Source of the DNA: Bacteroidaceae bacterium
GTDB lineage: Bacteria; Bacteroidota; Bacteroidia; Bacteroidales; Bacteroidaceae
DNA length: 64,000 nt
Assembly (NCBI GenBank): GCA_017631315.1
Contig: JAGBTN010000015.1
Span: 186,001-250,000, forward strand
Direction of reading: 5' to 3'
A program made the position numbers and the translations under genes. Below are positions 1-64,000 of this stretch, in pieces. Under the pieces are notes generated by a model, which was not told where the DNA came from, searched no databases, and saw only the letters and a list, made by a program, of their open reading frames with translations. Each line of letters starts with the position of its first letter. Within the stretch, counting starts at the first letter, position 1.

Positions 1-1142
1 AGGAGTGTGTAGAGGGGGTGTGCTGCGCGGAAGGTGTCCCAGAGGCTGAATGTGCTATGGTATGCTTGTCCTGCGGGCATTTGCTTTATCTCGAAGTTAG
101 TGTCCATGTATCGTCCGTCGACGTCGCTCATTGTATTGGGTTGCATGAGGACGTGGTAGAGACCTGTGTAGAAGATGGTCTTTTGGTCGTCGGTGCCTTC
201 GATGTCGATGGTGGCGAGTTCTTTCTCCCAGGCGTCGTGTGCGGCTTTGGTATAGTAGGCAAAGTCCCACGACTGTGCTTCTGCTTTCATGTTTTTGCGT
301 GCGCCGTCGTTATCGACAGCCGAGATGGCTACCTTGACCATGAGGTCTTTGCCTTGGGCTGCGTCGAAGGAGAGTGCTGCGCGCAGTGTGCGTCCGTTGA
401 TGATGTCGCTCTTGCCAACGCTGCGACTGCCGTCCATCATGATGCGGTTTGCTATGGGGCGTGAGAATTCGGCACGGAAATATACTTTGCGAAGCTTTGC
501 CCATCCGGTGAGTACGCGGAAGCCTTCGATGGTCTTTTCGTCAATCACTCTGATCTGGCTCTGTATGATTTGGTATGCCCGGCGTCCGGTGTAATAGGCA
601 TCGCCGCGGTAGGTCATGCGGTCGAGGTCGAGGATGACGGTCTGGTCTTTGCCTTCGGGGAAGGTGTATCGGTGTATGCCTGCATGTACGGTGGCAGAGA
701 GTTCCACCCGGATGTCTTCGCCGCCCAGGAGGTCCACCATGTAGTAGCCGGCTGTTGCGGCTTCTCTGTCGTGGCTGTATGGCAGTGCGAAGATGCCTTT
801 GCTGAGCATCTGTGGTGTGACTTTCTTAGTGGTCGGCATCAGTGAGATGTCGATGAGGTCGGTGCAACCTGTGCCGCTGAGGTGGGTGTGTGTGAAGCCG
901 AAGATGGAGTCGCGGTTGTAGTCGTAGCCGCAGCAGGGGTCCCATGTGACGTACTGCTCCGTTTCGGGTGCGAGTTGCACCATGCCTTGTGGCATTGTGG
1001 GGCCTGGGAATGTACTTCCGCTCAATGCGCCGGTGTCGTCGGTCTGTGTCCCGATGAAGGGATTAACGTACTTCGTATAATCGGTTGCTTTGCCGCCCAA
1101 AACGGCACAGAGAACCAGAAGAAATAGTGTTGTTCTTTTCAT
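1..1142 (-). CDS. GH92 family alpha-mannosidase, N-terminal part (runs off the left edge)
   Basis: I translated the minus strand from the ATG at 1142-1140; the frame reads well in the stretches checked and runs to the window edge, so about 380 N-terminal residues are present. A hydrophobic signal peptide (MKRTTLFLLVLCAVLGGKA) is followed by YVNPFIGTQ, FPGPTMPQGMVQLAPET and GFTHTHLSGTGC, the hallmarks of the GH92 N-terminal beta-sandwich. Further in come WEKELATI and FYTGLYHVLMQPN, DVDGRY and FSLWDTFRA, which start the catalytic (alpha/alpha)6 barrel. GH92 enzymes are calcium-dependent exo-alpha-mannosidases that trim host N-glycans or yeast mannan, usually in the periplasm or at the cell surface. 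The catalytic acids near the C-terminus lie outside the window. The exact linkage preference cannot be read from this part. Confidence 0.9.
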   Translation of the reverse strand, partial: MKRTTLFLLVLCAVLGGKATDYTKYVNPFIGTQTDDTGALSGSTFPGPTMPQGMVQLAPETEQYVTWDPCCGYDYNRDSIFGFTHTHLSGTGCTDLIDISLMPTTKKVTPQMLSKGIFALPYSHDREAATAGYYMVDLLGGEDIRVELSATVHAGIHRYTFPEGKDQTVILDLDRMTYRGDAYYTGRRAYQIIQSQIRVIDEKTIEGFRVLTGWAKLRKVYFRAEFSRPIANRIMMDGSRSVGKSDIINGRTLRAALSFDAAQGKDLMVKVAISAVDNDGARKNMKAEAQSWDFAYYTKAAHDAWEKELATIDIEGTDDQKTIFYTGLYHVLMQPNTMSDVDGRYMDTNFEIKQMPAGQAYHSTFSLWDTFRAAHPLYTL

Positions 1143-1200
1143 TTTGTTAGTTTTATAAATGTGTTAATTGGTATTTTGGGCGCCAAATTTCGGGATTTCT

Positions 1201-1231
1201 TTTGTCATTCACAAAAAAAAATCTACTTTTG
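1201..1231 (+). promoter_or_regulatory. Bacteroidota-type promoter (-33 TTTG, -7 TACTTTTG)
   Basis: TTTG at 1201-1204 and TACTTTTG at 1224-1231 are separated by 19 bases. This fits the sigma-ABfr consensus TTTG/TAnnTTTG. Transcription would begin only about ten bases before the ATG at 1246, so the leader would be very short. Confidence 0.5.
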
Positions 1232-1245
1232 TGGCGAAAAAGACT

Positions 1246-1692
1246 ATGAAACGCATGACACGCATATTCTTTCTGTTGTTCTCCGCGCTGTTCTCCTTTG
1301 CCTTTTCCGGTTCGGCAACAGCAAACGAGCCTCTGACGATGGCGAGCGACACGGTGCAGACGGACACCCTGCGAGAAGTGGAAGTTCGCACCGACACCAT
1401 GCTGCGTGTCAACGAAGCCATACGGCAGACGATAGAGAATGAACGCAAATCGCGCATCGGCACCAAGTCCGTGAGCGACATCATCGGAGGCAAGACAACC
1501 GACAAAATCATGCACCCCTTTGCCGTAAAGGACCGCAAACGCGACAAAAAGCACGCCCGCGACCGCAAGGCACTGGCTGAATACGAAGAACTTCTGCGCG
1601 TAAAGACCTTCGAGGAACTGCTCGACGAAGCCATTCGCCGTCAAGACCTTGAGGACGCCCAAAAGGCTGACCAGCAGTCCAAGAAGAAATAA
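1246..1692 (+). CDS. Small secreted or periplasmic protein of unknown function
   Basis: The protein has 148 residues. I start it at the ATG at 1246 (MKRMTRIFFLLFSALFSF) because a TAnnTTTG promoter ends 14 bases upstream; the open frame reaches back further, to 1168, but would then include the promoter. The first 28 residues form a signal peptide ending near SATANEP. The mature part is short, highly charged and probably helical: TDTLREVEVRTDTMLRVNEA, then a basic run (KDRKRDKKHARDRKALAEYEELL) and a helix to the C-terminus. I recognise no domain. It stands alone between a divergent GH92 gene and a repeat array, so its context gives no function. Confidence 0.65.
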   Translation: MKRMTRIFFLLFSALFSFAFSGSATANEPLTMASDTVQTDTLREVEVRTDTMLRVNEAIRQTIENERKSRIGTKSVSDIIGGKTTDKIMHPFAVKDRKRDKKHARDRKALAEYEELLRVKTFEELLDEAIRRQDLEDAQKADQQSKKK

Positions 1693-1745
1693 AACAAAAG
1701 GCTCGCCATTGCCTGCAACCACACCCCCACATACACTCCACAAAA

Positions 1746-1835
1746 ATAGGTTAACCTTTCCGGCAACAATGGTTAAGCATTCCGCCCATAATGGTTAACC
1801 TAATTGGCAATAATGGTTAACCTTTCCGGCAAGAC
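1746..1835 (+). repeat. 22-bp-phased GGTTAACC array, 4 units (array A)
   Basis: Cores lie at 1749-1756 (GGTTAACC), 1771-1778 (GGTTAAGC), 1793-1800 (GGTTAACC) and 1815-1822 (GGTTAACC), each exactly 22 bp after the last. The 14 bases between cores vary, but most carry a GGC-type triplet and then AAT. The array sits in the spacer before the CPBP protease gene. It is followed at about 1837 by CACTGCCTTTGT, a motif also found beside the copy at 34051. Confidence 0.85.
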
Positions 1836-1876
1836 AACCACTGCCTTTGTAAAACAAGAAAAAGCGAAAACTCACG

Positions 1877-2722
1877 ATGAATTGGCGCAAAATTACACCT
1901 GCACTACTCTCCCTGCTGGTCTTTCTGCTGGCACAAGCACTCATCCCCGCCGTGGCATTCGGCATCGGCACATTCGTCTCTCCCGAGTTCGGCACAGCAC
2001 TGCAAAAATTCCTCAACGGCGAAACAACCGACCTGCCACTCCTCGAACTGATGCCCGTCCCGATGTTCTCGCTCACCATAATGGCGACAAACATCATTGC
2101 CATACTGATATGCTACCGCCCACTGCGATACATCCGCCCCATCAAGGCAAGCGACTTCGGCACCATACGGTGGCAGACAGGCCTGCTCGCCATAGCCGGA
2201 GGCATACTCGGAGGCTTCAGCCTCTCCATCATGACCGAAAACATCGCCCTGCCCGACTCCATGATGCAAATGTCGATGGCCATGTCGAAAAGCATCTGGG
2301 GACTGCTCGCACTCGCCATCGTCGGCCCCATCACCGAAGAACTCCTCTTCCGCGAAGCCATCGAAGGCGAAATGCTGCGCCGAAAAGCCAGCCCATGGAC
2401 AGCAATCATCGTCTCCGCACTGGCCTTCAGCATCGTACACCTCAACCTCGCACAAGGGCTCTATGCACTGCCACTCGGCATCATGTTCGGCATCATACGC
2501 TACAAAACCGGCAACATCATCCTGCCCTCACTGCTCCACATCCTCAACAACAGCATCGTAGCACTGCAACTTTGCACCCTCGGAGAAGAGATGGCAGACC
2601 TCTCCTATGCCGAAATGTTCGGCGGAAACACAGCCGCACAAATCGCCATGCTCCTCTCCGGAATGCTCAGCATACTGCTCATCACACTTTTCTGGAACCA
2701 CACCACACCCAAAGCAGAATGA
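1877..2722 (+). CDS. CPBP family intramembrane metalloprotease
   Basis: The protein has 281 residues and multiple membrane segments, and belongs to the CPBP (CAAX-prenyl protease 2 / Abi-like) family. The three family motifs are visible: E154-E155-L-L-F-R159, H188-x-N190 and H221 followed by N224/N225 (SLLHILNNS). The paired glutamates and the two histidines form the metal site within the membrane. Bacterial members are linked to peptide maturation, immunity to self-produced peptides or surface anchoring, but most have no known substrate, and I cannot assign one here. It appears monocistronic: a 22-bp repeat array precedes it, and 208 bases with a promoter separate it from the next gene. Confidence 0.85.
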   Translation: MNWRKITPALLSLLVFLLAQALIPAVAFGIGTFVSPEFGTALQKFLNGETTDLPLLELMPVPMFSLTIMATNIIAILICYRPLRYIRPIKASDFGTIRWQTGLLAIAGGILGGFSLSIMTENIALPDSMMQMSMAMSKSIWGLLALAIVGPITEELLFREAIEGEMLRRKASPWTAIIVSALAFSIVHLNLAQGLYALPLGIMFGIIRYKTGNIILPSLLHILNNSIVALQLCTLGEEMADLSYAEMFGGNTAAQIAMLLSGMLSILLITLFWNHTTPKAE

Positions 2723-2849
2723 AAACAATCCACCCTCCCCAGGCAAGGAGAGCCTCATTTCTGTGTTAATTTTATTAAACCCATGTGGCAAAGTGTTAAA
2801 ATTCTTTAACCAAACACTACCGCAAGGCACATTTCCACACCCTAAATCG

Positions 2850-2857
2850 TATCTTTG
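2850..2857 (+). promoter_or_regulatory. -7 promoter element TATCTTTG
   Basis: A perfect TAnnTTTG element lies 73 bases before the ATG of the coiled-coil lipoprotein. I see no perfect TTTG at the expected -33 position; TTTC occurs nearby. Confidence 0.6.
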
Positions 2858-2930
2858 CAACTACTATCCCCCTAAAAGGGGCATACTATACCTAAAAAGA
2901 AATAACATAATTAATTTTTATATTACAAGT

Positions 2931-5900
2931 ATGAAAAACAAAATCACCAAACTTTTCATGTTGCTGGTTGCTGCAGCAAGCATGGGAGCGTTCGTATCCT
3001 GTAAGGACACAAACGAAGACCTGTACAACGAACTGCGTACAGAACTACTTAACGAAATCAACGAAAACACAACCCTTGCCAATGCGCTCGAAATACGCAT
3101 CAGCCAAGTGGAAGAACAAATCGAAGACTTAAAGAGCTGGAAAGCGCAGATGGAGGAATGGAAAAAGAGCATCAAATCATGCGACTGCCCGGATGTCAAC
3201 TCATGCACCTGTCCCAAAGATGCTGATAAACTTATTAAAGATTTGCAAGACTTGGTCAACCAAATTAAGCAAGATATTGAAGATGATGTTGAGCAAGACG
3301 ATTTGCTTGAAATTATCACCCAAATCAATTTCATAATTAACAACTATGCGACCATCGAACAAGTGACAACCCAGATCAACACGAGTCTGTCCATTTTGGA
3401 GCAAACCATCACAAAAAGAATAGATGATCTCCAAAAAGCACTTGAGGATGCCAAGTGCGGTTGCCCCGAAGATGCTGCAGAACGATTGCTTGAGTTGGAA
3501 CGATTCATGTCAGAGGCAAGAGAGGATATCAACACCGCATTAGCCCTCGTGGAAGACGTCAAGGGATTGCAAAAGTCTATTAAAGATTTACGAGAAACCA
3601 TTATTCCTGGAATAAACGACGAACTCCTTCGCTTAGAAGGACTAATCGGAGATAATAAGGATGAGATTGAAAAGATTAAAAAGACACTTGAAAAGATCGA
3701 TGAAAACGCAAAAAAAATAGACGATCTAAACAATGCGTTACAAGGCATTAAAGAAGATTTGAAAAATTATGCAACAAACGACGCTCTCTCCCTTGTCAGC
3801 GACAAAGCAAACGATGCATGGGAAGAGGCCGTCAAAGCAAAAGCCAAAGCAGACGCAGACAGCATACGCATCGATGCTTTAGAACAGGACCTCAAAAACA
3901 ATTATGTCAACATTACGGAATTCCAGGAAGCACTCAAAGCCCTTGAAGAAACCATAAACAATAAGATTCAAGACCTAAGCGATGAGCTTAAAGGTGAACT
4001 CGACAAAACAAACGAAACCGTTGACAGCCTCAAAACAAACTACGAATCCCTCTCTGAAGAAGTTAACGACCTGAAGGACGACCTCAAAGACTGCCAGGAA
4101 ACTTGCAAACAGAATCTCGAACTGGCTAAAGCATACACCGATCTCGAAATAGCGAAACTCAAAGGAGAACTCATGAAGGAGATCACAGAAAACACAGATA
4201 GCATTAATGCACTTCGAGAACGCCACGATGCAGATGTTAAACGACTCGAAGAAATGCTTCAAGAACTTAGCAATAAGATTGACAACATCGATTTGAGCGA
4301 AATCTATCAATGCCTCGACGACCTCAAAGAAGCAGACAGGCTTTTGAACGAACGCGTGGCTACCAACGAAAAGACTATCGGCGAACTTAAAGCAGACGTC
4401 GAAGCACTAAAGACAGACGTTACTGATTTGCAGAACCGCATTCAAAAAGCAGAAGAAACTCTCGCCGAACTTACAACCAAAATAGAACGTCTCACAGGTG
4501 ATGTTAAAGCAATCCAAGAATATCTGAGCAAGCAAGTAACCAGCATCATCATCCAGGGCACACACAATCCCCTGTTTGGCTCTCTCAGCATTCCCGGCAC
4601 AGACATCATGTCAACAAGCCTCGTCGCATTCTATGGCCTTCCCGTCAGCGACGTAGAATTCCCCACATCCGACGACGCAAACTATGTTCGCAAATCAGAA
4701 GCTCTCACAGACAAAGACATGGAAATGCTCGGAGGCCTCGAAGTATTCGAAGCACCCGCTAATCTCCCCCTCTTGAACGAAGGTGGCAACGCCGGCAAAG
4801 TATACGTTACCATCAACCCCAGCTCTGCTGACCTCACAGGTTTGAACCTGAGCATCGTCAACACTCTGGACGAAGAATCGCCCATCAAACTTTCTCCCAT
4901 CAAGAAATGTGAAGAGAAACTGCAAAGCGGATGGACACGTGCAAACAATGGCTTCTATGTAGCAGAAGCAAGTGTAACACCCAAAACCGTTATGACCGAA
5001 AATGGCGGACTTAACATCAACAAAGAGAACTTCTCCGAATTGTTCAAAGAAACAAAGGAACAGTTTGGCGATTTGGCAAAAGACTTTGATGCTGGCAAAC
5101 TCAACCTCAGCGAGCTGGCAACAGACGTTTATAGCGTAATCCGCGAACTGAAGGTTGACAAGAGCGGCCTTAAGTGCACATACACAACAACAGATGCCGA
5201 CGGAACCGAAAAGGAACACTCCGTATACTCTCAATACAATTTGGCTGCAACATTCCTGAATCCGCTTAATCTGAAATGGGGCAAAGACTTTAACTACGTG
5301 ACAATGCCTGGCTACGAACTTGCTGATAGCCTGCTGAACCGATTCTCCAACACTCTGAAAGACCAGGTTGACGTTATTCTTAATGATGTTATCAACATCG
5401 ATGGCATGCAAGACTTCATCGGTCATTTCCAGATTGACGAACTGACATATCTTGGCGAAGCATCAGAACTCATCAGCAGATTCGAGGCAAGAGTATCACA
5501 CATCGTATTGAACGGCATAGGCTATCAATTAGAAGTTCCCGGTGCAGGTGCCTTCGACGTTAAGTTCAACAAGAACTTGACAGCTAATGGTGCTGCCGTA
5601 TCAATTCCTGCAGAAGTCGCTTACGACGAAGACAACGTTACACTCTACAGAGCAGCTGTAGTAATTGGTGGCGACATTGTAAATGGCATGACTGCTACAC
5701 TCGTCGTTCCCGCCAGAGGCGTTGAAGACGAAGTCGTTGCCGCATATGCTAGTATACTATTGGCAGAAGAAAGTGTTTCTGTAACAGTTTCTGGCAACCA
5801 AATTACAATGACAACAACAGACGGCGAATACACTCTTGCCAACGTTAACGGAACATCCATCAACACCAACGACTGCACCGACAGACTCATCCTTCGCGAT

Positions 5901-6545
5901 GTTGCCGGCAATGGAGGTTCACTCAGACTTCCTATTGCAGTTGAAATCTCCAACGACCTCCGCGACCTGATTGAACGTCAAGGTGGAACCATCAACGACA
6001 TCGTTACCCAACTTAACGATATGCTGAAGAACATCAATGATTATCAAGGTACAATCAATGGTTGGATTGACAATGGCGTTGACAACTTCCTTAAGAAATA
6101 CTTGGATCTGATTAACAAAAATGTTGTTGACTTCTTCAATTCCATTAACCGCCGCTTTGGTCCGTTTATGGTTGCAAGCAACAACAATAAGGGCTTCAAG
6201 TATTTGAGCAGCAGCAAGAGCTACCCAACAGTACTCTCTGCAGATGGTTTGGCTATCTATCCCACAACAAAGAATATGGAACTCATCGTTCCCTTGGCAA
6301 GAAAACACGTTGCAGTAACAAACGTATTCAAGGGCAATGAAAGTGCTCAAAATGGAAATGCAGATTGCAAAGCTCGCCTCCAAGCAATCAACGGCACAGA
6401 AAAACTGAACACTGTTATTGACGGTACAGTACGTAAGATTGATGTAAGCAACATGGTATCTGGCTATACCTACGAGATTGCATACTCTGTTCTTGACTTC
6501 GAAGGAAACATTTCCACTCAGAAGTATTATGTTACAATTAAATAG
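2931..6545 (+). CDS. Very large coiled-coil surface lipoprotein
   Basis: The protein has 1204 residues. I place the start at the ATG at 2931, where a lipoprotein signal begins (MKNKITKLFMLLVAAASMGA, then FVSC with the lipidated cysteine at 24); the open frame upstream is unlikely to be used. Residues about 30-533 are almost continuous heptad-like helix rich in E, K, L, D and N, interrupted by small cysteine clusters (CDCPDVNSCTCPKD near residue 84, CGCPED, CQETCKQ) that could cross-link or cap the coil. Residues about 535-1204 look beta-rich (for example QVTSIIIQGTHNPLFGSLSI) and may form a folded head. The shape suggests a fibre or stalk anchored in the outer membrane. The OmpA-family gene follows after 32 bases, so the two are probably co-transcribed. 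I recognise no named family. Confidence 0.75.
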   Translation: MKNKITKLFMLLVAAASMGAFVSCKDTNEDLYNELRTELLNEINENTTLANALEIRISQVEEQIEDLKSWKAQMEEWKKSIKSCDCPDVNSCTCPKDADKLIKDLQDLVNQIKQDIEDDVEQDDLLEIITQINFIINNYATIEQVTTQINTSLSILEQTITKRIDDLQKALEDAKCGCPEDAAERLLELERFMSEAREDINTALALVEDVKGLQKSIKDLRETIIPGINDELLRLEGLIGDNKDEIEKIKKTLEKIDENAKKIDDLNNALQGIKEDLKNYATNDALSLVSDKANDAWEEAVKAKAKADADSIRIDALEQDLKNNYVNITEFQEALKALEETINNKIQDLSDELKGELDKTNETVDSLKTNYESLSEEVNDLKDDLKDCQETCKQNLELAKAYTDLEIAKLKGELMKEITENTDSINALRERHDADVKRLEEMLQELSNKIDNIDLSEIYQCLDDLKEADRLLNERVATNEKTIGELKADVEALKTDVTDLQNRIQKAEETLAELTTKIERLTGDVKAIQEYLSKQVTSIIIQGTHNPLFGSLSIPGTDIMSTSLVAFYGLPVSDVEFPTSDDANYVRKSEALTDKDMEMLGGLEVFEAPANLPLLNEGGNAGKVYVTINPSSADLTGLNLSIVNTLDEESPIKLSPIKKCEEKLQSGWTRANNGFYVAEASVTPKTVMTENGGLNINKENFSELFKETKEQFGDLAKDFDAGKLNLSELATDVYSVIRELKVDKSGLKCTYTTTDADGTEKEHSVYSQYNLAATFLNPLNLKWGKDFNYVTMPGYELADSLLNRFSNTLKDQVDVILNDVINIDGMQDFIGHFQIDELTYLGEASELISRFEARVSHIVLNGIGYQLEVPGAGAFDVKFNKNLTANGAAVSIPAEVAYDEDNVTLYRAAVVIGGDIVNGMTATLVVPARGVEDEVVAAYASILLAEESVSVTVSGNQITMTTTDGEYTLANVNGTSINTNDCTDRLILRDVAGNGGSLRLPIAVEISNDLRDLIERQGGTINDIVTQLNDMLKNINDYQGTINGWIDNGVDNFLKKYLDLINKNVVDFFNSINRRFGPFMVASNNNKGFKYLSSSKSYPTVLSADGLAIYPTTKNMELIVPLARKHVAVTNVFKGNESAQNGNADCKARLQAINGTEKLNTVIDGTVRKIDVSNMVSGYTYEIAYSVLDFEGNISTQKYYVTIK

Positions 6546-6577
6546 TAACGACCTTTCAAACTAAAGAGATTACGATT

Positions 6578-7738
6578 ATGAAACTCAAGAATATATTAAT
6601 GTCTGCTGTGCTGCTTGCCGGATGCCTCAATACATCCGCGCAGCAGTCACAAGCTGCAGAAGAGACTCGTGAGGTATTTGTTCCTCATTGGTATGTCCAA
6701 GGACAAGTCGGTGGACAATACACATTGGGAGAGGTTGACTTTTGTGACCTTATTTCCGGCAATGCACAAATTGCTGGCGGATACAATTTTACTCCCGTAT
6801 GGGGTTTGCGTCTTGCCGTTAATGCATGGCAAAGTAAAGGCGGTACAAATCTTGGTTACTTAGGTTATGGCGACGAGACATGGAAGTACAATTACATTGC
6901 ACCCACGGTTGACGTAACCTGTGACTTGGCTAATTGGATTCTTGGCTACAATGCAAACCGTGTTTGTAATTTCGGTTTGCTGGCCGGAATAGGTGCAAAC
7001 ATCGGTTGGAACAACGATGATGCCGCGAACCTAAAGGGTAATATTTTGACTGATGCTATGCAGGACCCTGCACACCAAATGGGTGTTTTATGGAATGATG
7101 CGAAGGCTCGTTTTGTAGGCAAGTTCGGTGCGTACGTTGACTTCAACGTTAGCCGTCGTGTTGCTTTAGGTCTTGAAGTAAACTGCAATGCCACATCCGA
7201 CCACTACAACTCTAAGAGAGCAGGCAATGCCGACTGGTATTTCAATGCTTTAGCAGGAGTGAAGGTTAAACTTGGCAAGGTTAGCAAAAAGGTTCCTGTT
7301 GCCCCTGTAGTTACGGAGGTTGTTGTGAAAGCAGACGAAAAGCCTGCAGACAAAGAAACTAAAGTTGATGTTGTTATAAATCACGACCACAACAAACCGG
7401 AGGCACAGCCACGTGAGCCTTTGCGTCGTGACATCTTCTTTGCAATCCGCAGTTCTAAGATTAGCCGGACAGAAATGGTCAAGATTGAAGATATTGTAGA
7501 ATATCTCAACAAGTATCCTGATGCAAGAGTTTCCGTCACCGGCCATGCAGACAAAGGAACAGGCAATGCAAAAATCAATGCCGGTTATGCTGAGAAGCGT
7601 GCAGAGGCTATTGCAAAACTGTTAACCTGCAAATATGGTATCTCTCATCTCCGCATTTGCATGGACAGCAAGGGCGACACAGTTCAGCCCTACGAACAGA
7701 ACGACCTCAATCGTGTCACAATTTGTATCGCAGAATAA
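6578..7738 (+). CDS. OmpA family outer-membrane protein
   Basis: The protein has 386 residues. A signal peptide (MKLKNILMSAVLLAGCLNTSA) is followed by a glycine- and aromatic-rich beta-barrel of about 230 residues, a proline/lysine-rich linker (VPVAPVVTEVVVKADEKP), and a C-terminal OmpA peptidoglycan-binding domain. In that domain SVTGHADKGTG, then NAKINAGYAEKRAEAI, match the GHTDxxG...NxxLSxxRA pattern. Such proteins tie the outer membrane to the cell wall. It lies 32 bases behind the giant lipoprotein and is probably in the same transcript; it could be the barrel partner of that fibre, which is inference. A hairpin follows the gene. Confidence 0.85.
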   Translation: MKLKNILMSAVLLAGCLNTSAQQSQAAEETREVFVPHWYVQGQVGGQYTLGEVDFCDLISGNAQIAGGYNFTPVWGLRLAVNAWQSKGGTNLGYLGYGDETWKYNYIAPTVDVTCDLANWILGYNANRVCNFGLLAGIGANIGWNNDDAANLKGNILTDAMQDPAHQMGVLWNDAKARFVGKFGAYVDFNVSRRVALGLEVNCNATSDHYNSKRAGNADWYFNALAGVKVKLGKVSKKVPVAPVVTEVVVKADEKPADKETKVDVVINHDHNKPEAQPREPLRRDIFFAIRSSKISRTEMVKIEDIVEYLNKYPDARVSVTGHADKGTGNAKINAGYAEKRAEAIAKLLTCKYGISHLRICMDSKGDTVQPYEQNDLNRVTICIAE

Positions 7739-7761
7739 TCATTGACATTCTGTAGTCAAAC

Positions 7762-7810
7762 ATATATCACCTCCGCTGTATTGTCGCGTGCAATATGGCG
7801 GAGGATATAT
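7762..7810 (+). terminator. Likely transcription terminator hairpin
   Basis: CCTCCGC at 7770-7776 pairs with GCGGAGG at 7798-7804. The stem is extended inward by TATTG/CAATA and outward by ATATAT on each side. It lies between the OmpA gene and the next ATG at 7818. The U-tract is weak (TATATTTA), so it may only partly block read-through. Confidence 0.45.
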
Positions 7811-7817
7811 TTAAAAC

Positions 7818-9005
7818 ATGAATAGACTCCACAGCATTCTTTTATTTACTTTGTGTTGGTATGGTATGGCGTACGCACAGAGCAAAGGAACCGGTTATGT
7901 AGGCAAGGGATACTATAGGGTTCGGAACCTAACTACGGAACGCTACATCTACGTTACCGACAACAAGGATTATTACGACATCGCTCACGACAAGGAAGAC
8001 TTCCAGGGCATTCAACTTTGGAAAGATGCAGCAAAAGCAGCAAAGTCCCCTGCCAGTGTTATCTTTATTGAAGAGCTCTATCCTGGCGGCTTTGACCTTA
8101 AGGCACAGGGAACTGGTGTCTATGATCTTACCGGTTATTGTGTCAATGTAACCAAGAAATCCGACGGAACCTACGAGGTTTCTGCCAGCAGAAGTGGAGT
8201 CACGAAGTTCCTTTCTGATGACAGAACGAACTCCTCGGATCAAGGAAAGTTAGGCACAAGCGGGACAGCCAAATATCGTCGCTGGATTGTTGACAAGATT
8301 GAGGCTACCCATGCAACCAATTATGTTGGCATCAGTCCAACTATTACATTAAACGGGAAGTACTATCAGACCTTTTATGCCAGTTTCCCCTTCAGAACCA
8401 TTTCGCCGGGAATGCATGTATATTACATTAGTGATGTAGAAGGAGATTTGGCACTCATACAGGAGATTGAGGATGATGTTCCGGCCGCAACGCCTGTCAT
8501 TATTGAGTGTGCATCTGCCAATGCTACGGACAACCGTATTGAGCCGCTCCCGACTACGACCGCACGAGTAACGGACAATCTGCTTTGCGGTGTCTATTTC
8601 TGTAATGGAAAGCGACCGCAAGAGTCTGTAGACGCATATACGAAGTTCGATGCCGCCACGATGCGAATACTTACCGTTGCCGACGGAAAGCTCGTTATGA
8701 GCGACAATGCTCCCGAACGCCTTCAGGAGATTATGGTCAACGATTATACTCTCTACGAACAAGTTCCTGCCATTTGCATACCGGCCAACACCTGCTATTT
8801 CAAGGCCAATGCTAACACGCCAAAGCAAGTCTTCCTGACTTCTGACCCGACGGCTATCGACAGTCTGCCATCCGAGAAGACTGATGGCGGAAAGCCTTGT
8901 GGCGTTTATTCGCTTGACGGCACACTGCTCCGCATGACCAACAAGGCAGAAGGGCTGCCTGCCGGTATATACATTATTGGTGGGAAGAAAGTCGTAAGGA
9001 GATAA
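7818..9005 (+). CDS. Secreted protein with T9SS-like C-terminal sorting tail
   Basis: The protein has 395 residues. A signal peptide (MNRLHSILLFTLCWYGMAYA) precedes a domain opening GYYRVRNLTTERYIYVTDNK, reminiscent of the ricin/lectin-like or MAC/perforin-adjacent modules seen in secreted Prevotella proteins, though I cannot name it. The middle part (LNGKYYQTFYASFPFR, ATPVIIECASANA) is a beta-rich section common in such proteins. The C-terminus, GVYSLDGTLLRMTNKAEG followed by LPAGIYIIGGKKVVRR, matches the tail found on type IX secretion cargo. It starts 79 bases after the OmpA gene behind a hairpin, and is followed after 36 AT-rich bases by another envelope gene. Function unknown; predicted location is the surface or secreted. 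Confidence 0.7.
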   Translation: MNRLHSILLFTLCWYGMAYAQSKGTGYVGKGYYRVRNLTTERYIYVTDNKDYYDIAHDKEDFQGIQLWKDAAKAAKSPASVIFIEELYPGGFDLKAQGTGVYDLTGYCVNVTKKSDGTYEVSASRSGVTKFLSDDRTNSSDQGKLGTSGTAKYRRWIVDKIEATHATNYVGISPTITLNGKYYQTFYASFPFRTISPGMHVYYISDVEGDLALIQEIEDDVPAATPVIIECASANATDNRIEPLPTTTARVTDNLLCGVYFCNGKRPQESVDAYTKFDAATMRILTVADGKLVMSDNAPERLQEIMVNDYTLYEQVPAICIPANTCYFKANANTPKQVFLTSDPTAIDSLPSEKTDGGKPCGVYSLDGTLLRMTNKAEGLPAGIYIIGGKKVVRR

Positions 9006-9041
9006 TATACATTATTATATATAATATATCTACCTGCAAAA

Positions 9042-10238
9042 ATGAAAAGAACGAGTGTGTTTCTCCTGGCGATGTTGTTTACTACCGGTATCCTGGCACA
9101 AGACAGGATCGATTCCTTTATGAGCGAAGAGAAAATCCTCAGTCATATGGATGTGGGTGTGAATGCAGAGACTACAAGCTTGGGCATTGATGTGGGTGTG
9201 AATGTAGGCACTACGGGCCTGGGCATTGATGTGGGTGTGAATGTAGGCAATTATGTACGCCTGCGTGCCGGCTACAATTATATGCCACGCATCAGCATGA
9301 ATACCGACTTCACAGTCGAGACGAGCAAAGGCGGCATCGGCAATCTCATCGATAAAATAGACCGAATTGAGGAGAAATTCGAGGAGTACGGCATTGACAT
9401 GAACAGCGAATCCTTTGCCGAATACAAGGCTTTGTTCGACAAGTTCAGCAAGGTAGAGCGGAAGGATTATGTCACCATGGCACTTAAGCCGAATCTGCAT
9501 CAGTTCAAGTTCATGGTCGATGTTATGCCCTTCAGGAACAACAAGCATTGGAGTTTCACTGCCGGTTTCTTTGTCGGTCCGTCCACGGTGGGCTACGCCG
9601 AGAATCTGGAGAAAGAAGTCCTCATGCTGGAGGGGGTCAACGCATACAACAAAATCTACAGGGACTATCCCGAATATGGCATTAATGGCAGTTATCTCCA
9701 CCGTGTGGGCAAGGAGAAGGACGACCCGTTCTACAAGCATGGCCTTGCAGGCTTCTGCCTCGGCAGGTTCGCGGATGGCGATATGGCCTTGATGGTCCCC
9801 GGCGAGGATGCCTCGGCCAAGGCTGAAATGGTGGTAAACAAGGTGCGCCCCTATGTAGGCTTCGGCTATAACACTTCTCTGTCGGGAGACAAGAGATGGC
9901 GCCTGAATGTCGATGCAGGCGTGATGTTCCTTTGCGGTTCGCCAAGTGTTTATGTGGACAATGTCTATAAGTTCAACGCCGACGACATCTGCTTCGACGA
10001 GGAGGGAAGGTATGTGAGCGGCATGGGATTCGACATCGACGGCAACTACTATGGCGAGATCGTACGCTGGTTCGAGGAAGATTTGGAATACAAATACGTA
10101 GGCCAGCGGCTTGACCACGTTGACGTCGTGCACGACCTTCACGATACACCCGGCAAGGTGGGCAGAACCATAAACACCATCTCCAAGTTCAAGGTCTATC
10201 CGAACATCTCGGTAGGCATTTCCTATCGCCTTTTCTGA
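9042..10238 (+). CDS. Predicted outer-membrane beta-barrel protein with tandem-repeat N-terminus
   Basis: The protein has 398 residues with a cleavable signal (MKRTSVFLLAMLFTTGILAQ). Residues about 37-71 hold a 13-residue tandem repeat, DVGVNVGTTGLGI and variants. After it come alternating amphipathic strands (YVRLRAGYNYMPRI, WRLNVDAGVMFLCG) and a C-terminal strand ending in phenylalanine (ISVGISYRLF), the usual outer-membrane barrel ending recognised by the BAM complex. I know no named family for it. It closes the run of envelope genes that begins at 2931. The repeat could vary in copy number between strains. Confidence 0.65.
   Translation: MKRTSVFLLAMLFTTGILAQDRIDSFMSEEKILSHMDVGVNAETTSLGIDVGVNVGTTGLGIDVGVNVGNYVRLRAGYNYMPRISMNTDFTVETSKGGIGNLIDKIDRIEEKFEEYGIDMNSESFAEYKALFDKFSKVERKDYVTMALKPNLHQFKFMVDVMPFRNNKHWSFTAGFFVGPSTVGYAENLEKEVLMLEGVNAYNKIYRDYPEYGINGSYLHRVGKEKDDPFYKHGLAGFCLGRFADGDMALMVPGEDASAKAEMVVNKVRPYVGFGYNTSLSGDKRWRLNVDAGVMFLCGSPSVYVDNVYKFNADDICFDEEGRYVSGMGFDIDGNYYGEIVRWFEEDLEYKYVGQRLDHVDVVHDLHDTPGKVGRTINTISKFKVYPNISVGISYRLF
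9150..9254 (+). repeat. 39-bp in-frame tandem repeat (about 2.7 copies)
   Basis: Units run 9150-9188, 9189-9227 and a partial third 9228-9254, each opening with GATGTGGGTGTGAATG. The unit length of 13 codons keeps the reading frame, so copy number can change without breaking the protein. Confidence 0.85.
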
Positions 10239-10482
10239 ACGCACACTACACAAACCCCTTTTTGCTAAAATTATTTTTATTATTAAAACGAAGTGAGTTC
10301 GTTAATTCATCAGCACGTTAAAGGAGGGAACAAACACCCCCTACATGGTCGCCAAACATGGCACGCGAAGTTGGTCAATTAGGCATGCCTTTCCAGCCGA
10401 CTTAACATGCCTTGTCAAGCAATTTAACAGTAGATGTTTTCGAACATGACATTTCAAAACAAAAAACACTAAAAACACATTT
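10239..10482 (+). other. Gene-free leader before the LRR gene
   Basis: This 244-base spacer holds no convincing gene. A poly-AT stretch (10260-10290) is followed by AAAGGAGGG at 10320. CAGTAGATGTTT at 10428-10439 repeats the right inverted-repeat arm found at 52994-53005, and CTTAAC/TTTAAC motifs at 10401 and 10423 are 22 bp apart, which could be a decayed relative of the GGTTAACC arrays. I see no clear TAnnTTTG promoter here. Confidence 0.4.
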
Positions 10483-13400
10483 ATGAGTAAAAGATTTCTG
10501 AATTTCTTAAAAACAACACTTTGTATGGTTGCCCTGATGAGCATGAGCAATGCTGCTGCTCAGTCGCAAACTATCACAATCTGCGATGGCACAGATGAAA
10601 ACAAGTATGTTCCCTTCTATTTCTATTACCTCGACAATGCCTCAACAACTTGCCAGGTCATCTACCCCGCCTCTGCACTGGAAAACATCAAAGGAAAACA
10701 AATTACAGGAGTAAAGTTCTACAACGCAGGCTATTCAAGCACATGGAACAGCCAGATGGCAGTTTCTATGGGAGAAGTAGGCTTTGACAGGCTTGCCGAC
10801 GACAATGCAGCATACATTTCAACCAACTTCACCGAAGTGTTCAACGGAGCCCAGTCCGGCGACGAGACCATGAACACCCTCGAATTCGCCTTCGCAACCC
10901 CCTATGTTTATGCAGGCGAAAACCTTGTTGTAGAAGTACGAAACACCGTAACAGGCAGCACATACATGCAAGTTCCCTTCTATGGCCAAGACATCACCGA
11001 CGGTATCAACGCAACCTATGGTTACAACAACTCATACAAATACAACGAGAGTTTCCTGCCCAAGATGACCGTCACCTACGAAGACATACCCGAATACGGT
11101 GCAAAAATATCAACCCAAAACATCGACTTCTCCACAATCTTCACCAATAGCACATCGGTAAAGAACTTTACAATCACCAACAGCGGTGCCAACGACCTCA
11201 CCGGCACAATCTTCGGAGCCGATGCTCCCTTTGCCATCGAAGAGACAACCCTGAGCATACCCTCATTGGCATCGGTTACCATTCCCGTTACCTTTGCCCC
11301 CACAGCCGATGGCGCATACAACACAACCCTGAAGATAGATCTCGGGCAGGCCGGCGTCTTCGAAGTGACCTTGGCTGGCAATGCCATGACTGCCCCCACC
11401 GGTTATACCCAGGCATTCGACGTCGCAAACAAGACTCTCCCCGAGGAATGGGCCGGATGGAACGTGAAGAGTACATACAGTTATGACATCTATGATTATC
11501 TCTACGAGTCGGCCGAAAGCCACACAGAATACTTTGTCGGCACCGAAATCGACGGCACAAAAGCCGTTACAATCTACGAAGACGCCAACCCACGCCGTGA
11601 ATATCCCAGCCAATACGAAATCTACATGATTTCACCCATGGTAGCAGGCAACGTAATGATTACCGCTCGTGGCACATATTCAGAGTACACAAGCGGCGAA
11701 GTGAAAGTATTCCCCGCCACCCTGAACGAAGATAACACCTACACCATCGGCAAGGAACCCATCAACGTAACCTGGCTACCAGCCTTCTCCAACCAGGAAT
11801 GGAGCAATGGCATCTTCACCCTTACCGAAGCAACACAAGTTGCCGTCTTCATGACCTACGGCGCTGTTTCACATTTTGCTGCCGACGAATTGGCAACAGC
11901 CCCCGGTGTAGAGCTCGCTGTTGGCGAGAAGTTCACACAGAATGGCATCACCTATATCGTAAAAGAAAACAAGACGGTAGGCATCAGTTCTGTATCTAAC
12001 GAAGTTGTAGAATGCAACATTCCCGAAACCGTAAAAGAACAAAGAGTCAGCTATACCGTTACTTCGGTAGAAAAAGATGCATTCTATTGGAGCAATGTGA
12101 CAAGTGTTTCACTGCCCAACACCATTACCGAAATTGGCTATGGTGCTTTCCGTTCGTCACCACTTGCTAATGTAAATTTGCCCAAAGGCCTTACCCAGAT
12201 TGGCGACTACGCCTTCTACAACACAAAACTTACTGGCATTGACCTCCCCGATGGCGTTACCACTATTGGTGCATCGACCTTTGCTCAATGCGAGAAACTC
12301 AGCACAATCGGCCTTCCTGCTGCTTTGGAAAAGATTGGTTCGGGTGCATTCTACAAGACTGCCATTACGGCTATCGTGTTGCCGGCCTCTTGCAAGACAC
12401 TGAGCAATTATGTATTTGAGGCATGCAAGCAACTGGCAAGCATCACCCTTCCCGAAGGCATTATTGAACTGCCCACAGGTTTGTTCCAGGACTGCACCGC
12501 ACTGACTTCTGTTACAATCCCCGAGAGTGTAACCACCATCATGGGAGCTGCATTCCAAAATACTGGTCTGACTACAATACACTTCCCTAAGAATGTCAGC
12601 ACCATTAAAGCCAACGCCTTCAATGATGTAGCACTATCCACCATCACTGTTGACAGCGAGAACGAGACTTTCTCTGTCATGGACGGTGCTCTTTATACAA
12701 CCGACAAGCGTTACATCTATCTCTATCCTCGTGTTACGGAGAGCAAGCGCTACGACATTGTTGATGGTTGCGTGGCCGTATGGGGTGGTGCATTCTATGG
12801 TTGCGATGTTAAAGAGGTTACATTCCCTGAAGGCTTTATCGGCATTGATGCTTATGCGTTCTGCCAATCGCAACTGGAGAAGGTTGACCTTCCTCACTCC
12901 ATTGAGGTGATTTTCGAACAGGCGTTTGCCGGAACTCAACTGACGAGTGTGGTTGTTCCCAACGGCATCAAGGAACTCAACGAGGCTGTCTTCGCTTCTT
13001 GTGAAAAGCTGACAGAGGTGACACTCCCTGCGGGTTTGACTTCTGTAGGCAACCGCGCTTTCTTCCAATGTGCGGCGCTCACTAAGATTGAGTGTCTTGG
13101 TACTACTCCTGCCGAGTTCGATGCTTGGGATACTTATACTAGTCCTTTCTTCGGCATTGATTGCAGCCTGGTAACAATCGTGTGCCCCATGCAGTCTGTT
13201 GAAGATTATAGGCTGAGCGAATGGGGCGATTTCTTCACTCTCTTCGAGGGCAAGAGCTTCACTGGTATTGCTGATGTTGAGACAAGTGACTTTGCCATCT
13301 CTACACAAAATGGCTGCATTACTATTGATCTTGGCAATAATGATACGTATAATGTATGTATTTCTCAACTTAATGGTGCTGTTGTTTGCGGTGCCGGCAA

Positions 13401-13500
13401 TGTGTCCGGTTCGTTCACGACCGATGCCTTATCTCGCGGCATCTATGTTGTAACCATTCTGAATGGCAAGACTAAGGTGACTCGTAAGGTTGTCCTTTAA
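10483..13500 (+). CDS. BspA-type leucine-rich-repeat surface protein with T9SS-like tail
   Basis: The protein has 1005 residues. A signal peptide (to about residue 27, ...SNAAAQS) is followed by a carbohydrate-binding-like beta region and, near residues 200-310, an immunoglobulin-like/HYDIN-type module (ISTQNIDFSTIFTNSTSVKN, TIPVTFAPTADG). Residues about 509-902 are BspA-type LRR_5 repeats of 22-23 residues: VTSVSLPNTITEIGYGAF, LANVNLPKGLTQIGDYAF, LTGIDLPDGVTTIGASTF and onward. The C-terminal 75 residues end in GIYVVTILNGKTKVTRKVVL, resembling a type IX sorting domain. BspA-like LRR proteins bind host proteins such as fibronectin or other bacteria. The gene is monocistronic, with a long leader and a strong terminator after it. 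Confidence 0.85.
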   Translation: MSKRFLNFLKTTLCMVALMSMSNAAAQSQTITICDGTDENKYVPFYFYYLDNASTTCQVIYPASALENIKGKQITGVKFYNAGYSSTWNSQMAVSMGEVGFDRLADDNAAYISTNFTEVFNGAQSGDETMNTLEFAFATPYVYAGENLVVEVRNTVTGSTYMQVPFYGQDITDGINATYGYNNSYKYNESFLPKMTVTYEDIPEYGAKISTQNIDFSTIFTNSTSVKNFTITNSGANDLTGTIFGADAPFAIEETTLSIPSLASVTIPVTFAPTADGAYNTTLKIDLGQAGVFEVTLAGNAMTAPTGYTQAFDVANKTLPEEWAGWNVKSTYSYDIYDYLYESAESHTEYFVGTEIDGTKAVTIYEDANPRREYPSQYEIYMISPMVAGNVMITARGTYSEYTSGEVKVFPATLNEDNTYTIGKEPINVTWLPAFSNQEWSNGIFTLTEATQVAVFMTYGAVSHFAADELATAPGVELAVGEKFTQNGITYIVKENKTVGISSVSNEVVECNIPETVKEQRVSYTVTSVEKDAFYWSNVTSVSLPNTITEIGYGAFRSSPLANVNLPKGLTQIGDYAFYNTKLTGIDLPDGVTTIGASTFAQCEKLSTIGLPAALEKIGSGAFYKTAITAIVLPASCKTLSNYVFEACKQLASITLPEGIIELPTGLFQDCTALTSVTIPESVTTIMGAAFQNTGLTTIHFPKNVSTIKANAFNDVALSTITVDSENETFSVMDGALYTTDKRYIYLYPRVTESKRYDIVDGCVAVWGGAFYGCDVKEVTFPEGFIGIDAYAFCQSQLEKVDLPHSIEVIFEQAFAGTQLTSVVVPNGIKELNEAVFASCEKLTEVTLPAGLTSVGNRAFFQCAALTKIECLGTTPAEFDAWDTYTSPFFGIDCSLVTIVCPMQSVEDYRLSEWGDFFTLFEGKSFTGIADVETSDFAISTQNGCITIDLGNNDTYNVCISQLNGAVVCGAGNVSGSFTTDALSRGIYVVTILNGKTKVTRKVVL

Positions 13501-13557
13501 GGGGAAATTACTCCTTTTAATTGATAATTTTGGACTGATTCCTTTGTGGAACGATAT

Positions 13558-13589
13558 GGGGCTGCGCCGTTTTGGCGCAGCCCCTTTTT
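13558..13589 (+). terminator. Rho-independent terminator of the LRR gene
   Basis: GGGGCTGCGCC (13558-13568) pairs perfectly with GGCGCAGCCCC (13574-13584) around a 5-base loop, and TTTTT follows. There is no T-tract on the other strand, so it acts for the plus-strand gene. Confidence 0.9.
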
Positions 13590-13604
13590 GTGTTCGGCAG
13601 CAGG

Positions 13605-13706
13605 TCAGTGTCCCATGCACGAGGTTGTGCCCAGTGCTGTGAGGAAGGCTGTGAGGGCTGCTACTATCATTTTTACTATGGTTTCTGCGATGTTGTTCTT
13701 TTTCAT
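13605..13706 (-). CDS. Smalltalk protein (33 residues)
   Basis: A tiny ORF on the minus strand starts at the ATG at 13706-13704 and overlaps the stop of the P5-like gene by 4 bases (ATGA). The protein begins MKKNNIAETIVKMIVAALTA, continues FLTALGTTSC and ends MGH. It is a single hydrophobic helix ending in a T-T-S-C motif, as in the family annotated as smalltalk in Bacteroidales. The family usually sits beside a HU-like DNA-binding gene and a lysozyme/amidase-like gene, as here. Its function is not known. The helix with a cysteine near the C-terminus resembles a small membrane peptide, possibly lysin-associated. Confidence 0.75.
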   Translation of the reverse strand: MKKNNIAETIVKMIVAALTAFLTALGTTSCMGH

Positions 13707-14107
13707 GGTTGTGTTTTGTAAAGTTTGAATCCTTGGTTGATTATCTCTTCGGAAAGGTTTGTGCCGCATTCCTGGCGTGCCATTGCCTGCACGAGTCGTG
13801 GCCAGTCGGTCTCTGTGAGGTGTTGGTGGCTGCCGAAGCCTGTCCAGTTGCAGACGTTGCGGATGTAGGCGTCGGTGTTGTTCTCGTTGGGCGGTGCCCA
13901 TCGCCCTACGATGTCTGCCGGGCTGATGCAGTGGTATCTGCGTGCATAGGTGCGTAGGATGCAGAAGGCGGCACGTATGCCCCACTCCATCGCCTTGAAG
14001 CGGACGAACGAGGTGTCGGTCTGCTGCGCCGATTGTCCTTTCCATTTTGTGCCTGCAACCCGCCGTATGTTCAGCGGGTTGCAGTTTCTGAGTCCACGAG
14101 TAAGCAT
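13703..14107 (-). CDS. P5-like / phage-type structural or muralytic protein
   Basis: The protein has 134 residues. It opens MLTRGLRNCNPLNIRRV, then KWKGQ, FVRFKAMEWGIRAAF, ISPADIVGRWAPPNENNTDA and ending QAMARQECG. The (N)NPLNIR, W-x-G and F-x-x-F/G-x-R-A pattern belongs to proteins annotated as structural protein P5 in Bacteroidales, a name borrowed from phage virion components, and resembles phage tail lysozyme-type modules. There is no signal peptide. It lies between the HU-like gene (37 bases upstream) and the smalltalk gene (4-base overlap), so the three are one minus-strand operon. Whether it is an active wall hydrolase cannot be told from the sequence. Confidence 0.7.
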   Translation of the reverse strand: MLTRGLRNCNPLNIRRVAGTKWKGQSAQQTDTSFVRFKAMEWGIRAAFCILRTYARRYHCISPADIVGRWAPPNENNTDAYIRNVCNWTGFGSHQHLTETDWPRLVQAMARQECGTNLSEEIINQGFKLYKTQP

Positions 14108-14144
14108 ACTCTTTCGGGTTTGTTTCCGGTGTTACGTCTGGCGG

Positions 14145-14606
14145 TTACTCGAGCCCCTGGATGGTGTCGGTGTTCTTGATGGTCTCGATGGCTTCGCCCT
14201 GTGCTTTGCGGCTGGGCACGAGTTGGAAGGTTGCCTCGTTGCGAAGGTTTCTGAAGGGCTTGCCTGGGGTCCAACTGACGTGTACGTCTTTGATGTTGGC
14301 AGGGCCGAATTCTTCGGTTGTCTTTGCGCCGATGGTCTTGAGGCGGGGCTGGAAGTCGCCCATGTCGCCGAGGCGTACGCGCTTGCCCTCGAGCATGAGT
14401 TCGCGCAGGCAGCCGAAGGCGATGGTGAGAAGGCCCACGATGTCGCCTTTCCCATATACGCTGCCGTGGGCGGCAATGTGTTCGGCAAACTTGTTGATGT
14501 CGAGCACCTCGCTCGCCTGCGCCATGCCATAGGCCTTGGTTTCCTGAATGTCGGCCTTACGTGTGCCGGGTTTTGTACTCATGATTGCAATACTGTAGTT
14601 AATCAT
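14145..14606 (-). CDS. HU-family DNA-binding protein (long, orphan-cassette type)
   Basis: The protein has 153 residues, starting at the ATG at 14606 (MINYSIAIMSTKPGTRKADI). It is longer than ordinary HU (about 90 residues) and belongs to the Bacteroidales HU-like family with an N-terminal extension. The core carries a helical part (VLDINKFAEHIAAHGSVYGK, DIVGLLTIAFGCLRELMLEG) followed by the beta arm start VRLGDMGDFQPRL, and a low-complexity tail. Upstream bases to about 14780 are AT-rich and hold no further gene. It is the first gene of the minus-strand cassette with the P5-like and smalltalk genes. The canonical HU gene lies only 370 bases away, so the two paralogues are neighbours. Confidence 0.8.
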   Translation of the reverse strand: MINYSIAIMSTKPGTRKADIQETKAYGMAQASEVLDINKFAEHIAAHGSVYGKGDIVGLLTIAFGCLRELMLEGKRVRLGDMGDFQPRLKTIGAKTTEEFGPANIKDVHVSWTPGKPFRNLRNEATFQLVPSRKAQGEAIETIKNTDTIQGLE

Positions 14607-14777
14607 TGTCTTTAGATTTTTTAGATTAAGTAATAAGGTTTGTTTCTCGGAAGCGCTTCTGCTATTATATACCGCCAACACCCCTTTTTGTCAACCCCGA
14701 CACCCGTTTTTTTCATCAAAAATGTGAAAATTTTCTACTACACCTTATATATATCCATGCACGCCTGCACGCGTGTG

Positions 14778-14866
14778 GCAGAAAGGTTAACCTTTATGGG
14801 CGGAAAGGTTAAGCATTACGGCCATAATGGTTAAGCCTTCTCGGCAGAATGGTTAACCCTTTTCCG
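14778..14866 (+). repeat. 22-bp-phased GGTTAACC array, 4 units (array B)
   Basis: Cores lie at 14785-14792 (GGTTAACC), 14807-14814 (GGTTAAGC), 14829-14836 (GGTTAAGC) and 14851-14858 (GGTTAACC), all 22 bp apart. The array sits between the start of the HU-like cassette and the terminators of the hup gene. Confidence 0.85.
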
Positions 14867-14888
14867 GCAGGGCCCTTGGGCTGACAAC

Positions 14889-14954
14889 AAAAAGCCCCTT
14901 CCCCAAAAGGAGGAAAGGGCAAAAAAAAGCCTCACCCTTGTGCAGGGAGAGGCT
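14889..14954 (-). terminator. Two terminators in tandem behind the HU gene
   Basis: Read on the minus strand, AGCCTCTCCCT and AGGGTGAGGCT pair (plus positions 14929-14954) and are followed by a T-tract (A run at 14921-14928). A second stem, GCCCTTTCC with GGAAGGGGC (plus 14894-14920, one G-U pair), is followed by TTTTT. Two consecutive hairpins suggest strict shielding of the cassette and repeat array from hup transcription. Confidence 0.8.
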
Positions 14955-14975
14955 AAATCTGTATCAGTCGGTTTA

Positions 14976-15239
14976 TTAAACAGCCAACTCAGAGCCGGCC
15001 TTGAACTTCACCACCTTCTTTGCAGGAATGGTGATAGCCTCCTTAGTAGCAGGATTGATACCCTTGCGCTCGCCCTGTTCCTTTACAGAGAATGTACCGA
15101 AACCTACCAGAGCCACCTTGTCGCCAGCCTTTACAGCTGCAGTGATAGCGTCCAGAGTAGCCTCCAAAGCCTTCTTTGCATCAACCTTGCTCATGCCAGC
15201 GCCCTCAGCGATCTTGGCAACCAATTCAGTCTTGTTCAT
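14976..15239 (-). CDS. hup: HU DNA-binding protein
   Basis: The protein has 87 residues, the standard HU length. It begins MNKTELVAKIAEGAGMSKVD and carries the family signature GFGTFSVKEQGERKGINPAT and then KKVVKFKAGSEL. HU bends DNA non-specifically and compacts the nucleoid as a dimer. The gene is monocistronic: its own promoter lies at 15305-15335 and tandem terminators follow. It is the canonical HU of the window; the longer paralogue at 14145 is the cassette form. Confidence 0.95.
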   Translation of the reverse strand: MNKTELVAKIAEGAGMSKVDAKKALEATLDAITAAVKAGDKVALVGFGTFSVKEQGERKGINPATKEAITIPAKKVVKFKAGSELAV

Positions 15240-15304
15240 AAGTTAATCGTTAAGTTGTTTGTAATTAGAATATTTTAATTTCGCTATTTGCACCTTTTGC
15301 ATGA

Positions 15305-15335
15305 CAAATTTATGTAAAGTTGACAGAACAACAAA
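15305..15335 (-). promoter_or_regulatory. Promoter of the HU gene
   Basis: On the minus strand TTTG (plus CAAA at 15332-15335) and TAAATTTG (plus CAAATTTA at 15305-15312) are 19 bases apart, the ideal Bacteroidota spacing. The leader to the ATG at 15239 is about 60 AT-rich bases. Confidence 0.7.
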
Positions 15336-15416
15336 GTATTTTCATAAAAAAATACAATAAATGACTAAAAAACACAGATAAACACCTTTCCGCCGCATTT
15401 CCTTGCCTATTTTTCG

Positions 15417-15424
15417 TACCTTTG
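15417..15424 (+). promoter_or_regulatory. -7 promoter element TACCTTTG
   Basis: TACCTTTG followed by CACGCG lies 33 bases before the rhomboid ATG at 15457, a typical distance in this window. Confidence 0.6.
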
Positions 15425-15456
15425 CACGCGAATACAAACCCCCACGACTATAAATC

Positions 15457-16389
15457 ATGAACTTAATACCCACCATAACCAAAAACCTGCTTATCATCAA
15501 CGTGCTGTGTTTCTTTGCAAGCATCGCTTTCCGCTCGCACGGCATCGACCTCGATGAAACCTTCGGCCTGCACTTCGTGCTGGCCAGCAACTTCCAGCCC
15601 TGGCAGTTCTTCACCTACATGTTCATGCACGCCGGCTGGCAACACCTCTTCTTCAACATGTTCGCCGTATGGATGTTCGGACGCATCATGGAGCAAACCC
15701 TGGGCCCCCGACGCTTCCTCATCTACTACATCGTTTGCGGACTCGGCGCAGGCCTCATACAAGAACTCGTGCAACTGGCAGAATACTGGTACCTCGGGCT
15801 CAGCAACTACAACCAGATAGTCCTCTCCGGCACCCTCACACCAATGGCCGAATACCTCAACCGCTGGAACACCGTCGGAGCATCAGGCGCCGTCTACGGC
15901 ATACTACTCGCCTTCGGCATGACATTCCCCAACGAACGCATGTTCATCTTCCCCATCCCCGTCCCCGTCAAAGCCAAATACTTCGTCGTCGGATACGCCG
16001 TCATCGAACTCCTCTCAGCCCTCTCGCAGAAAGGAGACGGCATAGCACACATGGCACACCTGGGCGGCATGCTCGTAGGCCTGCTGCTCCTGCTCTACTG
16101 GCGCAACGGCGGAGGAAACAGCTACAACAACGGCAGATACGGCAACTACGGCTCCCACAACAACACATGGGACAACTTCCGCAACCACTTCACCGCCATG
16201 TTCAAAAAGAAAGAACCACACATCGACATCCGATACGGCGGACGATACAACCAAGATGCAGCCTATCGCCAACAGAAAAAACAAAACGAAGAAGAACTCA
16301 ACCGCATACTCGACAAAGTAAAGAAAAGCGGCTACGACGGACTCACCCCCGAAGAAAAGAAACGACTCTTCGACATCACACGAAAATAA
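15457..16389 (+). CDS. Rhomboid family intramembrane serine protease
   Basis: The protein has 310 residues with six or more membrane helices. The rhomboid motifs are present: HLFFNMFAVW in the early loop region, G141-A-S143-G-A-V-Y-G with the catalytic serine at 143, and A-H201-L-G-G with the catalytic histidine. After the last helix comes a cytoplasmic tail: a GNSYNNGRYGNYGS-rich linker and a charged C-terminal helix (EELNRILDKVKKSGYDGLTP) that is conserved in Bacteroidota rhomboids. Rhomboids cleave single-span membrane proteins inside the bilayer; no substrate can be inferred. The EEP-family gene starts 2 bases after its stop, so they form an operon. Confidence 0.92.
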   Translation: MNLIPTITKNLLIINVLCFFASIAFRSHGIDLDETFGLHFVLASNFQPWQFFTYMFMHAGWQHLFFNMFAVWMFGRIMEQTLGPRRFLIYYIVCGLGAGLIQELVQLAEYWYLGLSNYNQIVLSGTLTPMAEYLNRWNTVGASGAVYGILLAFGMTFPNERMFIFPIPVPVKAKYFVVGYAVIELLSALSQKGDGIAHMAHLGGMLVGLLLLLYWRNGGGNSYNNGRYGNYGSHNNTWDNFRNHFTAMFKKKEPHIDIRYGGRYNQDAAYRQQKKQNEEELNRILDKVKKSGYDGLTPEEKKRLFDITRK

Positions 16390-16391
16390 CC

Positions 16392-17450
16392 ATGTTGAAG
16401 CGACTCGCCATCAGCATCTTCCTCGGAGCCAACCTCTGCACCATACTCCTTCTGTGGCTGAGTGTGGCGCTCACATACATCTCGCCCGAACACCTGCCAC
16501 GGCTCTCCCTGCTCACACTCGCCTTTCCCGTCTTTCTCGCAGCAAACATACTCTTCCTGCTCTTCTGGCTCCTCTTCAAAGCACGCCTCACATGGGTCCC
16601 CATAGCAGGAATGCTACTCGTCGGCGGACACATCCTCGACTACACACCACTAAACCTGCAAAGCAACAGCAACAACCCCGCTGCCGACACCACACTGACC
16701 ATCGTCACCTACAACGCCAACTACCCAAAATCCAAAGAAGAAAGCACACAAGCACTGCTGCAATTCCTCAAAACAACCAATGCCGACATCGTCTGCATCC
16801 AGGAAATATCCCGACAATTCTTCAACATAAACCGCAAATGGCTCGACTCCACAGACTACCAAGTGCGGCAAAACCACTCCATAGCCATACTGTCAAAACA
16901 CCCCTTCCTGAGCGACGCCATACACATCGACTACCCAACACGCAAAAATCACAGCGTCGCATGCTGGATTAACTACTACGGAGACAGCCTCCTCGTCATC
17001 AACAACCACCTGGAAAGCAACCACCTCAGCAACAAAGACAAAGACGAATACACACACACCATCACCGGCCCAAACCAACAAGCCATCAAAAGCAGCACAC
17101 GCATACTCATCAACAAACTCAGCAAAGCCGCAAACTACCGAGGCGCACAAACCGACAGCATCTGCTCCATCATCGACCACAACCTCAACCATTCAACCAT
17201 CGTCTGCGGAGACCTCAACGACACACCCATCTCCTACACCTACCAACAACTGGCAAAAAGACTCACATCAGCCTACCGAGAAGCAGGCACCGGACCAGGA
17301 TTCACCTACTCCCGACGCTCATTCCCCGTGCGCATCGACCACCTCTTCTTCACCAACGACTGGACATGCACATCCTGCCGCATAGACCATACCATTTCCT
17401 CCTCCGACCACTACCCCCTTATCGTCCGTTTAACCAAAAAAATACGGTAA
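16392..17450 (+). CDS. Endonuclease/exonuclease/phosphatase family protein, membrane-anchored
   Basis: The protein has 352 residues. I start at the ATG at 16392, 2 bases after the rhomboid stop; the open frame continues upstream but only as the out-of-frame shadow of the rhomboid gene. Three hydrophobic segments fill residues 1-90. The EEP fold follows: TIVTYNANYPKS, ADIVCIQEIS (metal-binding E), INNHLES, TIVCGDLNDTP and the final SSSDHYPLIV with the catalytic D-H pair. The active-site set is complete, so it should be an active metal-dependent phosphoesterase facing the periplasm. The substrate (nucleic acid, phospholipid or inositol phosphate) is unknown. Confidence 0.88.
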   Translation: MLKRLAISIFLGANLCTILLLWLSVALTYISPEHLPRLSLLTLAFPVFLAANILFLLFWLLFKARLTWVPIAGMLLVGGHILDYTPLNLQSNSNNPAADTTLTIVTYNANYPKSKEESTQALLQFLKTTNADIVCIQEISRQFFNINRKWLDSTDYQVRQNHSIAILSKHPFLSDAIHIDYPTRKNHSVACWINYYGDSLLVINNHLESNHLSNKDKDEYTHTITGPNQQAIKSSTRILINKLSKAANYRGAQTDSICSIIDHNLNHSTIVCGDLNDTPISYTYQQLAKRLTSAYREAGTGPGFTYSRRSFPVRIDHLFFTNDWTCTSCRIDHTISSSDHYPLIVRLTKKIR

Positions 17451-17507
17451 ACCATCGTTTTTACATAAAAAAACCTCCATTTACACTCCTTTTTAAGGAA
17501 AAAGATA

Positions 17508-17515
17508 TATCTTTG
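17508..17515 (+). promoter_or_regulatory. -7 promoter element TATCTTTG
   Basis: TATCTTTG followed by CACGC lies 58 bases before the secDF ATG. Confidence 0.6.
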
Positions 17516-17572
17516 CACGCTATAATGGCATAAAAATAACATATATAAACAAAAACTAAATAATTTCAAACA

Positions 17573-20500
17573 ATGCAAAACAAAGGATTTGTAAAGGTTT
17601 TCGCGGTCCTGCTGACGCTGGTATGCATCTTCTACCTGAGCTTCTCCGTTGTGACCAATCACTTCGAAAGCAAAGCAGAAAAAATCGCACAGACCGAAGG
17701 GCAGAACGCTGCCGACCGCTATCTGGATTCCTTGCTTAACAACAAGGTTTACTGCAACGTCTGGACACTGAAAGAATGCCGCGAAATGGGCATCGGTTTA
17801 GGTCTTGACCTCAAAGGCGGTATGAATGTCATCCTGGAAGTTAGCGTGCCCGATGTCATCAAAGCACTCGCTGACCACAAAGAGGAGACCGACGAAAACT
17901 TCCGCAAGGCCGTCGATCAGGCGACCAGTGCTGCCGCAAACAGCCAAAGTGACTTTATTACCTTATTTATTAAGAACTACAAAGCTCTCGAGCCCGAAAA
18001 AGCTCTCGCCGAACTTTTCGCAACGCAACAACTGCGCGACAAAGTAACCACAAAGAGCACCGACAAGGAAGTTGAGAGCGTACTGCGTGCAGAAGTTAAG
18101 AGCGCCATCGACAACTCTTACAACGTTCTCCGCACACGTATCGACCGTTTCGGTGTCGTTCAGCCCAACATCCAAGCCCTCGAAGGCCAAGAAGGCCGCA
18201 TCATGGTCGAAATGCCCGGCGTCAAGGAACCCGAACGAGTACGTAAGTTGCTGCAAGGTAGCGCTAACCTCGAGTTCTGGGAGACATACAACACACAAGA
18301 AATTGTTCCCTTCCTCGTAAATCTTGACACCAAGCTCGCTGCCGCATTGAGCAACATCAAGGAAGAGACTCCTGCCGATACAGTTGCTCCTGCCGACACA
18401 GTTAAGGCAACAGCCGACCTCGCTGCAGCAGTAGCAGAGAACAATGGCGAAACAACTACCACAAATGTATCTGCCGCAGACCTTGAGAAAGCATACAAGC
18501 AGAATCCCCTTCTGAGCCGTTTGCAGCTTGCACAAGGCGCTTATGGCTGCGTTGTTGGTTTTGCCAGCAAGCGCGACATGGATGCTATCGACGAACTTCT
18601 TGCTTCTCCCGAAGCTAAGGAAGTACTTCCCTCCGACCTTCGTCTCAAATGGGGCGTAAAGGGAATGGGCGAAGGTGCCAGCGCTAACATCTATGAACTC
18701 TATGCCATCAAGGTAACAGAGCGCAACGGCCGTGCTCCCCTTGAAGGCGATGTTGTGACCGATGCCAGCGACTCTTTTGACCAAGCAGGACGTCCCTGCG
18801 TAAGCATGAAGATGAATGTTGATGGCGCACGCCGTTGGGCAGCCCTCACAAAGGCTAATCTGAAGCGCAGCGTTGCCATCGTTCTTGATGATAATGTTTA
18901 TAGTGCTCCTACTGTTCAGAGCGAAATTACTGGTGGTAACTCTGAGATTACCGGTAACTTTACAGCAGAAGACACTCGCGACCTTGCCAATGTGTTGAAG
19001 TCAGGTAAGATGCCTGCACCTGCAAAGATTGTGAGCGAGGAAATCGTTGGTCCGACTCTTGGTGCAGAATCTATCAACCAAGGTATTTGGAGCTGCGTTA
19101 TCGCTTTCGTAATCCTTATGCTTTACATGATTACGATGTATGGCTTCATTCCCGGAATGGTTGCTAACGGTGCACTTGTATTGAACCTTTTCTTTACTGT
19201 AGGTATTTTGACAAGTTTCCAGGCAGCATTGACCATGAGCGGCATCGCTGGTATGGTATTGTCCTTGGGTATGGCTGTGGACGCTAACGTGCTTATCTAC
19301 GAACGTACGAAGGAAGAATTGAAAGCCGGCAAGAAGGTGCGCGAAGCTCTTGCTGCAGGCTACAGCAATGCTTTCAGTGCTATCTTTGACTCTAACCTGA
19401 CATCTGTCATCACAGCTGTTATCCTTTACAACTTCGGCACAGGACCTATTCGTGGTTTTGCTACAACCTTGTTGATTGGTATCTGCGTGAGCTTCTTCAC
19501 TGCTGTGTTCCTTACACGTGTTGTGTATTCACAGGTTATGGAGAAGGACAAGTGGCTCAACCTTACCTTCCGTACAAGCATTGGTGACAAGATTTCTTTC
19601 CAGAACCCCAACTACAAGTTCATGAATGCCTACAAGAAGAGTTTTGCAATCTTCGGCACACTGGCCATCATCAGTGTTGGCTTCATGCTTACACGTGGTT
19701 TCAGCAAGAGTATTGACTTTACCGGTGGTCGCAACTTTGTTGTTCTGTTCGAGAATGAAGTTCAGCCCGAGACTGTTCGTGGTCTGCTGGCTAATGCATT
19801 CCCCGAGAGCAACACAAGTGCTATTGCATTGGGTACAGAGGGTAAGACCATCCGTATCTCTACAAACTACCGCATTGAAGAAGACGGTATTGAGGTGGAC
19901 AGCGAGATTGAAAGCAAGTTGTTCGAAACCCTTAAGGGTGGCAATCTGTTGGCAAGCGATCTTACACTGGAGAACTTCATCAACCGCGACGAACGTGCCG
20001 GTGGTTCTATTATCAGCAGCCAGAAGGTTGGTCCTTCCGTTGCTGAAGACATTACCTATGGTGCGATTATAAGTGTCATTCTGGCCCTTATTGCAATCTT
20101 CGTGTACATCTTCATCCGTTTCCGCAATCTGTCGTTCTCAATTGGTGCGATCACTGCTTTGACTATCGATACGCTCCTCATTTTGGGTATGTACAGTATG
20201 TGCTGGGGCTGGATGCCCTTCTCTCTTGAGATTGACCAGACGTTCATTGGTGCGGTGCTGACTGCTATCGGTTATTCTATCAACGACAAGGTGGTTGTAT
20301 TCGACCGTATCCGTGAATTCCTCCAGTTGTACCCGAAGCGCGACAAGCAGGAGTTGTTCAACAGCTCTTTGAACAGCACTTTGAACCGTACCATTAACAC
20401 CTCTGTATCTACATTCATTGTACTTGCAGTTATCTTCTGCCTTGGCGGTGCCAGCATACGTAGCTTCGCCTTCGCAATGATTTTGGGTGTTGTATTCGGC

Positions 20501-20584
20501 ACATTGTCTTCTATCTTCGTTGCTGCTCCAACTGCTTTCCTTACCAGAGGCAAGAGCATTACCGAAGAAGCTGAGCAGAAGTAA
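17573..20584 (+). CDS. secDF: Protein translocase subunit SecDF (fused)
   Basis: The protein has 1003 residues with SecD and SecF joined in one chain, as usual in Bacteroidota. The SecD half opens with a membrane helix and GLDLKGGMNVILEVS near residue 80, then a large periplasmic region with the P1 domain (VLRTRIDRFGVVQPNIQALE), an alanine/threonine-rich insert (EETPADTVAPADTVKATADL), and five membrane helices including GMAVDANVLIYERTKEE near residue 567. The SecF half begins near residue 680 (KSFAIFGTLAIISVG, SIDFTGGRNFVVLF) and includes GYSINDKVVVFDRIREF near 900. SecDF uses the proton gradient to pull exported proteins through SecYEG. The gene has its own promoter and terminator. Confidence 0.95.
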   Translation: MQNKGFVKVFAVLLTLVCIFYLSFSVVTNHFESKAEKIAQTEGQNAADRYLDSLLNNKVYCNVWTLKECREMGIGLGLDLKGGMNVILEVSVPDVIKALADHKEETDENFRKAVDQATSAAANSQSDFITLFIKNYKALEPEKALAELFATQQLRDKVTTKSTDKEVESVLRAEVKSAIDNSYNVLRTRIDRFGVVQPNIQALEGQEGRIMVEMPGVKEPERVRKLLQGSANLEFWETYNTQEIVPFLVNLDTKLAAALSNIKEETPADTVAPADTVKATADLAAAVAENNGETTTTNVSAADLEKAYKQNPLLSRLQLAQGAYGCVVGFASKRDMDAIDELLASPEAKEVLPSDLRLKWGVKGMGEGASANIYELYAIKVTERNGRAPLEGDVVTDASDSFDQAGRPCVSMKMNVDGARRWAALTKANLKRSVAIVLDDNVYSAPTVQSEITGGNSEITGNFTAEDTRDLANVLKSGKMPAPAKIVSEEIVGPTLGAESINQGIWSCVIAFVILMLYMITMYGFIPGMVANGALVLNLFFTVGILTSFQAALTMSGIAGMVLSLGMAVDANVLIYERTKEELKAGKKVREALAAGYSNAFSAIFDSNLTSVITAVILYNFGTGPIRGFATTLLIGICVSFFTAVFLTRVVYSQVMEKDKWLNLTFRTSIGDKISFQNPNYKFMNAYKKSFAIFGTLAIISVGFMLTRGFSKSIDFTGGRNFVVLFENEVQPETVRGLLANAFPESNTSAIALGTEGKTIRISTNYRIEEDGIEVDSEIESKLFETLKGGNLLASDLTLENFINRDERAGGSIISSQKVGPSVAEDITYGAIISVILALIAIFVYIFIRFRNLSFSIGAITALTIDTLLILGMYSMCWGWMPFSLEIDQTFIGAVLTAIGYSINDKVVVFDRIREFLQLYPKRDKQELFNSSLNSTLNRTINTSVSTFIVLAVIFCLGGASIRSFAFAMILGVVFGTLSSIFVAAPTAFLTRGKSITEEAEQK

Positions 20585-20613
20585 GAACGATCTTGTTCTT
20601 ATAAGATAAACGG

Positions 20614-20652
20614 AGCCGCAGTACTATTATTTAGTGCTGCGGTTTCTTTTTT
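20614..20652 (+). terminator. Rho-independent terminator of secDF
   Basis: CCGCAGTACT (20616-20625) pairs with AGTGCTGCGG (20633-20642, one G-U) and is followed by TTTCTTTTTTT. Confidence 0.9.
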
Positions 20653-20674
20653 TGTATGTTTCTTTCTGTATTGC

Positions 20675-20705
20675 TTTGTGCTACTTTGTTTTTTGCTTAT
20701 CTTTG
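20675..20705 (+). promoter_or_regulatory. Promoter of the SGNH-esterase gene
   Basis: TTTG at 20675-20678 and TATCTTTG at 20698-20705 are 19 bases apart. The element lies 28 bases before the ATG at 20734 and supports that start over the upstream in-frame ATG at 20656. Confidence 0.7.
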
Positions 20706-20733
20706 CAGAAGAAACAAAAGATTCTACACTATT

Positions 20734-22854
20734 ATGAATTACATTTCCCGTCTTGTTTTGGCGATATTTGCGCTTCTTTTTTCTGTAAGCACTCCGGCTT
20801 TGGCACACAACTACAACAATCAGGGCATTTGTACCGATGCCGATTGTACGGAACCCTATGAGCCGCCTACATTGCAGGACGGCTGGTATCTGCTTGCCAA
20901 CGCGGGCAATGTTGAATGGTTCTCGGCGCATGTCAATCAGGGCGGCAACAATATCTTCTCGAAGGCCAAGATGGTTGCCGACATAGACTTCACGAATGTG
21001 ACGCACACGCCTATCGGTGTGAACGATGTCACGAAGTTCAACGGCAAGTTCGACGGGCAGGGGCATCGCATCATGAACATGAAGATACGCACCTCGAAGG
21101 ATCTTCAGGGTTTCTTTGGTGGTCTGCGTGGTGGCGGAACCACTGTCTGCAACCTCATCATAGACAAGTCATGCCAGATTGCCGGCAAGCAACGTGTGGG
21201 TGGCATTGCTGCCTTTGCCCAAACCATCGTTGGCGAACCGATTGTAATCGAGAACTGTGTTAACGAGGCAAACATCACGGGTACGAGCACTGCCGTTGGC
21301 GGCATTTTTGGTGGCAGCATGAGTCCTCATCCGGCTATCCACATCCGTAACTGCATCAACAAGGGTATCATACGTGGCAGTGGCGAGTCTGCTACCATTG
21401 CAGGCTGGCTTGGAGACAATGCCGGCTCGCTCGTGGAGAACTGTTACAACACGGGGCGCCTTACGGGCATCGACAGCAGCAAGCGCAACATGGTTCGCCA
21501 TGGCGGTTCTTCTGCTGTTCGCAATCTGTTCGAGTTATACTCGAGTGCCTCCTACACGCAAGGGGTGAAGAAGAACTGGATAACGGACTCGCCGAAGATG
21601 AGTGGTGAGTTGTGCTATTTGTTGTCTTGCGGACAAAATGCGGACGTATGGCGTCAGACGCTGGGCGAGGACGAGTTGCCCTTGCCCTTCGACGGCTCCG
21701 GGAAGGTCTATCTTTGTGGAAAATCCTATTGCAACGGTGATTTGATTGAGGGCGAGTCGTTCTTCTCGAACGAAGACGAAGGGCTTGTTGTCTTGGGACA
21801 CGAGTATACGAAGGGCCACTGCCTTGTCTGCGGCGGCCTGCAGCCCGGTTATTCCTTTGCTCCCCGCAAGGTCTTCCTGATGGGTGGCCAAAGCAATGCC
21901 GACGGCCGTTCTGCCACCGGCACGATGCCACAGTACATTCGCGACTATGTGGACAAAGGCGGAAGCCGCTTCTGCTATTGGAGCTACGCCAACGGCACGG
22001 AAGAGGCCTGGCAGATGTTCAGCGGGAAGATGACGCCCTACATGCCTTATACAGACAACAACACGACGTCGCGTTGTGGGTTCGATGCCATTGTATATCA
22101 CCTGATTGAGGAAGCCTTGCAAGAGCGTTTTTATGTCATCAAGGAGAGCCGCGGCGGCACTGCAATCGACCCACGCTGCAACAGTACGGGCAACCTGTGG
22201 TGGTGTGCCGATGCCGACTGGCTTTCCACTGCCTCGCCTCGCAGTGGCCATTCGCTGACTCTGGAGTTCGTGGAGAACATTGGGCTTTGCATAGACAACG
22301 TACTTTCGCAGCTCGAGGAGGGTTACCGCATACAGTGCATCATGTGGCACCAAGGGGAGGCCGACCGCACACAGCCTGCCGCCTATCACGACAACCTGCG
22401 CCAGCTGGTTTCTTACCTGCGTGCCTGCATCGTCGAAAAGACGGGCGACCCGAGTTATGCAACCCTCCCGTTCATAGCCGGCACCGTGAACAGGAACAGC
22501 ACTCAGTACAATGCTGTAGTGGAACAGGCAGTGCTGCAACTTGCAACGGAAGACCCCAACTTCCATGTTGTCGATATGAGCGACTGCAAACTCGGTTCCG
22601 ATGTCCTCCATTTCGATGCCGCCGGCAGCGTAGATGCAGCACAAAGGATGTTCGAGAAACTGAAGTCGCTCGGTTTGCTGGAAGAGGAAGACCCTACGGG
22701 TGTACCCAGCCTCCCTGCCGAAGGGTGCATGAACGGCAGCAATGCCTGCTACGACCTGCAGGGACGCCAAGTGGCTAACGGAAATCCGGCTAACGGCAAC
22801 CTTCCCAACATCTACATCCGAAACGGGCGGAAGGTGCTCAATCCGAGCCGTTAA
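20734..22854 (+). CDS. Secreted SGNH hydrolase / sialate O-acetylesterase-like protein with T9SS-like tail
   Basis: The protein has 706 residues from the ATG at 20734, which begins a clear signal peptide (MNYISRLVLAIFALLFSVST). Residues about 50-330 form a GLUG-like beta-helix (FNGKFDGQGHRIMNMKI, VGGIAAFAQ, ENCVNEANITG, ENCYNTGRLTG). Residues about 380-640 are a SASA-type (CE6-like) esterase: F-L-M-G-G-Q-S387-N-A-D-G with the catalytic serine, IMWHQGEAD for the oxyanion block, and D623-V-L-H626 for the Asp-His pair. The end, CYDLQGRQVANGNPANGNLP followed by NIYIRNGRKVLNPSR, looks like a type IX sorting tail. The likely role is removing acetyl groups from a host or plant glycan outside the cell. 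It is monocistronic. Confidence 0.85.
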   Translation: MNYISRLVLAIFALLFSVSTPALAHNYNNQGICTDADCTEPYEPPTLQDGWYLLANAGNVEWFSAHVNQGGNNIFSKAKMVADIDFTNVTHTPIGVNDVTKFNGKFDGQGHRIMNMKIRTSKDLQGFFGGLRGGGTTVCNLIIDKSCQIAGKQRVGGIAAFAQTIVGEPIVIENCVNEANITGTSTAVGGIFGGSMSPHPAIHIRNCINKGIIRGSGESATIAGWLGDNAGSLVENCYNTGRLTGIDSSKRNMVRHGGSSAVRNLFELYSSASYTQGVKKNWITDSPKMSGELCYLLSCGQNADVWRQTLGEDELPLPFDGSGKVYLCGKSYCNGDLIEGESFFSNEDEGLVVLGHEYTKGHCLVCGGLQPGYSFAPRKVFLMGGQSNADGRSATGTMPQYIRDYVDKGGSRFCYWSYANGTEEAWQMFSGKMTPYMPYTDNNTTSRCGFDAIVYHLIEEALQERFYVIKESRGGTAIDPRCNSTGNLWWCADADWLSTASPRSGHSLTLEFVENIGLCIDNVLSQLEEGYRIQCIMWHQGEADRTQPAAYHDNLRQLVSYLRACIVEKTGDPSYATLPFIAGTVNRNSTQYNAVVEQAVLQLATEDPNFHVVDMSDCKLGSDVLHFDAAGSVDAAQRMFEKLKSLGLLEEEDPTGVPSLPAEGCMNGSNACYDLQGRQVANGNPANGNLPNIYIRNGRKVLNPSR

Positions 22855-23515
22855 CGACAGCCGTCGGGAGCAGAAATCTGCGGCAGAAAAAGGCAGAAAT
22901 GCCATGCCATTTGTAAACTTTTTTCAGCGAAACACACCCGCAGAAAATGGCGAATTTGCGAGCAAGACTGCAGATGGCGGAATCCGCGCAACGCCTCGCA
23001 GCAGAGAACCCCTATTGGCAATCAGAAACTTAACTTTTCCCCTCTTGTAAAAAGGCCTGCAAAAGCCACAAAAAAGCCTACCCTTCAGGTGCCGAAAGGC
23101 GTGCCTAAAGGGCAAACTCGACGTGCCTTGTCGGCAAACGCCACACGTCGTTTCCGGAAGTTCGGCACACCATTTTGGCAAACGCCCCGTTTCGGCACGG
23201 CAAATTCCACGCTTCGGAAAATTCTTTACAACATTTTGCGTCGTCAGTCATCGTGTTTTCTCCCGCATTTTGTCATACAATTTTCCCGTAGTATCGCCAC
23301 TCCACTAAAAGACACACACACTGGCTCACAAGGCCAGCCCACTGCATGCCGGCACATCCGCAGCCCTCGCCACTGGCCATAATGCCACAAAGGCAACCCC
23401 AACAAAGGCAAGCAGAATTTGAGCACAAAACAAAGTTTTATGATTTACAATCATAGATATTCAATTATTCTTCGTACCTTTGCAGCCGTATATACTGAAA
23501 TAACCACACAGAAAC
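22855..23515 (+). other. Gene-free spacer rich in short imperfect repeats
   Basis: I find no gene in these 661 bases on either strand. Between about 23070 and 23220 short words recur in both orientations (TTCGGCAC three times, GGCAAACGCC twice, GTGCC and GGCAC), giving several weak hairpins. This looks like decayed sequence or structured RNA rather than coding DNA. The last 45 bases hold the promoter and leader of the serine acetyltransferase. Confidence 0.5.
23475..23482 (+). promoter_or_regulatory. -7 promoter element TACCTTTG
   Basis: TACCTTTG followed by CAGCC lies 34 bases before the ATG of the serine acetyltransferase gene. Confidence 0.6.
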
Positions 23516-24403
23516 ATGAGTCCCAACGAACTCAACGACTTGTTCACACAGACCGTAGGCCGCCTCTCCGAGCCGGACTCGCTGCACGGCCTCTTCCACG
23601 AACACAACGATGGCGACCCGCTACCCTCCGCCCCGGCACTTGCCGAGATAGTAGACCTCTGCCGAGCCATCCTGTTTCCCGGCTTCTACGGGAAGTCCAC
23701 ACTCAACAGCAAAACACTCCCCTATCACATCGGCGTCAGCCTCGACCGCCTCAACCACCTGCTCACACAACAAGTTCTGGCAGGACTCTGCTTCCAGAAC
23801 GCCGAAAAGGTGCCGGCATGCCAACTCGCCGAAAAATCACAAACCATAGCGACAGAATTCATCAAACGACTGCCGGAACTGCGAAACATCCTCGCCACCG
23901 ACGTCGAGGCAGCCTACAACGGCGACCCCGCAGCCGAGTCGTACAGCGAAATCATCAGCTGCTACCCAGTCATCAAAGCCATCAGCAGCCACCGCATCGC
24001 CCACGAACTCCTGCTCCTCGGCGTGCCACTCATCCCACGCATCATCAGCGAAATGGCACACAGCGAAACAGGCATCGACATACACCCCGGCGCCCAAATA
24101 GGACACCACTTCACCATCGACCACGGAACAGGCGTAGTCATCGGTGCCACATGCATCATCGGCAATAACGTGAAACTATACCAAGGCGTCACACTCGGAG
24201 CAAAAAGCTTCCCCCTCGACGACAACGGAAACCCCATCAAAGGCATAGCCCGACACCCCATACTCGAAGACAACGTCATCGTCTACAGCAACGCAACCGT
24301 ACTCGGGCGCATCACCATCGGACGAGGCACCATCATAGGCGGCAACGTCTGGGTAACCGAAAGCACAAAACCAGGCGAACAAATCATACAGAAACGCAAT
24401 TAA
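23516..24403 (+). CDS. epsC: Serine O-acetyltransferase
   Basis: The protein has 295 residues. The N-terminal half is helical; the C-terminal half is a left-handed beta-helix of hexapeptide repeats (GIDIHPGAQIGHHFTIDHGT, GVVIGATCIIGNNVKLYQGV, TLGAKSFP, NVIVYSNATVLGRITIGRGT, IIGGNVWVTES). The H-x-G-T-G-V and GVTLG motifs are those of serine acetyltransferases, which make O-acetylserine for cysteine synthesis. The long form with an extended N-terminal domain is the EpsC type. The methyltransferase gene follows 3 bases later, so they are co-transcribed. No cysteine synthase gene is present in the window. Confidence 0.92.
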   Translation: MSPNELNDLFTQTVGRLSEPDSLHGLFHEHNDGDPLPSAPALAEIVDLCRAILFPGFYGKSTLNSKTLPYHIGVSLDRLNHLLTQQVLAGLCFQNAEKVPACQLAEKSQTIATEFIKRLPELRNILATDVEAAYNGDPAAESYSEIISCYPVIKAISSHRIAHELLLLGVPLIPRIISEMAHSETGIDIHPGAQIGHHFTIDHGTGVVIGATCIIGNNVKLYQGVTLGAKSFPLDDNGNPIKGIARHPILEDNVIVYSNATVLGRITIGRGTIIGGNVWVTESTKPGEQIIQKRN

Positions 24404-24406
24404 AAC

Positions 24407-25894
24407 ATGGAAAATACCAATTGGCAAACCCCAGCCACTAAAAAGGGAGAAGAGTTCGAAATGATAGCCAAGACCTTCCAAGGCTTGGAAACAGTATTGG
24501 CAACAGAACTGATAGACCTCGGAGCCAACAACATACAAATAGGACGACGCATGGTCTCATTCACCGGAAACAAAGAGCTCCTCTATAGAGCCAACTTCCA
24601 ACTCCGAACAGCCATACGCATCCTTATGCCCATCAAACACTTCCGCGCCACCTCCGCCGACGAAGTGTACGAGGCAGTACAACAAATAGACTGGACAAAC
24701 TACCTCACCAACAAAACAACATTCGCCGTTGACAGCGTAGTCTTCAGCCAAGAGTTCCGACACTCCAAGTTCGTAGCATACAAAGTAAAAGACGCAATAG
24801 TCGACCAAATGAGAGAGCAGACCGGCGACCGACCAAACATCCGCGTCACCAACCCCGACCTGCAACTGCACATACACATCGCAGAGTACGACTGCACACT
24901 CTCACTCGACACCAGCGGAGAAAGCCTCCATCGCCGAGGCTATAGGCAAGAAACTGTAGAAGCACCACTCAACGAAGTCCTCGCAGCAGGCATCATCATG
25001 CTCACCGGATGGAAAGGCGAATGCGACCTCATCGACCCAATGTGCGGCAGCGGAACCATAGCCATCGAAGCAGCACTCATAGCACGAGGCATCGCACCAG
25101 GCGTATACCGCAAAGAATACGCCTTCGAGAAATGGCCCGACTTCGACCAGGAACTCTTCGACAGCATCTACGAAGACGAATCCAGAGAACACGACTTCAA
25201 CCACCACATCTACGCCTACGACATCAACCGAAACGCCGTAGCCACAGCAACAGCCAACATCAAAGCAGCCGGACTGAGCAAAGAAATCAGCATCGCACAA
25301 CAAGACTTTGCCGACTTCACACAGCCCACAGAGAAAGCCATCATCATCACCAACCCACCATACGGCGAACGCATCTCCGCACCCGACCTGCTCGGATTGT
25401 ACAAAATGATTGGCACAAAGTTCAAACATGACTTCACAGGAAACGACGCATGGGTGCTCAGCTATCGCGAAGAATGCTTCGACCAAATCGGACTCAAACC
25501 ATCACTCCGCACACCACTCTACAACGGAAGCCTCGAATGTGAACTCCGCAAATACCAAATGTTCAGCGGAAAATTCAACGACATGCGTGCCGGAGGAGGC
25601 GACATCAAGACCGCCCAAGAGCGTCGCATGATGGCTGATCGCAAACGATTCAAGCAGCATCGCGACTTCAAGGAACGCCTCGAAGACGACCCACGCGAAC
25701 GCTTCACCCGCAAAAAGGACCGCGAAGACTTCCGCCGAGACAACAAAAAGGGCGACTTCCGAAAAGACTTCCGAAACGGAGAACGCAAAGATTACAAAAA
25801 CGAACGCAAAGACTACCGCTCAGACCGCAAGCCGTTCGACAAAAACAACCACACAAAAAAATACAGCAAGAAACGCTACAACAATGAAGACTAA
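24407..25894 (+). CDS. THUMP-domain class I rRNA methyltransferase (RlmL/RlmK-type, N-terminal half)
   Basis: The protein has 495 residues. MENTNWQTPATKKG at the start is less conserved; the conserved part begins FEMIAKTFQGLETVLATEL, so translation could also start at 24461. A THUMP domain covers about residues 70-180. The Rossmann methyltransferase follows, with DPMCGSGTIAIEAALIARGI (SAM binding) and IITNPPYGERI (the NPPY catalytic motif of N2-guanine methylation). From about residue 400 the chain ends in a highly charged, RD/KD-rich tail (DRKRFKQHRDFKERLEDDPR, YKNERKDYRSDRK) that probably binds RNA. Enzymes of this type methylate a guanine of 23S rRNA. The stop overlaps the next start by 11 bases. 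Confidence 0.9.
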   Translation: MENTNWQTPATKKGEEFEMIAKTFQGLETVLATELIDLGANNIQIGRRMVSFTGNKELLYRANFQLRTAIRILMPIKHFRATSADEVYEAVQQIDWTNYLTNKTTFAVDSVVFSQEFRHSKFVAYKVKDAIVDQMREQTGDRPNIRVTNPDLQLHIHIAEYDCTLSLDTSGESLHRRGYRQETVEAPLNEVLAAGIIMLTGWKGECDLIDPMCGSGTIAIEAALIARGIAPGVYRKEYAFEKWPDFDQELFDSIYEDESREHDFNHHIYAYDINRNAVATATANIKAAGLSKEISIAQQDFADFTQPTEKAIIITNPPYGERISAPDLLGLYKMIGTKFKHDFTGNDAWVLSYREECFDQIGLKPSLRTPLYNGSLECELRKYQMFSGKFNDMRAGGGDIKTAQERRMMADRKRFKQHRDFKERLEDDPRERFTRKKDREDFRRDNKKGDFRKDFRNGERKDYKNERKDYRSDRKPFDKNNHTKKYSKKRYNNED

Positions 25895-27890
25895 ATACCT
25901 AGTGCTCGCATTTCTCATGCTCACAACCACCGGCTCACTCTTCGCCCAAAAACTCTTCACACTCGAAGAACTCAACTTCGGCGGCAAGAATGCCTCACAA
26001 TTCTACCCCGAACGATGGCAACTGCGCTGGGACGGCAACCAACTCATCGATGCAGCCACCCAGCCGGCCAACATCATTGATGCCAAAACAGGCAAGACAA
26101 TCGAAGGCAAAACCGTTGACATCGATGCAAAAAAGCGCAAGCGTCACACCGGAGAACTTGAGTATTGTAAAGCATCTGGCGCAGTAGCATTCCTGAAAAG
26201 CAATAACCTTTGGGTCGCTTTTCCTGACGGAACAGAACATCAACTATCGAAAGATGGCTCACGAGAAATAGTCTATGGCCAAAGTGTGCACCGCGATGAA
26301 TTCGGCATCCACAAGGGAACATTCTGGAGCCCCGATGGACAACAACTCGCCTTCTACCGCATGGACCAAAGCATGGTGAAGGATTATCCGCAAGTCAATA
26401 CGTTTGAACGCGAAGCAACACTGGCCCCAGACAAATATCCGATGGCAGGTATGACCTCACACAAAGTGACAGTCGGCATCTTTTCGCTGCAGACAAAGCA
26501 AACCATCTATCTCGATTTCGGCGATCCCACCGACCGATACTTCACCAACATTGCTTGGGCTCCAGACGGAAAGACACTCTATCTCTACGAAGTTAACCGT
26601 GACCAGAACCATACGACGCTCGATGCATACGATGCCGCCACAGGCAAAAAGCTCCGTACTCTCTACGAAGAACGTTCGGAAAAGTATGTTGAACCGATGC
26701 ACCCCATTACCTTCCTGCCATGGGACGGCAGTAAATTCATCTATTGGAGCTGGAAGGATGGCTATATGCACCTATACCTGATGGACACAGAAGGCAAGGA
26801 ACTCGGTCAACTGACCAGTGGCAAATGGGTAGTAAAGGAACTCGTCGGTTTCTGTCCTGCCACGAAGAGTGCCATCATCATCACTAAGGAAGCTGGCGAT
26901 TTGCAACGCAACATCTACAGTCTCAGCCTTAAAACAAAGAAACGCACCTTGCTCGACAATGGCCGTGGCTGCCACTCTGCGCAGCTTTCTGCCGATGGAC
27001 GTTACCTTATCGACACTTGGCAAGAGCCTGATGTGCCGCGTGCTTGTGCCGTGACCGACACGAAGACAGGCAAGCAAAGCCTGGTCCGCACGGCAAAAGA
27101 CCCATGGGATGGTTGGTATCAACCTATATTTGAGCAGGGTTCTATTCTTGCTGCGGATGGTGAAACGACGCTTTATTGGCGCATGGTTAAGCCGATGGAC
27201 TTCGATCCGAGCAAGAAGTATCCTGCCGTTGTCTATGTCTATGGTGGTCCGCACGCCCATAATGTCGAGGCATCTTGGCACTGGGGCTCACGTTCCTGGG
27301 AAACATATATGGCGCAGAAGGGCTACATCCTTTTCATTCTCGACAACAGAGGAAGTGAGGACCGAGGCAGGGATTTCGAGCAAGTTACCTTCCGCCGTCT
27401 TGGCCAGGAGGAGATGAAAGACCAGATGAAGGGTGTTGATTTCTTGTGTTCGCTGCCTTATGTGGACAGCAACAGGCTTGGTGTTCACGGATGGAGCTAT
27501 GGCGGTTTCATGACGACATCGCTCATGACGACTTATCCCGATGTGTTCAAGGTGGGCGTGGCAGGCGGTCCTGTCATCGACTGGAAGTGGTATGAAGTGA
27601 TGTACGGCGAGCGTTACATGGACACTCCCCAACAGAATCCTGAGGGCTATGAGCTGACGAGTTGCATAGGCAAGGCAAAGAATCTGAAGGGCAAACTACA
27701 GATTATCATTGGCATGAACGACCCTACGTGTGTGCCACAACACAGCCTTCAGTTCCTGAATGCTTGTGCGGAGGCCGGCACCCAGCCCGACTTCTTTGCT
27801 TATCCGGGCGAGGGTCACAACATGGCAGGGCATAAGAGTGTCCATTTGCACGAGCGAATCACACAGTATTTCGAAGATTATCTCAAATAG
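25884..27890 (+). CDS. Dipeptidyl peptidase IV-type S9 prolyl peptidase
   Basis: The protein has 668 residues with a signal peptide ([22 protein letters not shown]). Residues about 30-430 make the beta-propeller ([34 protein letters not shown]). The alpha/beta hydrolase at the C-terminus has the complete triad: S538 in GWSYGGFM, D613 in IIGMNDP and H645 in GEGHNMAG. S9B enzymes remove Xaa-Pro dipeptides from peptides in the periplasm; in oral and gut Bacteroidales they help to digest collagen-like and dietary proteins. The start overlaps the methyltransferase stop and purD follows after 11 bases, so the four genes from 23516 probably share a transcript. Codon choice changes along the gene (see findings). 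Confidence 0.93.
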
Positions 27891-27901
27891 AATATAACAT
27901 T

Positions 27902-29170
27902 ATGCGTATCCTTTTGTTAGGCAGTGGCGGTCGTGAACACGCGCTGGCCTGGAAAATCAGTCAGAGTTCAAAGGTTGAAAAGCTGTACATTGCTCCCGGT
28001 AATGCCGGTACTGCGAATGTAGGCGAGAACGTCAATATCAAAGCCAACGACTTCGAGGGCATCAAATCTTTCTGCCTTGAAAAGCAGATTCAGATGGTTG
28101 TTGTTGGCCCTGAGGACCCCCTTGTGAAGGGTATTTATGACTTCTTCAAGGAAGATGAGTTGCTCAAAAGCATTCCCGTAATAGGTCCAAGTAAGCAAGG
28201 TGCCGTGCTCGAAGGCAGCAAAGACTTTGCCAAAGCCTTCATGCAGAGGCATGGTATTCCCACTGCGGCCTACCAGACTTTCACCAGCGAGACGTTGGCC
28301 GAGGGCAAGGCTTTCCTGCGTACGCTGAAGGCTCCTTATGTTTTGAAGGCCGATGGCCTGTGCGCCGGCAAGGGTGTTCTTATTCTGCCTACGCTGGAAG
28401 AGGCGGAGAAGGAGTTGGAAGAGATGCTTGGCGGCATGTTTGGCGGCGCAAGCAGTCGTGTTGTCATCGAGGAGTTTATGGACGGCATCGAGTGCAGCGT
28501 GTTTGTTCTGACCGATGGCAACGGCTATAAGATTCTGCCCGAGGCGAAGGACTACAAGCGCATCGGCGAGGGCGACACCGGCCTAAACACGGGCGGCATG
28601 GGCAGCGTAAGCCCTGTTCCGTTTGCCGACGAGGCATGGATGAAAAAGGTGGAAGACCGCATTATCCGTCCTACGGTTGAAGGTTTGAAGGCGGAAGGCA
28701 TCGAGTATAAAGGCTTTATCTTCTTCGGACTCATCAATGTTGATGGCGAGCCGAAGGTCATCGAGTACAATGTCCGCATGGGCGACCCGGAGACGGAGAC
28801 TGTGATGTTGCGTTTGAAGAGTGACCTTGTCGACCTTTTCGAAGGTGTTGCTACGGGCACATTGGCAGAGAAAGAGATTGAGTTCGACGAGCGTGCTGCA
28901 GTTTGTGTCATGATGGTCAGCGGCGGTTACCCGGGCTCTTACGAGAACGGCTTTGCCATTTCGGGCATCGAAGATGTGGAGGGCAGCATTGTTTTCCATG
29001 CGGGTACTGCTGTGAAGGACGGCCAGGTTGTTACGAACGGTGGTCGTGTCATTGCCGTAAGCAGTTATGGCAAGGACAAGGCGGAAGCCCTGACGAAGAG
29101 TTTCACCGAGGCTCAGAAGATTCAGTTCCAGGGCAAGTATTTCCGTCGCGACATTGGTGCCGACCTATAG
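27902..29170 (+). CDS. purD: Phosphoribosylamine--glycine ligase
   Basis: The protein has 422 residues, the normal length. It begins [20 protein letters not shown] and carries the substrate-binding stretch [12 protein letters not shown], the ATP-grasp motifs [13 protein letters not shown] and [19 protein letters not shown], and [10 protein letters not shown]. PurD joins phosphoribosylamine to glycine in the second step of purine synthesis, in the cytoplasm. It is the only purine gene in the window; its place behind a peptidase that frees peptides is probably incidental. Confidence 0.96.
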
Positions 29171-29215
29171 TCTCCCTCCAAGCCTCCCCAAGAGGAGGGA
29201 GGCACTGATAAAGTA

Positions 29216-30169
29216 ATGGTAAGGAACCGACTCCAGAATAAGATTGCAGGGAGCGAACTGACGTTTCCCGTTTGCATAACAGCTGCTGTGGCCATGTGGT
29301 GGTGGCCGCAGCAGGCTGTTTCTGCGCTCAACCTTGTGGGGTGTCTTCTTTGCCTGCTGACCGCATTTGTGGTCATGGAAACGAACACACGGCAGCACAT
29401 CATCCGCATCCGAACGCGAATGATGTCGTGCGTGTGGCTCATTCTGTCGGCAAGCCTCTCGTTCATGCACCCCTTGAGCGAACCGCTTGTGGCAGCATCG
29501 TTCCTTTGCATCAGTTACATGCTGCTCTTCCGTTGCTACGGCAAGCACCGTCCGCAACTGACGGTTTTCCATGCCTTTGTGATGCTCGGCATGGGTAGTT
29601 TCTGTGCGCCTGCCATGCTTCTGATGGTTGTTCCCTACTTTCTCTACATCGCCATCTTCATGCGTTCGCTGACGCGCAAAGCCTTTTGGGCAGGCATTCT
29701 GGGCATTGTTGTGCCCTACTGGTGCTATGGCGTGTGGTGCTTTGCCATGGGAAACATGGAGGACTTCACGACGAGAATGGCCAACATGGTGAACTGCGAA
29801 ATGCCATCCCTCGAGGCCATCACATCGTTGCCTCTCGTCTCGAAAATCTCGGCAGGCATCGTTGCGCTGCTCAGCATAGTGAGCATACTGCACTACCTCA
29901 ACACGAACTACGACGACAAGATACGCGTACGCATGATACTATATATATATGTGTCGCAAACGCTGCTGCTTCTGGCACTGCTCGTCCTGCAGCCTGCACT
30001 GTATCAGACCACCATGGCACTGCTCGTGGCAAGCGCATCGCCGCTCATCGCCCACTATGTTTCGCTCTCGAAGGGCATTGTCAACACCATCGTCTTCGTC
30101 GTCTTTCTCCTGCTCACAACAGGCATGGCCGCACTGAACCTCTGCCCGGCTCTGCTCACCCTCCTGTAG
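29216..30169 (+). CDS. Multi-spanning membrane protein of unknown function
   Basis: The protein has 317 residues with about eight to nine hydrophobic helices (FPVCITAAVAMWWWP, LVGCLLCLLTAFVVM, SCVWLILSASLSF, AGILGIVVPYWCYGVWCFAM, ISAGIVALLSIVSIL, and a C-terminal set). Short basic loops (RQHIIRIRTRM, DDKIRVRM) face the cytoplasm. I recognise no family motif. It starts 45 bases after purD. A GGAGGGAG/CTCCCTCC hairpin (29172-29201) in that gap covers the region just before the start, so it may tune translation or partly terminate. A 22-bp repeat array follows the stop. Confidence 0.65.
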   Translation: MVRNRLQNKIAGSELTFPVCITAAVAMWWWPQQAVSALNLVGCLLCLLTAFVVMETNTRQHIIRIRTRMMSCVWLILSASLSFMHPLSEPLVAASFLCISYMLLFRCYGKHRPQLTVFHAFVMLGMGSFCAPAMLLMVVPYFLYIAIFMRSLTRKAFWAGILGIVVPYWCYGVWCFAMGNMEDFTTRMANMVNCEMPSLEAITSLPLVSKISAGIVALLSIVSILHYLNTNYDDKIRVRMILYIYVSQTLLLLALLVLQPALYQTTMALLVASASPLIAHYVSLSKGIVNTIVFVVFLLLTTGMAALNLCPALLTLL

Positions 30170-30180
30170 ACACCCAAAAT

Positions 30181-30270
30181 AATGCTTAACCATTATTGCC
30201 GAAAAGGTTAACCATTATGGGCAAAACCCTTAACCTTTCCGGGCAGAAAGGTTAACCTATTTTGGCAGAC
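30181..30270 (+). repeat. 22-bp-phased GGTTAACC array, 4 units (array C)
   Basis: Cores lie at 30184-30191 (GCTTAACC), 30206-30213 (GGTTAACC), 30228-30235 (CCTTAACC) and 30250-30257 (GGTTAACC), exactly 22 bp apart. The array fills the gap between the end of the purD transcript and the promoter of the glycosyltransferase genes. Confidence 0.85.
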
Positions 30271-30318
30271 ACCTCCTCATTTCTTCAGTCACCGCACCAC
30301 GTTTACGAAAAAAATCCG

Positions 30319-30326
30319 TATATTTG
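30319..30326 (+). promoter_or_regulatory. -7 promoter element TATATTTG
   Basis: TATATTTG followed by CAGAC ends 5 bases before the ATG at 30332, so the transcript would be almost leaderless. Confidence 0.5.
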
Positions 30327-30331
30327 CAGAC

Positions 30332-31354
30332 ATGAAGCCCTATCTCATCGACATACCAGTGCTAATCCTGTTCTTCAACAGGCCACAGCAACTCAGCCAA
30401 GTCTTCGACCAAGTGCGCAAAGCACGCCCGTCGCAACTCTTCCTTTATCAGGACGGACCACGCTCCGAGGCCGACATGCCCGGCATACTTGCCTGCCGGG
30501 AAGTGGTGGCACAGGTGGACTGGCAATGCAACGTGCAGACCCTCTTCCAAGAGAAAAACTACGGCTGCGACCCCTCGGAGTACATCTCGCAGAAATGGGC
30601 CTTCAGCCACGTCGACAAATGCATTGTGCTCGAAGACGACGACGTGCCGTCCGTCAGCTTCTTCACCTTCTGCAAAGAAATGCTCGAACGCTACGAAAAC
30701 GACCAGCGCATCACAATGATAAGCGGCTTCAACATCGACGAACAAACCACCGACACCGAAGGCGACTACTTCTTCACCACACACTTCAGCATCTGGGGCT
30801 GGGCATCGTGGCGCAGAGTCATAGACCAGTGGGACGAACACTACACATGGCTCGACAACCCAACCACCGTCCGCCAACTCGAAAACCTCATCCGCGAACG
30901 CGGCTACCGCGACGACATCCTGACCATGTGCCGCAAGCACCGAGAACAAGGAAAAGCCTTCTACGAAAGCATCTTCTGGTCGCACATGCTACTCTCCAAC
31001 GGCCTCGCCATCATGCCCGTCAAGAACATGATAAACAACCTCGGAGCAACAGCCGACAGCACACACTTCGGCGGCTCACTCCAAACACTGCCCCGAGCCT
31101 ACCGACGCATATTCACCATGCAACGACACGAGTGGCCGGAAGGACACAACCTCAGCCATCCACCACACATCATAGAGCACATCCCCTATCGCCACCGAGC
31201 CTATCACACCTACGCATGGATGTGTCCGACAACAAAAATAGCCCGTTCCATCGAAGAACTATGGCTCAATCTCCGATACGGCAACTTCCGACACATCCTC
31301 AAAGCCATACAAAACCGCATCAACAAATGGATGGGAAAGGAGGCATACCGATGA
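30332..31354 (+). CDS. GT-A fold glycosyltransferase (HlpA-like)
   Basis: The protein has 340 residues. IPVLILFFNRPQQLSQVFDQ at the N-terminus, QLFLYQDGPR and the metal-binding VLEDDDVPS followed by ISGFNI and the conserved FSIWGWASWRRVIDQW match the group often annotated as hemolytic protein HlpA-like glycosyltransferases. Such enzymes add sugars to surface polysaccharide or glycoprotein. The stop overlaps the next gene by 4 bases (ATGA), so translation is coupled. The donor and acceptor sugars cannot be told. Confidence 0.82.
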   Translation: MKPYLIDIPVLILFFNRPQQLSQVFDQVRKARPSQLFLYQDGPRSEADMPGILACREVVAQVDWQCNVQTLFQEKNYGCDPSEYISQKWAFSHVDKCIVLEDDDVPSVSFFTFCKEMLERYENDQRITMISGFNIDEQTTDTEGDYFFTTHFSIWGWASWRRVIDQWDEHYTWLDNPTTVRQLENLIRERGYRDDILTMCRKHREQGKAFYESIFWSHMLLSNGLAIMPVKNMINNLGATADSTHFGGSLQTLPRAYRRIFTMQRHEWPEGHNLSHPPHIIEHIPYRHRAYHTYAWMCPTTKIARSIEELWLNLRYGNFRHILKAIQNRINKWMGKEAYR

Positions 31355-32604
31355 AAGTGCTCCTCGTAAGCACAAGCGAACGCACCGGCGGCGGCGCCAT
31401 AGCAGCCCGACGCCTCATGGAAGCCTTGGCGAAAAACAACGTCGAGGTGAAAATGATGGTGCGCGACAAACAAACAAACGACCCGCGAGTCGTCCGCGTA
31501 GGCAACAAAATCCCCAAACTCCTGGAACGCCTCGCCATCCTGCCCCATATAGGATTCAACCGCTCACGACTCTGGCAGGCAGACATCGCCAACACCGGCA
31601 TCAGCATCACCACCACACCAGAGTTCCAAGAAGCCGACATCATACATCTGCATTGGATTAACCAAGGCATGATTTCTCTCGATGAAATGGGCAAAATCAT
31701 GAGCAGCGGAAAGCGCATTATCTGGACGCTTCACGACATGTGGGCATTCACTGGTTTGTGTCACTACCCAAACAAATGCCGTAAGTTCCTCACAGAATGC
31801 GGCCAGTGCCCTCTGCTAAAGAGCAAAAAGGAAACGGACCTCGCCAACAAGACGTTCTGGAAGAAGGCTGAAGTCTATCGGGATGCAGAAATCAACTTCG
31901 TGGCCGTGAGCAGCTGGCTGGCACGCTGTGCGAAGGAGAGCCGTCTGCTGCAGAATCAATCCGTAACGGTAATCCCCAACGTCCTTCTCCTCTCGCGCTA
32001 TGTCATCAAAGACAAGCTATCAGCACGTAAATCGCTGGGGCTGCCAGAGGACAAAATCATTATCCTCTTCGGCGCAGTCAAGATAGACGACGAAAGGAAA
32101 GGCTTGACCATCCTGAGCGAAGCAATAAGGCTGCTGATAGAACAAAAGGTCTATTCTGCAGAACAACTTCACCTGCTTCTCTTCGGTGGCATGAAACGGC
32201 TCGAGATTCTGAAAAGCCTCCCAGTGCCAGCGACCTACCTGGGCTTCGTCAAAGGCGACGACGAACTGTCAACACTCTACAGCGCAGCCGATGTAGCAGC
32301 AATCCCGTCGCATTACGAGACCTTCGGACAGACTGTCATTGAAGCGCAGGCTTGCGGATGCACACCAGTGACATTCTCAGGAAGCGGACAGATGGACATC
32401 ATCACACACAAGCAGGATGGCTATCTCGCAGAACACCTCTCAGCCGAAGACTTCGCAAGAGGCATGAACTGGGCAATTAGCCATCCAGTCGATAAAGCAG
32501 CAATGCGACAGAACGTCGTAAACAGATATTCCGAAAACAACATCGCCTCACAGTATCTTACCCTATATGAAGCCTCTCTTCACCATAGCAACCGTCACGT
32601 ATAA
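31351..32604 (+). CDS. Glycosyltransferase family 4 protein
   Basis: The protein has 417 residues from the ATG at 31351 (MKVLLVSTSERTGGGAIAAR). The frame is open further upstream, but that part is the shadow of the previous gene. The N-terminal glycine-rich loop (TGGGAIAARRLMEAL), DIIHLHWINQG and WTLHDMWAFTG, and the C-terminal GT-B signature (IPSHYETFGQTVIEAQACGC, with the E-x7-E pair) identify a retaining GT4 enzyme. WTLHDMWAFTGLCHY followed by a cysteine cluster (CRKFLTECGQC) is typical of Bacteroidales GT4s. The gene overlaps its upstream neighbour by 4 bases and the next gene by 38, so the three act together on a glycan. Confidence 0.88.
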   Translation: MKVLLVSTSERTGGGAIAARRLMEALAKNNVEVKMMVRDKQTNDPRVVRVGNKIPKLLERLAILPHIGFNRSRLWQADIANTGISITTTPEFQEADIIHLHWINQGMISLDEMGKIMSSGKRIIWTLHDMWAFTGLCHYPNKCRKFLTECGQCPLLKSKKETDLANKTFWKKAEVYRDAEINFVAVSSWLARCAKESRLLQNQSVTVIPNVLLLSRYVIKDKLSARKSLGLPEDKIIILFGAVKIDDERKGLTILSEAIRLLIEQKVYSAEQLHLLLFGGMKRLEILKSLPVPATYLGFVKGDDELSTLYSAADVAAIPSHYETFGQTVIEAQACGCTPVTFSGSGQMDIITHKQDGYLAEHLSAEDFARGMNWAISHPVDKAAMRQNVVNRYSENNIASQYLTLYEASLHHSNRHV

Positions 32605-33334
32605 CGCGGAGGCAACCCTCGAACGTACTTTGAGGAGTGTTGCCTTGCAGGACTATGCCTACATTGAGCACCTCATCGTGGACGGCTGTTCGAAAGACCG
32701 GACACTCTCCCTTGTGAAACAGTACATCGAGGAGAACCTAACGCCGCACAGCATACGCCTCATCAGCGAACCCGACAAGGGTCTTTACGATGCGATGAAC
32801 AAGGCGTTGCTCAACGCGAAGGGCGATTATATTGTCTTTCTCAATGCCGGCGACTGTCTGCGCAACAGTGACACCATCTCTTCGCTTGCCCAACATGAAG
32901 AAAAGGGCAGTCTGCCTGCCATTTTATACGGCAACACGCATCTCGTAGACGACGAGGGGCATTTCCTGCGACTACGCAGACTCTCTCCGCCCGAAAGGCT
33001 TACGCCCGACAGTTTCCTGGACGGGATGCTTGTCTGCCACCAGTCGTTCTACGTCAGAACCGACATCGCCCGACAGGAACTCTACGACCTCCGTTATCGT
33101 TATTCTGCTGATTTCGACTGGTGTATCCGCATCATACGGCGCGCCACACGTCTGGGGTTGAAGATTGTCAACACGCATCTTGTGCTGACAGACTACCTGA
33201 ACGAGGGTCTCACTACACGCAATCATCGTGCTTCGCTGCTCGAGAGGTTTCGCATTATGGCGTACCATTACGGCTGGATTCCGACTATTGTAAGACACAT
33301 TTGGTTCGTTGTTCGGGCCATCATCAAGAAATAA
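32567..33334 (+). CDS. Glycosyltransferase family 2 protein
   Basis: The protein has 255 residues. [55 protein letters not shown] and [11 protein letters not shown] are the standard GT2 motifs, with D-x-D represented by NAGD. Its start lies 38 bases inside the GT4 gene, which suggests coupled translation. RNase HII follows 4 bases later. The three glycosyltransferases have no transporter or polymerase neighbour, so they probably modify a glycan whose main locus lies elsewhere. Confidence 0.9.
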
Positions 33335-33338
33335 GACG

Positions 33339-33944
33339 ATGCTTTTGCCATTCCATCATAAAGATGTTATCGAGGCCGGTTGCGACGAAGCCGGTCGCGG
33401 ATGCCTTGCAGGGCCGGTGTTTGCCGCTGCCGTCATCTTGCCGCCCGACTTCGAGAGCGACATGCTGAACGACTCGAAGCAACTGAGCGAGAAGAAACGC
33501 TATGCTTTGCGCGAAGTGATTGAGCGTGAGGCGTTGGCATGGGCGGTTGGCATTGTAGATAATGAAGAAATAGACCGCATCAACATTCTTCGTGCCAGTA
33601 TTCTTGCCATGCACCGTGCCCTCGACGGGCTCAAACTGCGGCCTCAGGAGGTTATCATCGACGGAAACCGCTTCAGCCCATACAACAACCTGCCTTGCAC
33701 CACTATCGTCAAGGGCGACGGCAAGTACATGAGCATTGCCGCGGCGAGCATTTTGGCAAAGACTTATAGGGATGATTGTATGGTAAGGCTTCACAAAGAA
33801 TATCCCGTCTATCACTGGGACAAGAACAAAGGCTATCCGGCACCGGTGCATCGCCAGGCTATCCGCGAACACGGCACGTCGCCTTACCACCGGCTCAGCT
33901 TCAATCTGCTCGGTTCGCCACAGATGGAGTTTGACTTCGGATAA
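33339..33944 (+). CDS. rnhB: Ribonuclease HII
   Basis: The protein has 201 residues when started at the ATG at 33339 ([20 protein letters not shown]); an in-frame upstream ATG-like start at 33309 would lie inside the preceding gene. [13 protein letters not shown] contains the first catalytic D-E pair, VIIDGNRF and [14 protein letters not shown] the others, and HGTSPYHR is the family C-terminal motif. The enzyme cuts RNA in RNA-DNA hybrids, removing misincorporated ribonucleotides. It ends the glycosyltransferase transcript. Confidence 0.95.
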
Positions 33945-34024
33945 GCCCTTTTCTACCTTCCTACCTAACGTCGGGAACGCCCTCCTTAAGGGGCAATATC
34001 GGACACGCCACACCTGTTCGAAAA

Positions 34025-34106
34025 ACAAGCACTGCCTTGTTGCCCAAATAGGTTAACCATTATAGCCAACAAGCACTGCCTAATTGACCGATTAGGCAGT
34101 GCTTGT
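34025..34106 (+). repeat. Single GGTTAACC unit framed by ACTGCC repeats and a 16-bp hairpin (site D)
   Basis: One core (GGTTAACC, 34051-34058) lies between two direct copies of ACAAGCACTGCCT (34025-34037 and 34069-34081). The second copy, extended by AAT, pairs perfectly over 16 bp with ATTAGGCAGTGCTTGT (34091-34106) around a 6-base loop; the first copy can pair with the same right arm over 13 bp. Neither strand has a T-tract after the stem, so it is not an ordinary terminator. It lies between the convergent rnhB and pyrH genes. Confidence 0.8.
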
Positions 34107-34172
34107 CTGACGAATAGATACGGCTTTTTCAACGCAATGATTTACAGCAATATGCGTCGAGCCTTGTTTTTC

Positions 34173-34880
34173 TCAGTTGTGCACCAGCGTCCCTATTTCC
34201 TCGCCGCTGAGCACTCGCTGCAAATTGCCCACGATGTCCATATTGAAAACATAGATGGGCAAATCGTTTTGCATGCACATGGCTGTCGCCGTAATGTCCA
34301 TCACCTTCAATCCTCTTGAGATAACCTCGCTGTAAGTGATGTCGTGGAACTTCGTCGCCGTTGGGTCCTTCTCCGGATCAGCCGTGTAGATACCATCCAC
34401 TCGGGTGCCCTTCAGCATCACATCGGCCTCAATCTCAATGCCTCGCAGCGAGGAGCCCGTGTCGGTTGTAAAGTAAGGGCTGCCCGTGCCGGCACTGAAG
34501 ATGACCACTTCGCCCTGTTCCATAGCCTCGATGGCCTTCCACTTGTTGTAGAACTCGCCTATGGGCTCCATGCGGATAGCCGTCATGACACGGTTCTTCT
34601 GCCCTATGGCACCCAGCGCACTGCTCAGGGCAAGCGAGTTGATAACCGTGGCACACATGCCCATCTGATCGCCCTTGACACGGTCGAAACCCTTGCCGGC
34701 ACCGGAAAGGCCACGGAAAATGTTGCCGCCGCCTATGACGATACCAATCTGCACACCCATGCTGGCCACGTCCTTTATCTGCTGAGCATACTCGTTGAGA
34801 CGCTTCACATCGATGCCATAGCCCTGCTCTCCCATCAGACTTTCACCGGAGAGTTTAAGAAGAATACGTTTGAATCTCAT
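34173..34880 (-). CDS. pyrH: UMP kinase
   Basis: The protein has 235 residues. It begins MRFKRILLKLSGESLMGEQG and has VIGGGNIFRG, DQMGMCATVINSLAL, SAGTGSPYFTTDT and VDGIYTADPEKDP, all standard for the bacterial hexameric UMP kinase that makes UDP from UMP. It is translationally coupled to birA: the birA stop and the pyrH start overlap by 4 bases (34877-34880). Confidence 0.97.
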   Translation of the reverse strand: MRFKRILLKLSGESLMGEQGYGIDVKRLNEYAQQIKDVASMGVQIGIVIGGGNIFRGLSGAGKGFDRVKGDQMGMCATVINSLALSSALGAIGQKNRVMTAIRMEPIGEFYNKWKAIEAMEQGEVVIFSAGTGSPYFTTDTGSSLRGIEIEADVMLKGTRVDGIYTADPEKDPTATKFHDITYSEVISRGLKVMDITATAMCMQNDLPIYVFNMDIVGNLQRVLSGEEIGTLVHN

Positions 34881-35647
34881 AATATATATTTTAGTTCCTT
34901 GAATTCGTAGCGGCGGAGAAGCCCCTCTTTGTCGCAGAGAAGAATGTGACCACTTGGTTCAACATCGACAATCTTGGCGTAAAAAGTTCCCATTTCATCG
35001 GCAAATTCGTGCTCCTCACCACTTCGGTAAAGCCCACTTTTATACGCCTCGTGCACCGCATCGAGTGCGGCAATGTTGCCATTTTCTATCTTCCGGAAAA
35101 GACTCGTGAAGTGCTCCATGAACTGTTCCAACACAAAGCGTCGCTCAACATCGTGCCCCGCAATGTCTGCCAAGGAACGCGGATTTGGTGCATCACTCAA
35201 GAAACAACGCTGGTTCACATTGATGCCGATGCCGATAGTAGAGCGCAAAACCTGCGACCCCTGCAAATCGTTCTCGATAAGTATGCCCGCCACTTTGCTG
35301 TCGCCAAAGTAGATGTCGTTGGGCCACTTGACGGAAAACCCCGGAACAAAAGCATTGAGTGCAGCCTTCACCGCCAAGGCAGCAGCCTCCGAGATGGCAA
35401 ACATACGGCGAATGGGCAGTGCCGCCGGCATCACACGAAGGCTGAACAACAGGTTTTCGCCTCGTGCCGACTCCCATTTGTTTGTGGCTGCTCCGCGACC
35501 GCCCGACTGGAACTCGGTCGTAACGAGCGTCATACGACGGTCGCCCGGCGCACCAAAACGCCGGAGAAAGTTGTTCGTAGAATCCACCTCATCGAGCTCA
35601 ATCATACGAAACACCGGCGAATCGTCCAGACAAAAATGCTTCTCCAT
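34877..35647 (-). CDS. birA: Biotin--[acetyl-CoA-carboxylase] ligase
   Basis: The protein has 256 residues from the ATG at 35647 (MEKHFCLDDSPVFRMIELDE); a TTG three codons upstream is less likely. SGGRGAATNKWESARGENLL is the biotin/ATP-binding loop region, VKWPNDIYFGDSKVAGILIE the core active-site motif, and TIGIGINVNQ follows. It lacks the N-terminal winged-helix DNA-binding domain, so it is a monofunctional ligase that biotinylates carboxylase carrier proteins and does not repress biotin genes. A promoter lies 27 bases upstream. Confidence 0.94.
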   Translation of the reverse strand: MEKHFCLDDSPVFRMIELDEVDSTNNFLRRFGAPGDRRMTLVTTEFQSGGRGAATNKWESARGENLLFSLRVMPAALPIRRMFAISEAAALAVKAALNAFVPGFSVKWPNDIYFGDSKVAGILIENDLQGSQVLRSTIGIGINVNQRCFLSDAPNPRSLADIAGHDVERRFVLEQFMEHFTSLFRKIENGNIAALDAVHEAYKSGLYRSGEEHEFADEMGTFYAKIVDVEPSGHILLCDKEGLLRRYEFKELKYIL

Positions 35648-35673
35648 TGTCAACAATCTACTTTTCTATAGTG

Positions 35674-35681
35674 CAAAGATA
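35674..35681 (-). promoter_or_regulatory. -7 promoter element TATCTTTG (birA-pyrH)
   Basis: CAAAGATA on the plus strand reads TATCTTTG on the minus strand and is followed by CACTATAG, 27 bases before the birA ATG. Confidence 0.65.
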
Positions 35682-35777
35682 GTAAACTTTTCATTATAAA
35701 AGACCACTAAGACAAAAGGAAGAGCAAAATAATACAAGATTTATCGCGTAATACTTCACGATATGCAAACTTTTGGC

Positions 35778-35785
35778 TAACTTTG
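35778..35785 (+). promoter_or_regulatory. -7 promoter element TAACTTTG
   Basis: TAACTTTG followed by CACGG lies 33 bases before the GH2 ATG. It is divergent from the birA promoter about 100 bases away. Confidence 0.55.
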
Positions 35786-35817
35786 CACGGAATTACATCT
35801 AACCAAACAAACAAGAC

Positions 35818-38508
35818 ATGAAACGTACGATTCTTTCTCTTCTGATGGTGACACTCACAGCCATTCTTCCCGTCAGAGCCAACAGTAGAAACAATTTTAT
35901 CAGCCTTGATTCACGCCTCAAACATGGCGGTAACCAGACATGGCACATGCTTCGTGCCGGAGATGCCCAGGCAACAGCATCGGAAATATCTACCATTGGA
36001 TTCGACACGAAAGGCTGGACAGAGGCAATTGTACCTGCAACTGTGCTGACGAACCTCGTGGAGCAGAAAGTTTACCCTGAGCCTTACTACGGACAAACCA
36101 ATAAACTTGCCAACAACATCATCCCCGATCTGGCAAAAGTGGGACACGAATTCTATACTTATTGGTTTAGAACCGAGTTCCAAGTGCCTGCCGAATATAA
36201 AGGAAAGCACATTTGGCTCGAACCGATGGGCATTAATTATCGGGCAGAAGTGTGGGTCAACGGACACATGATAGGACAGATGGCGGGCATGTTTAACAGC
36301 CAACCTTTCGACATTACCGACCGCGTGAAGCCCGGGCAGACTGCGGTTCTTGCCATTCGCGTAAAGCCTGTCGATGTGCCGGGCACTACGATGCCCAAGA
36401 GTTGGGGAGCGGCCGGCGAGTGGCACAATGGTGGTGATGGCTGGATTGGGCAGAACGTGACGCAACTTATGACTGTGGGTTGGGACTTTACCTTCGAGGA
36501 TGGTGTACGCGACCGCAACACCGGCATCTGGCGTTCGGTGCGTCTCTATGCCACAGGAGCCCAACAATTGCGCAGTCCTTATGTCTGCTCGGAACTGTCG
36601 AAGCCGAACTACGACAAGGCGAGCGAAACAGTGAGTGTGGAGGTTTGGAACCCCAATACGAGAGGCGGCGAGTGCTATGTGAGCGGAAGTATTGATGGTA
36701 CGGACATCACTTTCAAGTCGGAAAAGATTAAGTTGCAGCGTGGCGAGCATACGACGGTTACTTTCTCGCCGAAGGATTTTCCGCAGCTTGTCATTGAGAA
36801 TCCCCGTTTGTGGTGGCCGAAGAACAAGGGCCCTCAGAATCTTTATACGCTTCGTCTTACCCTTACCGACAGCAAGGGTGGTGTGATGGACAGTCTTTCT
36901 ACGCGTTTCGGCATACGCGAAATTGTTGCCAGCCGCGAGACGCCCGACAAGTCGAAGGTCTTCATTGTGAACGGCCACAAGACCTTTGTCCGTGGCAACA
37001 ACTGGATTCCTGAGGCGATGCTCCGCACCGATGACAGGCGAATGGAGACGGAGTTGGCATATACCGACCAGTCGGGTCTGAACTTGTTGCGTTTGTGGGG
37101 TGGCGGCATCGCTGAGAGCGACCGCTTCTATGAACTGTGTGATGAGTATGGCATTATGGTCTGGCAGGAGTTTTGGATGACGGGCGACACGCGCCATCCT
37201 ATGGACGAATCGCTTTATTTGGCTAACGTGGAGAACACCATGAAGCGCATCCGCAACCATCCTTCCATTATTATATATGTGTCGAGCAACGAGAGTACGG
37301 CTGTTACGGGTGCGAAGGAACTCATCCAGAGCCTTGCTCCCGATGTGCCTTACCAGATGCAGAGCGAATGCGACGGTGTGCACGACGGCAGCCCCTACAA
37401 GCAGGTGAACCCGATGCGCCACTACGAGAACACGGCTTCCGACCGTGGCAGTCGTGTGGATGGCTTTAATCCCGAGTACGGTGCGCCCACCTTGCCCATC
37501 GTGGAGAGCCTTCGCGAGATGATGCCTGCCGAGGACCTCTGGCCCATCAACAAGGCAACGTGGGACTACATGGACGGCAACGGTTTCCACTTGATGAGTA
37601 CTCTCTACAAGGATATGGTGAACCAGTATGGCGAAAGCCACAACATCGACGAGTTTGCACGCCGTGGACAGATGGTGGGAGCCATGAACAGCAAGAGCAT
37701 CTGGGAGGTGTGGAATGAACACAAACTGCAGTATGGCGACCGCTGGTGTTCTGGCCTGTTGTTCTGGTATCACAACTGCCCCAACTGGCAGGTATGTGCC
37801 CGCATGTGGGACTGGTTCCTGGAGCCGACGGCTTCGCTGTACCACACGATGCATGCCCTGGAGCCTGTCCACATACAATACGACTACCTGACGAACACCG
37901 TGAGCGTGAGCAACGACTACATCGAACCGCAGAAGGGTCTCCTTGCCAAGGCTGAGGTTTACGACCTGCAGAGCCGCAAGCGGAACACCTTCACGGCAAA
38001 GGTGGACGTTCCTGCCGACGGTGTGGCGAACGACATTCTCACTGTCGGGTTCCCCGACGACATAACGCCCGTCCACTTCATCGCCCTGGAACTGACCGAC
38101 GCCAAGGGCAACGTGGTGAGCCGCAATTTCTACTGGCGCTCCAACAGCAAGTATGAGGGCAAGAACACGGTGACCGGCCCCTGCACAGGCGGTTTCGAAG
38201 CACTCGGCACCATGCCCGAGGCCAAGCCCTCGGTAGTGGCTCGCCGCCTCGCCGACAAGGATGGATACTGCCACTGGCAGGTGACGCTGAAGAACAGCAG
38301 CCGGCGCATCGCCTTCTTCTGCCAACTGCTCCTCACCGATGCCAACGACAAAGCCGTACACGGCACCTTCTACAGCGACAACTTCCTGACGCTGCTGCCC
38401 GGACAGAAGCAAGTCATCAACATCCGTACACCCAAGCACGACGGCACAGACTACCGCCTGCGTTTCTGCGAAAACATGGGCACTGTGCGCAACGTAAACA
38501 TCAAATAG
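35818..38508 (+). CDS. GH2 family exo-beta-glycosidase (beta-mannosidase / exo-glucosaminidase type)
   Basis: The protein has 896 residues with a signal peptide (MKRTILSLLMVTLTAILPVR). The GH2 order is clear: a sugar-binding jelly roll (YTYWFRTEFQVP, YRAEVWVNGHMIGQ), immunoglobulin-like domain (LWWPKNKGPQNLYTLRLTL), then a TIM barrel with FVRGNNWIPEAML, LNLLRLWGGGIAESDRFYEL and GIMVWQEFWM. The acid/base is probably E492 in VSSNES and the nucleophile E553 in NPEYGAP. These long GH2 forms include exo-beta-mannosidases and exo-beta-glucosaminidases that finish N-glycan cores; the presence of GH92 in the same window favours mannose. The enzyme should be periplasmic. It is monocistronic; a repeat array follows. 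Confidence 0.88.
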   Translation: MKRTILSLLMVTLTAILPVRANSRNNFISLDSRLKHGGNQTWHMLRAGDAQATASEISTIGFDTKGWTEAIVPATVLTNLVEQKVYPEPYYGQTNKLANNIIPDLAKVGHEFYTYWFRTEFQVPAEYKGKHIWLEPMGINYRAEVWVNGHMIGQMAGMFNSQPFDITDRVKPGQTAVLAIRVKPVDVPGTTMPKSWGAAGEWHNGGDGWIGQNVTQLMTVGWDFTFEDGVRDRNTGIWRSVRLYATGAQQLRSPYVCSELSKPNYDKASETVSVEVWNPNTRGGECYVSGSIDGTDITFKSEKIKLQRGEHTTVTFSPKDFPQLVIENPRLWWPKNKGPQNLYTLRLTLTDSKGGVMDSLSTRFGIREIVASRETPDKSKVFIVNGHKTFVRGNNWIPEAMLRTDDRRMETELAYTDQSGLNLLRLWGGGIAESDRFYELCDEYGIMVWQEFWMTGDTRHPMDESLYLANVENTMKRIRNHPSIIIYVSSNESTAVTGAKELIQSLAPDVPYQMQSECDGVHDGSPYKQVNPMRHYENTASDRGSRVDGFNPEYGAPTLPIVESLREMMPAEDLWPINKATWDYMDGNGFHLMSTLYKDMVNQYGESHNIDEFARRGQMVGAMNSKSIWEVWNEHKLQYGDRWCSGLLFWYHNCPNWQVCARMWDWFLEPTASLYHTMHALEPVHIQYDYLTNTVSVSNDYIEPQKGLLAKAEVYDLQSRKRNTFTAKVDVPADGVANDILTVGFPDDITPVHFIALELTDAKGNVVSRNFYWRSNSKYEGKNTVTGPCTGGFEALGTMPEAKPSVVARRLADKDGYCHWQVTLKNSSRRIAFFCQLLLTDANDKAVHGTFYSDNFLTLLPGQKQVINIRTPKHDGTDYRLRFCENMGTVRNVNIK

Positions 38509-38536
38509 AAAAACATCCACTGGCCTTATGCTCCGG

Positions 38537-38625
38537 AATGGTTAACCTTTCCCCAAATAATGGTTAAGCATTCCGGCCATAATGGTTAACCCTTTTGGCA
38601 ATAATGGTTAACCATTCCCGGCGAC
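38537..38625 (+). repeat. 22-bp-phased GGTTAACC array, 4 units (array E)
   Basis: Cores lie at 38540-38547 (GGTTAACC), 38562-38569 (GGTTAAGC), 38584-38591 and 38606-38613 (both GGTTAACC), each 22 bp after the last. The array starts about 30 bases after the GH2 stop. Confidence 0.85.
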
Positions 38626-38673
38626 AAGCAACAAGGCACACCGAACCAACCCATAAGACAATACCCGAAAACC

Positions 38674-39843
38674 ATGAAATGCCAAGAAAAATTCTTTGAG
38701 AAATACAAACGCGAACCAGAAGCCATTGCCTTCTGCCCCTACCGCGTCTGCCCCATCGGCGCACACAGCGACGCCAACCTCGGCAAGATAACCGGCCTCG
38801 CCATCGACAAGGGCATACACATCGCCTACAGCCCCAAGCACAACGGCGTAGTGGAACTCAGTTCCCTGCAGTTCGACAAACGCGCACAGTTCCACGTCCG
38901 CGACGTGCCACGACACAAAGAAAACGACTGGGCAGACTACCTGCGGGGCGTCACACTCAAACTCGGCGAACGCTATCCCCTCACGTCCGGACTGAGCGGC
39001 ATCATCGAAGGCAGCCTCCCCATCGGCGGCCTCTCCTCGTCGGCAGCCGTAGCCCTCGTCTTCCTCAAAGCACTCTGCCACGTCAACAACATACACCCCG
39101 AACCACAAGAACTGATACGCATCTCCGTCGCATCCGAAAACGACTACGTCGGCGTCAACAGCGGCAAACTCGACCAAAGCTGCGAAGTCTACTCCAAAAA
39201 AGACCACCTCCTCTACCTCGACACCAAGACCGACCAGTACGAACTCATACCCACCCACCCGCAGATGAAGCCCTACCGCATAGCCATCTTCTTCAGCGGC
39301 ATCGAACGCACACTGGCCGGCAGCAAATTCAACATGCGCATAGACGAAGCACGAAGCGCCGCCTACGCACTCATGGCATACACCGGCATCGAATACGGCA
39401 AGTTCCACGAAGCCAACCTCAGAGCCGTGCCACGACAAATCTACGAACAATACAAACTCCAACTGCCCGAAACCTGGCGCAGAAGAGCAGAACACTGGTA
39501 CACCGAATACGACCGCGTAGAACAAGGAGCCGAAGCCTGGCGCCAAGGAGACCTGCAAACCTACGGCCAACTCAGTTTCGAAAGCGGACACAGCAGCATC
39601 GTCAACTGGGAAACAGGCTCGCCCGAACTCAAAGCACTCTACGACATCATGCGACACACCGACGGCATCTACGGCGGACGATTCAGCGGAGCAGGATTCA
39701 AAGGCTGCTGCATGGCACTCATCGACCCAGCATACGAAGAAAACATCACCCGACAAGTCACCACAGAATACCTCAAGATATTCCCACAACTCAAAGACAA
39801 ATACAGCTACCACATCTGCCAAAGCGCCGACGGAGTACTCTGA
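38674..39843 (+). CDS. GHMP-family sugar kinase (galactokinase-like)
   Basis: The protein has 389 residues. The N-terminus has FCPYRVCPIGAHSDANLGKI, comparable with the galactokinase signature (APGRVNLIGEHTDYN) but with H-S-D; the ATP-binding GHMP loop is LPIGGLSSSAAVALVF near residues 115-130; and GRFSGAGFKGCCMAL near the end is the third motif. Such proteins phosphorylate the anomeric carbon of galactose, galacturonate or a related sugar. The altered first motif suggests a substrate other than plain galactose. It is followed 26 bases later by a sugar nucleotidyltransferase, so the pair would turn a free sugar into an NDP-sugar. Confidence 0.82.
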   Translation: MKCQEKFFEKYKREPEAIAFCPYRVCPIGAHSDANLGKITGLAIDKGIHIAYSPKHNGVVELSSLQFDKRAQFHVRDVPRHKENDWADYLRGVTLKLGERYPLTSGLSGIIEGSLPIGGLSSSAAVALVFLKALCHVNNIHPEPQELIRISVASENDYVGVNSGKLDQSCEVYSKKDHLLYLDTKTDQYELIPTHPQMKPYRIAIFFSGIERTLAGSKFNMRIDEARSAAYALMAYTGIEYGKFHEANLRAVPRQIYEQYKLQLPETWRRRAEHWYTEYDRVEQGAEAWRQGDLQTYGQLSFESGHSSIVNWETGSPELKALYDIMRHTDGIYGGRFSGAGFKGCCMALIDPAYEENITRQVTTEYLKIFPQLKDKYSYHICQSADGVL

Positions 39844-39869
39844 AAACACACAAAACAACAGCACACAAC

Positions 39870-40610
39870 ATGAAATGCCTCATACTGGCCGCCGGCTATG
39901 CCACACGCCTATACCCACTCACCGAAAACCAACCCAAACCACTCCTCACAGTAGGCAACAAAACAATCCTCGACTGGCTCATAGACGACATAGACGGAGC
40001 CGGACTCGTCGACGAATACATCGTCATCTCCAACCACAAGTTCGCCCGCCACTTCCAAGACTGGGCAAACACAAAACCACAGAAAATAACCATCGTGGAC
40101 GACGGCACATCCACCAACGAAACACGACTCGGAGCCGTCTGCGACATACAATTCGCCATCGAACAACTCAACCTCGACGACGACATGCTCGTCATCGCCG
40201 GCGACAACCTGCTCGACTTCAGCCTGCAACGCTTCGTCCACTACGCCCACAAGAAACAAACATCCTGCATCATGCGCTTTTGGGAAACAGACGAACAACG
40301 ACTCCTTAAATGCGGCGTCGTCACCATCGACGAACAAGACCGCATACTGCGCATGACCGAAAAGTCGCCCACACCCGAAACACACTGGTGCTGCCCACCC
40401 TTCTACTACTATACACGCCAAGACGCACGCCTCGTCAAAAAAGGCATCGAAAACGGCTGCGGCACCGACGCACCAGGCAGCTACATCGCATGGCTATGCA
40501 CCCAAACACCCGTACACGCCATGGAAATGCCCGGAAAACGCTACGACATCGGCAACCTGCAAAGCTACGAACAAGTACAACACAACTACCAAGGCATCAC
40601 CATAAACTAA
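39870..40610 (+). CDS. Sugar-1-phosphate nucleotidyltransferase
   Basis: The protein has 246 residues. MKCLILAAGYATRLYPLTEN and PKPLLTVGNKTILDWLID are the nucleotide-binding motifs of the RmlA/GlmU-type Rossmann fold; LVIAGDNLLDFSL gives the metal-binding aspartate; MEMPGKRYDIGNLQSYEQV matches the C-terminal signature. The short length without a hexapeptide domain fits a pure nucleotidyltransferase. It takes a sugar-1-phosphate and NTP to an NDP-sugar and would use the product of the kinase in front of it. Confidence 0.88.
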   Translation: MKCLILAAGYATRLYPLTENQPKPLLTVGNKTILDWLIDDIDGAGLVDEYIVISNHKFARHFQDWANTKPQKITIVDDGTSTNETRLGAVCDIQFAIEQLNLDDDMLVIAGDNLLDFSLQRFVHYAHKKQTSCIMRFWETDEQRLLKCGVVTIDEQDRILRMTEKSPTPETHWCCPPFYYYTRQDARLVKKGIENGCGTDAPGSYIAWLCTQTPVHAMEMPGKRYDIGNLQSYEQVQHNYQGITIN

Positions 40611-40660
40611 GGCCAGCAGACAAAGAAACACACACATTAAACCATTTTTCCGCCTGATTA

Positions 40661-40692
40661 TTTGCACGTTTGGCAGAAATAACATATCTTTG
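40661..40692 (+). promoter_or_regulatory. Promoter of the rimP-nusA-infB operon
   Basis: TTTG at 40661-40664 and TATCTTTG at 40685-40692 are 20 bases apart, followed by CACACAG. Transcription would start near 40699. Confidence 0.65.
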
Positions 40693-40705
40693 CACACAGA
40701 AAGAT

Positions 40706-40742
40706 GAAAGTGAGGGGCTATAAAAGTTCCTCACTTTTCTTT
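40706..40742 (+). promoter_or_regulatory. Hairpin with T-tract in the rimP leader (possible attenuator)
   Basis: GAAAGTGAGG (40706-40715) pairs with CCTCACTTTT (40729-40738, one G-U at the end) and TTTTCTTTAAT runs out of the stem. It begins within about 10 bases of the expected transcription start and has the form of a terminator. Because it lies between promoter and first gene, it may act as an attenuator. NusA, encoded here, is known to control its own operon in other bacteria. Confidence 0.5.
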
Positions 40743-40767
40743 AATAAACCAAAAAACACTTCAACAC

Positions 40768-41235
40768 ATGATCAGCAAAAGCGCAGTACAGCAAGCCGTA
40801 GAACAATGGCTCGAAGGCAAAGAGTATTTCCTGGTTGACATCAACATCACACCCGATGACCGCATCGTCGTAGAAATAGACCACGCCGACGGCGTCTGGA
40901 TAGAAGACTGTGCCGACCTGAGCCGCCACATAGAATCGTGCCTCAGCCGAGACGAAGAAGACTACGAACTCGAAGTAGGCAGTGCCGGACTCGGACAACC
41001 CTTCCGCGTTCGCCGACAGTACGAAATACACATCGGACAAGAAGTCGAAACACAACTGCGCGACGGACACAAATACCGAGGCACACTCCTCAGCGTAAAC
41101 GAAGAAAGCTTCCAGCTGAACATACAACAAAAAGTCAAAGAAGAAGGCAAAAAACGTCCCGTAGTCAAAGAAGTACCCACAGACTTCCGCTTCGAAGACA
41201 TCGCCTACACAAAATACCTCATCAAAGTGAAATAA
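40768..41235 (+). CDS. rimP: Ribosome maturation factor RimP
   Basis: The protein has 155 residues, normal for RimP. VVEIDHADGVWIEDCADLSR and YELEVGSAGLGQPFR match the conserved core, and the C-terminal Sm-like domain runs from about residue 85. RimP helps to assemble the 30S ribosomal subunit. It is the first gene of the operon; nusA starts 21 bases after its stop. Confidence 0.92.
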   Translation: MISKSAVQQAVEQWLEGKEYFLVDINITPDDRIVVEIDHADGVWIEDCADLSRHIESCLSRDEEDYELEVGSAGLGQPFRVRRQYEIHIGQEVETQLRDGHKYRGTLLSVNEESFQLNIQQKVKEEGKKRPVVKEVPTDFRFEDIAYTKYLIKVK

Positions 41236-41256
41236 AACATAACACATACACACACA

Positions 41257-42516
41257 ATGGCAAAGACAACAAAACAAAAAGATGCGGCAGACATGATAGA
41301 AGTATTTGCCGACTTCAAAGAGAAAAACAACATCGACAGAGCCACACTCGTCAGCGTCCTCGAAGAATGCTTTCGCAGCGTCATCTCCAAGATGTACGGC
41401 TCCGACGAAAACTACGACATCATCGTCAACCCCGACAAAGGCGACTTCGAAATCTACCATAACCGCGTCGTTGTACCCGACGGCGAAGTAAAAGACCCAA
41501 ATAAAGAAATCGCCCTCAGTGAAGCACAGAAAATCGAAGACGACTACGAAATAGACGAAGAAGTCAGCCAACGCGTAGAAGTAGCAGACTTCGGACGTCG
41601 CGCAATCCTGCAACTGCGCCAAACATTGGCCAGCCGCATCATGGAACTCGAATACGATTCACTCTACAACCAATACAAAGAACGCGAAGGCGAAATCATC
41701 ACCGCCGAAGTATATCAAACCTGGAAACGCGAAACACTCCTCATGGACGAAGACGGAAACGAACTCCTTCTCCCACGTCAGGAGCAAATCCCCGGAGACT
41801 TCTTCCGAAAAGGAGAAAGCACACGAGCAGTCATCTCACGTGTAGAAAACACAGGTGGCAAGCCACGCATCATCCTCAGCCGCACCGATCCAGCCTTTTT
41901 GCAACACATGCTCGAAGCAGAAGTGCCAGAAATACAAGACGGACTTATCACCATCCACAAGATAGCACGCATCCCCGGCGAACGTGCAAAAATAGCAGTA
42001 GAAAGCTATGACGACCGCATCGACCCAGTAGGAGCATGCGTCGGTGTCAAAGGAAGCCGTCTGCGCGGCATCGTTCACGAGTTGAAAGGCGAAAACATCG
42101 ACGTAGTGACATGGACATCCAACACACAACTCATGATTACCCGTGCACTCAATCCTGCTCGCGTCAACAGCGTTGTCCTTCACGAAGAAGAACATACCGC
42201 AGAGGTTTACCTCGATCCCGACCAGGTTTCCCTCGCCATCGGCAAGGGCGGTCTTAATGTCAAGCTCGCAAGCATGCTTGTCGGATACACAATCGACGTC
42301 TTCCGCGAACTCAACGACGAAGACAACGATGACGTAAGCCTTGACGAATTCACCGATGCTATCGAGCCATGGGTTATCGACGAACTCAAAAAGATTGGTT
42401 TCGAGACAGCAAAAGACGTGCTCGGTGCACAGCGTGAAATGATCATTCAGAATGCCGACCTTGAGGAAGAGACCGTCGACGAAGTGCTCCGCATTCTGCA
42501 AGCAGAGTTTGAATAA
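41257..42516 (+). CDS. nusA: Transcription termination/antitermination factor NusA
   Basis: The protein has 419 residues. The N-terminal RNA polymerase-binding domain covers about residues 1-130, followed by the S1 domain (GEIITAEVYQTWKRETLLMD), KH1 (RIPGERAKIAVESYDDRIDP, ACVGVKGSRLRGIVHEL) and KH2 (LDPDQVSLAIGKGGLNVKLA). A short acidic extension follows. NusA binds the elongating polymerase and nascent RNA and acts in pausing, termination and rRNA antitermination. Length and domain order are usual for Bacteroidota. Confidence 0.95.
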   Translation: MAKTTKQKDAADMIEVFADFKEKNNIDRATLVSVLEECFRSVISKMYGSDENYDIIVNPDKGDFEIYHNRVVVPDGEVKDPNKEIALSEAQKIEDDYEIDEEVSQRVEVADFGRRAILQLRQTLASRIMELEYDSLYNQYKEREGEIITAEVYQTWKRETLLMDEDGNELLLPRQEQIPGDFFRKGESTRAVISRVENTGGKPRIILSRTDPAFLQHMLEAEVPEIQDGLITIHKIARIPGERAKIAVESYDDRIDPVGACVGVKGSRLRGIVHELKGENIDVVTWTSNTQLMITRALNPARVNSVVLHEEEHTAEVYLDPDQVSLAIGKGGLNVKLASMLVGYTIDVFRELNDEDNDDVSLDEFTDAIEPWVIDELKKIGFETAKDVLGAQREMIIQNADLEEETVDEVLRILQAEFE

Positions 42517-42566
42517 TATACCTTTTCACCTTTCATTCTTAATTCTTCACCCTTCATTGTTCATAT

Positions 42567-45488
42567 ATGAGCATCAGATTAAATAAAGTAACAAAAGAAT
42601 TCAACATTGGACTGCAAACCGCTGTTGAGTTTCTACAGAAGAAAGGCTTTGACGAAGTACAAGCCAATCCTAATTATAAGATAACAGAAGAACAATATTC
42701 TCTGTTGCAAAACGAATTCAGTTCTGACAAAGGTCTGCGACACGAAGCAACACAACTCATTCAGCAACACATCGGCCATACGAAAGAGCGCAAGGACACC
42801 GGTAAGGCTAAGCCAGTGGAAGAGGTTCAGATTGAGGCTCCAAAGGTTTCCGGCCCCAAGATTCTTGGCCGTATTGATTTGGGTGATAGTCGCGCTGATG
42901 CTTCTAAGGCAGAGACGCCCGAGAAGGCTAAAGCAGAAAAGCCCAAGGCTGAGAAGGCTAAGGCCGAGGCTACTCCTGCAGAAATGCCAAAAGCAAAGGC
43001 TGACAACGAGGAGAAGAAACCGAAGGTTGTGCCTGCCGAGGAGACCATGGAGGCTAAGCCAAAGAAAGCTGAGGACGTTAAGCCTGAGGTGAAGAAGGCG
43101 GCTCCTGCTCCTGAGGAGAAGGTGGTTGCTGCTGCGAAGGTGCAGAAAGAGGCTCCGGTTGCTATGCCTAAGGAAGCAGAAAAGCCTGTTGTACAGAAAG
43201 AAGAAGTTGTGGCACCTGCTGCCGAGAAGAAGGCCGAAGATGAAGTTTTCCGCCTCACTCCGGCCGCGAATGCAGCTCCCAGTCTGACCATCAAGGGTAA
43301 GATTGACTTGTCGAGCCTGAACCAGACTACGCGTCCGAAGAAGAAATCTGCCGAAGAGCGTCGTCGTGAACGTGCCGGACAGGATGGCCAGGGCGGTGAC
43401 CGCAAGAAGCGTGTCCGCATTGGTAAGGAGCGTGTAGATGTCAATGCTGTAGCCAATCAGCCTCACGGCCAGCAGAAGAAGAACAATGGTGGCCAGCAGC
43501 AACAGCAGAATCAGGGCGGCAACGGTAAGAACAAGAAGCAGAAGAATCACCCCAAGCAGGCTCCTGTTCAGCCAGAAGTTAGCGATGAAGAAGTTGCCAA
43601 GCAGGTTCGCGAGACTTTGGCTCGCCTTACGAACAAGGGCAGCAAGATGGGCAAGGGTGCGAAGTATCGCCGTGAGAAGCGCGAAGCCATCCGCCAGGGC
43701 ATGGAGGAGGAAATGGCAAATGTTGCAGCCGAGAGCAAGGTGCTCAAGTTGACAGAGTTTGTAACTGCCAACGAGCTTGCTACGATGATGGATGTTCCCG
43801 TGACGAAGATTATTGCTACTTGCATGAGTATCGGCATCATGGTCAGCATCAATCAGCGCATGGACGCCGAGACTATCAACCTTGTTGCCGAGGAATTCGG
43901 CTTTACTACAGAATATGTCAGTGCTGAAGTCAGTGCTGCTGTGAGCGAGGAGGAGGACGACGAGCAGGATCTCGTGCCACGTGCTCCGATTGTGACCGTC
44001 ATGGGTCATGTCGACCATGGTAAGACTTCTTTGCTGGACTACATACGTCAGACGAATGTTATTGCCGGTGAGGCCGGTGGTATTACGCAGCACATTGGTG
44101 CTTACAATGTGACGCTCGAGGACGGACGCCACGTTACGTTCCTCGACACGCCGGGTCACGAGGCCTTTACTGCCATGCGTGCCCGTGGTGCTCAGGTGAC
44201 GGACATTGCCATCATCATTGTGGCTGCCGACGACGACATCATGCCTCAGACGAAGGAGGCCATTGCGCATGCTACGGCTGCGAATGTGCCTATTGTTTTT
44301 GCCATCAACAAGATTGACAAGCAGAGTGCTAACCCCGACAAGATTAAGGAGGGTTTGGCTGCCATGAACTTCCTTGTTGAGGACTGGGGCGGCAAGTATC
44401 AGAGCCAGGACATCAGTGCCAAGAAGGGTATTGGTGTGGACGAACTTTTGGAGAAGGTTCTGCTGGAGGCTGAGATGCTCGACCTCAAGGCCAACCCCAA
44501 CCGCAAGGCTACGGGTTCCATCATCGAGTCGAGTCTGGACAAGGGCCGTGGCTATGTGGCTACGCTGCTTGTGAGCAACGGCACTTTGCGTGTGGGCGAC
44601 ATTTTGCTTGCCGGCACTAACTATGGCCGTGTGAAGGCGATGCTGAACGAACGTGGCCAGCGTGTGCAGGAGATTGGTCCGGCTCAGGCGGCTACGGTGC
44701 TTGGCTTGAACGGTGCTCCGCAGGCAGGTGACACGTTCCACGTTATGGATTCCGACCAGGAGGCGCGTGAGATTGCCACCAAGCGTGAGCAGCTGGCTCG
44801 CGAGCAGGGCTTGCGCACCATGAAGCGTCGCGGCCTGGAAGAGTTGGCTCACAACATTGCTTTGGGCGGTGTTCAGGAGTTGAACCTCATCGTCAAGGGC
44901 GACGTGGACGGCTCTATCGAGGCTTTGAGCGACTCGCTCATCAAGCTTTCTACAGAGAAGATTCAGGTGAATGTCATCTACAAGGCCGTTGGTCAGATCA
45001 GCGAAAGCGACGTGAACATGGCCGCTGCTGCCGAGAACTGCTTCATTGTCGGCTTCCAGGTTCGTCCCTCAGCTGCTGCCCGCCGTCTGGCGGAGCAGAT
45101 GGATGTGGACATCCGCCTCTACAGTGTCATCTACGATGCCATCGAGGAGGTGAAGGACGCCATGGAGGGCATGCTTTCTCCCGAGATAAAGGAGGAGGTA
45201 ACAGCTCAGGTGGAAGTACGCCAGGTTTACCACATCACGAAGGTGGGCACCGTGGCAGGTGCGTATGTCATCGACGGCAAGGTGAGCCGCTCGAACAAGG
45301 CACGCGTCATCCGCGACGGCATTGTGGTCTTCACCGGCGCCATCAATGCGCTGAAACGCTTCAAGGACGACGTCAAGGAAGTCAGCACAAACTTCGAGTG
45401 CGGTATCTCCCTGGTGGGCTACAACGACTTGAAGGAAGGCGACATGCTCGAGACATTCCAGGAAATTGAGATAAAGGCTACGCTCTAA
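42567..45488 (+). CDS. infB: Translation initiation factor IF-2
   Basis: The protein has 973 residues. [20 protein letters not shown] opens the IF2_N domain; residues about 80-390 are an alanine-, lysine- and glutamate-rich low-complexity linker with a glutamine/asparagine run. The second N-domain precedes the G domain, where [20 protein letters not shown] lies near residue 480, then [10 protein letters not shown] and [11 protein letters not shown]. Domains II-IV complete the chain. IF-2 places initiator tRNA on the 30S subunit. It is the third gene of the operon, with cvpA 1 base after its stop. Codon use in the linker and G domain is G/T-ending, unlike nusA just before it. Confidence 0.97.
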
Positions 45489-45489
45489 G

Positions 45490-46017
45490 GTGGACATCCT
45501 GTTGCTCGCACTCCTGGCCGTCGGCTTCGTGCTGGGGCTCATGTCAGGGGCCGTCAAGCAGATTGTCTCGCTTGCTGCCCTCGTGTTAGGCTTCGCCGTT
45601 GCCAGCCTCTACAGCCAAGAGCTGAGCAATGTGCTGGCCGATGTACTGCCAATGCCCGACGTCTGCCGCATAGTGGCCTTCGTGCTGCTGTGGGTCATCG
45701 TGATTCTCGTGGCACGCCTGACCGGAGCACTGCTCACGTCGCTGCTCGACAAAGTGCTGGCCATAGGAATGCTCAACCGCCTGCTGGGCGGCATCCTCGG
45801 CACAGCAAAATTCGCACTCGTGCTAGGAACACTCATCTGGCTCCTCTCCACAACCAACCTGATAAGCCAAGAGACAATGCAGACATCGCAACTCTGCCGT
45901 CCGCTCAAAGCAATGCCCGAATACACATATAACGTAATAAAAAAACACGCCCCACAAGCGGGCCAAGAAATAAGCATGTGCCTCACCCGAAAAAAAGGTA
46001 TGCCTAATGAGCAATAA
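45490..46017 (+). CDS. cvpA: CvpA family membrane protein
   Basis: The protein has 175 residues and begins with GTG at 45490, one base after the infB stop. Four hydrophobic helices and the motif LMSGAVKQIVSLAALVLGFA match CvpA (colicin V production accessory protein family). The family is widespread; in enterobacteria CvpA is tied to envelope stress and bile resistance, and its molecular role is unknown. In Bacteroidota it is often near infB or sufB. A repeat array begins at its stop codon. Confidence 0.85.
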   Translation: MDILLLALLAVGFVLGLMSGAVKQIVSLAALVLGFAVASLYSQELSNVLADVLPMPDVCRIVAFVLLWVIVILVARLTGALLTSLLDKVLAIGMLNRLLGGILGTAKFALVLGTLIWLLSTTNLISQETMQTSQLCRPLKAMPEYTYNVIKKHAPQAGQEISMCLTRKKGMPNEQ

Positions 46018-46080
46018 TGCTTAACCATTCGGGCCAAAAAGGTTAACCATTATCCACATAATGCTTAACCCTTTTGGCAA
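46016..46080 (+). repeat. 22-bp-phased GGTTAACC array, 3 units (array F)
   Basis: Cores lie at 46019-46026 (GCTTAACC), 46041-46048 (GGTTAACC) and 46063-46070 (GCTTAACC), 22 bp apart. The first core begins one base after the cvpA stop codon, and the array separates that operon from sufB. Confidence 0.85.
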
Positions 46081-46110
46081 GGCACGTCCACGTAAAACAC
46101 AAATAGCTGA

Positions 46111-47553
46111 ATGACAGACGACAATAGCTTTGTACGCGAAGTGGCGGAGAAGAAGTACGAATACGGCTTCACCACCGACGTACAGACAGACATCATCGAG
46201 AAAGGACTCACCGAGGACATCGTGCGCCTCATCTCCCAAAAGAAGGGAGAACCCGAGTGGCTCCTGGAATTTCGCCTGAAAGCGTTCCGCTACTGGCTCA
46301 CCATAGAGCAACCCACATGGGGACACCTCAAGATGCCCCACATCAACTACCAGGACATCTCATACTACGCCGACCCCACAAAATCGAAAAACAAAGAGCC
46401 CGGAGAAATAGACCCCGAACTCATGAAAACCTTCGACAAACTCGGCATCCCCCTCGAAGAACGCATGGCACTGGCAGGCACCGCCGTCGACGCCGTCATG
46501 GACTCCGTAAGCGTCAAAACAACCTTCCGCGAAAAACTACAGGAAAAAGGCATCATCTTCTGCTCCTTCAGCGAAGCCGTACGCGAACACCCCGACCTCG
46601 TCCGCCAATACCTCGGCAGCGTAGTCCCATACAAAGACAACTACTTCGCCGCACTCAACTCCGCCGTCTTCAGCGACGGCTCCTTCGTCTACATACCAAA
46701 AGGCGTGCGCTGCCCCATGGAACTCAGCACATACTTCCGCATCAACGCACGCGGCACAGGACAATTCGAACGCACACTCATCGTCTGCGACGACGACGCC
46801 TACGTCTCCTACCTCGAAGGATGCACCGCACCCATGCGCGACGAAAACCAACTCCACGCAGCCATCGTGGAAATCATCGTAAACGAACGAGCAGAAGTCA
46901 AATACAGCACCGTACAAAACTGGTACCCCGGCGACAGCGAAGGAAAAGGCGGAGTACTCAACCTCGTCACCAAACGCGGACACCTCAGAGGAGCAAACAG
47001 CAAACTCTCCTGGACACAAGTAGAAACCGGAAGCGCCATCACCTGGAAATACCCCAGCTGCATACTCACAGGAGACAATAGCCAAGCAGAATTCTACAGC
47101 GTGGCCGTCACCAACAACCACCAACAAGCCGACACCGGAACCAAGATGATACACCTCGGCAAAAACACCCGAAGCACCATCATCTCAAAAGGCATCAGCG
47201 CAGGCAAAAGCCAAAACACATACCGAGGACTCGTCCGAGTAGCAAAAGACGCCGAAGGCGCACGCAACTACAGCAGTTGCGACTCACTCCTGCTGGGAAG
47301 CCAATGCGGAGCACACACCTTCCCATACATGGACATACACAACGACACCGCAGTCGTAGAACACGAAGCCACAACAAGCAAAATCAGCGAAGACCAACTC
47401 TTCTACTGCAACCAACGAGGCATCAACACCGAAGAAGCAGTCAGCCTCATCGTCAATGGCTACGCAAAAGAAGTCATCAACAAGCTGCCAATGGAGTTCG
47501 CCGTAGAAGCACAAAAACTCCTCGGCGTCAGTCTCGAAGGCAGCGTCGGATAA
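46111..47553 (+). CDS. sufB: Fe-S cluster assembly scaffold SufB
   Basis: The protein has 480 residues. It contains [60 protein letters not shown] and [20 protein letters not shown], standard SufB sequence, and [12 protein letters not shown] near the C-terminus. SufB is the core of the SufBC2D scaffold on which Fe-S clusters are built. It leads the operon sufB-sufC-sufD-sufS. No TAnnTTTG promoter is clear in the 93-base gap upstream, so it may also be read from the infB operon through the repeat array. Confidence 0.96.
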
Positions 47554-47562
47554 AAAAACACC

Positions 47563-48315
47563 ATGTTACAGATAAAAGACCTACACGCCAGCATCAACGG
47601 CAAAGAAATACTCAAAGGCATCAACCTCAACGTCCAAGACGGCGAAATACACGCCGTAATGGGACTCAACGGAGCAGGCAAAAGCACACTCTCCAACGTC
47701 ATCGTCGGACACCCAGCCTACGAAGTCACACAAGGAACCATAAACTTCAACGGGAAAAACATCCTCACACTCAAACCCGAAGAACGCGCACACGAAGGAA
47801 TCTTCCTAAGCTTCCAACAACCCACAGAAATCCCAGGCGTCTCAATGGTCAACTTCATGCGTGCAGCACTCAATGCCAAACGCAAATACAAAGGACAAGA
47901 ACCCATGCCCGCAGGCGACTTCCTCAAACTCATGCGCGAAAAAAGACAAATCGTAGAACTCGACAGCAAACTCACAAGCCGAAGCGTGAACGAAGGCTTC
48001 TCAGGAGGCGAAAAGAAACGCAACGAAATATTCCAAATGGCAATGCTCGAGCCCACACTCTGCATACTCGACGAAACAGACAGCGGACTCGATGTCGACG
48101 CACTCCGCGTAGTGGCAGAAGGATTCAACAAACTGAGACGACCGGAAACAAGTGCCATCGTCATCACACACTACCAACGACTGCTCGACTATATCAAACC
48201 AGACATCGTACACGTCCTCATCGACGGACGCATCGTCAAGACAGCAGGACCCGAGCTCGCCACAGAGATAGAAAACCGAGGCTTCGACTGGATAAAAGAG
48301 GAGGTAGGACTGTGA
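47563..48315 (+). CDS. sufC: Fe-S cluster assembly ATPase SufC
   Basis: The protein has 250 residues. The ABC ATPase motifs are Walker A GLNGAGKSTLSNVI, the signature FSGGEKKRNEIFQMAML, and Walker B LCILDETDSGLDVDAL. SufC binds SufB and SufD and drives cluster assembly by ATP hydrolysis. It begins 9 bases after sufB and its stop overlaps the sufD start (GTGA). Confidence 0.96.
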   Translation: MLQIKDLHASINGKEILKGINLNVQDGEIHAVMGLNGAGKSTLSNVIVGHPAYEVTQGTINFNGKNILTLKPEERAHEGIFLSFQQPTEIPGVSMVNFMRAALNAKRKYKGQEPMPAGDFLKLMREKRQIVELDSKLTSRSVNEGFSGGEKKRNEIFQMAMLEPTLCILDETDSGLDVDALRVVAEGFNKLRRPETSAIVITHYQRLLDYIKPDIVHVLIDGRIVKTAGPELATEIENRGFDWIKEEVGL

Positions 48316-49529
48316 ATGCTGAAAAGCAATACATCGACTTCTACAACGAAGTAAAAGACACCATCGCTGCACGCAGCAGCCAGGAGATGAACACCTGCCG
48401 CGAAGCAGCCCTGCACACCTTTGCCACACAAGGCTTCCCTTCGCCAAAAGTGGAACGCTACCGTTATGCAAAAGTCGAAACAGACTTTTCTCCCAACTAC
48501 GGCATCGCTCTCACACCAATCAAAGGGCCACTCCCTCCCCATTGCTTCCGCATTGCAGATGCTGTTCCCCATGCACGCACATTATATAATAAGGTTGCTG
48601 ACACAGCAGACAGCATCGTAGCACTCAACACAATGCTCTGTGTCGACACTCTCGTCGTACACGTTCCTAAAGGCACTCGCGTTGAACATCCCATACAGAT
48701 AAGCAACACCCTCAAGGGCGAACAGGACACGATGGTCTGCCGGCGCATCCTAATCATAATGGAGGAGCTGGCGCAGGCTGATGTCATCATCACTGACCGG
48801 GCAACCTCACAAAGCCGTTTCCTGACAAACCAAGTCATTGAAGTCGTGATGCACGACGGTTCACACCTCAGCCTCTATGAGACTGAAGAGACACATCTGC
48901 TCTGCACGCGCTACAGCAGTGTCTTTGTTCAACAAGGCAGAAACAGCACTTTCCATCATACTAACCTGACGCTCTTCAACGGACACACCCGCAATCGCCT
49001 TGATGTACAACTGCAGGGCGAAGGCAGCGAAGTGACTGCCAACGGTTGTGTTATTGCCGATAAGATGCAGCGTGTGGACAACAATACGCTTATTGACCAT
49101 CAAGTGCCCAACTGCCGGAGCAATGAACTTTATAAGTATGTTCTTGACGACAATGCCGTGGGTGCCTTTGCCGGAAAGATATTGGTTCGTGAGGGTGCGC
49201 AGAAGACAATCAGCAAGGAGACGAATGCAAACCTTTGTGCCACACGTTCTGCACGAATGTTTACTCAGCCGATGCTTGAGATATATGCCGACGATGTGAA
49301 GTGTTCTCACGGCAGCACTGTTGGTCAGATGGACGATGCTGCGCTTTTCTATATGCGCCAGCGAGGCATCGACGAAAAGGAGGCTCGTCTGCTGCTCAAG
49401 GCTGCATTCATCACCGAAGTCATCGAAACCATTCCCCTCGAGTCGCTCCGCGACCGTTTGCATGTGTTGGTGGACAAGCGTTTGAGAGGCGAATTAAGCA
49501 AATGTGAAGGATGCAAACTATGCCAATAA
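48312..49529 (+). CDS. sufD: Fe-S cluster assembly protein SufD
   Basis: The protein has 405 residues when started at the GTG at 48312, which overlaps the sufC stop by 4 bases; the open frame upstream is only a shadow of sufC. The beta-helical SufB/SufD core includes NSTFHHTNLTLFNGHTRNRL, YVLDDNAVGAFAGKILVREG and HGSTVGQMDDAALFYMRQRG. SufD forms the scaffold with SufB and helps iron entry. The C-terminus ends in CEGCKLC-Q, a small cysteine cluster. Confidence 0.93.
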   Translation: MNAEKQYIDFYNEVKDTIAARSSQEMNTCREAALHTFATQGFPSPKVERYRYAKVETDFSPNYGIALTPIKGPLPPHCFRIADAVPHARTLYNKVADTADSIVALNTMLCVDTLVVHVPKGTRVEHPIQISNTLKGEQDTMVCRRILIIMEELAQADVIITDRATSQSRFLTNQVIEVVMHDGSHLSLYETEETHLLCTRYSSVFVQQGRNSTFHHTNLTLFNGHTRNRLDVQLQGEGSEVTANGCVIADKMQRVDNNTLIDHQVPNCRSNELYKYVLDDNAVGAFAGKILVREGAQKTISKETNANLCATRSARMFTQPMLEIYADDVKCSHGSTVGQMDDAALFYMRQRGIDEKEARLLLKAAFITEVIETIPLESLRDRLHVLVDKRLRGELSKCEGCKLCQ

Positions 49530-50737
49530 TACAGAAAAGGGACGACTTTCCCATCCTGCAAAGAGTTATTTACGGGAAGTATCCTCTTGTCTATCTGGAC
49601 AATGCTGCAACTACACAAAAGCCGCGACAGGTGGTTGAGGCAATGACGGAGGAGTACTATAATGTCAATGCCAACGTGCATCGTGGTGTTCATTTCCTTT
49701 CTCAACAGGCTACGGAACTGCACGAGGCTTCACGCGAAACGGTGCGTTCTTTTCTGAATGCCCGCAGCACATCGGAGATTATCTTTACCCGCGGCACCAC
49801 GGAGAGCATAAATCTTGTGGCATCATGCTTTGGCCAGGCTTTCATGAAGGCTGGCGACGAGGTGATTGTCAGCGAGATGGAACACCACAGCAACATTGTC
49901 TCGTGGCAACTTATGCAAGAGAGGCTGGGCATCCGGCTGCGTGTTGTTCCCATTACTGACGACGGCCGTCTCGTGATGGACGAGTATGTAAAACTCTTCA
50001 ACGAACGCACCAGGATTGTCAGCATCACACACGTCAGCAATGTGCTGGGCACTATCAATCCGGTGAAGGACATCGTCCGGATTGCACACGAGCACAATGT
50101 CCCTGTCCTCATCGACGGGGCTCAGAGTTCGCCGCACATGAGGGTTGATGTGCAGGAACTGGACTGTGACTTCTATGCCTTCAGTGGTCATAAGATTTAT
50201 GGCCCCACCGGCATTGGAGTTCTCTATGGCAAGGAGGAGTGGCTCGACCGTATTCCTCCCTACATGGGCGGTGGCGAAATGATAAAGAACGTCAGTTTCG
50301 AGCGCACCACCTTCAATGCTTTGCCCTACAAGTTCGAAGCTGGAACGCCCGACTATGTAGCGACCACCGGCCTCGCCAGGGCTCTCGATTACGTGACTGC
50401 CATTGGCCTGGACGCCATCGAAGCCCACGAGCGCGACCTGACGGCATACGCCATGCAGAGGCTGATGGAGGTGGACGGCATGCACATCTATGGGCCAGGC
50501 ATAGAGGAGCACGACGCCGTCATCAGTTTCCAGGTGGGCAACATCCACCATTTGGACATGGGTACGCTGCTCGACCGCCTCGGCATTGCCGTACGCACCG
50601 GCCACCATTGTGCCGAGCCTCTTATGCGCCGCTTGGGCATAGAGGGTACCTGCCGGGCAAGTTTCGCCCTTTACAACACAAGAGAAGAGGTGGACGCACT
50701 GGTCGAAGGCATACGCCGTGTCAGCCAGATGTTCTGA
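49511..50737 (+). CDS. sufS: Cysteine desulfurase SufS
   Basis: The protein has 408 residues. The PLP lysine is K228 in SGHKIYGPTGIGVLYG and the persulfide cysteine is C367 in RTGHHCAEPLM; VYLDNAATTQKP opens the fold. SufS takes sulfur from cysteine and hands it to the scaffold. It overlaps the end of sufD by 19 bases; translation may begin at 49511 or at the ATG at 49520. No SufE, SufU or SufA gene is present, so the sulfur carrier lies elsewhere. A repeat array follows the stop. Confidence 0.95.
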   Translation: MQTMPIIQKRDDFPILQRVIYGKYPLVYLDNAATTQKPRQVVEAMTEEYYNVNANVHRGVHFLSQQATELHEASRETVRSFLNARSTSEIIFTRGTTESINLVASCFGQAFMKAGDEVIVSEMEHHSNIVSWQLMQERLGIRLRVVPITDDGRLVMDEYVKLFNERTRIVSITHVSNVLGTINPVKDIVRIAHEHNVPVLIDGAQSSPHMRVDVQELDCDFYAFSGHKIYGPTGIGVLYGKEEWLDRIPPYMGGGEMIKNVSFERTTFNALPYKFEAGTPDYVATTGLARALDYVTAIGLDAIEAHERDLTAYAMQRLMEVDGMHIYGPGIEEHDAVISFQVGNIHHLDMGTLLDRLGIAVRTGHHCAEPLMRRLGIEGTCRASFALYNTREEVDALVEGIRRVSQMF

Positions 50738-50793
50738 CCTCAGCCATCCCCTCGCCTACCCCCTTCTGCAACGCCCTACAGCCTTCCGTCCGG

Positions 50794-50840
50794 AAAGGTT
50801 AAGCATTCTGCCAATAATGGTTAAGCATTATTGCAATAAA
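50794..50840 (+). repeat. 22-bp-phased GGTTAAGC array, 2 units (array G)
   Basis: Cores lie at 50797-50804 and 50819-50826 (both GGTTAAGC), 22 bp apart, between the convergent sufS and GH97 genes. Confidence 0.8.
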
Positions 50841-50866
50841 GGCGAGGGGGAAAATCGTCCTCGCCC
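50836..50866 (-). terminator. Probable terminator of the GH97 gene
   Basis: On the minus strand GGCGAGG (plus 50859-50865) pairs with CCTCGCC (plus 50841-50847), followed by TTTATT. The stem is short but sits directly after the stop. Confidence 0.5.
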
Positions 50867-50876
50867 TTCGTGTCTG

Positions 50877-52814
50877 TTACTCTATCACACCACACCATCC
50901 ACCATTGCGAACCAGGTGCAGACGGAGCTTCGTCTGTGGCGTAACGTCCTGCTCGCCACGCTTGTAATCCACTGCTATGCGGTGGGCATTACGGCCGTCC
51001 TGGAAGTAAGTGAGGTGCCCATTTTTGCCGATGAAATCGAGAGAAATCTCAATGTCCTGTGCCTTGCTGCCCGTCATGGCACCAATGTACCACTTGTCGC
51101 CCTTGCGCTTTGCCACCACATAGTGTTCGCCAGCCTTGGCCGAGAGCACCCGTGTGTCGTCCCAAGTAGTGGGGACGGATGCCATGAAACGCGTACATTC
51201 TTCCTCGCGGAGGTAACGTGTGGGGCTGTCGGCGAGCATCTGCAGACCGCTCTCGAAGCAGACATACAGTGCCATCTGGTAGGCACGTGTGCCACTGCCC
51301 ATCGGCATGGAGCCCGTACCTCTGTTGTCCTCCGGCTGCGCACTCTGCATGGAGCCGGGCGTAAAGTCCATTGCTCCTACGGCATTGCGTATGTATGGGA
51401 GCCAGATGGTGTTGTCCGGATGGCATCCGCCACCTTGTTCCATGCCACGCACACCTTCGTAACTGATGAGGTTGGGCAAACGCTGTTCCAGTCCTGCCGG
51501 TTTGAAAGAGCCGTGGAAGTCGATGAGAAGTTTATGCTTGGCACACTCACGGGTGATGCGTTCATAGTAGTTCACCATCCATTGGTCGCTGTGGTCCATG
51601 AAATCGACCTTCAAGCCCTTCACGCCCATCTTGGCATAATAGGAAATCACGTCGGGGTGTTGTTCCACCGTGAGCCACGTCAGCCAAAGCACAATACCAA
51701 CGTTTCGGGCAGCGCCGTACTCCACAAGTTCCCTGACGTCTATCTCGTCGCGGGTTGTAAACGGGTCCTGAACGCGTTTGTTCCAGCCCTCGTCCAGCAA
51801 GATGTACTCCACTCCGAACTTCGAAGCACAGTCGATGATATACTTATATGTATCGTTGTTGATGCCAGCCACGAAGTCCACATCCCAAATGGTCCAGTGG
51901 TTCCACCAGTCCCAGTTGACCTTTCCGGGCTTAATCCACGACGTGTCGTCCAGTTCGCACTTGCCTGCCAGCACAACTTCCATTTGGTTTTCGGCAATCG
52001 TGGCGTCTGTTCCTATTACAGCAAAGCGCCATGGCAGTGTGCGCTGTGCATCGGTGCGGGCAATGCAGTCGTACTCCTTGGTGATGTTCCAGCCGCGGTC
52101 GCCGCGCGGTTCCCATGCCTGAGGCGACTTGGGGAAGACGGACTTGAAGCCATTGCTGCCCGTAGAGTAGAGGAACATATTGGGGTAGTCGCGCACATCA
52201 CTCTCGGAGAAGAGCACCTTCGTGCCCTTGGGGCTCTCGAGAAGAATGGGCAGGTAGGTCATCTCGTCGCCTATGCGATACTCGGAGGTAGAGATGTGTG
52301 TGTAGGGATTCTCGTAGGAAGTCATGAAACCGCGTGTCTTGGAGATGTGTGCCGTGAAGGCTTCGGGCAGATTGAGTTCGACACCTTCGTTCACGATGTC
52401 TGTCTGTCCCTTCCCTTTGTTGATGGCAAAACGGTAGGCAACGCCATTGTCGTAGGCACGCATATCGACGGAGATGCCGCCCTTGAACGCGAGTGTCAAC
52501 TGATTGGCGCAGTTGGGGACCTCGGCATACTTCAGGGGCACAACGGGACGAATCACTTCGTCCACCTTGCTACGCTTTGCGCTGCTCAACCGAGGCTTAG
52601 TGCCAAACGTCTCTGCTCCCACTTGAAGGCTGATGGGGCAGTCCTTCAAGATCTGCTCCTCGCCATAGAACACGCTGTAGGTGAGGCGGTCGCCAATGGT
52701 GACCTCCAGTTTGATGTTACCACTCGGAGAGGCCAACGTCTCCACCTTGTCTGCATAAACACTGCCAATGCCCAACAGCATGAGCATAAGCACCAAAAAG
52801 TTTTTTCTCATCAT
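50877..52814 (-). CDS. GH97 family glycoside hydrolase (retaining type)
   Basis: The protein has 645 residues from MMRKNFLVLMLMLLGIGSVY, a signal peptide; the open frame upstream continues to 52925 but lies above the promoter. The GH97 N-terminal beta-sandwich (SPSGNIKLEVTIGDRLTYSV) precedes the TIM barrel (VNWDWWNHWTIWDVDF, GVEYILLDEGWNKRVQDP, LKVDFMDHSDQWMVNYYERI). The aspartate in KVDFMD corresponds to the nucleophile of the retaining alpha-galactosidase-like GH97 branch, while the inverting SusB branch lacks it; LISYEGVRGMEQ carries the acid/base region. The enzyme is probably a periplasmic alpha-galactosidase or similar. It stands alone, without SusC/SusD partners. Confidence 0.88.
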   Translation of the reverse strand: MMRKNFLVLMLMLLGIGSVYADKVETLASPSGNIKLEVTIGDRLTYSVFYGEEQILKDCPISLQVGAETFGTKPRLSSAKRSKVDEVIRPVVPLKYAEVPNCANQLTLAFKGGISVDMRAYDNGVAYRFAINKGKGQTDIVNEGVELNLPEAFTAHISKTRGFMTSYENPYTHISTSEYRIGDEMTYLPILLESPKGTKVLFSESDVRDYPNMFLYSTGSNGFKSVFPKSPQAWEPRGDRGWNITKEYDCIARTDAQRTLPWRFAVIGTDATIAENQMEVVLAGKCELDDTSWIKPGKVNWDWWNHWTIWDVDFVAGINNDTYKYIIDCASKFGVEYILLDEGWNKRVQDPFTTRDEIDVRELVEYGAARNVGIVLWLTWLTVEQHPDVISYYAKMGVKGLKVDFMDHSDQWMVNYYERITRECAKHKLLIDFHGSFKPAGLEQRLPNLISYEGVRGMEQGGGCHPDNTIWLPYIRNAVGAMDFTPGSMQSAQPEDNRGTGSMPMGSGTRAYQMALYVCFESGLQMLADSPTRYLREEECTRFMASVPTTWDDTRVLSAKAGEHYVVAKRKGDKWYIGAMTGSKAQDIEISLDFIGKNGHLTYFQDGRNAHRIAVDYKRGEQDVTPQTKLRLHLVRNGGWCGVIE

Positions 52815-52856
52815 ATCTGTAGTTTTAGTTTTGTGGCAAAATTGCTTTCTGGAGAA

Positions 52857-52864
52857 CAAAGATA
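52857..52864 (-). promoter_or_regulatory. -7 promoter element TATCTTTG (GH97)
   Basis: CAAAGATA on the plus strand reads TATCTTTG on the minus strand, 43 bases before the GH97 start. Confidence 0.6.
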
Positions 52865-52919
52865 ATGAATTATTTTTACTTTTCAGCACACTCCGATTTA
52901 TTTTTGCAGGCAAGCGCAA

Positions 52920-53005
52920 AAACATCTACTGCCAAACAGGCAATAATGGTTAACCATTCCGGGCATAATGGTTAACCTGTTTGGGGAACAAGGCAGTAGA
53001 TGTTT
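52920..53005 (+). repeat. GGTTAACC pair (array H) enclosed by a 14-bp inverted repeat
   Basis: AAACATCTACTGCC (52920-52933) and GGCAGTAGATGTTT (52992-53005) are perfect inverted repeats 58 bases apart. Between them lie two cores, 52948-52955 and 52970-52977 (both GGTTAACC), 22 bp apart. The element sits between the GH97 promoter and the pnp terminator. It resembles a miniature inverted-repeat element; I see no flanking target duplication. Confidence 0.85.
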
Positions 53006-53041
53006 CCACACACCGCCAGCCTCACACACCAGAAGACACAA

Positions 53042-53090
53042 AATCCCCCTCCAGAAAACCCCGCCATAAAAGGGGCTCTGAAGGGGGATT
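53042..53090 (-). terminator. Likely terminator of pnp
   Basis: On the minus strand AATCCCCCT and AGGGGGATT pair, with an inner GCCCC/GGGG-type stem, followed by TTTTGTG. It lies 35 bases after the pnp stop. Confidence 0.55.
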
Positions 53091-53125
53091 CCTTATTCAC
53101 AACGGTGCGACAGGCACCATATTCC

Positions 53126-55375
53126 TTATTCTGCTACAGGCTCTTCGCCCTGTTCGGGACGGGGACGACGCTCGCCACGTTCGGGACGAGGACGACGTTC
53201 ACCACGCTCGGGACGGGGACGACGCTCGCGCTCAACATAGCCCTCGGGCTTCTCCATCAAAGCGCGGCGGCTCAACTTGAACTTGCCTGTCTTCGGATCA
53301 ATCTCGAGGAGTTTCACCTGAAGCTTGTCGCCTTCCTTCAGACCTGCCTCCTCTACTGTCTCGAGGCGCTTCCAGTCGATTTCGCTGATATGCAGAAGTC
53401 CGTCCTTGCCAGGCATGAACTCTACGAAGCAGCCGTAAGGCATGATGCTGCGAACAGTGCCCTCGTAAACCTCACCAATCTCGGGAACAGCAACAATAGC
53501 CTTAATCTTAGCCATGGCAGCATCGATGACATCCTTGTTGGGACCGCTCACCTGAATCTTGCCAACGCCGTCTTCCTCGTCGATAGTAATGGTAGCACCA
53601 GTCTCTTCCTGCATGCCCTGGATAATCTTACCGCCCGGGCCAATGACAGCACCAATGAATTCCTTCGGGATAATCATCTGCTCGATGCGGGGAACATGAG
53701 GCTTCAACTCCGGACGTGGAGCATCGAGCGTCTTCATCATCTCGGCAAGGATATGCTCACGGCCAGCCTTTGCCTGCATGAGAGCCTTCTCGAGAATCTC
53801 GTAAGAGAGACCGTCGCACTTGATATCCATCTGTGTTGCGGTCAAACCATTCGGTGTACCAGTGGTCTTGAAGTCCATGTCGCCAAGGTGATCCTCGTCG
53901 CCAAGAATATCGCTCAACACAGCATACTTGTCCTCGCCGGGGTTCTTGATGAGACCCATGGCAATACCGCTGACGGGAGCCGTAACGGGAACACCGGCAT
54001 CCATCAAAGCCAAGCAGCCTGCACAGGTGCTGGCCATTGAGCTGGAACCATTGCTCTCCAGAATATCGCTCACTACACGAATTGTATAAGGATAGTCGGC
54101 AGGAATCTGACCCTTAAGGCCTCGCCATGCCAAATGGCCGTGACCGATCTCACGACGACCTACGCCACGCTGTGCTCTTGCCTCGCCGGTTGAGAAGGGA
54201 GGGAAGTTATAGTGGAGCAGGAAACGCTGGTATTCACGTACGAGCACATCGTCGACAAGCTTCTCGTCGAGCTTTGTGCCAAGTGTACAGGTGGCCAGAG
54301 ACTGTGTCTCACCACGGGTGAAGATGGCACTTCCGTGAGGTCCGGGCAGCGGACTTGCCTCGCACCAGATGGGGCGAATATCGGTTGTCTTACGACCATC
54401 GAGGCGTACGCCTTCGTCCAGGATGCAGCGACGCATTGCGTCCTTCTCTACATCATGGTAGTAACGGTCGATGAGAGCATTCTTCTCCTCGAGTTCTTCG
54501 GCAGGCATATCTGTGTGAGCCTCGGCATAAGCAACCTTGAACTCCTCGCGAATAGCCTCGAAAGCGGCAGCACGAGCATGCTTCTCGAGAGCCTGCTTCG
54601 TAACGTCGTAAGCCTTCTGGTAGCATGCAGCCTTAACCTCTTCGCGCAGTTCCTCGTCGTTTACCTCGTGGCAATACTCGCGCTTAACATCCTTGCCGAG
54701 CTCTTTGCTCAACTCCTTCTGCAGGCGGCACATGGGCTTGATAGCCTCGTGAGCAGCCTTGAGGGCAGCAAGAAGGTCGGTTTCCTGCACTTCCTTCATC
54801 TCGCCTTCCACCATCATGATGTTCTCTTCGGTAGCACCGACCATGAGGTCCATGTCGGCTTCCTTGAGCTGTTGGAAGGTTGGGTTGATGACAAACTCGC
54901 CGTTGATGCGTGCAACACGCACCTCGGAGATGGGGCCGTCGAAGGGGATATCACTGCAAGCCAGAGCTGCAGAAGCGGCAAAGCCAGCCAGAGCATCGGG
55001 CATATCCACGCCATCGGCAGAGAAAAGGATTACATTCACATAAACTTCAGCATGATAATTGCTGGGGAAGAGAGGACGCAGAGCGCGGTCCACCAGACGA
55101 CAAGTCAGAATCTCGTCGTCGTTTGCCTTACCCTCACGCTTCGTAAAGCCACCGGGAAAACGGCCGGCAGCAAAATACTTCTCTCTGTACTCTACCTGCA
55201 AGGGCATGAAATCTGTTCCGGGAACGGCATCTTTGGCTGCACAAACAGTGGCCAGGAGCATCGTGTTGTTCATACGAAGCATCACGGAACCATCGGCTTG
55301 CTTGGCAAGTTTCCCGGTCTCGATGCTGATGGTTCTTCCATCAGGCAACTCGACTGTCTTTGTAATTACGTTCAT
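53126..55375 (-). CDS. pnp: Polyribonucleotide nucleotidyltransferase (PNPase)
   Basis: The protein has 749 residues. Two RNase PH domains ([55 protein letters not shown]), an all-helical linker, a KH domain ([20 protein letters not shown]) and an S1 domain ([20 protein letters not shown]) are in the normal order. PNPase degrades RNA 3' to 5' using phosphate. The C-terminus adds a short arginine-rich tail of three 9-residue units ([27 protein letters not shown]), probably extending RNA binding. The gene is monocistronic with its own promoter. Confidence 0.96.
53144..53224 (-). repeat. 27-bp in-frame tandem repeat at the 3' end of pnp
   Basis: Three 27-bp imperfect copies encode RRPRPERGE-type units of the PNPase tail. 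Confidence 0.8.
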
Positions 55376-55432
55376 CTTGTTTTTGTTAACTTATTGTTTT
55401 TCTTTACGTCAAATATGTGATATAAAATCGTA

Positions 55433-55440
55433 CAAAGATA
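55433..55440 (-). promoter_or_regulatory. -7 promoter element TATCTTTG (pnp)
   Basis: CAAAGATA on the plus strand reads TATCTTTG on the minus strand, 58 bases before the pnp start. Confidence 0.6.
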
Positions 55441-55503
55441 CGAAAAAAAGTGAACTGCAAGGGGAGAAGAGGAAAGATTTATCAGTTTTTGAGTAAATTT
55501 TTA

Positions 55504-55511
55504 TATCTTTG
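55504..55511 (+). promoter_or_regulatory. -7 promoter element TATCTTTG
   Basis: TATCTTTG followed by CACATC lies 25 bases before the ATG at 55536, divergent from the pnp promoter. Confidence 0.65.
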
Positions 55512-55535
55512 CACATCATTTAGAACCAAAACGCA

Positions 55536-56681
55536 ATGAAAAAGACACTTATATTACTCCTCTCTCTTGTTTTGCTGTGCCAATGCAAACAGGAGAAGAC
55601 ATTCTGCATTGAAGGTTGTATCAGCGACGCCGACTCGTGTATGCTCTACCTGGAACACCTGTCTTTGGGCAAAGGCACGGTAGCCATCGACAGCGTCAGG
55701 CTGGGAGACGACGGAATGTTCTGCTTCAGAGAAGAAGCCCCCGGCAGTCCGGAGTTCTATCGTCTCCGCATCGGCGGACAGGGCATCAATCTTGCCATCG
55801 ACAGCACCGAGACAGTGCGCATAGAGGCAAGCCTGGACAGCCTGTCGTTCGGCTACAGTGTGGAGGGCAGCAACTCCTGCGACAGCATTCGTCTGCTCTG
55901 CATTAAACTTGCCGACACGGAGCGCAAGGCACGACGCATCTCCACAGACCGTAACTACACTCTCCAGGAGAGGGACTCGATGATAGGCAGCCTCATCGGA
56001 CAATACAAATCGGAAGTCAAGCAGGATTTCATTCTGAATCACTACGATGCCACATATAGTTATTATGCCTGCTTCCAGACATTCGGCAGCGGATTCATCT
56101 TCAATCCCTACCAAGACAAGAGCGACCTCATCTGGATGCGTGCTGTTGCCAATGCGTGGAACGAGAAGTACCCCAACTGCACACGCTCCGAAAACCTCTG
56201 CGCCATCGTACAAGAATGTCGTCGCAACCAGGCGAAGCCACGAGAGATTGTGCTGAACATCGACGGCGACAAGGTGCGCGAACTGGGCATCATCGACATG
56301 ACATTCCCCGACATCAACGGCAACGAACGAAAACTCAGCGACCTGCGCGGACAAGTAGTCCTGCTCGACTTCATGGCCTTCTCCATGAACGGAAGCACCG
56401 AGCGGTTGCTGCACATGAGAGAGCTCTACGAGAAGTATCACGACCGAGGGCTGGAAATCTACCAGGTAAGCTTCGACCCCAACCAACACATGTGGAAGCA
56501 ACGGTGCGAAGCACTGCCCTGGATCAGCGTGTTCTGCGAAGAAGGTGTAGAAAGCGACATGTTGCAACTCTACAACGTCGGCCACCTGCCGTGCTTGTTC
56601 CTCATAGACCGCAACTGCGACCTGCAAGCAAGACAGGAAGACATCACCGACCTGGGAGAAGCCATCGAAGCACTGCTCTGA
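55536..56681 (+). CDS. DUF4369/thioredoxin-fold lipoprotein lacking the CxxC motif
   Basis: The protein has 381 residues. A lipoprotein signal ends LVLLCQC-K (lipidated cysteine at about 15-17). The N-terminal half looks like DUF4369 (IEGCISDADSCMLYLEHLSL, DDGMFCFREEAPGSPEFYRL). The C-terminal half is a TlpA/ResA-like thioredoxin fold: FPDINGNERKLSDLRGQVVL, LDFMAF, then SMNGSTERLLHM where the usual WCGPC should be, and the cis-proline loop HLPCLFLIDRN. Because both redox cysteines are missing, it cannot act as a simple disulfide reductase. It may be a binding or structural relative. It has its own promoter. Confidence 0.8.
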   Translation: MKKTLILLLSLVLLCQCKQEKTFCIEGCISDADSCMLYLEHLSLGKGTVAIDSVRLGDDGMFCFREEAPGSPEFYRLRIGGQGINLAIDSTETVRIEASLDSLSFGYSVEGSNSCDSIRLLCIKLADTERKARRISTDRNYTLQERDSMIGSLIGQYKSEVKQDFILNHYDATYSYYACFQTFGSGFIFNPYQDKSDLIWMRAVANAWNEKYPNCTRSENLCAIVQECRRNQAKPREIVLNIDGDKVRELGIIDMTFPDINGNERKLSDLRGQVVLLDFMAFSMNGSTERLLHMRELYEKYHDRGLEIYQVSFDPNQHMWKQRCEALPWISVFCEEGVESDMLQLYNVGHLPCLFLIDRNCDLQARQEDITDLGEAIEALL

Positions 56682-56687
56682 AAACTT

Positions 56688-56727
56688 CTGCAGAGAAGTC
56701 GGCCATTTACTGCAGAGAAGTCGGCCA
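56688..56727 (+). repeat. 18-bp direct repeat, period 22 bp
   Basis: CTGCAGAGAAGTCGGCCA occurs at 56688-56705 and again at 56710-56727, just after the lipoprotein stop. It has the same 22-bp period as the GGTTAACC arrays but not their core. Confidence 0.8.
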
Positions 56728-56924
56728 ACTTCACACGTGTAGTTGCCCGGAAGGACGCGTCCGTTTCGTCAAATGGACTGCAGAACTATTCGCACGTCAT
56801 GTTACAGCGACTTGCAAAACTCTCGAAAAAAGGCTTTCTCCGACTTCTGAAATAATCCGCCAGCACAAGACCAAATCGGCAGAAATCTCCCATTTCATCG
56901 GTTAAAAACGACTAAGAAGGGGGA

Positions 56925-57180
56925 AATCATTCTGGCGTGATACGTTCGCAACGCTTCTCGCCCGTCGAGGCATCATAGCCAAAAACATCCACGTACTCGC
57001 ACCTGACATTCATGGGTTGCTTCATCTGGGCAAACATCTTCTGCAGAACAATCTCGTGACCATTCATCTTGACAATGCCCACCCACTAACGTTTGAGCAT
57101 TGCAAGTACCGTCCGATTGAAAGAATTGACCACTAAAATGCTCAAAAAGCAAGTTACATGACGGACAGCGAACTCCGGAC
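56925..57180 (-). pseudogene. Chimeric gene remnant: copy of the DUF4833 3' end joined to a DUF5686-like fragment
   Basis: 56925-57086 (162 bases) matches 59119-59280, the 3' end of the DUF4833 gene on the minus strand, with only 2 differences. It joins directly at 57087 to a stretch (57087-57180) that matches 60141-60237, inside the DUF5686 gene, at roughly 80 percent by eye with small indels. The two source segments lie about 860 bases apart in the intact genes, so this is a deleted and diverged duplicate, not a working gene. Both sources are on the minus strand and keep their order. The rest of the 56728-57294 spacer holds no gene that I can support. Confidence 0.8.
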
Positions 57181-57257
57181 ATCCTTTTTTCATCAACTCT
57201 CTGCACAAAAGAAATAAATAAAAGGAAGATTTTGCAAACAATGTATGACGAAATTAC

Positions 57258-57265
57258 TAAATTTG
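57258..57265 (+). promoter_or_regulatory. -7 promoter element TAAATTTG
   Basis: TAAATTTG followed by CAGTG lies 29 bases before the Mrr-type ATG. A TTTG at 57231-57234 is farther upstream than the ideal spacing (23 bases). Confidence 0.5.
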
Positions 57266-57294
57266 CAGTGTAAACTAAAAAGGGAAAATATCAA

Positions 57295-59028
57295 ATGATA
57301 TTTAAAAAGAGAATGAACGCAGAAAGATTACATAAAGATATAAAGGCAAAATGGAATGCTATATTAGAGGAAGAAAAACAACAAAGAGAAATAGAAAGTG
57401 AAAAAAGCAAATCAATGTTTGGAGATGGCTTAAGTTTATTAGTAAGAAATGCTAAAGAAAAGGCAGGAGCATGGATACAAAAGTTGCAGAAGGCAAAAAA
57501 ACGATGTGAAGAAAAACAGCAAAGAGAACAGGAAGCAAAATTACAAAAGCAAATTGAAAGAAAAAGAGCCTATGCTAAATATAAAAAAAAGGAAAAGGAT
57601 AAATGTATTCAATTTGAACACGACTTGAATTCCATCGGAGTCTCTTTCACTTCCCCTAAAGCACGTTATTATGATATTTACGCGCCAGAAGACGTAGATA
57701 TAGAAAATTTGCTAGGCTTGCTTAAGGAAATAAGAAAAATTGGAAGTCAAAGGATTTGCAAAATTCGAAATGTAAGGTTTTCTATACACTGCTATATTAC
57801 AGACTCTAATAATGAGAAACTAATTGAGATTACAGAATTCTGCTCAGAATGTTGTAGTTTAGTTTTTTATAAGAATGATATAGGGGAGATGATATTTAAA
57901 AAGGGAAACATTACTACACAAGTACGGGATTACCTTTTCTGTTATTTGGAAAATCGGAAAATTCAACAAACTGAAAATATCATTATTTCTATTATAGAAA
58001 GAGGTATAAGTCAAGCTGGTCTGCTCCCTATAAGAGGTAATACAATAGAAGAAAAAACAAGTACCGCACTAATGCAATCTAGATATGGTATAAAAATCCC
58101 CCAAAATATAGATTCTTTTAGGGATAACGACATGTTGGTAGTAGATTACGATTTGCCAAACAAATCAGATTTGTCCAATGTAAAAGAATATAAATATATT
58201 GCTTCTTCAAAGGAGATAAGGACTAAAACATATACGGAAAGTTATATTGCTAAAAGATACGAAAATGTATTATATTCAATAGCACTACGCTCTTTATATG
58301 AGATTTTTTATGTAGACAAAGATAACGAAATCAAGGCTGTCACATTCAATGGTTTCGTTACACAAATAAACCCAGCAACTGGAATAAGAGAAAGGAAATG
58401 TATTCTATCTCTTCAAGTTGATAGAGAAAATTTCTTACAGATTAACCTGTCGCAAGTAGAACCTAAAGCCTGTTTCAAAGCATTAAAAGGTGTATCTGCT
58501 GCTAAGCTTATAGATATTACTCCTATCACTCCCATATTGACTTTAAACAAAAAAGATAAACGGTTTGTAGCAGGCAAAGAAGTGTCTATAAACCAAGGAA
58601 CAAATCTAGCAGCCATGCATTGGGAAGATTTTGAACATCTTGTAAGAGAACTGTTTGAAATGGAATTTGCAAGAAACGGAGGAGAAGTACGAGTAACTCA
58701 GGCAAGTAGAGACGGAGGAGTTGATGCAATCATCTTCGACCCAGATCCACTGCGCGGTGGCAAAATAGTTGTACAAGCAAAACGCTACACAAATACCGTT
58801 GGAGTTTCTGCAGTTAGGGATTTGTATGGAACGGTAATCAACGAGGGAGCAAACACAGGCATTCTCATCACAACCTCCGACTATGGGCATGACTCCTACG
58901 AATTTGCAAAAGACAAACCTTTGAAATTATTGAATGGTGGACATTTACTTGCCTTGTTACACAAGAATGGGAGAAGCGCACACATCAACATAGAGGAAGC
59001 AAAAAAAATAAACGATAACTCGCTTTGA
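57295..59028 (+). CDS. Mrr-type restriction endonuclease (AT-rich, probably acquired)
   Basis: The protein has 577 residues. Residues 1-100 are a lysine/glutamate coiled coil (EEEKQQREIESEKSKS, KRCEEKQQREQEAKLQ). A middle region, about 300-435, is conserved in this family (VLYSIALRSLYEIFYVDKDN, CFKALKGVSAAKLIDITPI). The C-terminal domain from 441 (MHWEDFEHLVRELFE) is Mrr_cat: D477 in SRDGGVDAI and Q494-x-K496 in IVVQAKRY form the PD-(D/E)xK active site. Mrr-like enzymes cut methylated or otherwise modified foreign DNA. There is no methyltransferase neighbour, which fits a type IV enzyme. The base and codon use (AAA, ATA, TTA) is far more AT-rich than all neighbours. It lies between two 162-bp direct repeats. 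Confidence 0.88.
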   Translation: MIFKKRMNAERLHKDIKAKWNAILEEEKQQREIESEKSKSMFGDGLSLLVRNAKEKAGAWIQKLQKAKKRCEEKQQREQEAKLQKQIERKRAYAKYKKKEKDKCIQFEHDLNSIGVSFTSPKARYYDIYAPEDVDIENLLGLLKEIRKIGSQRICKIRNVRFSIHCYITDSNNEKLIEITEFCSECCSLVFYKNDIGEMIFKKGNITTQVRDYLFCYLENRKIQQTENIIISIIERGISQAGLLPIRGNTIEEKTSTALMQSRYGIKIPQNIDSFRDNDMLVVDYDLPNKSDLSNVKEYKYIASSKEIRTKTYTESYIAKRYENVLYSIALRSLYEIFYVDKDNEIKAVTFNGFVTQINPATGIRERKCILSLQVDRENFLQINLSQVEPKACFKALKGVSAAKLIDITPITPILTLNKKDKRFVAGKEVSINQGTNLAAMHWEDFEHLVRELFEMEFARNGGEVRVTQASRDGGVDAIIFDPDPLRGGKIVVQAKRYTNTVGVSAVRDLYGTVINEGANTGILITTSDYGHDSYEFAKDKPLKLLNGGHLLALLHKNGRSAHINIEEAKKINDNSL

Positions 59029-59118
59029 CAAATTCTATCAATGACTTCTCTGTCTTGCCGAATCAACCTCAAGAATGAGGGAATAAAAACTTCATACACA
59101 CAGAATTCTCCATGCAAT

Positions 59119-59280
59119 AATCATTCTGGCGTGATGCGTTCGCGACGCTTCTCGCCCGTCGAGGCATCATAGCCAAAAACATCCACGTACTCGCACCTGA
59201 CATTCATGGGTTGCTTCATCTGGGCAAACATCTTCTGCAGAACAATCTCGTGACCATTCATCTTGACAATGCCCACCCAC
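59119..59280 (+). repeat. 162-bp direct repeat, right copy
   Basis: It matches 56925-57086 in the same orientation with 2 mismatches. This copy forms the genuine C-terminal coding end of the DUF4833 gene. Recombination between the copies would remove the Mrr-type gene and leave the DUF4833 gene intact. Confidence 0.9.
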
Positions 59281-59618
59281 TTGCCATTGCGCTTGCAAAT
59301 GCGGATGTATACCTTGTCATAAACTGCCATGCAGACCGTTGCCTCGTCTTTGCCGGCATTGATTACCTTGACACCGAACGCCATCTTACGGTCCAGAAAT
59401 GTCAAATCCTCTATTCTTGTCTCTCCACCCAACACCCAATATGCCTTGAGCGGTTCCTTCTGGTTGAGTTTACCATCCTGCAGATTGATGTCGTAGCATA
59501 CATAGTTTGTGTTCGTGTTACGCTCGAAGACAAAGATATGCTCCCGCGGTATCGTGATGGCTCCCGCCGTAAGGCAACACAAAGAACACAGCAATACACT
59601 GAGAATAAAATGCTTCAT
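59121..59618 (-). CDS. DUF4833 domain-containing secreted protein
   Basis: The protein has 165 residues with a signal peptide (MKHFILSVLLCSLCCLTAGA). IFVFERNTNTNYVCYDINLQ, LKAYWVLGGETRIEDLTFLD and FGVKVINAGKDEATVCMAVY match the family, which is restricted mainly to Bacteroidota and predicted to be periplasmic. Its function is unknown. It is 17 bases downstream of the DUF5686 gene and likely in its operon; this pairing may be functional. Its 3' end is the right-hand copy of the 162-bp repeat. Confidence 0.85.
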   Translation of the reverse strand: MKHFILSVLLCSLCCLTAGAITIPREHIFVFERNTNTNYVCYDINLQDGKLNQKEPLKAYWVLGGETRIEDLTFLDRKMAFGVKVINAGKDEATVCMAVYDKVYIRICKRNGKWVGIVKMNGHEIVLQKMFAQMKQPMNVRCEYVDVFGYDASTGEKRRERITPE

Positions 59619-59635
59619 GGGGCGAAATTATGCAA

Positions 59636-62170
59636 TTAGAAGGAGAATGTCAGGTTGACACGAACACCATTCTTCTTGGTTCCGGGATGTTCATGATAGT
59701 TGATGCGGCGCACATAGTCCACACCGAAAATCTTGAAGATGTTGCGCACACCAACCGCCACCTCCATGTAAGGCTTGCTGGGGCTGATGGGATATGAACC
59801 TTCGGGGAACTCGTAAAGCATGGCATCACCGCTGTTCTTCCAGGGATTGTTCTTGTCGGTCAGTGTACCCCATACGCCTCGGAAAGCAACATACTCGCGC
59901 AACTTCAACTTCTTGAGCAAAGGAATACGGTTGAAAATCTTGCCGTTCATGTTCCACGCCACAGACCAGAAGACACGACGGTCCATGAAGAACTCCATGT
60001 TGTGAAGCATGTTGAGGGTTCCCTCCTGCTCTACATAAGAAATACACGTCGGGGGAGTAATGAGCAATGGGAACGGCACCTTGTTCCACTGGATTGAACC
60101 GGAAGCATACAAGTCCAGACGGCCCCATGTGCCCAACCACTGACGCTTGAACATTGCAAGTTCCGTCTGATTGGAAGAATACTGACCACCCAAGACTCCC
60201 TCGAAGCAAGTTGCATGACGAACAGTAAACTCCGGACGGTCCTTGTCCACGGGCCAACGGTCCTGCTTCGTATTGATATACGTCTGCCCGGGGCAGAACT
60301 GCACCGTGGCATTCAGTTCCGTAGTACGCATCCTGAAATCCTCTCTGCCATCGTTGACATGAATGAAACGCAAATCGCCAACAGGCCTGTTGCTCTCAGC
60401 AATAATGTTCGTGCTGAAATTCATGCCATAATCCGTTTCCCAGATAAAGCCCAGTCGCTGCTTGTTATTCTTGTAAAGCATATTGACCGTCTCTGTTCTG
60501 AAGTTGACGAAAAGGTTATCCTTACTGTTCTTCAAGAACTTATCGGAAACAGACGTAACATCAAGACTGCTCTCGAACACAATCATTCGTTGCGGGAACT
60601 CAAACGACGAATGTTTCTTCTTGTTGAAACAATACTGCGCCGTAATGCCATAGTAATTGCCACCCGACTTGAAGCCATGCGTATAATTACCTTCGAGGAA
60701 GAAATGCTTATTGAAAGCAGCCGTCGTCTTACCGCCGGCACGCAAGCGGAAGCCGTCGTAGAAGTTGGTAGAGAATGTGCTGATAACCGGACCGATATCA
60801 AACTTGCTAGGTTTGCCCGCCCTGGAAGTTTCGATGAAGTTCTCGAAAAGTGTCTTGAATACAAGCAGCGGAATGCGCATGTTCTTCGACTTGGACATGG
60901 CAGTCATAAAGTCACCCAGTCCATCCTCCTTCTTCGTCAACTCCACTGCACGATACTGATCCCAGAACTCATCGTCCTGGCTGCGTGAGTCTGCCATGCG
61001 CTTCACCTTGGCCTGACCCTTGAACAAATTCTTGTGCAACGGGTCGAAACTATAATCGGAAATACGCGTGTTGCGGACAACAAGAAGACTCTTGCCAAGC
61101 AACGTCATTTCCGCCCACATATCATCAGTGCTCAAAGCCCATTCACCATTAGGCAACTGACTGTAGATTTGGTCGATGTGCAACGTGCTGACAAAGTTTA
61201 CATCGCTCTTTGGAGGAATAGACAAATGACACTTCTTTACGTGAAGCGTGGAGTCCTTCAATATATAAATGTCGCCATTGAAACCAATATCCTGCGGATT
61301 GTTCGGTGTAAACTGCAGATGATAACATGAGTCGCGCTCCACAAGAACCGTGTCGACAATATAATAACGGTAAAACGCTGTTGCACCGGCACCAATAGGA
61401 CTCAAGAACGGAAACTTCAGCAGCTTGACATAGTTGTCGTATATGTCGACATCCTGAAAGACCTCTTTGAGCGTTGTATTCAACATGTCGCCCGTTGCAA
61501 AAAGCTGGTTCAAACCAGAACTCTGCTCACCCTTAATGATGTCCTTCTCCGACTGCGGGTCCTTACGATAAATGTGTTGTGTTACGGTTTCATCAAGGCT
61601 GATAGGAACCACCATCTTACCTGTGTACGGACTAAGTTCCGCCTGTTGCGAGAACTTTACTTTGTCGAGTTCCGTACTGTCCTGTTCCTTGACCTTAAAG
61701 TCGTTCAAGGCCATTGAAAGCTTTTGGTATTTGTTGTAAGTATAGAAGTCGTGGTTTTCGAGTTTCGTGTCCTTTTTTGCCTCGATAACTCGTTTCATGA
61801 GTTCCACTGCAGGATTACCCTTGCGCACGTAGCGTCTCTTCTCGGCCTTAATAACCACCTCTTGAAGATTCTTCGTGTCGGGTTTGAGTTTTATAGTCAG
61901 ACGGCTGGGAGTAGCCTTAGTTATATTCACACTCTCTTCCTTAAAGCCCATGCAGGAGAAAGTGAGTGTCGCGCCATTGATACGCGCAATGGAAAAGACG
62001 CCATCAAGGTCAGCTATCGCAGATACCTTGCGATCCTTGTAAGTCACGCCTGCAAGAGAGAGACTGTCACCTGTGGAAGAGTCGATGATGACACCTGTTA
62101 TCTTCTGTCCCATGACGTTTATTGCAAACATCAAAAGCAGGGCAAGAGTTGCAAAGAGTTTTCTTCTCAT
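59636..62170 (-). CDS. DUF5686 outer-membrane protein with carboxypeptidase-like domain
   Basis: The protein has 844 residues. A signal peptide (MRRKLFATLALLLMFAINVM) precedes a carboxypeptidase-regulatory-like domain (ITGVIIDSSTGDSLSLAGVT, ISAIADLDGVFSI-type) at about 22-105. The long remainder is DUF5686, with strands typical of an outer-membrane barrel (FEGNYTHGFKSGGNYYGITA, YVAFRGVWGTLTD) and a C-terminus ending in NGVRVNLTFSF. The family is common in Bacteroidota and is related in layout to TonB-dependent receptors, but lacks a plug. Its function is unknown. It is transcribed with the DUF4833 gene. Confidence 0.88.
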   Translation of the reverse strand: MRRKLFATLALLLMFAINVMGQKITGVIIDSSTGDSLSLAGVTYKDRKVSAIADLDGVFSIARINGATLTFSCMGFKEESVNITKATPSRLTIKLKPDTKNLQEVVIKAEKRRYVRKGNPAVELMKRVIEAKKDTKLENHDFYTYNKYQKLSMALNDFKVKEQDSTELDKVKFSQQAELSPYTGKMVVPISLDETVTQHIYRKDPQSEKDIIKGEQSSGLNQLFATGDMLNTTLKEVFQDVDIYDNYVKLLKFPFLSPIGAGATAFYRYYIVDTVLVERDSCYHLQFTPNNPQDIGFNGDIYILKDSTLHVKKCHLSIPPKSDVNFVSTLHIDQIYSQLPNGEWALSTDDMWAEMTLLGKSLLVVRNTRISDYSFDPLHKNLFKGQAKVKRMADSRSQDDEFWDQYRAVELTKKEDGLGDFMTAMSKSKNMRIPLLVFKTLFENFIETSRAGKPSKFDIGPVISTFSTNFYDGFRLRAGGKTTAAFNKHFFLEGNYTHGFKSGGNYYGITAQYCFNKKKHSSFEFPQRMIVFESSLDVTSVSDKFLKNSKDNLFVNFRTETVNMLYKNNKQRLGFIWETDYGMNFSTNIIAESNRPVGDLRFIHVNDGREDFRMRTTELNATVQFCPGQTYINTKQDRWPVDKDRPEFTVRHATCFEGVLGGQYSSNQTELAMFKRQWLGTWGRLDLYASGSIQWNKVPFPLLITPPTCISYVEQEGTLNMLHNMEFFMDRRVFWSVAWNMNGKIFNRIPLLKKLKLREYVAFRGVWGTLTDKNNPWKNSGDAMLYEFPEGSYPISPSKPYMEVAVGVRNIFKIFGVDYVRRINYHEHPGTKKNGVRVNLTFSF

Positions 62171-62207
62171 ATGTATGTTTCGTCTGTTATCTCGCTATAT
62201 ATCCTTA

Positions 62208-63341
62208 TCAAATTCCCTTACTGAAGCAACGGCGACGCTTATAGACCGTAGGATTGAGTGTTCGCCACTGGGCAAGAACCTTCAAATTACTTTCAAGCAT
62301 CGGACCTGTCTCCGCACTTCGGAATCCCATCTTGTTAAAAAGAGGAATGAGATCCTCAAAGAGCAGAGCATTGATGCCATGCGCCTGCCAATCGGGATGA
62401 ACAGCAATAAGCAGCAGTTCTGCTTCCTCCTCGTGTTTCCATTTCAAGGAACGTAGCAAATGGTACCAACCAAAAGGAAACATCTTTCCTTTTGACTTCT
62501 GCAACGCCCTTGCAAGATTGGGCATCGTGATACAGCAGGCAATAAGGTTGCCATTCTCGTCCTCAACCATTGGCAACATACGCAAGTCAAGCAATCCGAT
62601 ATACTGGGCAACAAAAGCATCTGCCTCCTCGTCGGTATGTCGACTGTAACCGAACAAGTGGCTATAAGCATCGTTCAACAAACGGAAAATCTTGCGTCCG
62701 TAACCATCCTTGAAGATGTCGCGCTTGGTAAGTTTCCTCACCTTCAGCCCATACTTCTTATTTACCAGTTCCGTTACACGTGCAAAACGTTCAGGCACCT
62801 CATGGGGTACTTCGACTTTCACCTGCACCCAGTCAACCTCCTTGCCATAGCCATGTTGCTCCATGTGCTCGGGATAATAAGACGGGTTATAAATGGTAAC
62901 GCCCGAACCCATTTTGTCGAAATCTTCAACAAGCATGCCCTCCTTGTCGAAATCAGAGATGCCCAATGGGCCTTGAATCGTGTCCATTCCCTTGCTTTGC
63001 CCCCACTGTTCTACAGCATTGAGCAATGCTCCGGACACATCTGTGTCGTCGATGAATTCTATCCAGCCAAAGCGTACGCACTTATTACCCCATGTCTGGT
63101 TTGCCTTATGGTTGACAATTCCCACAATACGCCCCACCGGTTCTCCTGCTTCACTATATGCAACAAAGGGCATCACATCGGCATGCTGAAGACCGGGGTT
63201 GTGTTTGGGATCAAACCACCTACGCACATCCACATCCAAATCTGGGACATAACATGTATTACCTTTGTATATCTTTTGGGGTAGTGCCAGAAAATCGTTC
63301 ATCTGGCGCTTGCTTTGGACTGGTCTAACGTGGCATTTCAT
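62208..63341 (-). CDS. GNAT-like N-acetyltransferase family protein
   Basis: The protein has 377 residues from the ATG at 63341 (MKCHVRPVQSKRQMNDFLAL); the frame is open to 63392. It follows the Bacteroidota family with YKGNTCYVPDLDVDVRRWFD, HNPGLQHADVMPFVAYSEA, VGRIVGIVNHKANQTWGNKC, GPLGISDFDKEGMLVEDFDK and, near the end, LLLIAVHPDWQAHGINALLF, a GNAT acetyl-CoA-binding segment. The substrate is unknown. The gene starts 37 bases upstream of DUF5686 and could head a three-gene transcript. Confidence 0.8.
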   Translation of the reverse strand: MKCHVRPVQSKRQMNDFLALPQKIYKGNTCYVPDLDVDVRRWFDPKHNPGLQHADVMPFVAYSEAGEPVGRIVGIVNHKANQTWGNKCVRFGWIEFIDDTDVSGALLNAVEQWGQSKGMDTIQGPLGISDFDKEGMLVEDFDKMGSGVTIYNPSYYPEHMEQHGYGKEVDWVQVKVEVPHEVPERFARVTELVNKKYGLKVRKLTKRDIFKDGYGRKIFRLLNDAYSHLFGYSRHTDEEADAFVAQYIGLLDLRMLPMVEDENGNLIACCITMPNLARALQKSKGKMFPFGWYHLLRSLKWKHEEEAELLLIAVHPDWQAHGINALLFEDLIPLFNKMGFRSAETGPMLESNLKVLAQWRTLNPTVYKRRRCFSKGI

Positions 63342-63526
63342 GCTGGCATGGTTTGTTTGCGTACGCGCATAGTATGCACTTATCGCCCGCAAAGATACAA
63401 TTATTTAGTCAATAAGTTATTATTTTTGCTGGAGTTATTTCGTTAATGCTCCCTTTTTCATGAAAGAATATGTGTTTTTGCACAGCTCGGCATTTGCAGA
63501 ATTGAAGAAATGACCTCTGCTTTAAC

Positions 63527-63579
63527 CAAAAGAAGACCTCGCAAGACACACTTTTTCGTGCCTGCGAGGTCTTCTTTTG
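63527..63579 (-). terminator. Strong terminator hairpin of the DUF349 gene
   Basis: CAAAAGAAGACCTCGCA (63527-63543) and TGCGAGGTCTTCTTTTG (63563-63579) are a perfect 17-bp inverted repeat; the ends give a T-tract on either strand, so it can act in both directions. It lies 21 bases after the DUF349 stop. Confidence 0.85.
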
Positions 63580-63600
63580 ATTTGCTATTTAAAGGGAGAT

Positions 63601-64000
63601 TTATTTCTTTTCTCCTCTCATCTGTTCGTCAACGGCCTTTATCTTCTGAACGAGAAGGTTGAGTTCTTCGCGGAGTTTTTCGACTTTCTTGTTCATGGCA
63701 TCGACGAGCGTATTGCCTTTCTTGCTACTGGAAGTGAGGAAGCCTATGTTGTTTTCGTACGTCTTGATTTCAGCCAGCATGCGTTCATAGGCACGCTGCA
63801 TCTTCTGGCGTTCGTTTTCAAGTGAACCGCCTGCGTTCTCCACTCTCTGTTGCAAGTTCTGTCGGAAGTTGTTGAGACGGCGCTTTGCCTGGCTGGCTCC
63901 ATAGGCATCGTATATCTTGTCGCAGATGGCACGATACTCTTTGTAGAGCGTCTCTTTATCGCGGAAAGGCACATGTCCTACTTCGTTCCACTTCTGTTGG
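63601..64000 (-). CDS. DUF349 domain-containing protein, C-terminal part (runs off the right edge)
   Basis: The C-terminal 132 residues are visible. The frame continues to the window edge, reading QQKWNEVGHVPFRDKETLYK at the right end, so the GTG at 63972 is internal and not the start. The segment W-x-x-V-G-x-V-P-x-x-x-x-x-x-L-Y-x-x-Y is the DUF349 repeat motif, followed by a long charged helix (RRLNNFRQNLQQRVENAG, ERMLAEIKTYENNIGFLTSS). DUF349 proteins carry several such repeats and have no firm function. A strong terminator follows. Confidence 0.88.
   Translation of the reverse strand, partial: QQKWNEVGHVPFRDKETLYKEYRAICDKIYDAYGASQAKRRLNNFRQNLQQRVENAGGSLENERQKMQRAYERMLAEIKTYENNIGFLTSSSKKGNTLVDAMNKKVEKLREELNLLVQKIKAVDEQMRGEKK

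What the first reader, a model, noticed from the sequence alone, without database searches (positions are those of the whole stretch)
1746..53005. A dispersed 22-bp-phased GGTTAACC repeat family at eight intergenic sites
Eight gene-free sites (1746, 14778, 30181, 34051, 38537, 46016, 50794, 52948) carry 4, 4, 4, 1, 4, 3, 2 and 2 copies of a core, mostly GGTTAACC with GGTTAAGC and GCTTAACC as variants, 24 copies in all. In every multi-copy array the core-to-core distance is exactly 22 bp, while the 14 bases between cores vary except for a weak GGC..AAT pattern. Constant spacing with variable filler suggests selection on position rather than plain copying: 22 bp is about two helical turns, so the palindromic cores all face one side of the DNA. 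A dimeric DNA-binding protein, a chromosome-organising signal or a boundary element would fit. All sites lie between transcription units, none inside an operon. I know no described family of this form.
Basis: partly seen in the sequence, partly recalled or inferred. Interest (0 to 1): 0.85.

Follow-up and report, generated by a model that had tools for sequence, protein, structure and literature searches.

The report
Phased 22-bp arrays at gene ends
Behind many genes of this uncultured gut bacterium sit short arrays of mirror-image DNA motifs repeated in 22-base steps; related species keep such arrays at the same places but spell them with different motifs, which suggests an undescribed kind of boundary element between genes.

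Summary
In 464 kb of this genome and one sister species, 311 of 313 core pairs lying 9-69 bp apart are 22, 44 or 66 bp apart. Four cores per array is usual, and arrays lie just behind stop codons.

The same genome has other cores (ACACGTGT, TCTGCAGA, TACATGTA, GGTGTGGC) at the same step, including an array missed at 56,683. Relatives use others again. Sister species G023 has arrays behind the orthologues of all eight multi-core window sites. In G008, 6 of 6 testable independent arrays are present, spelled AACGTGTT; in G067, 5 of 7, four spelled CCGCGTGCGG. Place and phase persist while sequence turns over.

Tests for REP/RAYT, MITE ends, RNA stems and ordinary terminators were negative or weak; substitutions tend to keep base-pair strength rather than RNA pairing. 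Best reading: a DNA-level, protein-bound, strand-symmetric boundary element. Protein and function are inferred, not shown. Seven literature searches in open-licence papers found no description.

The parts
1749..1822 (.). array of 4 cores, 22-bp step
   Evidence: G023 orthologue 4 cores, G008 and G067 arrays of other cores
14785..14858 (.). array of 4 cores, 22-bp step
   Evidence: arrays behind the orthologous gene in G023, G008, G067
30184..30257 (.). array of 4 cores (third is CCTTAACC), 22-bp step
   Evidence: arrays in G023 and G008, none in G067
34051..34058 (.). lone GGTTAACC core
   Evidence: no array at the orthologous place in G023; G067 has a TACATGTA array behind the gene 34173-34880
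38540..38613 (.). array of 4 cores, 22-bp step
   Evidence: arrays in G023, G008, G067
45997..46004 (.). GGTATGCC, another core exactly 22 bp before the next array's first core
   Evidence: sequence; mosaic count
46019..46070 (.). array of 3 cores, 22-bp step
   Evidence: 3 cores in G023, none in G067, no G008 orthologue
50797..50826 (.). array of 2 cores, 22-bp step; the G023 orthologue has 4 cores
52948..52977 (.). array of 2 cores inside a longer inverted repeat (ACATCTACTGCC ... GGCAGTAGATGT)
   Evidence: arrays in G023, G008, G067

Best explanation
These are boundary elements between transcription units that act as double-stranded DNA. Shown: each is a phased array in which a mirror-image core recurs every 22 bp (about two helical turns) with a second mirror centre half way; four units are usual; arrays sit behind stop codons and are densest per gap between convergent genes; they stay at the same gene ends between species while the core sequence is replaced, at least once one unit at a time and in phase; cores are conserved, centres of the spacers are not. 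Inferred: a multimeric DNA-binding protein occupies the array, one dimer per mirror centre, all on one face of the helix, and this filament works in both directions, blocking RNA polymerase that runs out of either neighbour and/or confining supercoils. The vocabulary turns over by unit exchange among arrays and/or by change in the protein's specificity.
For: Exact spacing: 311 of 313 core pairs. Other cores lie in phase with GGTTAACC-type cores: 15 at 22 bp and 12 at 44 bp, at most 4 at any other offset from 12 to 47. Period 22 stands out in sequence-blind scans of G000, G023, G067 and G008. Place: closer to the upstream stop in 31 of 36, 14 of 17 and 4 of 4 same-strand arrays in G000+G023, G067 and G008. 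Site conservation: 14 of 14 placed arrays of G000 also in G023; for the window 8 of 8 in G023, and as independent arrays 6 of 6 in G008 and 5 of 7 in G067, against 1 of 9 and 3 of 11 for gene ends without array in G000 (pooled p=0.0004). DNA-level constraint: transitions 28% of 72 changes in cores and arms against 65% of 265 in flanks (p=4e-8), strength-keeping exchanges 46% against 21%. No excess of G.U over A.C in sense-strand pairs in four of five genomes. Outer T-runs are equal on both sides of same-strand arrays.
Against: No protein is known; HU-HIG copy number does not track arrays. Outer A-runs and T-runs (37 and 26 of 63 in G000) are what bidirectional intrinsic terminators would have. 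In G423 G.U exceeds A.C, 28 to 17, and that genome has 6 period-21 arrays besides 8 of period 22, so the step is not 22 everywhere. Ten of 13, 8 of 11 and similar shares of conserved ends are not reached in a wider sample: array-bearing ends gave only 12 of 25 in G008 and G067 (p=0.07 against 4 of 20) and 2 of 20 in G047, G001 and G022. Strength-keeping changes could come from exchange between units instead of selection.
Confidence: 0.42

Rival explanations
1. Bidirectional RNA terminators or 3'-end RNA stabilisers: the self-complementary cores pair with one another in the transcript and a U-run follows in either direction.
For: Location behind stops and in convergent gaps; A-run on the left and T-run on the right of many arrays (37 and 26 of 63, opposite runs 3 and 6); all folded regions form hairpins between cores (30 regions folded); G.U over A.C in G423.
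Against: Exact spacing is not needed for stems. G.U is below A.C in G000, G023, G067, G008. Complementarity of the two halves of a filler is below expectation at positions 3 and 6, partly through polarity. T-runs are as strong on the upstream as the downstream side. Separate terminator hairpins are as frequent beside arrays (5 of 47) as at ends without (9 of 85), so arrays do not replace them; with the array included 8 of 47 score as terminators. No Rfam match. The small control for the G.U test had only 21 hairpins (G.U 7, A.C 4).
Confidence: 0.27
2. A dispersed repeat (minisatellite or MITE-like) without host function that spreads and is homogenised, and survives where it does no harm, behind genes.
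For: Hundreds of similar copies in one species, different families in others; over-dispersed filler changes (mean 2.53, variance 5.39 of 51) fit unit exchange; the BrickBuilt minisatellite-MITE of P. gingivalis is always intergenic (PMC4596501, abstract, sections 5, 7 part 1, 8).
Against: Sites are shared between species. Conservation is position-specific: core 0-7%, centre 22-35%. No shared ends: outside the array no position exceeds 0.43 bit until the outer half-site and enclosing stems are not above control, 1 of 56. No Y1 transposase in six of seven genomes searched (assemblies are incomplete).
Confidence: 0.19
3. Chromosome-scale organisation (loading sites for gyrase or a nucleoid protein, as recalled for BIME in E. 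coli), placed behind genes because positive supercoils gather there.
For: Core families differ by region: on C1+C3+C15 30 GGTTAACC-type and 6 ACGTG-type arrays, on C8+C10+C12+C16 5 and 15 (p=2.8e-5); family counts follow GC content (Spearman 0.73 and -0.59 over 33 stretches).
Against: Contig groups were formed after seeing the counts and 7 arrays of other type were left out; the pattern may reflect base composition or local gene conversion; origin and terminus were not located.
Confidence: 0.12

Closest known systems
BrickBuilt MITE/minisatellite of Porphyromonas gingivalis (PMC4596501)
   Same: Same order; short tandem units, dispersed, always intergenic; some lie between convergent genes
   Different: 23-nt units with indels, 1 to about 23 units, 19 copies, IS5-like terminal inverted repeats, leader and tail; no sequence turnover at fixed sites described in what I read
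REP / BIME elements with RAYT transposase (recalled; PMC3733652, PMC2817692 seen as listings)
   Same: Palindromic, intergenic, hundreds of copies, near gene ends (recalled)
   Different: No Y1 transposase in six of seven genomes; GTAG/CTAC is depleted in arrays, 2.8 against 5.8 per kb; strict 22-bp step; sites shared across species with other cores
Uptake-sequence terminators of Haemophilus/Neisseria type (passages of PMC5217627)
   Same: One genome-wide word in mirrored pairs at 3' ends of genes
   Different: No phased 4-unit arrays; no evidence here for uptake or for RNA stems
Cooperative protein arrays such as plasmid iterons, ARG boxes, ParR repeats (recalled)
   Same: Sites about two helical turns apart, phased, cooperative
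   Different: Those are single loci or regulons; here hundreds of gene ends, vocabulary turns over, protein unknown

Membership tests
REP/BIME | RAYT (Y1_Tnp, PF01797) in the genome | tested here: not met
   0 matches in G000, G023, G067, G008, G001, G022; 2 in G047; assemblies incomplete
REP/BIME | GTAG or CGTC tag at the foot of the palindrome | tested here: not met
   GTAG/CTAC 2.82 per kb in arrays, 5.80 in the sampled genome; CGTC not tested
REP/BIME | High-copy palindromes between genes | tested here: met
MITE (BrickBuilt type) | Shared terminal inverted repeats | tested here: not met
   No shared ends in 42 four-unit arrays; enclosing stems 1 of 56, not above control
MITE (BrickBuilt type) | Occupied and empty sites, target duplication | tested here: inconclusive
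   14 of 14 placed sites occupied in G023; target duplications not tested
Intrinsic (Rho-independent) terminator | Stem selected as RNA, followed by U-run | tested here: inconclusive
   U-runs present on both sides; no G.U signature in four of five genomes; only 8 of 47 array ends score as terminator, 9 of 85 without array
Known RNA family (Rfam 15) | Match to a family | tested here: not met
   0 matches in the window at gathering score; 0 at E 1 for 38400-38800
Cooperative protein-binding array | Helically phased dyad sites | tested here: met
Cooperative protein-binding array | Bound by a specific protein | not testable with these tools
   Needs pull-down, footprinting or ChIP

The most novel reading that the evidence does not exclude
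A general boundary system of some Bacteroidales that is conserved by geometry and not by sequence: most convergent gene pairs are separated by a two-turn-phased array occupied by a protein that reads phase and base-pair strength more than one word, acting as a two-way roadblock terminator or supercoil insulator. Its vocabulary is rewritten genome-wide between species, unit by unit and in phase, while the sites stay put: concerted evolution of hundreds of loci under fixed geometry.
Probability: 0.2. Interest if true: 0.92.

Novelty: categorically new. Interest (0 to 1): 0.8.

Why it matters
If the reading holds, bacteria of a major gut order mark the ends of transcription units with an architecture conserved by geometry and place rather than by sequence, a new kind of non-coding element. 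It would make two questions testable: how these bacteria, where about one in ten sampled gene ends shows an ordinary hairpin terminator by my criteria, separate neighbouring transcripts; and how hundreds of dispersed sites can change their sequence together while keeping phase. Even if the arrays prove to be terminators, a two-way, helically phased terminator with a changing vocabulary would be unusual.

Tried and rejected
RNA covariation across fillers and cores: complementarity is below expectation at positions 3 and 6, partly because units have a polarity; it neither supports stems nor cleanly excludes them.

Filler inversion (shufflon-like): striking in L039:17906 filler 3 and L048:12695 filler 1, but only 2 of 51 orthologous fillers were flagged.

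Polarity tied to transcription: no clear tie (++ 13 positive, 6 negative, 2 zero; -- 5 and 7; +- 4, 5, 2; -+ 3, 4, 1). One unexplained asymmetry: in 10 divergent arrays outer T counts differ between the two sides, 3.9 against 5.5, p=0.004.

REP/RAYT and MITE ends: not supported. Enclosing stems as at 52,948 are not general (1 of 56). HU-HIG proteins as binder: copies do not track arrays (G001 12 and G058 11 where I found 1 and 0 arrays at the stricter scores; G000 8, G022 2).

TTAA-based phylum search: 12 of 395 genomes match; G000 108, the others 1 or 2, in the range of the controls. Fifteen genomes of other families of the order, 177 kb: 0 period-22 arrays. In the own genus 24 of 61 match TTAA x4, many at control level.

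Literature: seven searches ran in open-licence PMC papers; no listing described such arrays. PMC4596501: outline/abstract, sections 5, 7 (part 1), 8. PMC5217627: passages. All others: listings only. Subscription papers and preprints are not covered. BIME, iteron, ARG-box and ParR features are recalled.
Full report
WHAT WAS CHECKED. The eight sites and 24 cores are in the window as described; the excess over chance is large, 40 near-matches against 16.6 expected. The step is exact: in the window, 200 kb more of its genome (G000) and 200 kb of a sister species (G023), 313 pairs of SSTTAASS cores lie 9-69 bp apart and 311 of them are 22, 44 or 66 bp apart. That count does not depend on how arrays were defined. 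Clusters spanning four units dominate: 23 of 33 multi-core clusters in 264 kb of G000, 19 of 28 in 200 kb of G023.

THE ORGANISM. The window is G000:C15:186001-250000 of a 2.68-Mb assembly in 21 contigs, 86.6% complete. A three-core GGTTAACC search of named genomes returned 30 stretches: 21 in a Bacteroidaceae MAG from roe deer colon (RGIG4268), 6 in one from sheep rumen (RGIG6660) and one each in a Tannerella sp., a Prevotellaceae and a Chitinophagaceae MAG; records of the window's own genome may be left out there. The two-core pattern occurs in 2 of 41 searched genomes, G000 and G023.

ANATOMY. Outward from each TTAA the half-site reads about (C/G)(C/G)(A/T)TT(A/C/T)(T/C); two mirrored half-sites meet around a 4-base centre such as TGCC, GGGC or GGCA, so a 22-bp unit has two mirror centres 11 bp apart. 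Units have a polarity with no clear tie to gene strand. At the outer ends the half-sites turn into an A-run on the left and a T-run on the right: in G000, 37 of 63 arrays have 4 or more A on the left and 26 of 63 have 4 or more T on the right, 12 have both, opposite runs are 3 and 6. In G067, G008 and G423 such runs are rarer (9 and 6 of 33; 4 and 2 of 11; 2 and 3 of 6).

MORE THAN ONE VOCABULARY. A scan of periods 12-60 without regard to sequence finds period 22 alone standing out in G000 (28 hits, mean of other periods 0.26), G023 (31, 0.15), G067 (35 in 260 kb, 0.34) and G008 (13 in 120 kb, 0.26), less in G047 (6 in 120 kb, 0.17). In G423, from another family of the order, it gives 8 hits in 200 kb (mean of others 0.47), but period 21 gives 6 there, all without an open frame of 366 nt, so that genome has arrays of both steps; 21 bp is also about two turns. 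Small samples of G470, G306 and G314 gave 2 hits each, and 15 genomes of other families none. Cores differ: GGTTAACC (G000, G023), AACGTGTT (G008, G067, and second in G000 and G023), CCGCGTGCGG and TACATGTA (G067), ACTTAAGT (G047), ACGCGCGT (G001), GAAACTTTWGTTTC and GGCACAACCGTGCC (G423). The pattern TTAACGTG-N14-TTAACGTG matches in 13 of 61 genus genomes, in some no more than its control. In G000 itself arrays with TCTGCAGA, ACACGTGT, TACATGTA or GGTGTGGC share the step, one of them in the window at 56,683. Of 28 arrays of G000 without GGTTAACC-type cores, 19 have a TTG(S)CAA-type spacer by a loose pattern with no background count. Other cores lie in phase with GGTTAACC-type cores: 15 cases at 22 bp and 12 at 44 bp, at most 4 at any other offset from 12 to 47.

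PLACE. Of 61 multi-core arrays, 36 lie in same-strand gaps, 12 in convergent, 8 in divergent, 5 at edges, 0 inside genes; the 160 gaps of 110 bp or more are 97, 27 and 36. In same-strand gaps 31 of 36 are closer to the upstream stop. In G067 there are 12 arrays, two of them in one gap, for 15 convergent gaps over 110 bp, and 1 of 35 lies inside a predicted gene; in G008 5 arrays for 7 convergent gaps. In 653 kb of G000 there are 18 arrays for 34 convergent, 33 for 117 same-strand and 12 for 39 divergent gaps, 9 at edges and 2 overlapping a predicted gene; same-strand arrays are closer to the stop in 27 of 33. In G423 3 of 5 are. Genes come from my own script, and missed small genes may explain part of the divergent class.

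PERSISTENCE AND TURNOVER. Of 33 G000 multi-core arrays, 30 had 700-bp flanks; 14 could be placed in the fetched part of G023 and all 14 have an array there, 11 with the same number of cores. In 18 hand-paired arrays (69 units) changes per position were 0-7% in the core, 0-7% in the TT and AA steps, 12-20% at the other arm positions and 22-35% in the four central bases; the alignment was gapless, and one pair (L041:120, L050:16673) has a one-base difference in length. For the window, orthologues of the gene ends were sought in three genomes. In G023 all 8 multi-core sites, the missed one included, have arrays: 6 by the period score, 46,019 and 52,948 by their 3 and 2 cores. In G008 7 of 7 gene ends with an orthologue and in G067 6 of 8 have arrays; 50,797 and 52,948 share one gap there, so the independent arrays are 6 of 6 and 5 of 7. 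The same end thus carries GGTTAACC in G000 and G023, AACGTGTT in G008 and, in G067, CCGCGTGCGG (four arrays) or CACGTG (site 56,683). Gene ends that lack an array in G000 gave 1 of 9 and 3 of 11; pooled 11 of 13 against 4 of 20, p=0.0004, G067 alone p=0.14. A separate draw of 15 of 24 array-bearing ends, 13 of them outside the window, gave 12 of 25 in G008 and G067 (p=0.066) and 1 of 8, 0 of 6 and 1 of 6 in G047, G001 and G022; controls there 1 of 8, 0 of 4, 0 of 6. Rows were kept only with at least 50% identity over 55 residues reaching the C-terminus: 45 of 75 array and 38 of 75 control combinations. One control gene (34,173) neighbours the lone core at 34,051. At one orthologous unit the core changed from GGTTAAGC to GGTGTACC together with its filler, in phase (L048:1724 and L056:7617).

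DNA OR RNA. Between G000 and G023, 28% of 72 changes in cores and arms are transitions against 65% of 265 in the mostly coding flanks (p=4e-8); exchanges that keep base-pair strength (C<->G, A<->T) are 46% against 21%. The same bias in the fast central bases (33% transitions of 63) suggests that unit exchange contributes. On the sense strand of same-strand arrays G.U is not above A.C in G000, G023, G067 and G008 (108/178, 79/95, 52/74, 8/14); in G423 it is (28/17). The outer T-runs are as strong upstream as downstream (5.03 and 4.89 of 10, 35 arrays). Ordinary hairpin terminators are as frequent beside arrays (5 of 47) as at ends without (9 of 85). Each result is indirect, and the A/T-runs keep the terminator reading alive.

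REGIONS. GGTTAACC-type arrays prevail in higher-GC and ACGTG-type in lower-GC stretches (Spearman 0.73 and -0.59 over 33 stretches, not independent); by contig group 30/6 against 5/15, 7 arrays of other type left out, groups formed after seeing the counts.

CONCLUSION. I judge a protein-bound boundary element most likely (0.42), bidirectional RNA terminators next (0.27), a dispersed repeat without function 0.19, chromosome organisation 0.12. No protein, no transcript data and no experiment stand behind any of these. Seven literature searches and Rfam gave no described family; the nearest is BrickBuilt (PMC4596501), which differs in unit length, ends, copy number and indels. I call the class categorically new with reserve: if the arrays prove to be terminators it would be a new variant of a known kind.

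Noticed in passing
window 14223-14603 and 14982-15242: Two HU-HIG DNA-binding protein genes flank the array at 14,785; the family has 8 matches in G000 and 2-13 in the other 11 genomes searched. Copy number does not track arrays.
   Followed up: partly
window 50877-52787: A gene between arrays 50,797 and 52,948 is absent from the gap in G008 and G067, where the two flanking genes lie about 160-180 bp apart with one array between them; in G023 the gap is 2.4 kb. The 52,948 array may have come with that gene.
   Followed up: partly
L037:5016-5300: In sheep-rumen MAG RGIG6660 three different 22-bp array families follow one another within about 300 bp.
   Followed up: no
L242:11232, L242:17461, L244:15887, L244:16451, L246:4626, L247:10875: G423 has intergenic-looking arrays with a 21-bp step besides those with 22 bp; L242:11232 and L246:4626 are nearly the same sequence.
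   Followed up: partly
G378, G048 and G050 (call rows only): Control patterns hit there: AATT x4 at 22-bp step 43 times in G378 and 18 in G048, GTGCAATT pairs 20 and 12 times in G050, which hints at further 22-bp array families.
   Followed up: no
L017:6440-6800: An uncultured Chitinophagaceae MAG has a long array of GGGTTAACCC-like units at 22-bp step.
   Followed up: no
window 53145-53229 and 9150-9249: Tandem repeats of 27 bp (3.1 copies) and 39 bp (2.6 copies) within predicted genes; the first encodes an Arg/Pro/Glu/Gly-rich C-terminus.
   Followed up: no
window 13558-13584 and 14894-14920: Two strong intrinsic-terminator-like hairpins; the second lies between the stop of gene 14976-15239 and the array at 14,785.
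   Followed up: no
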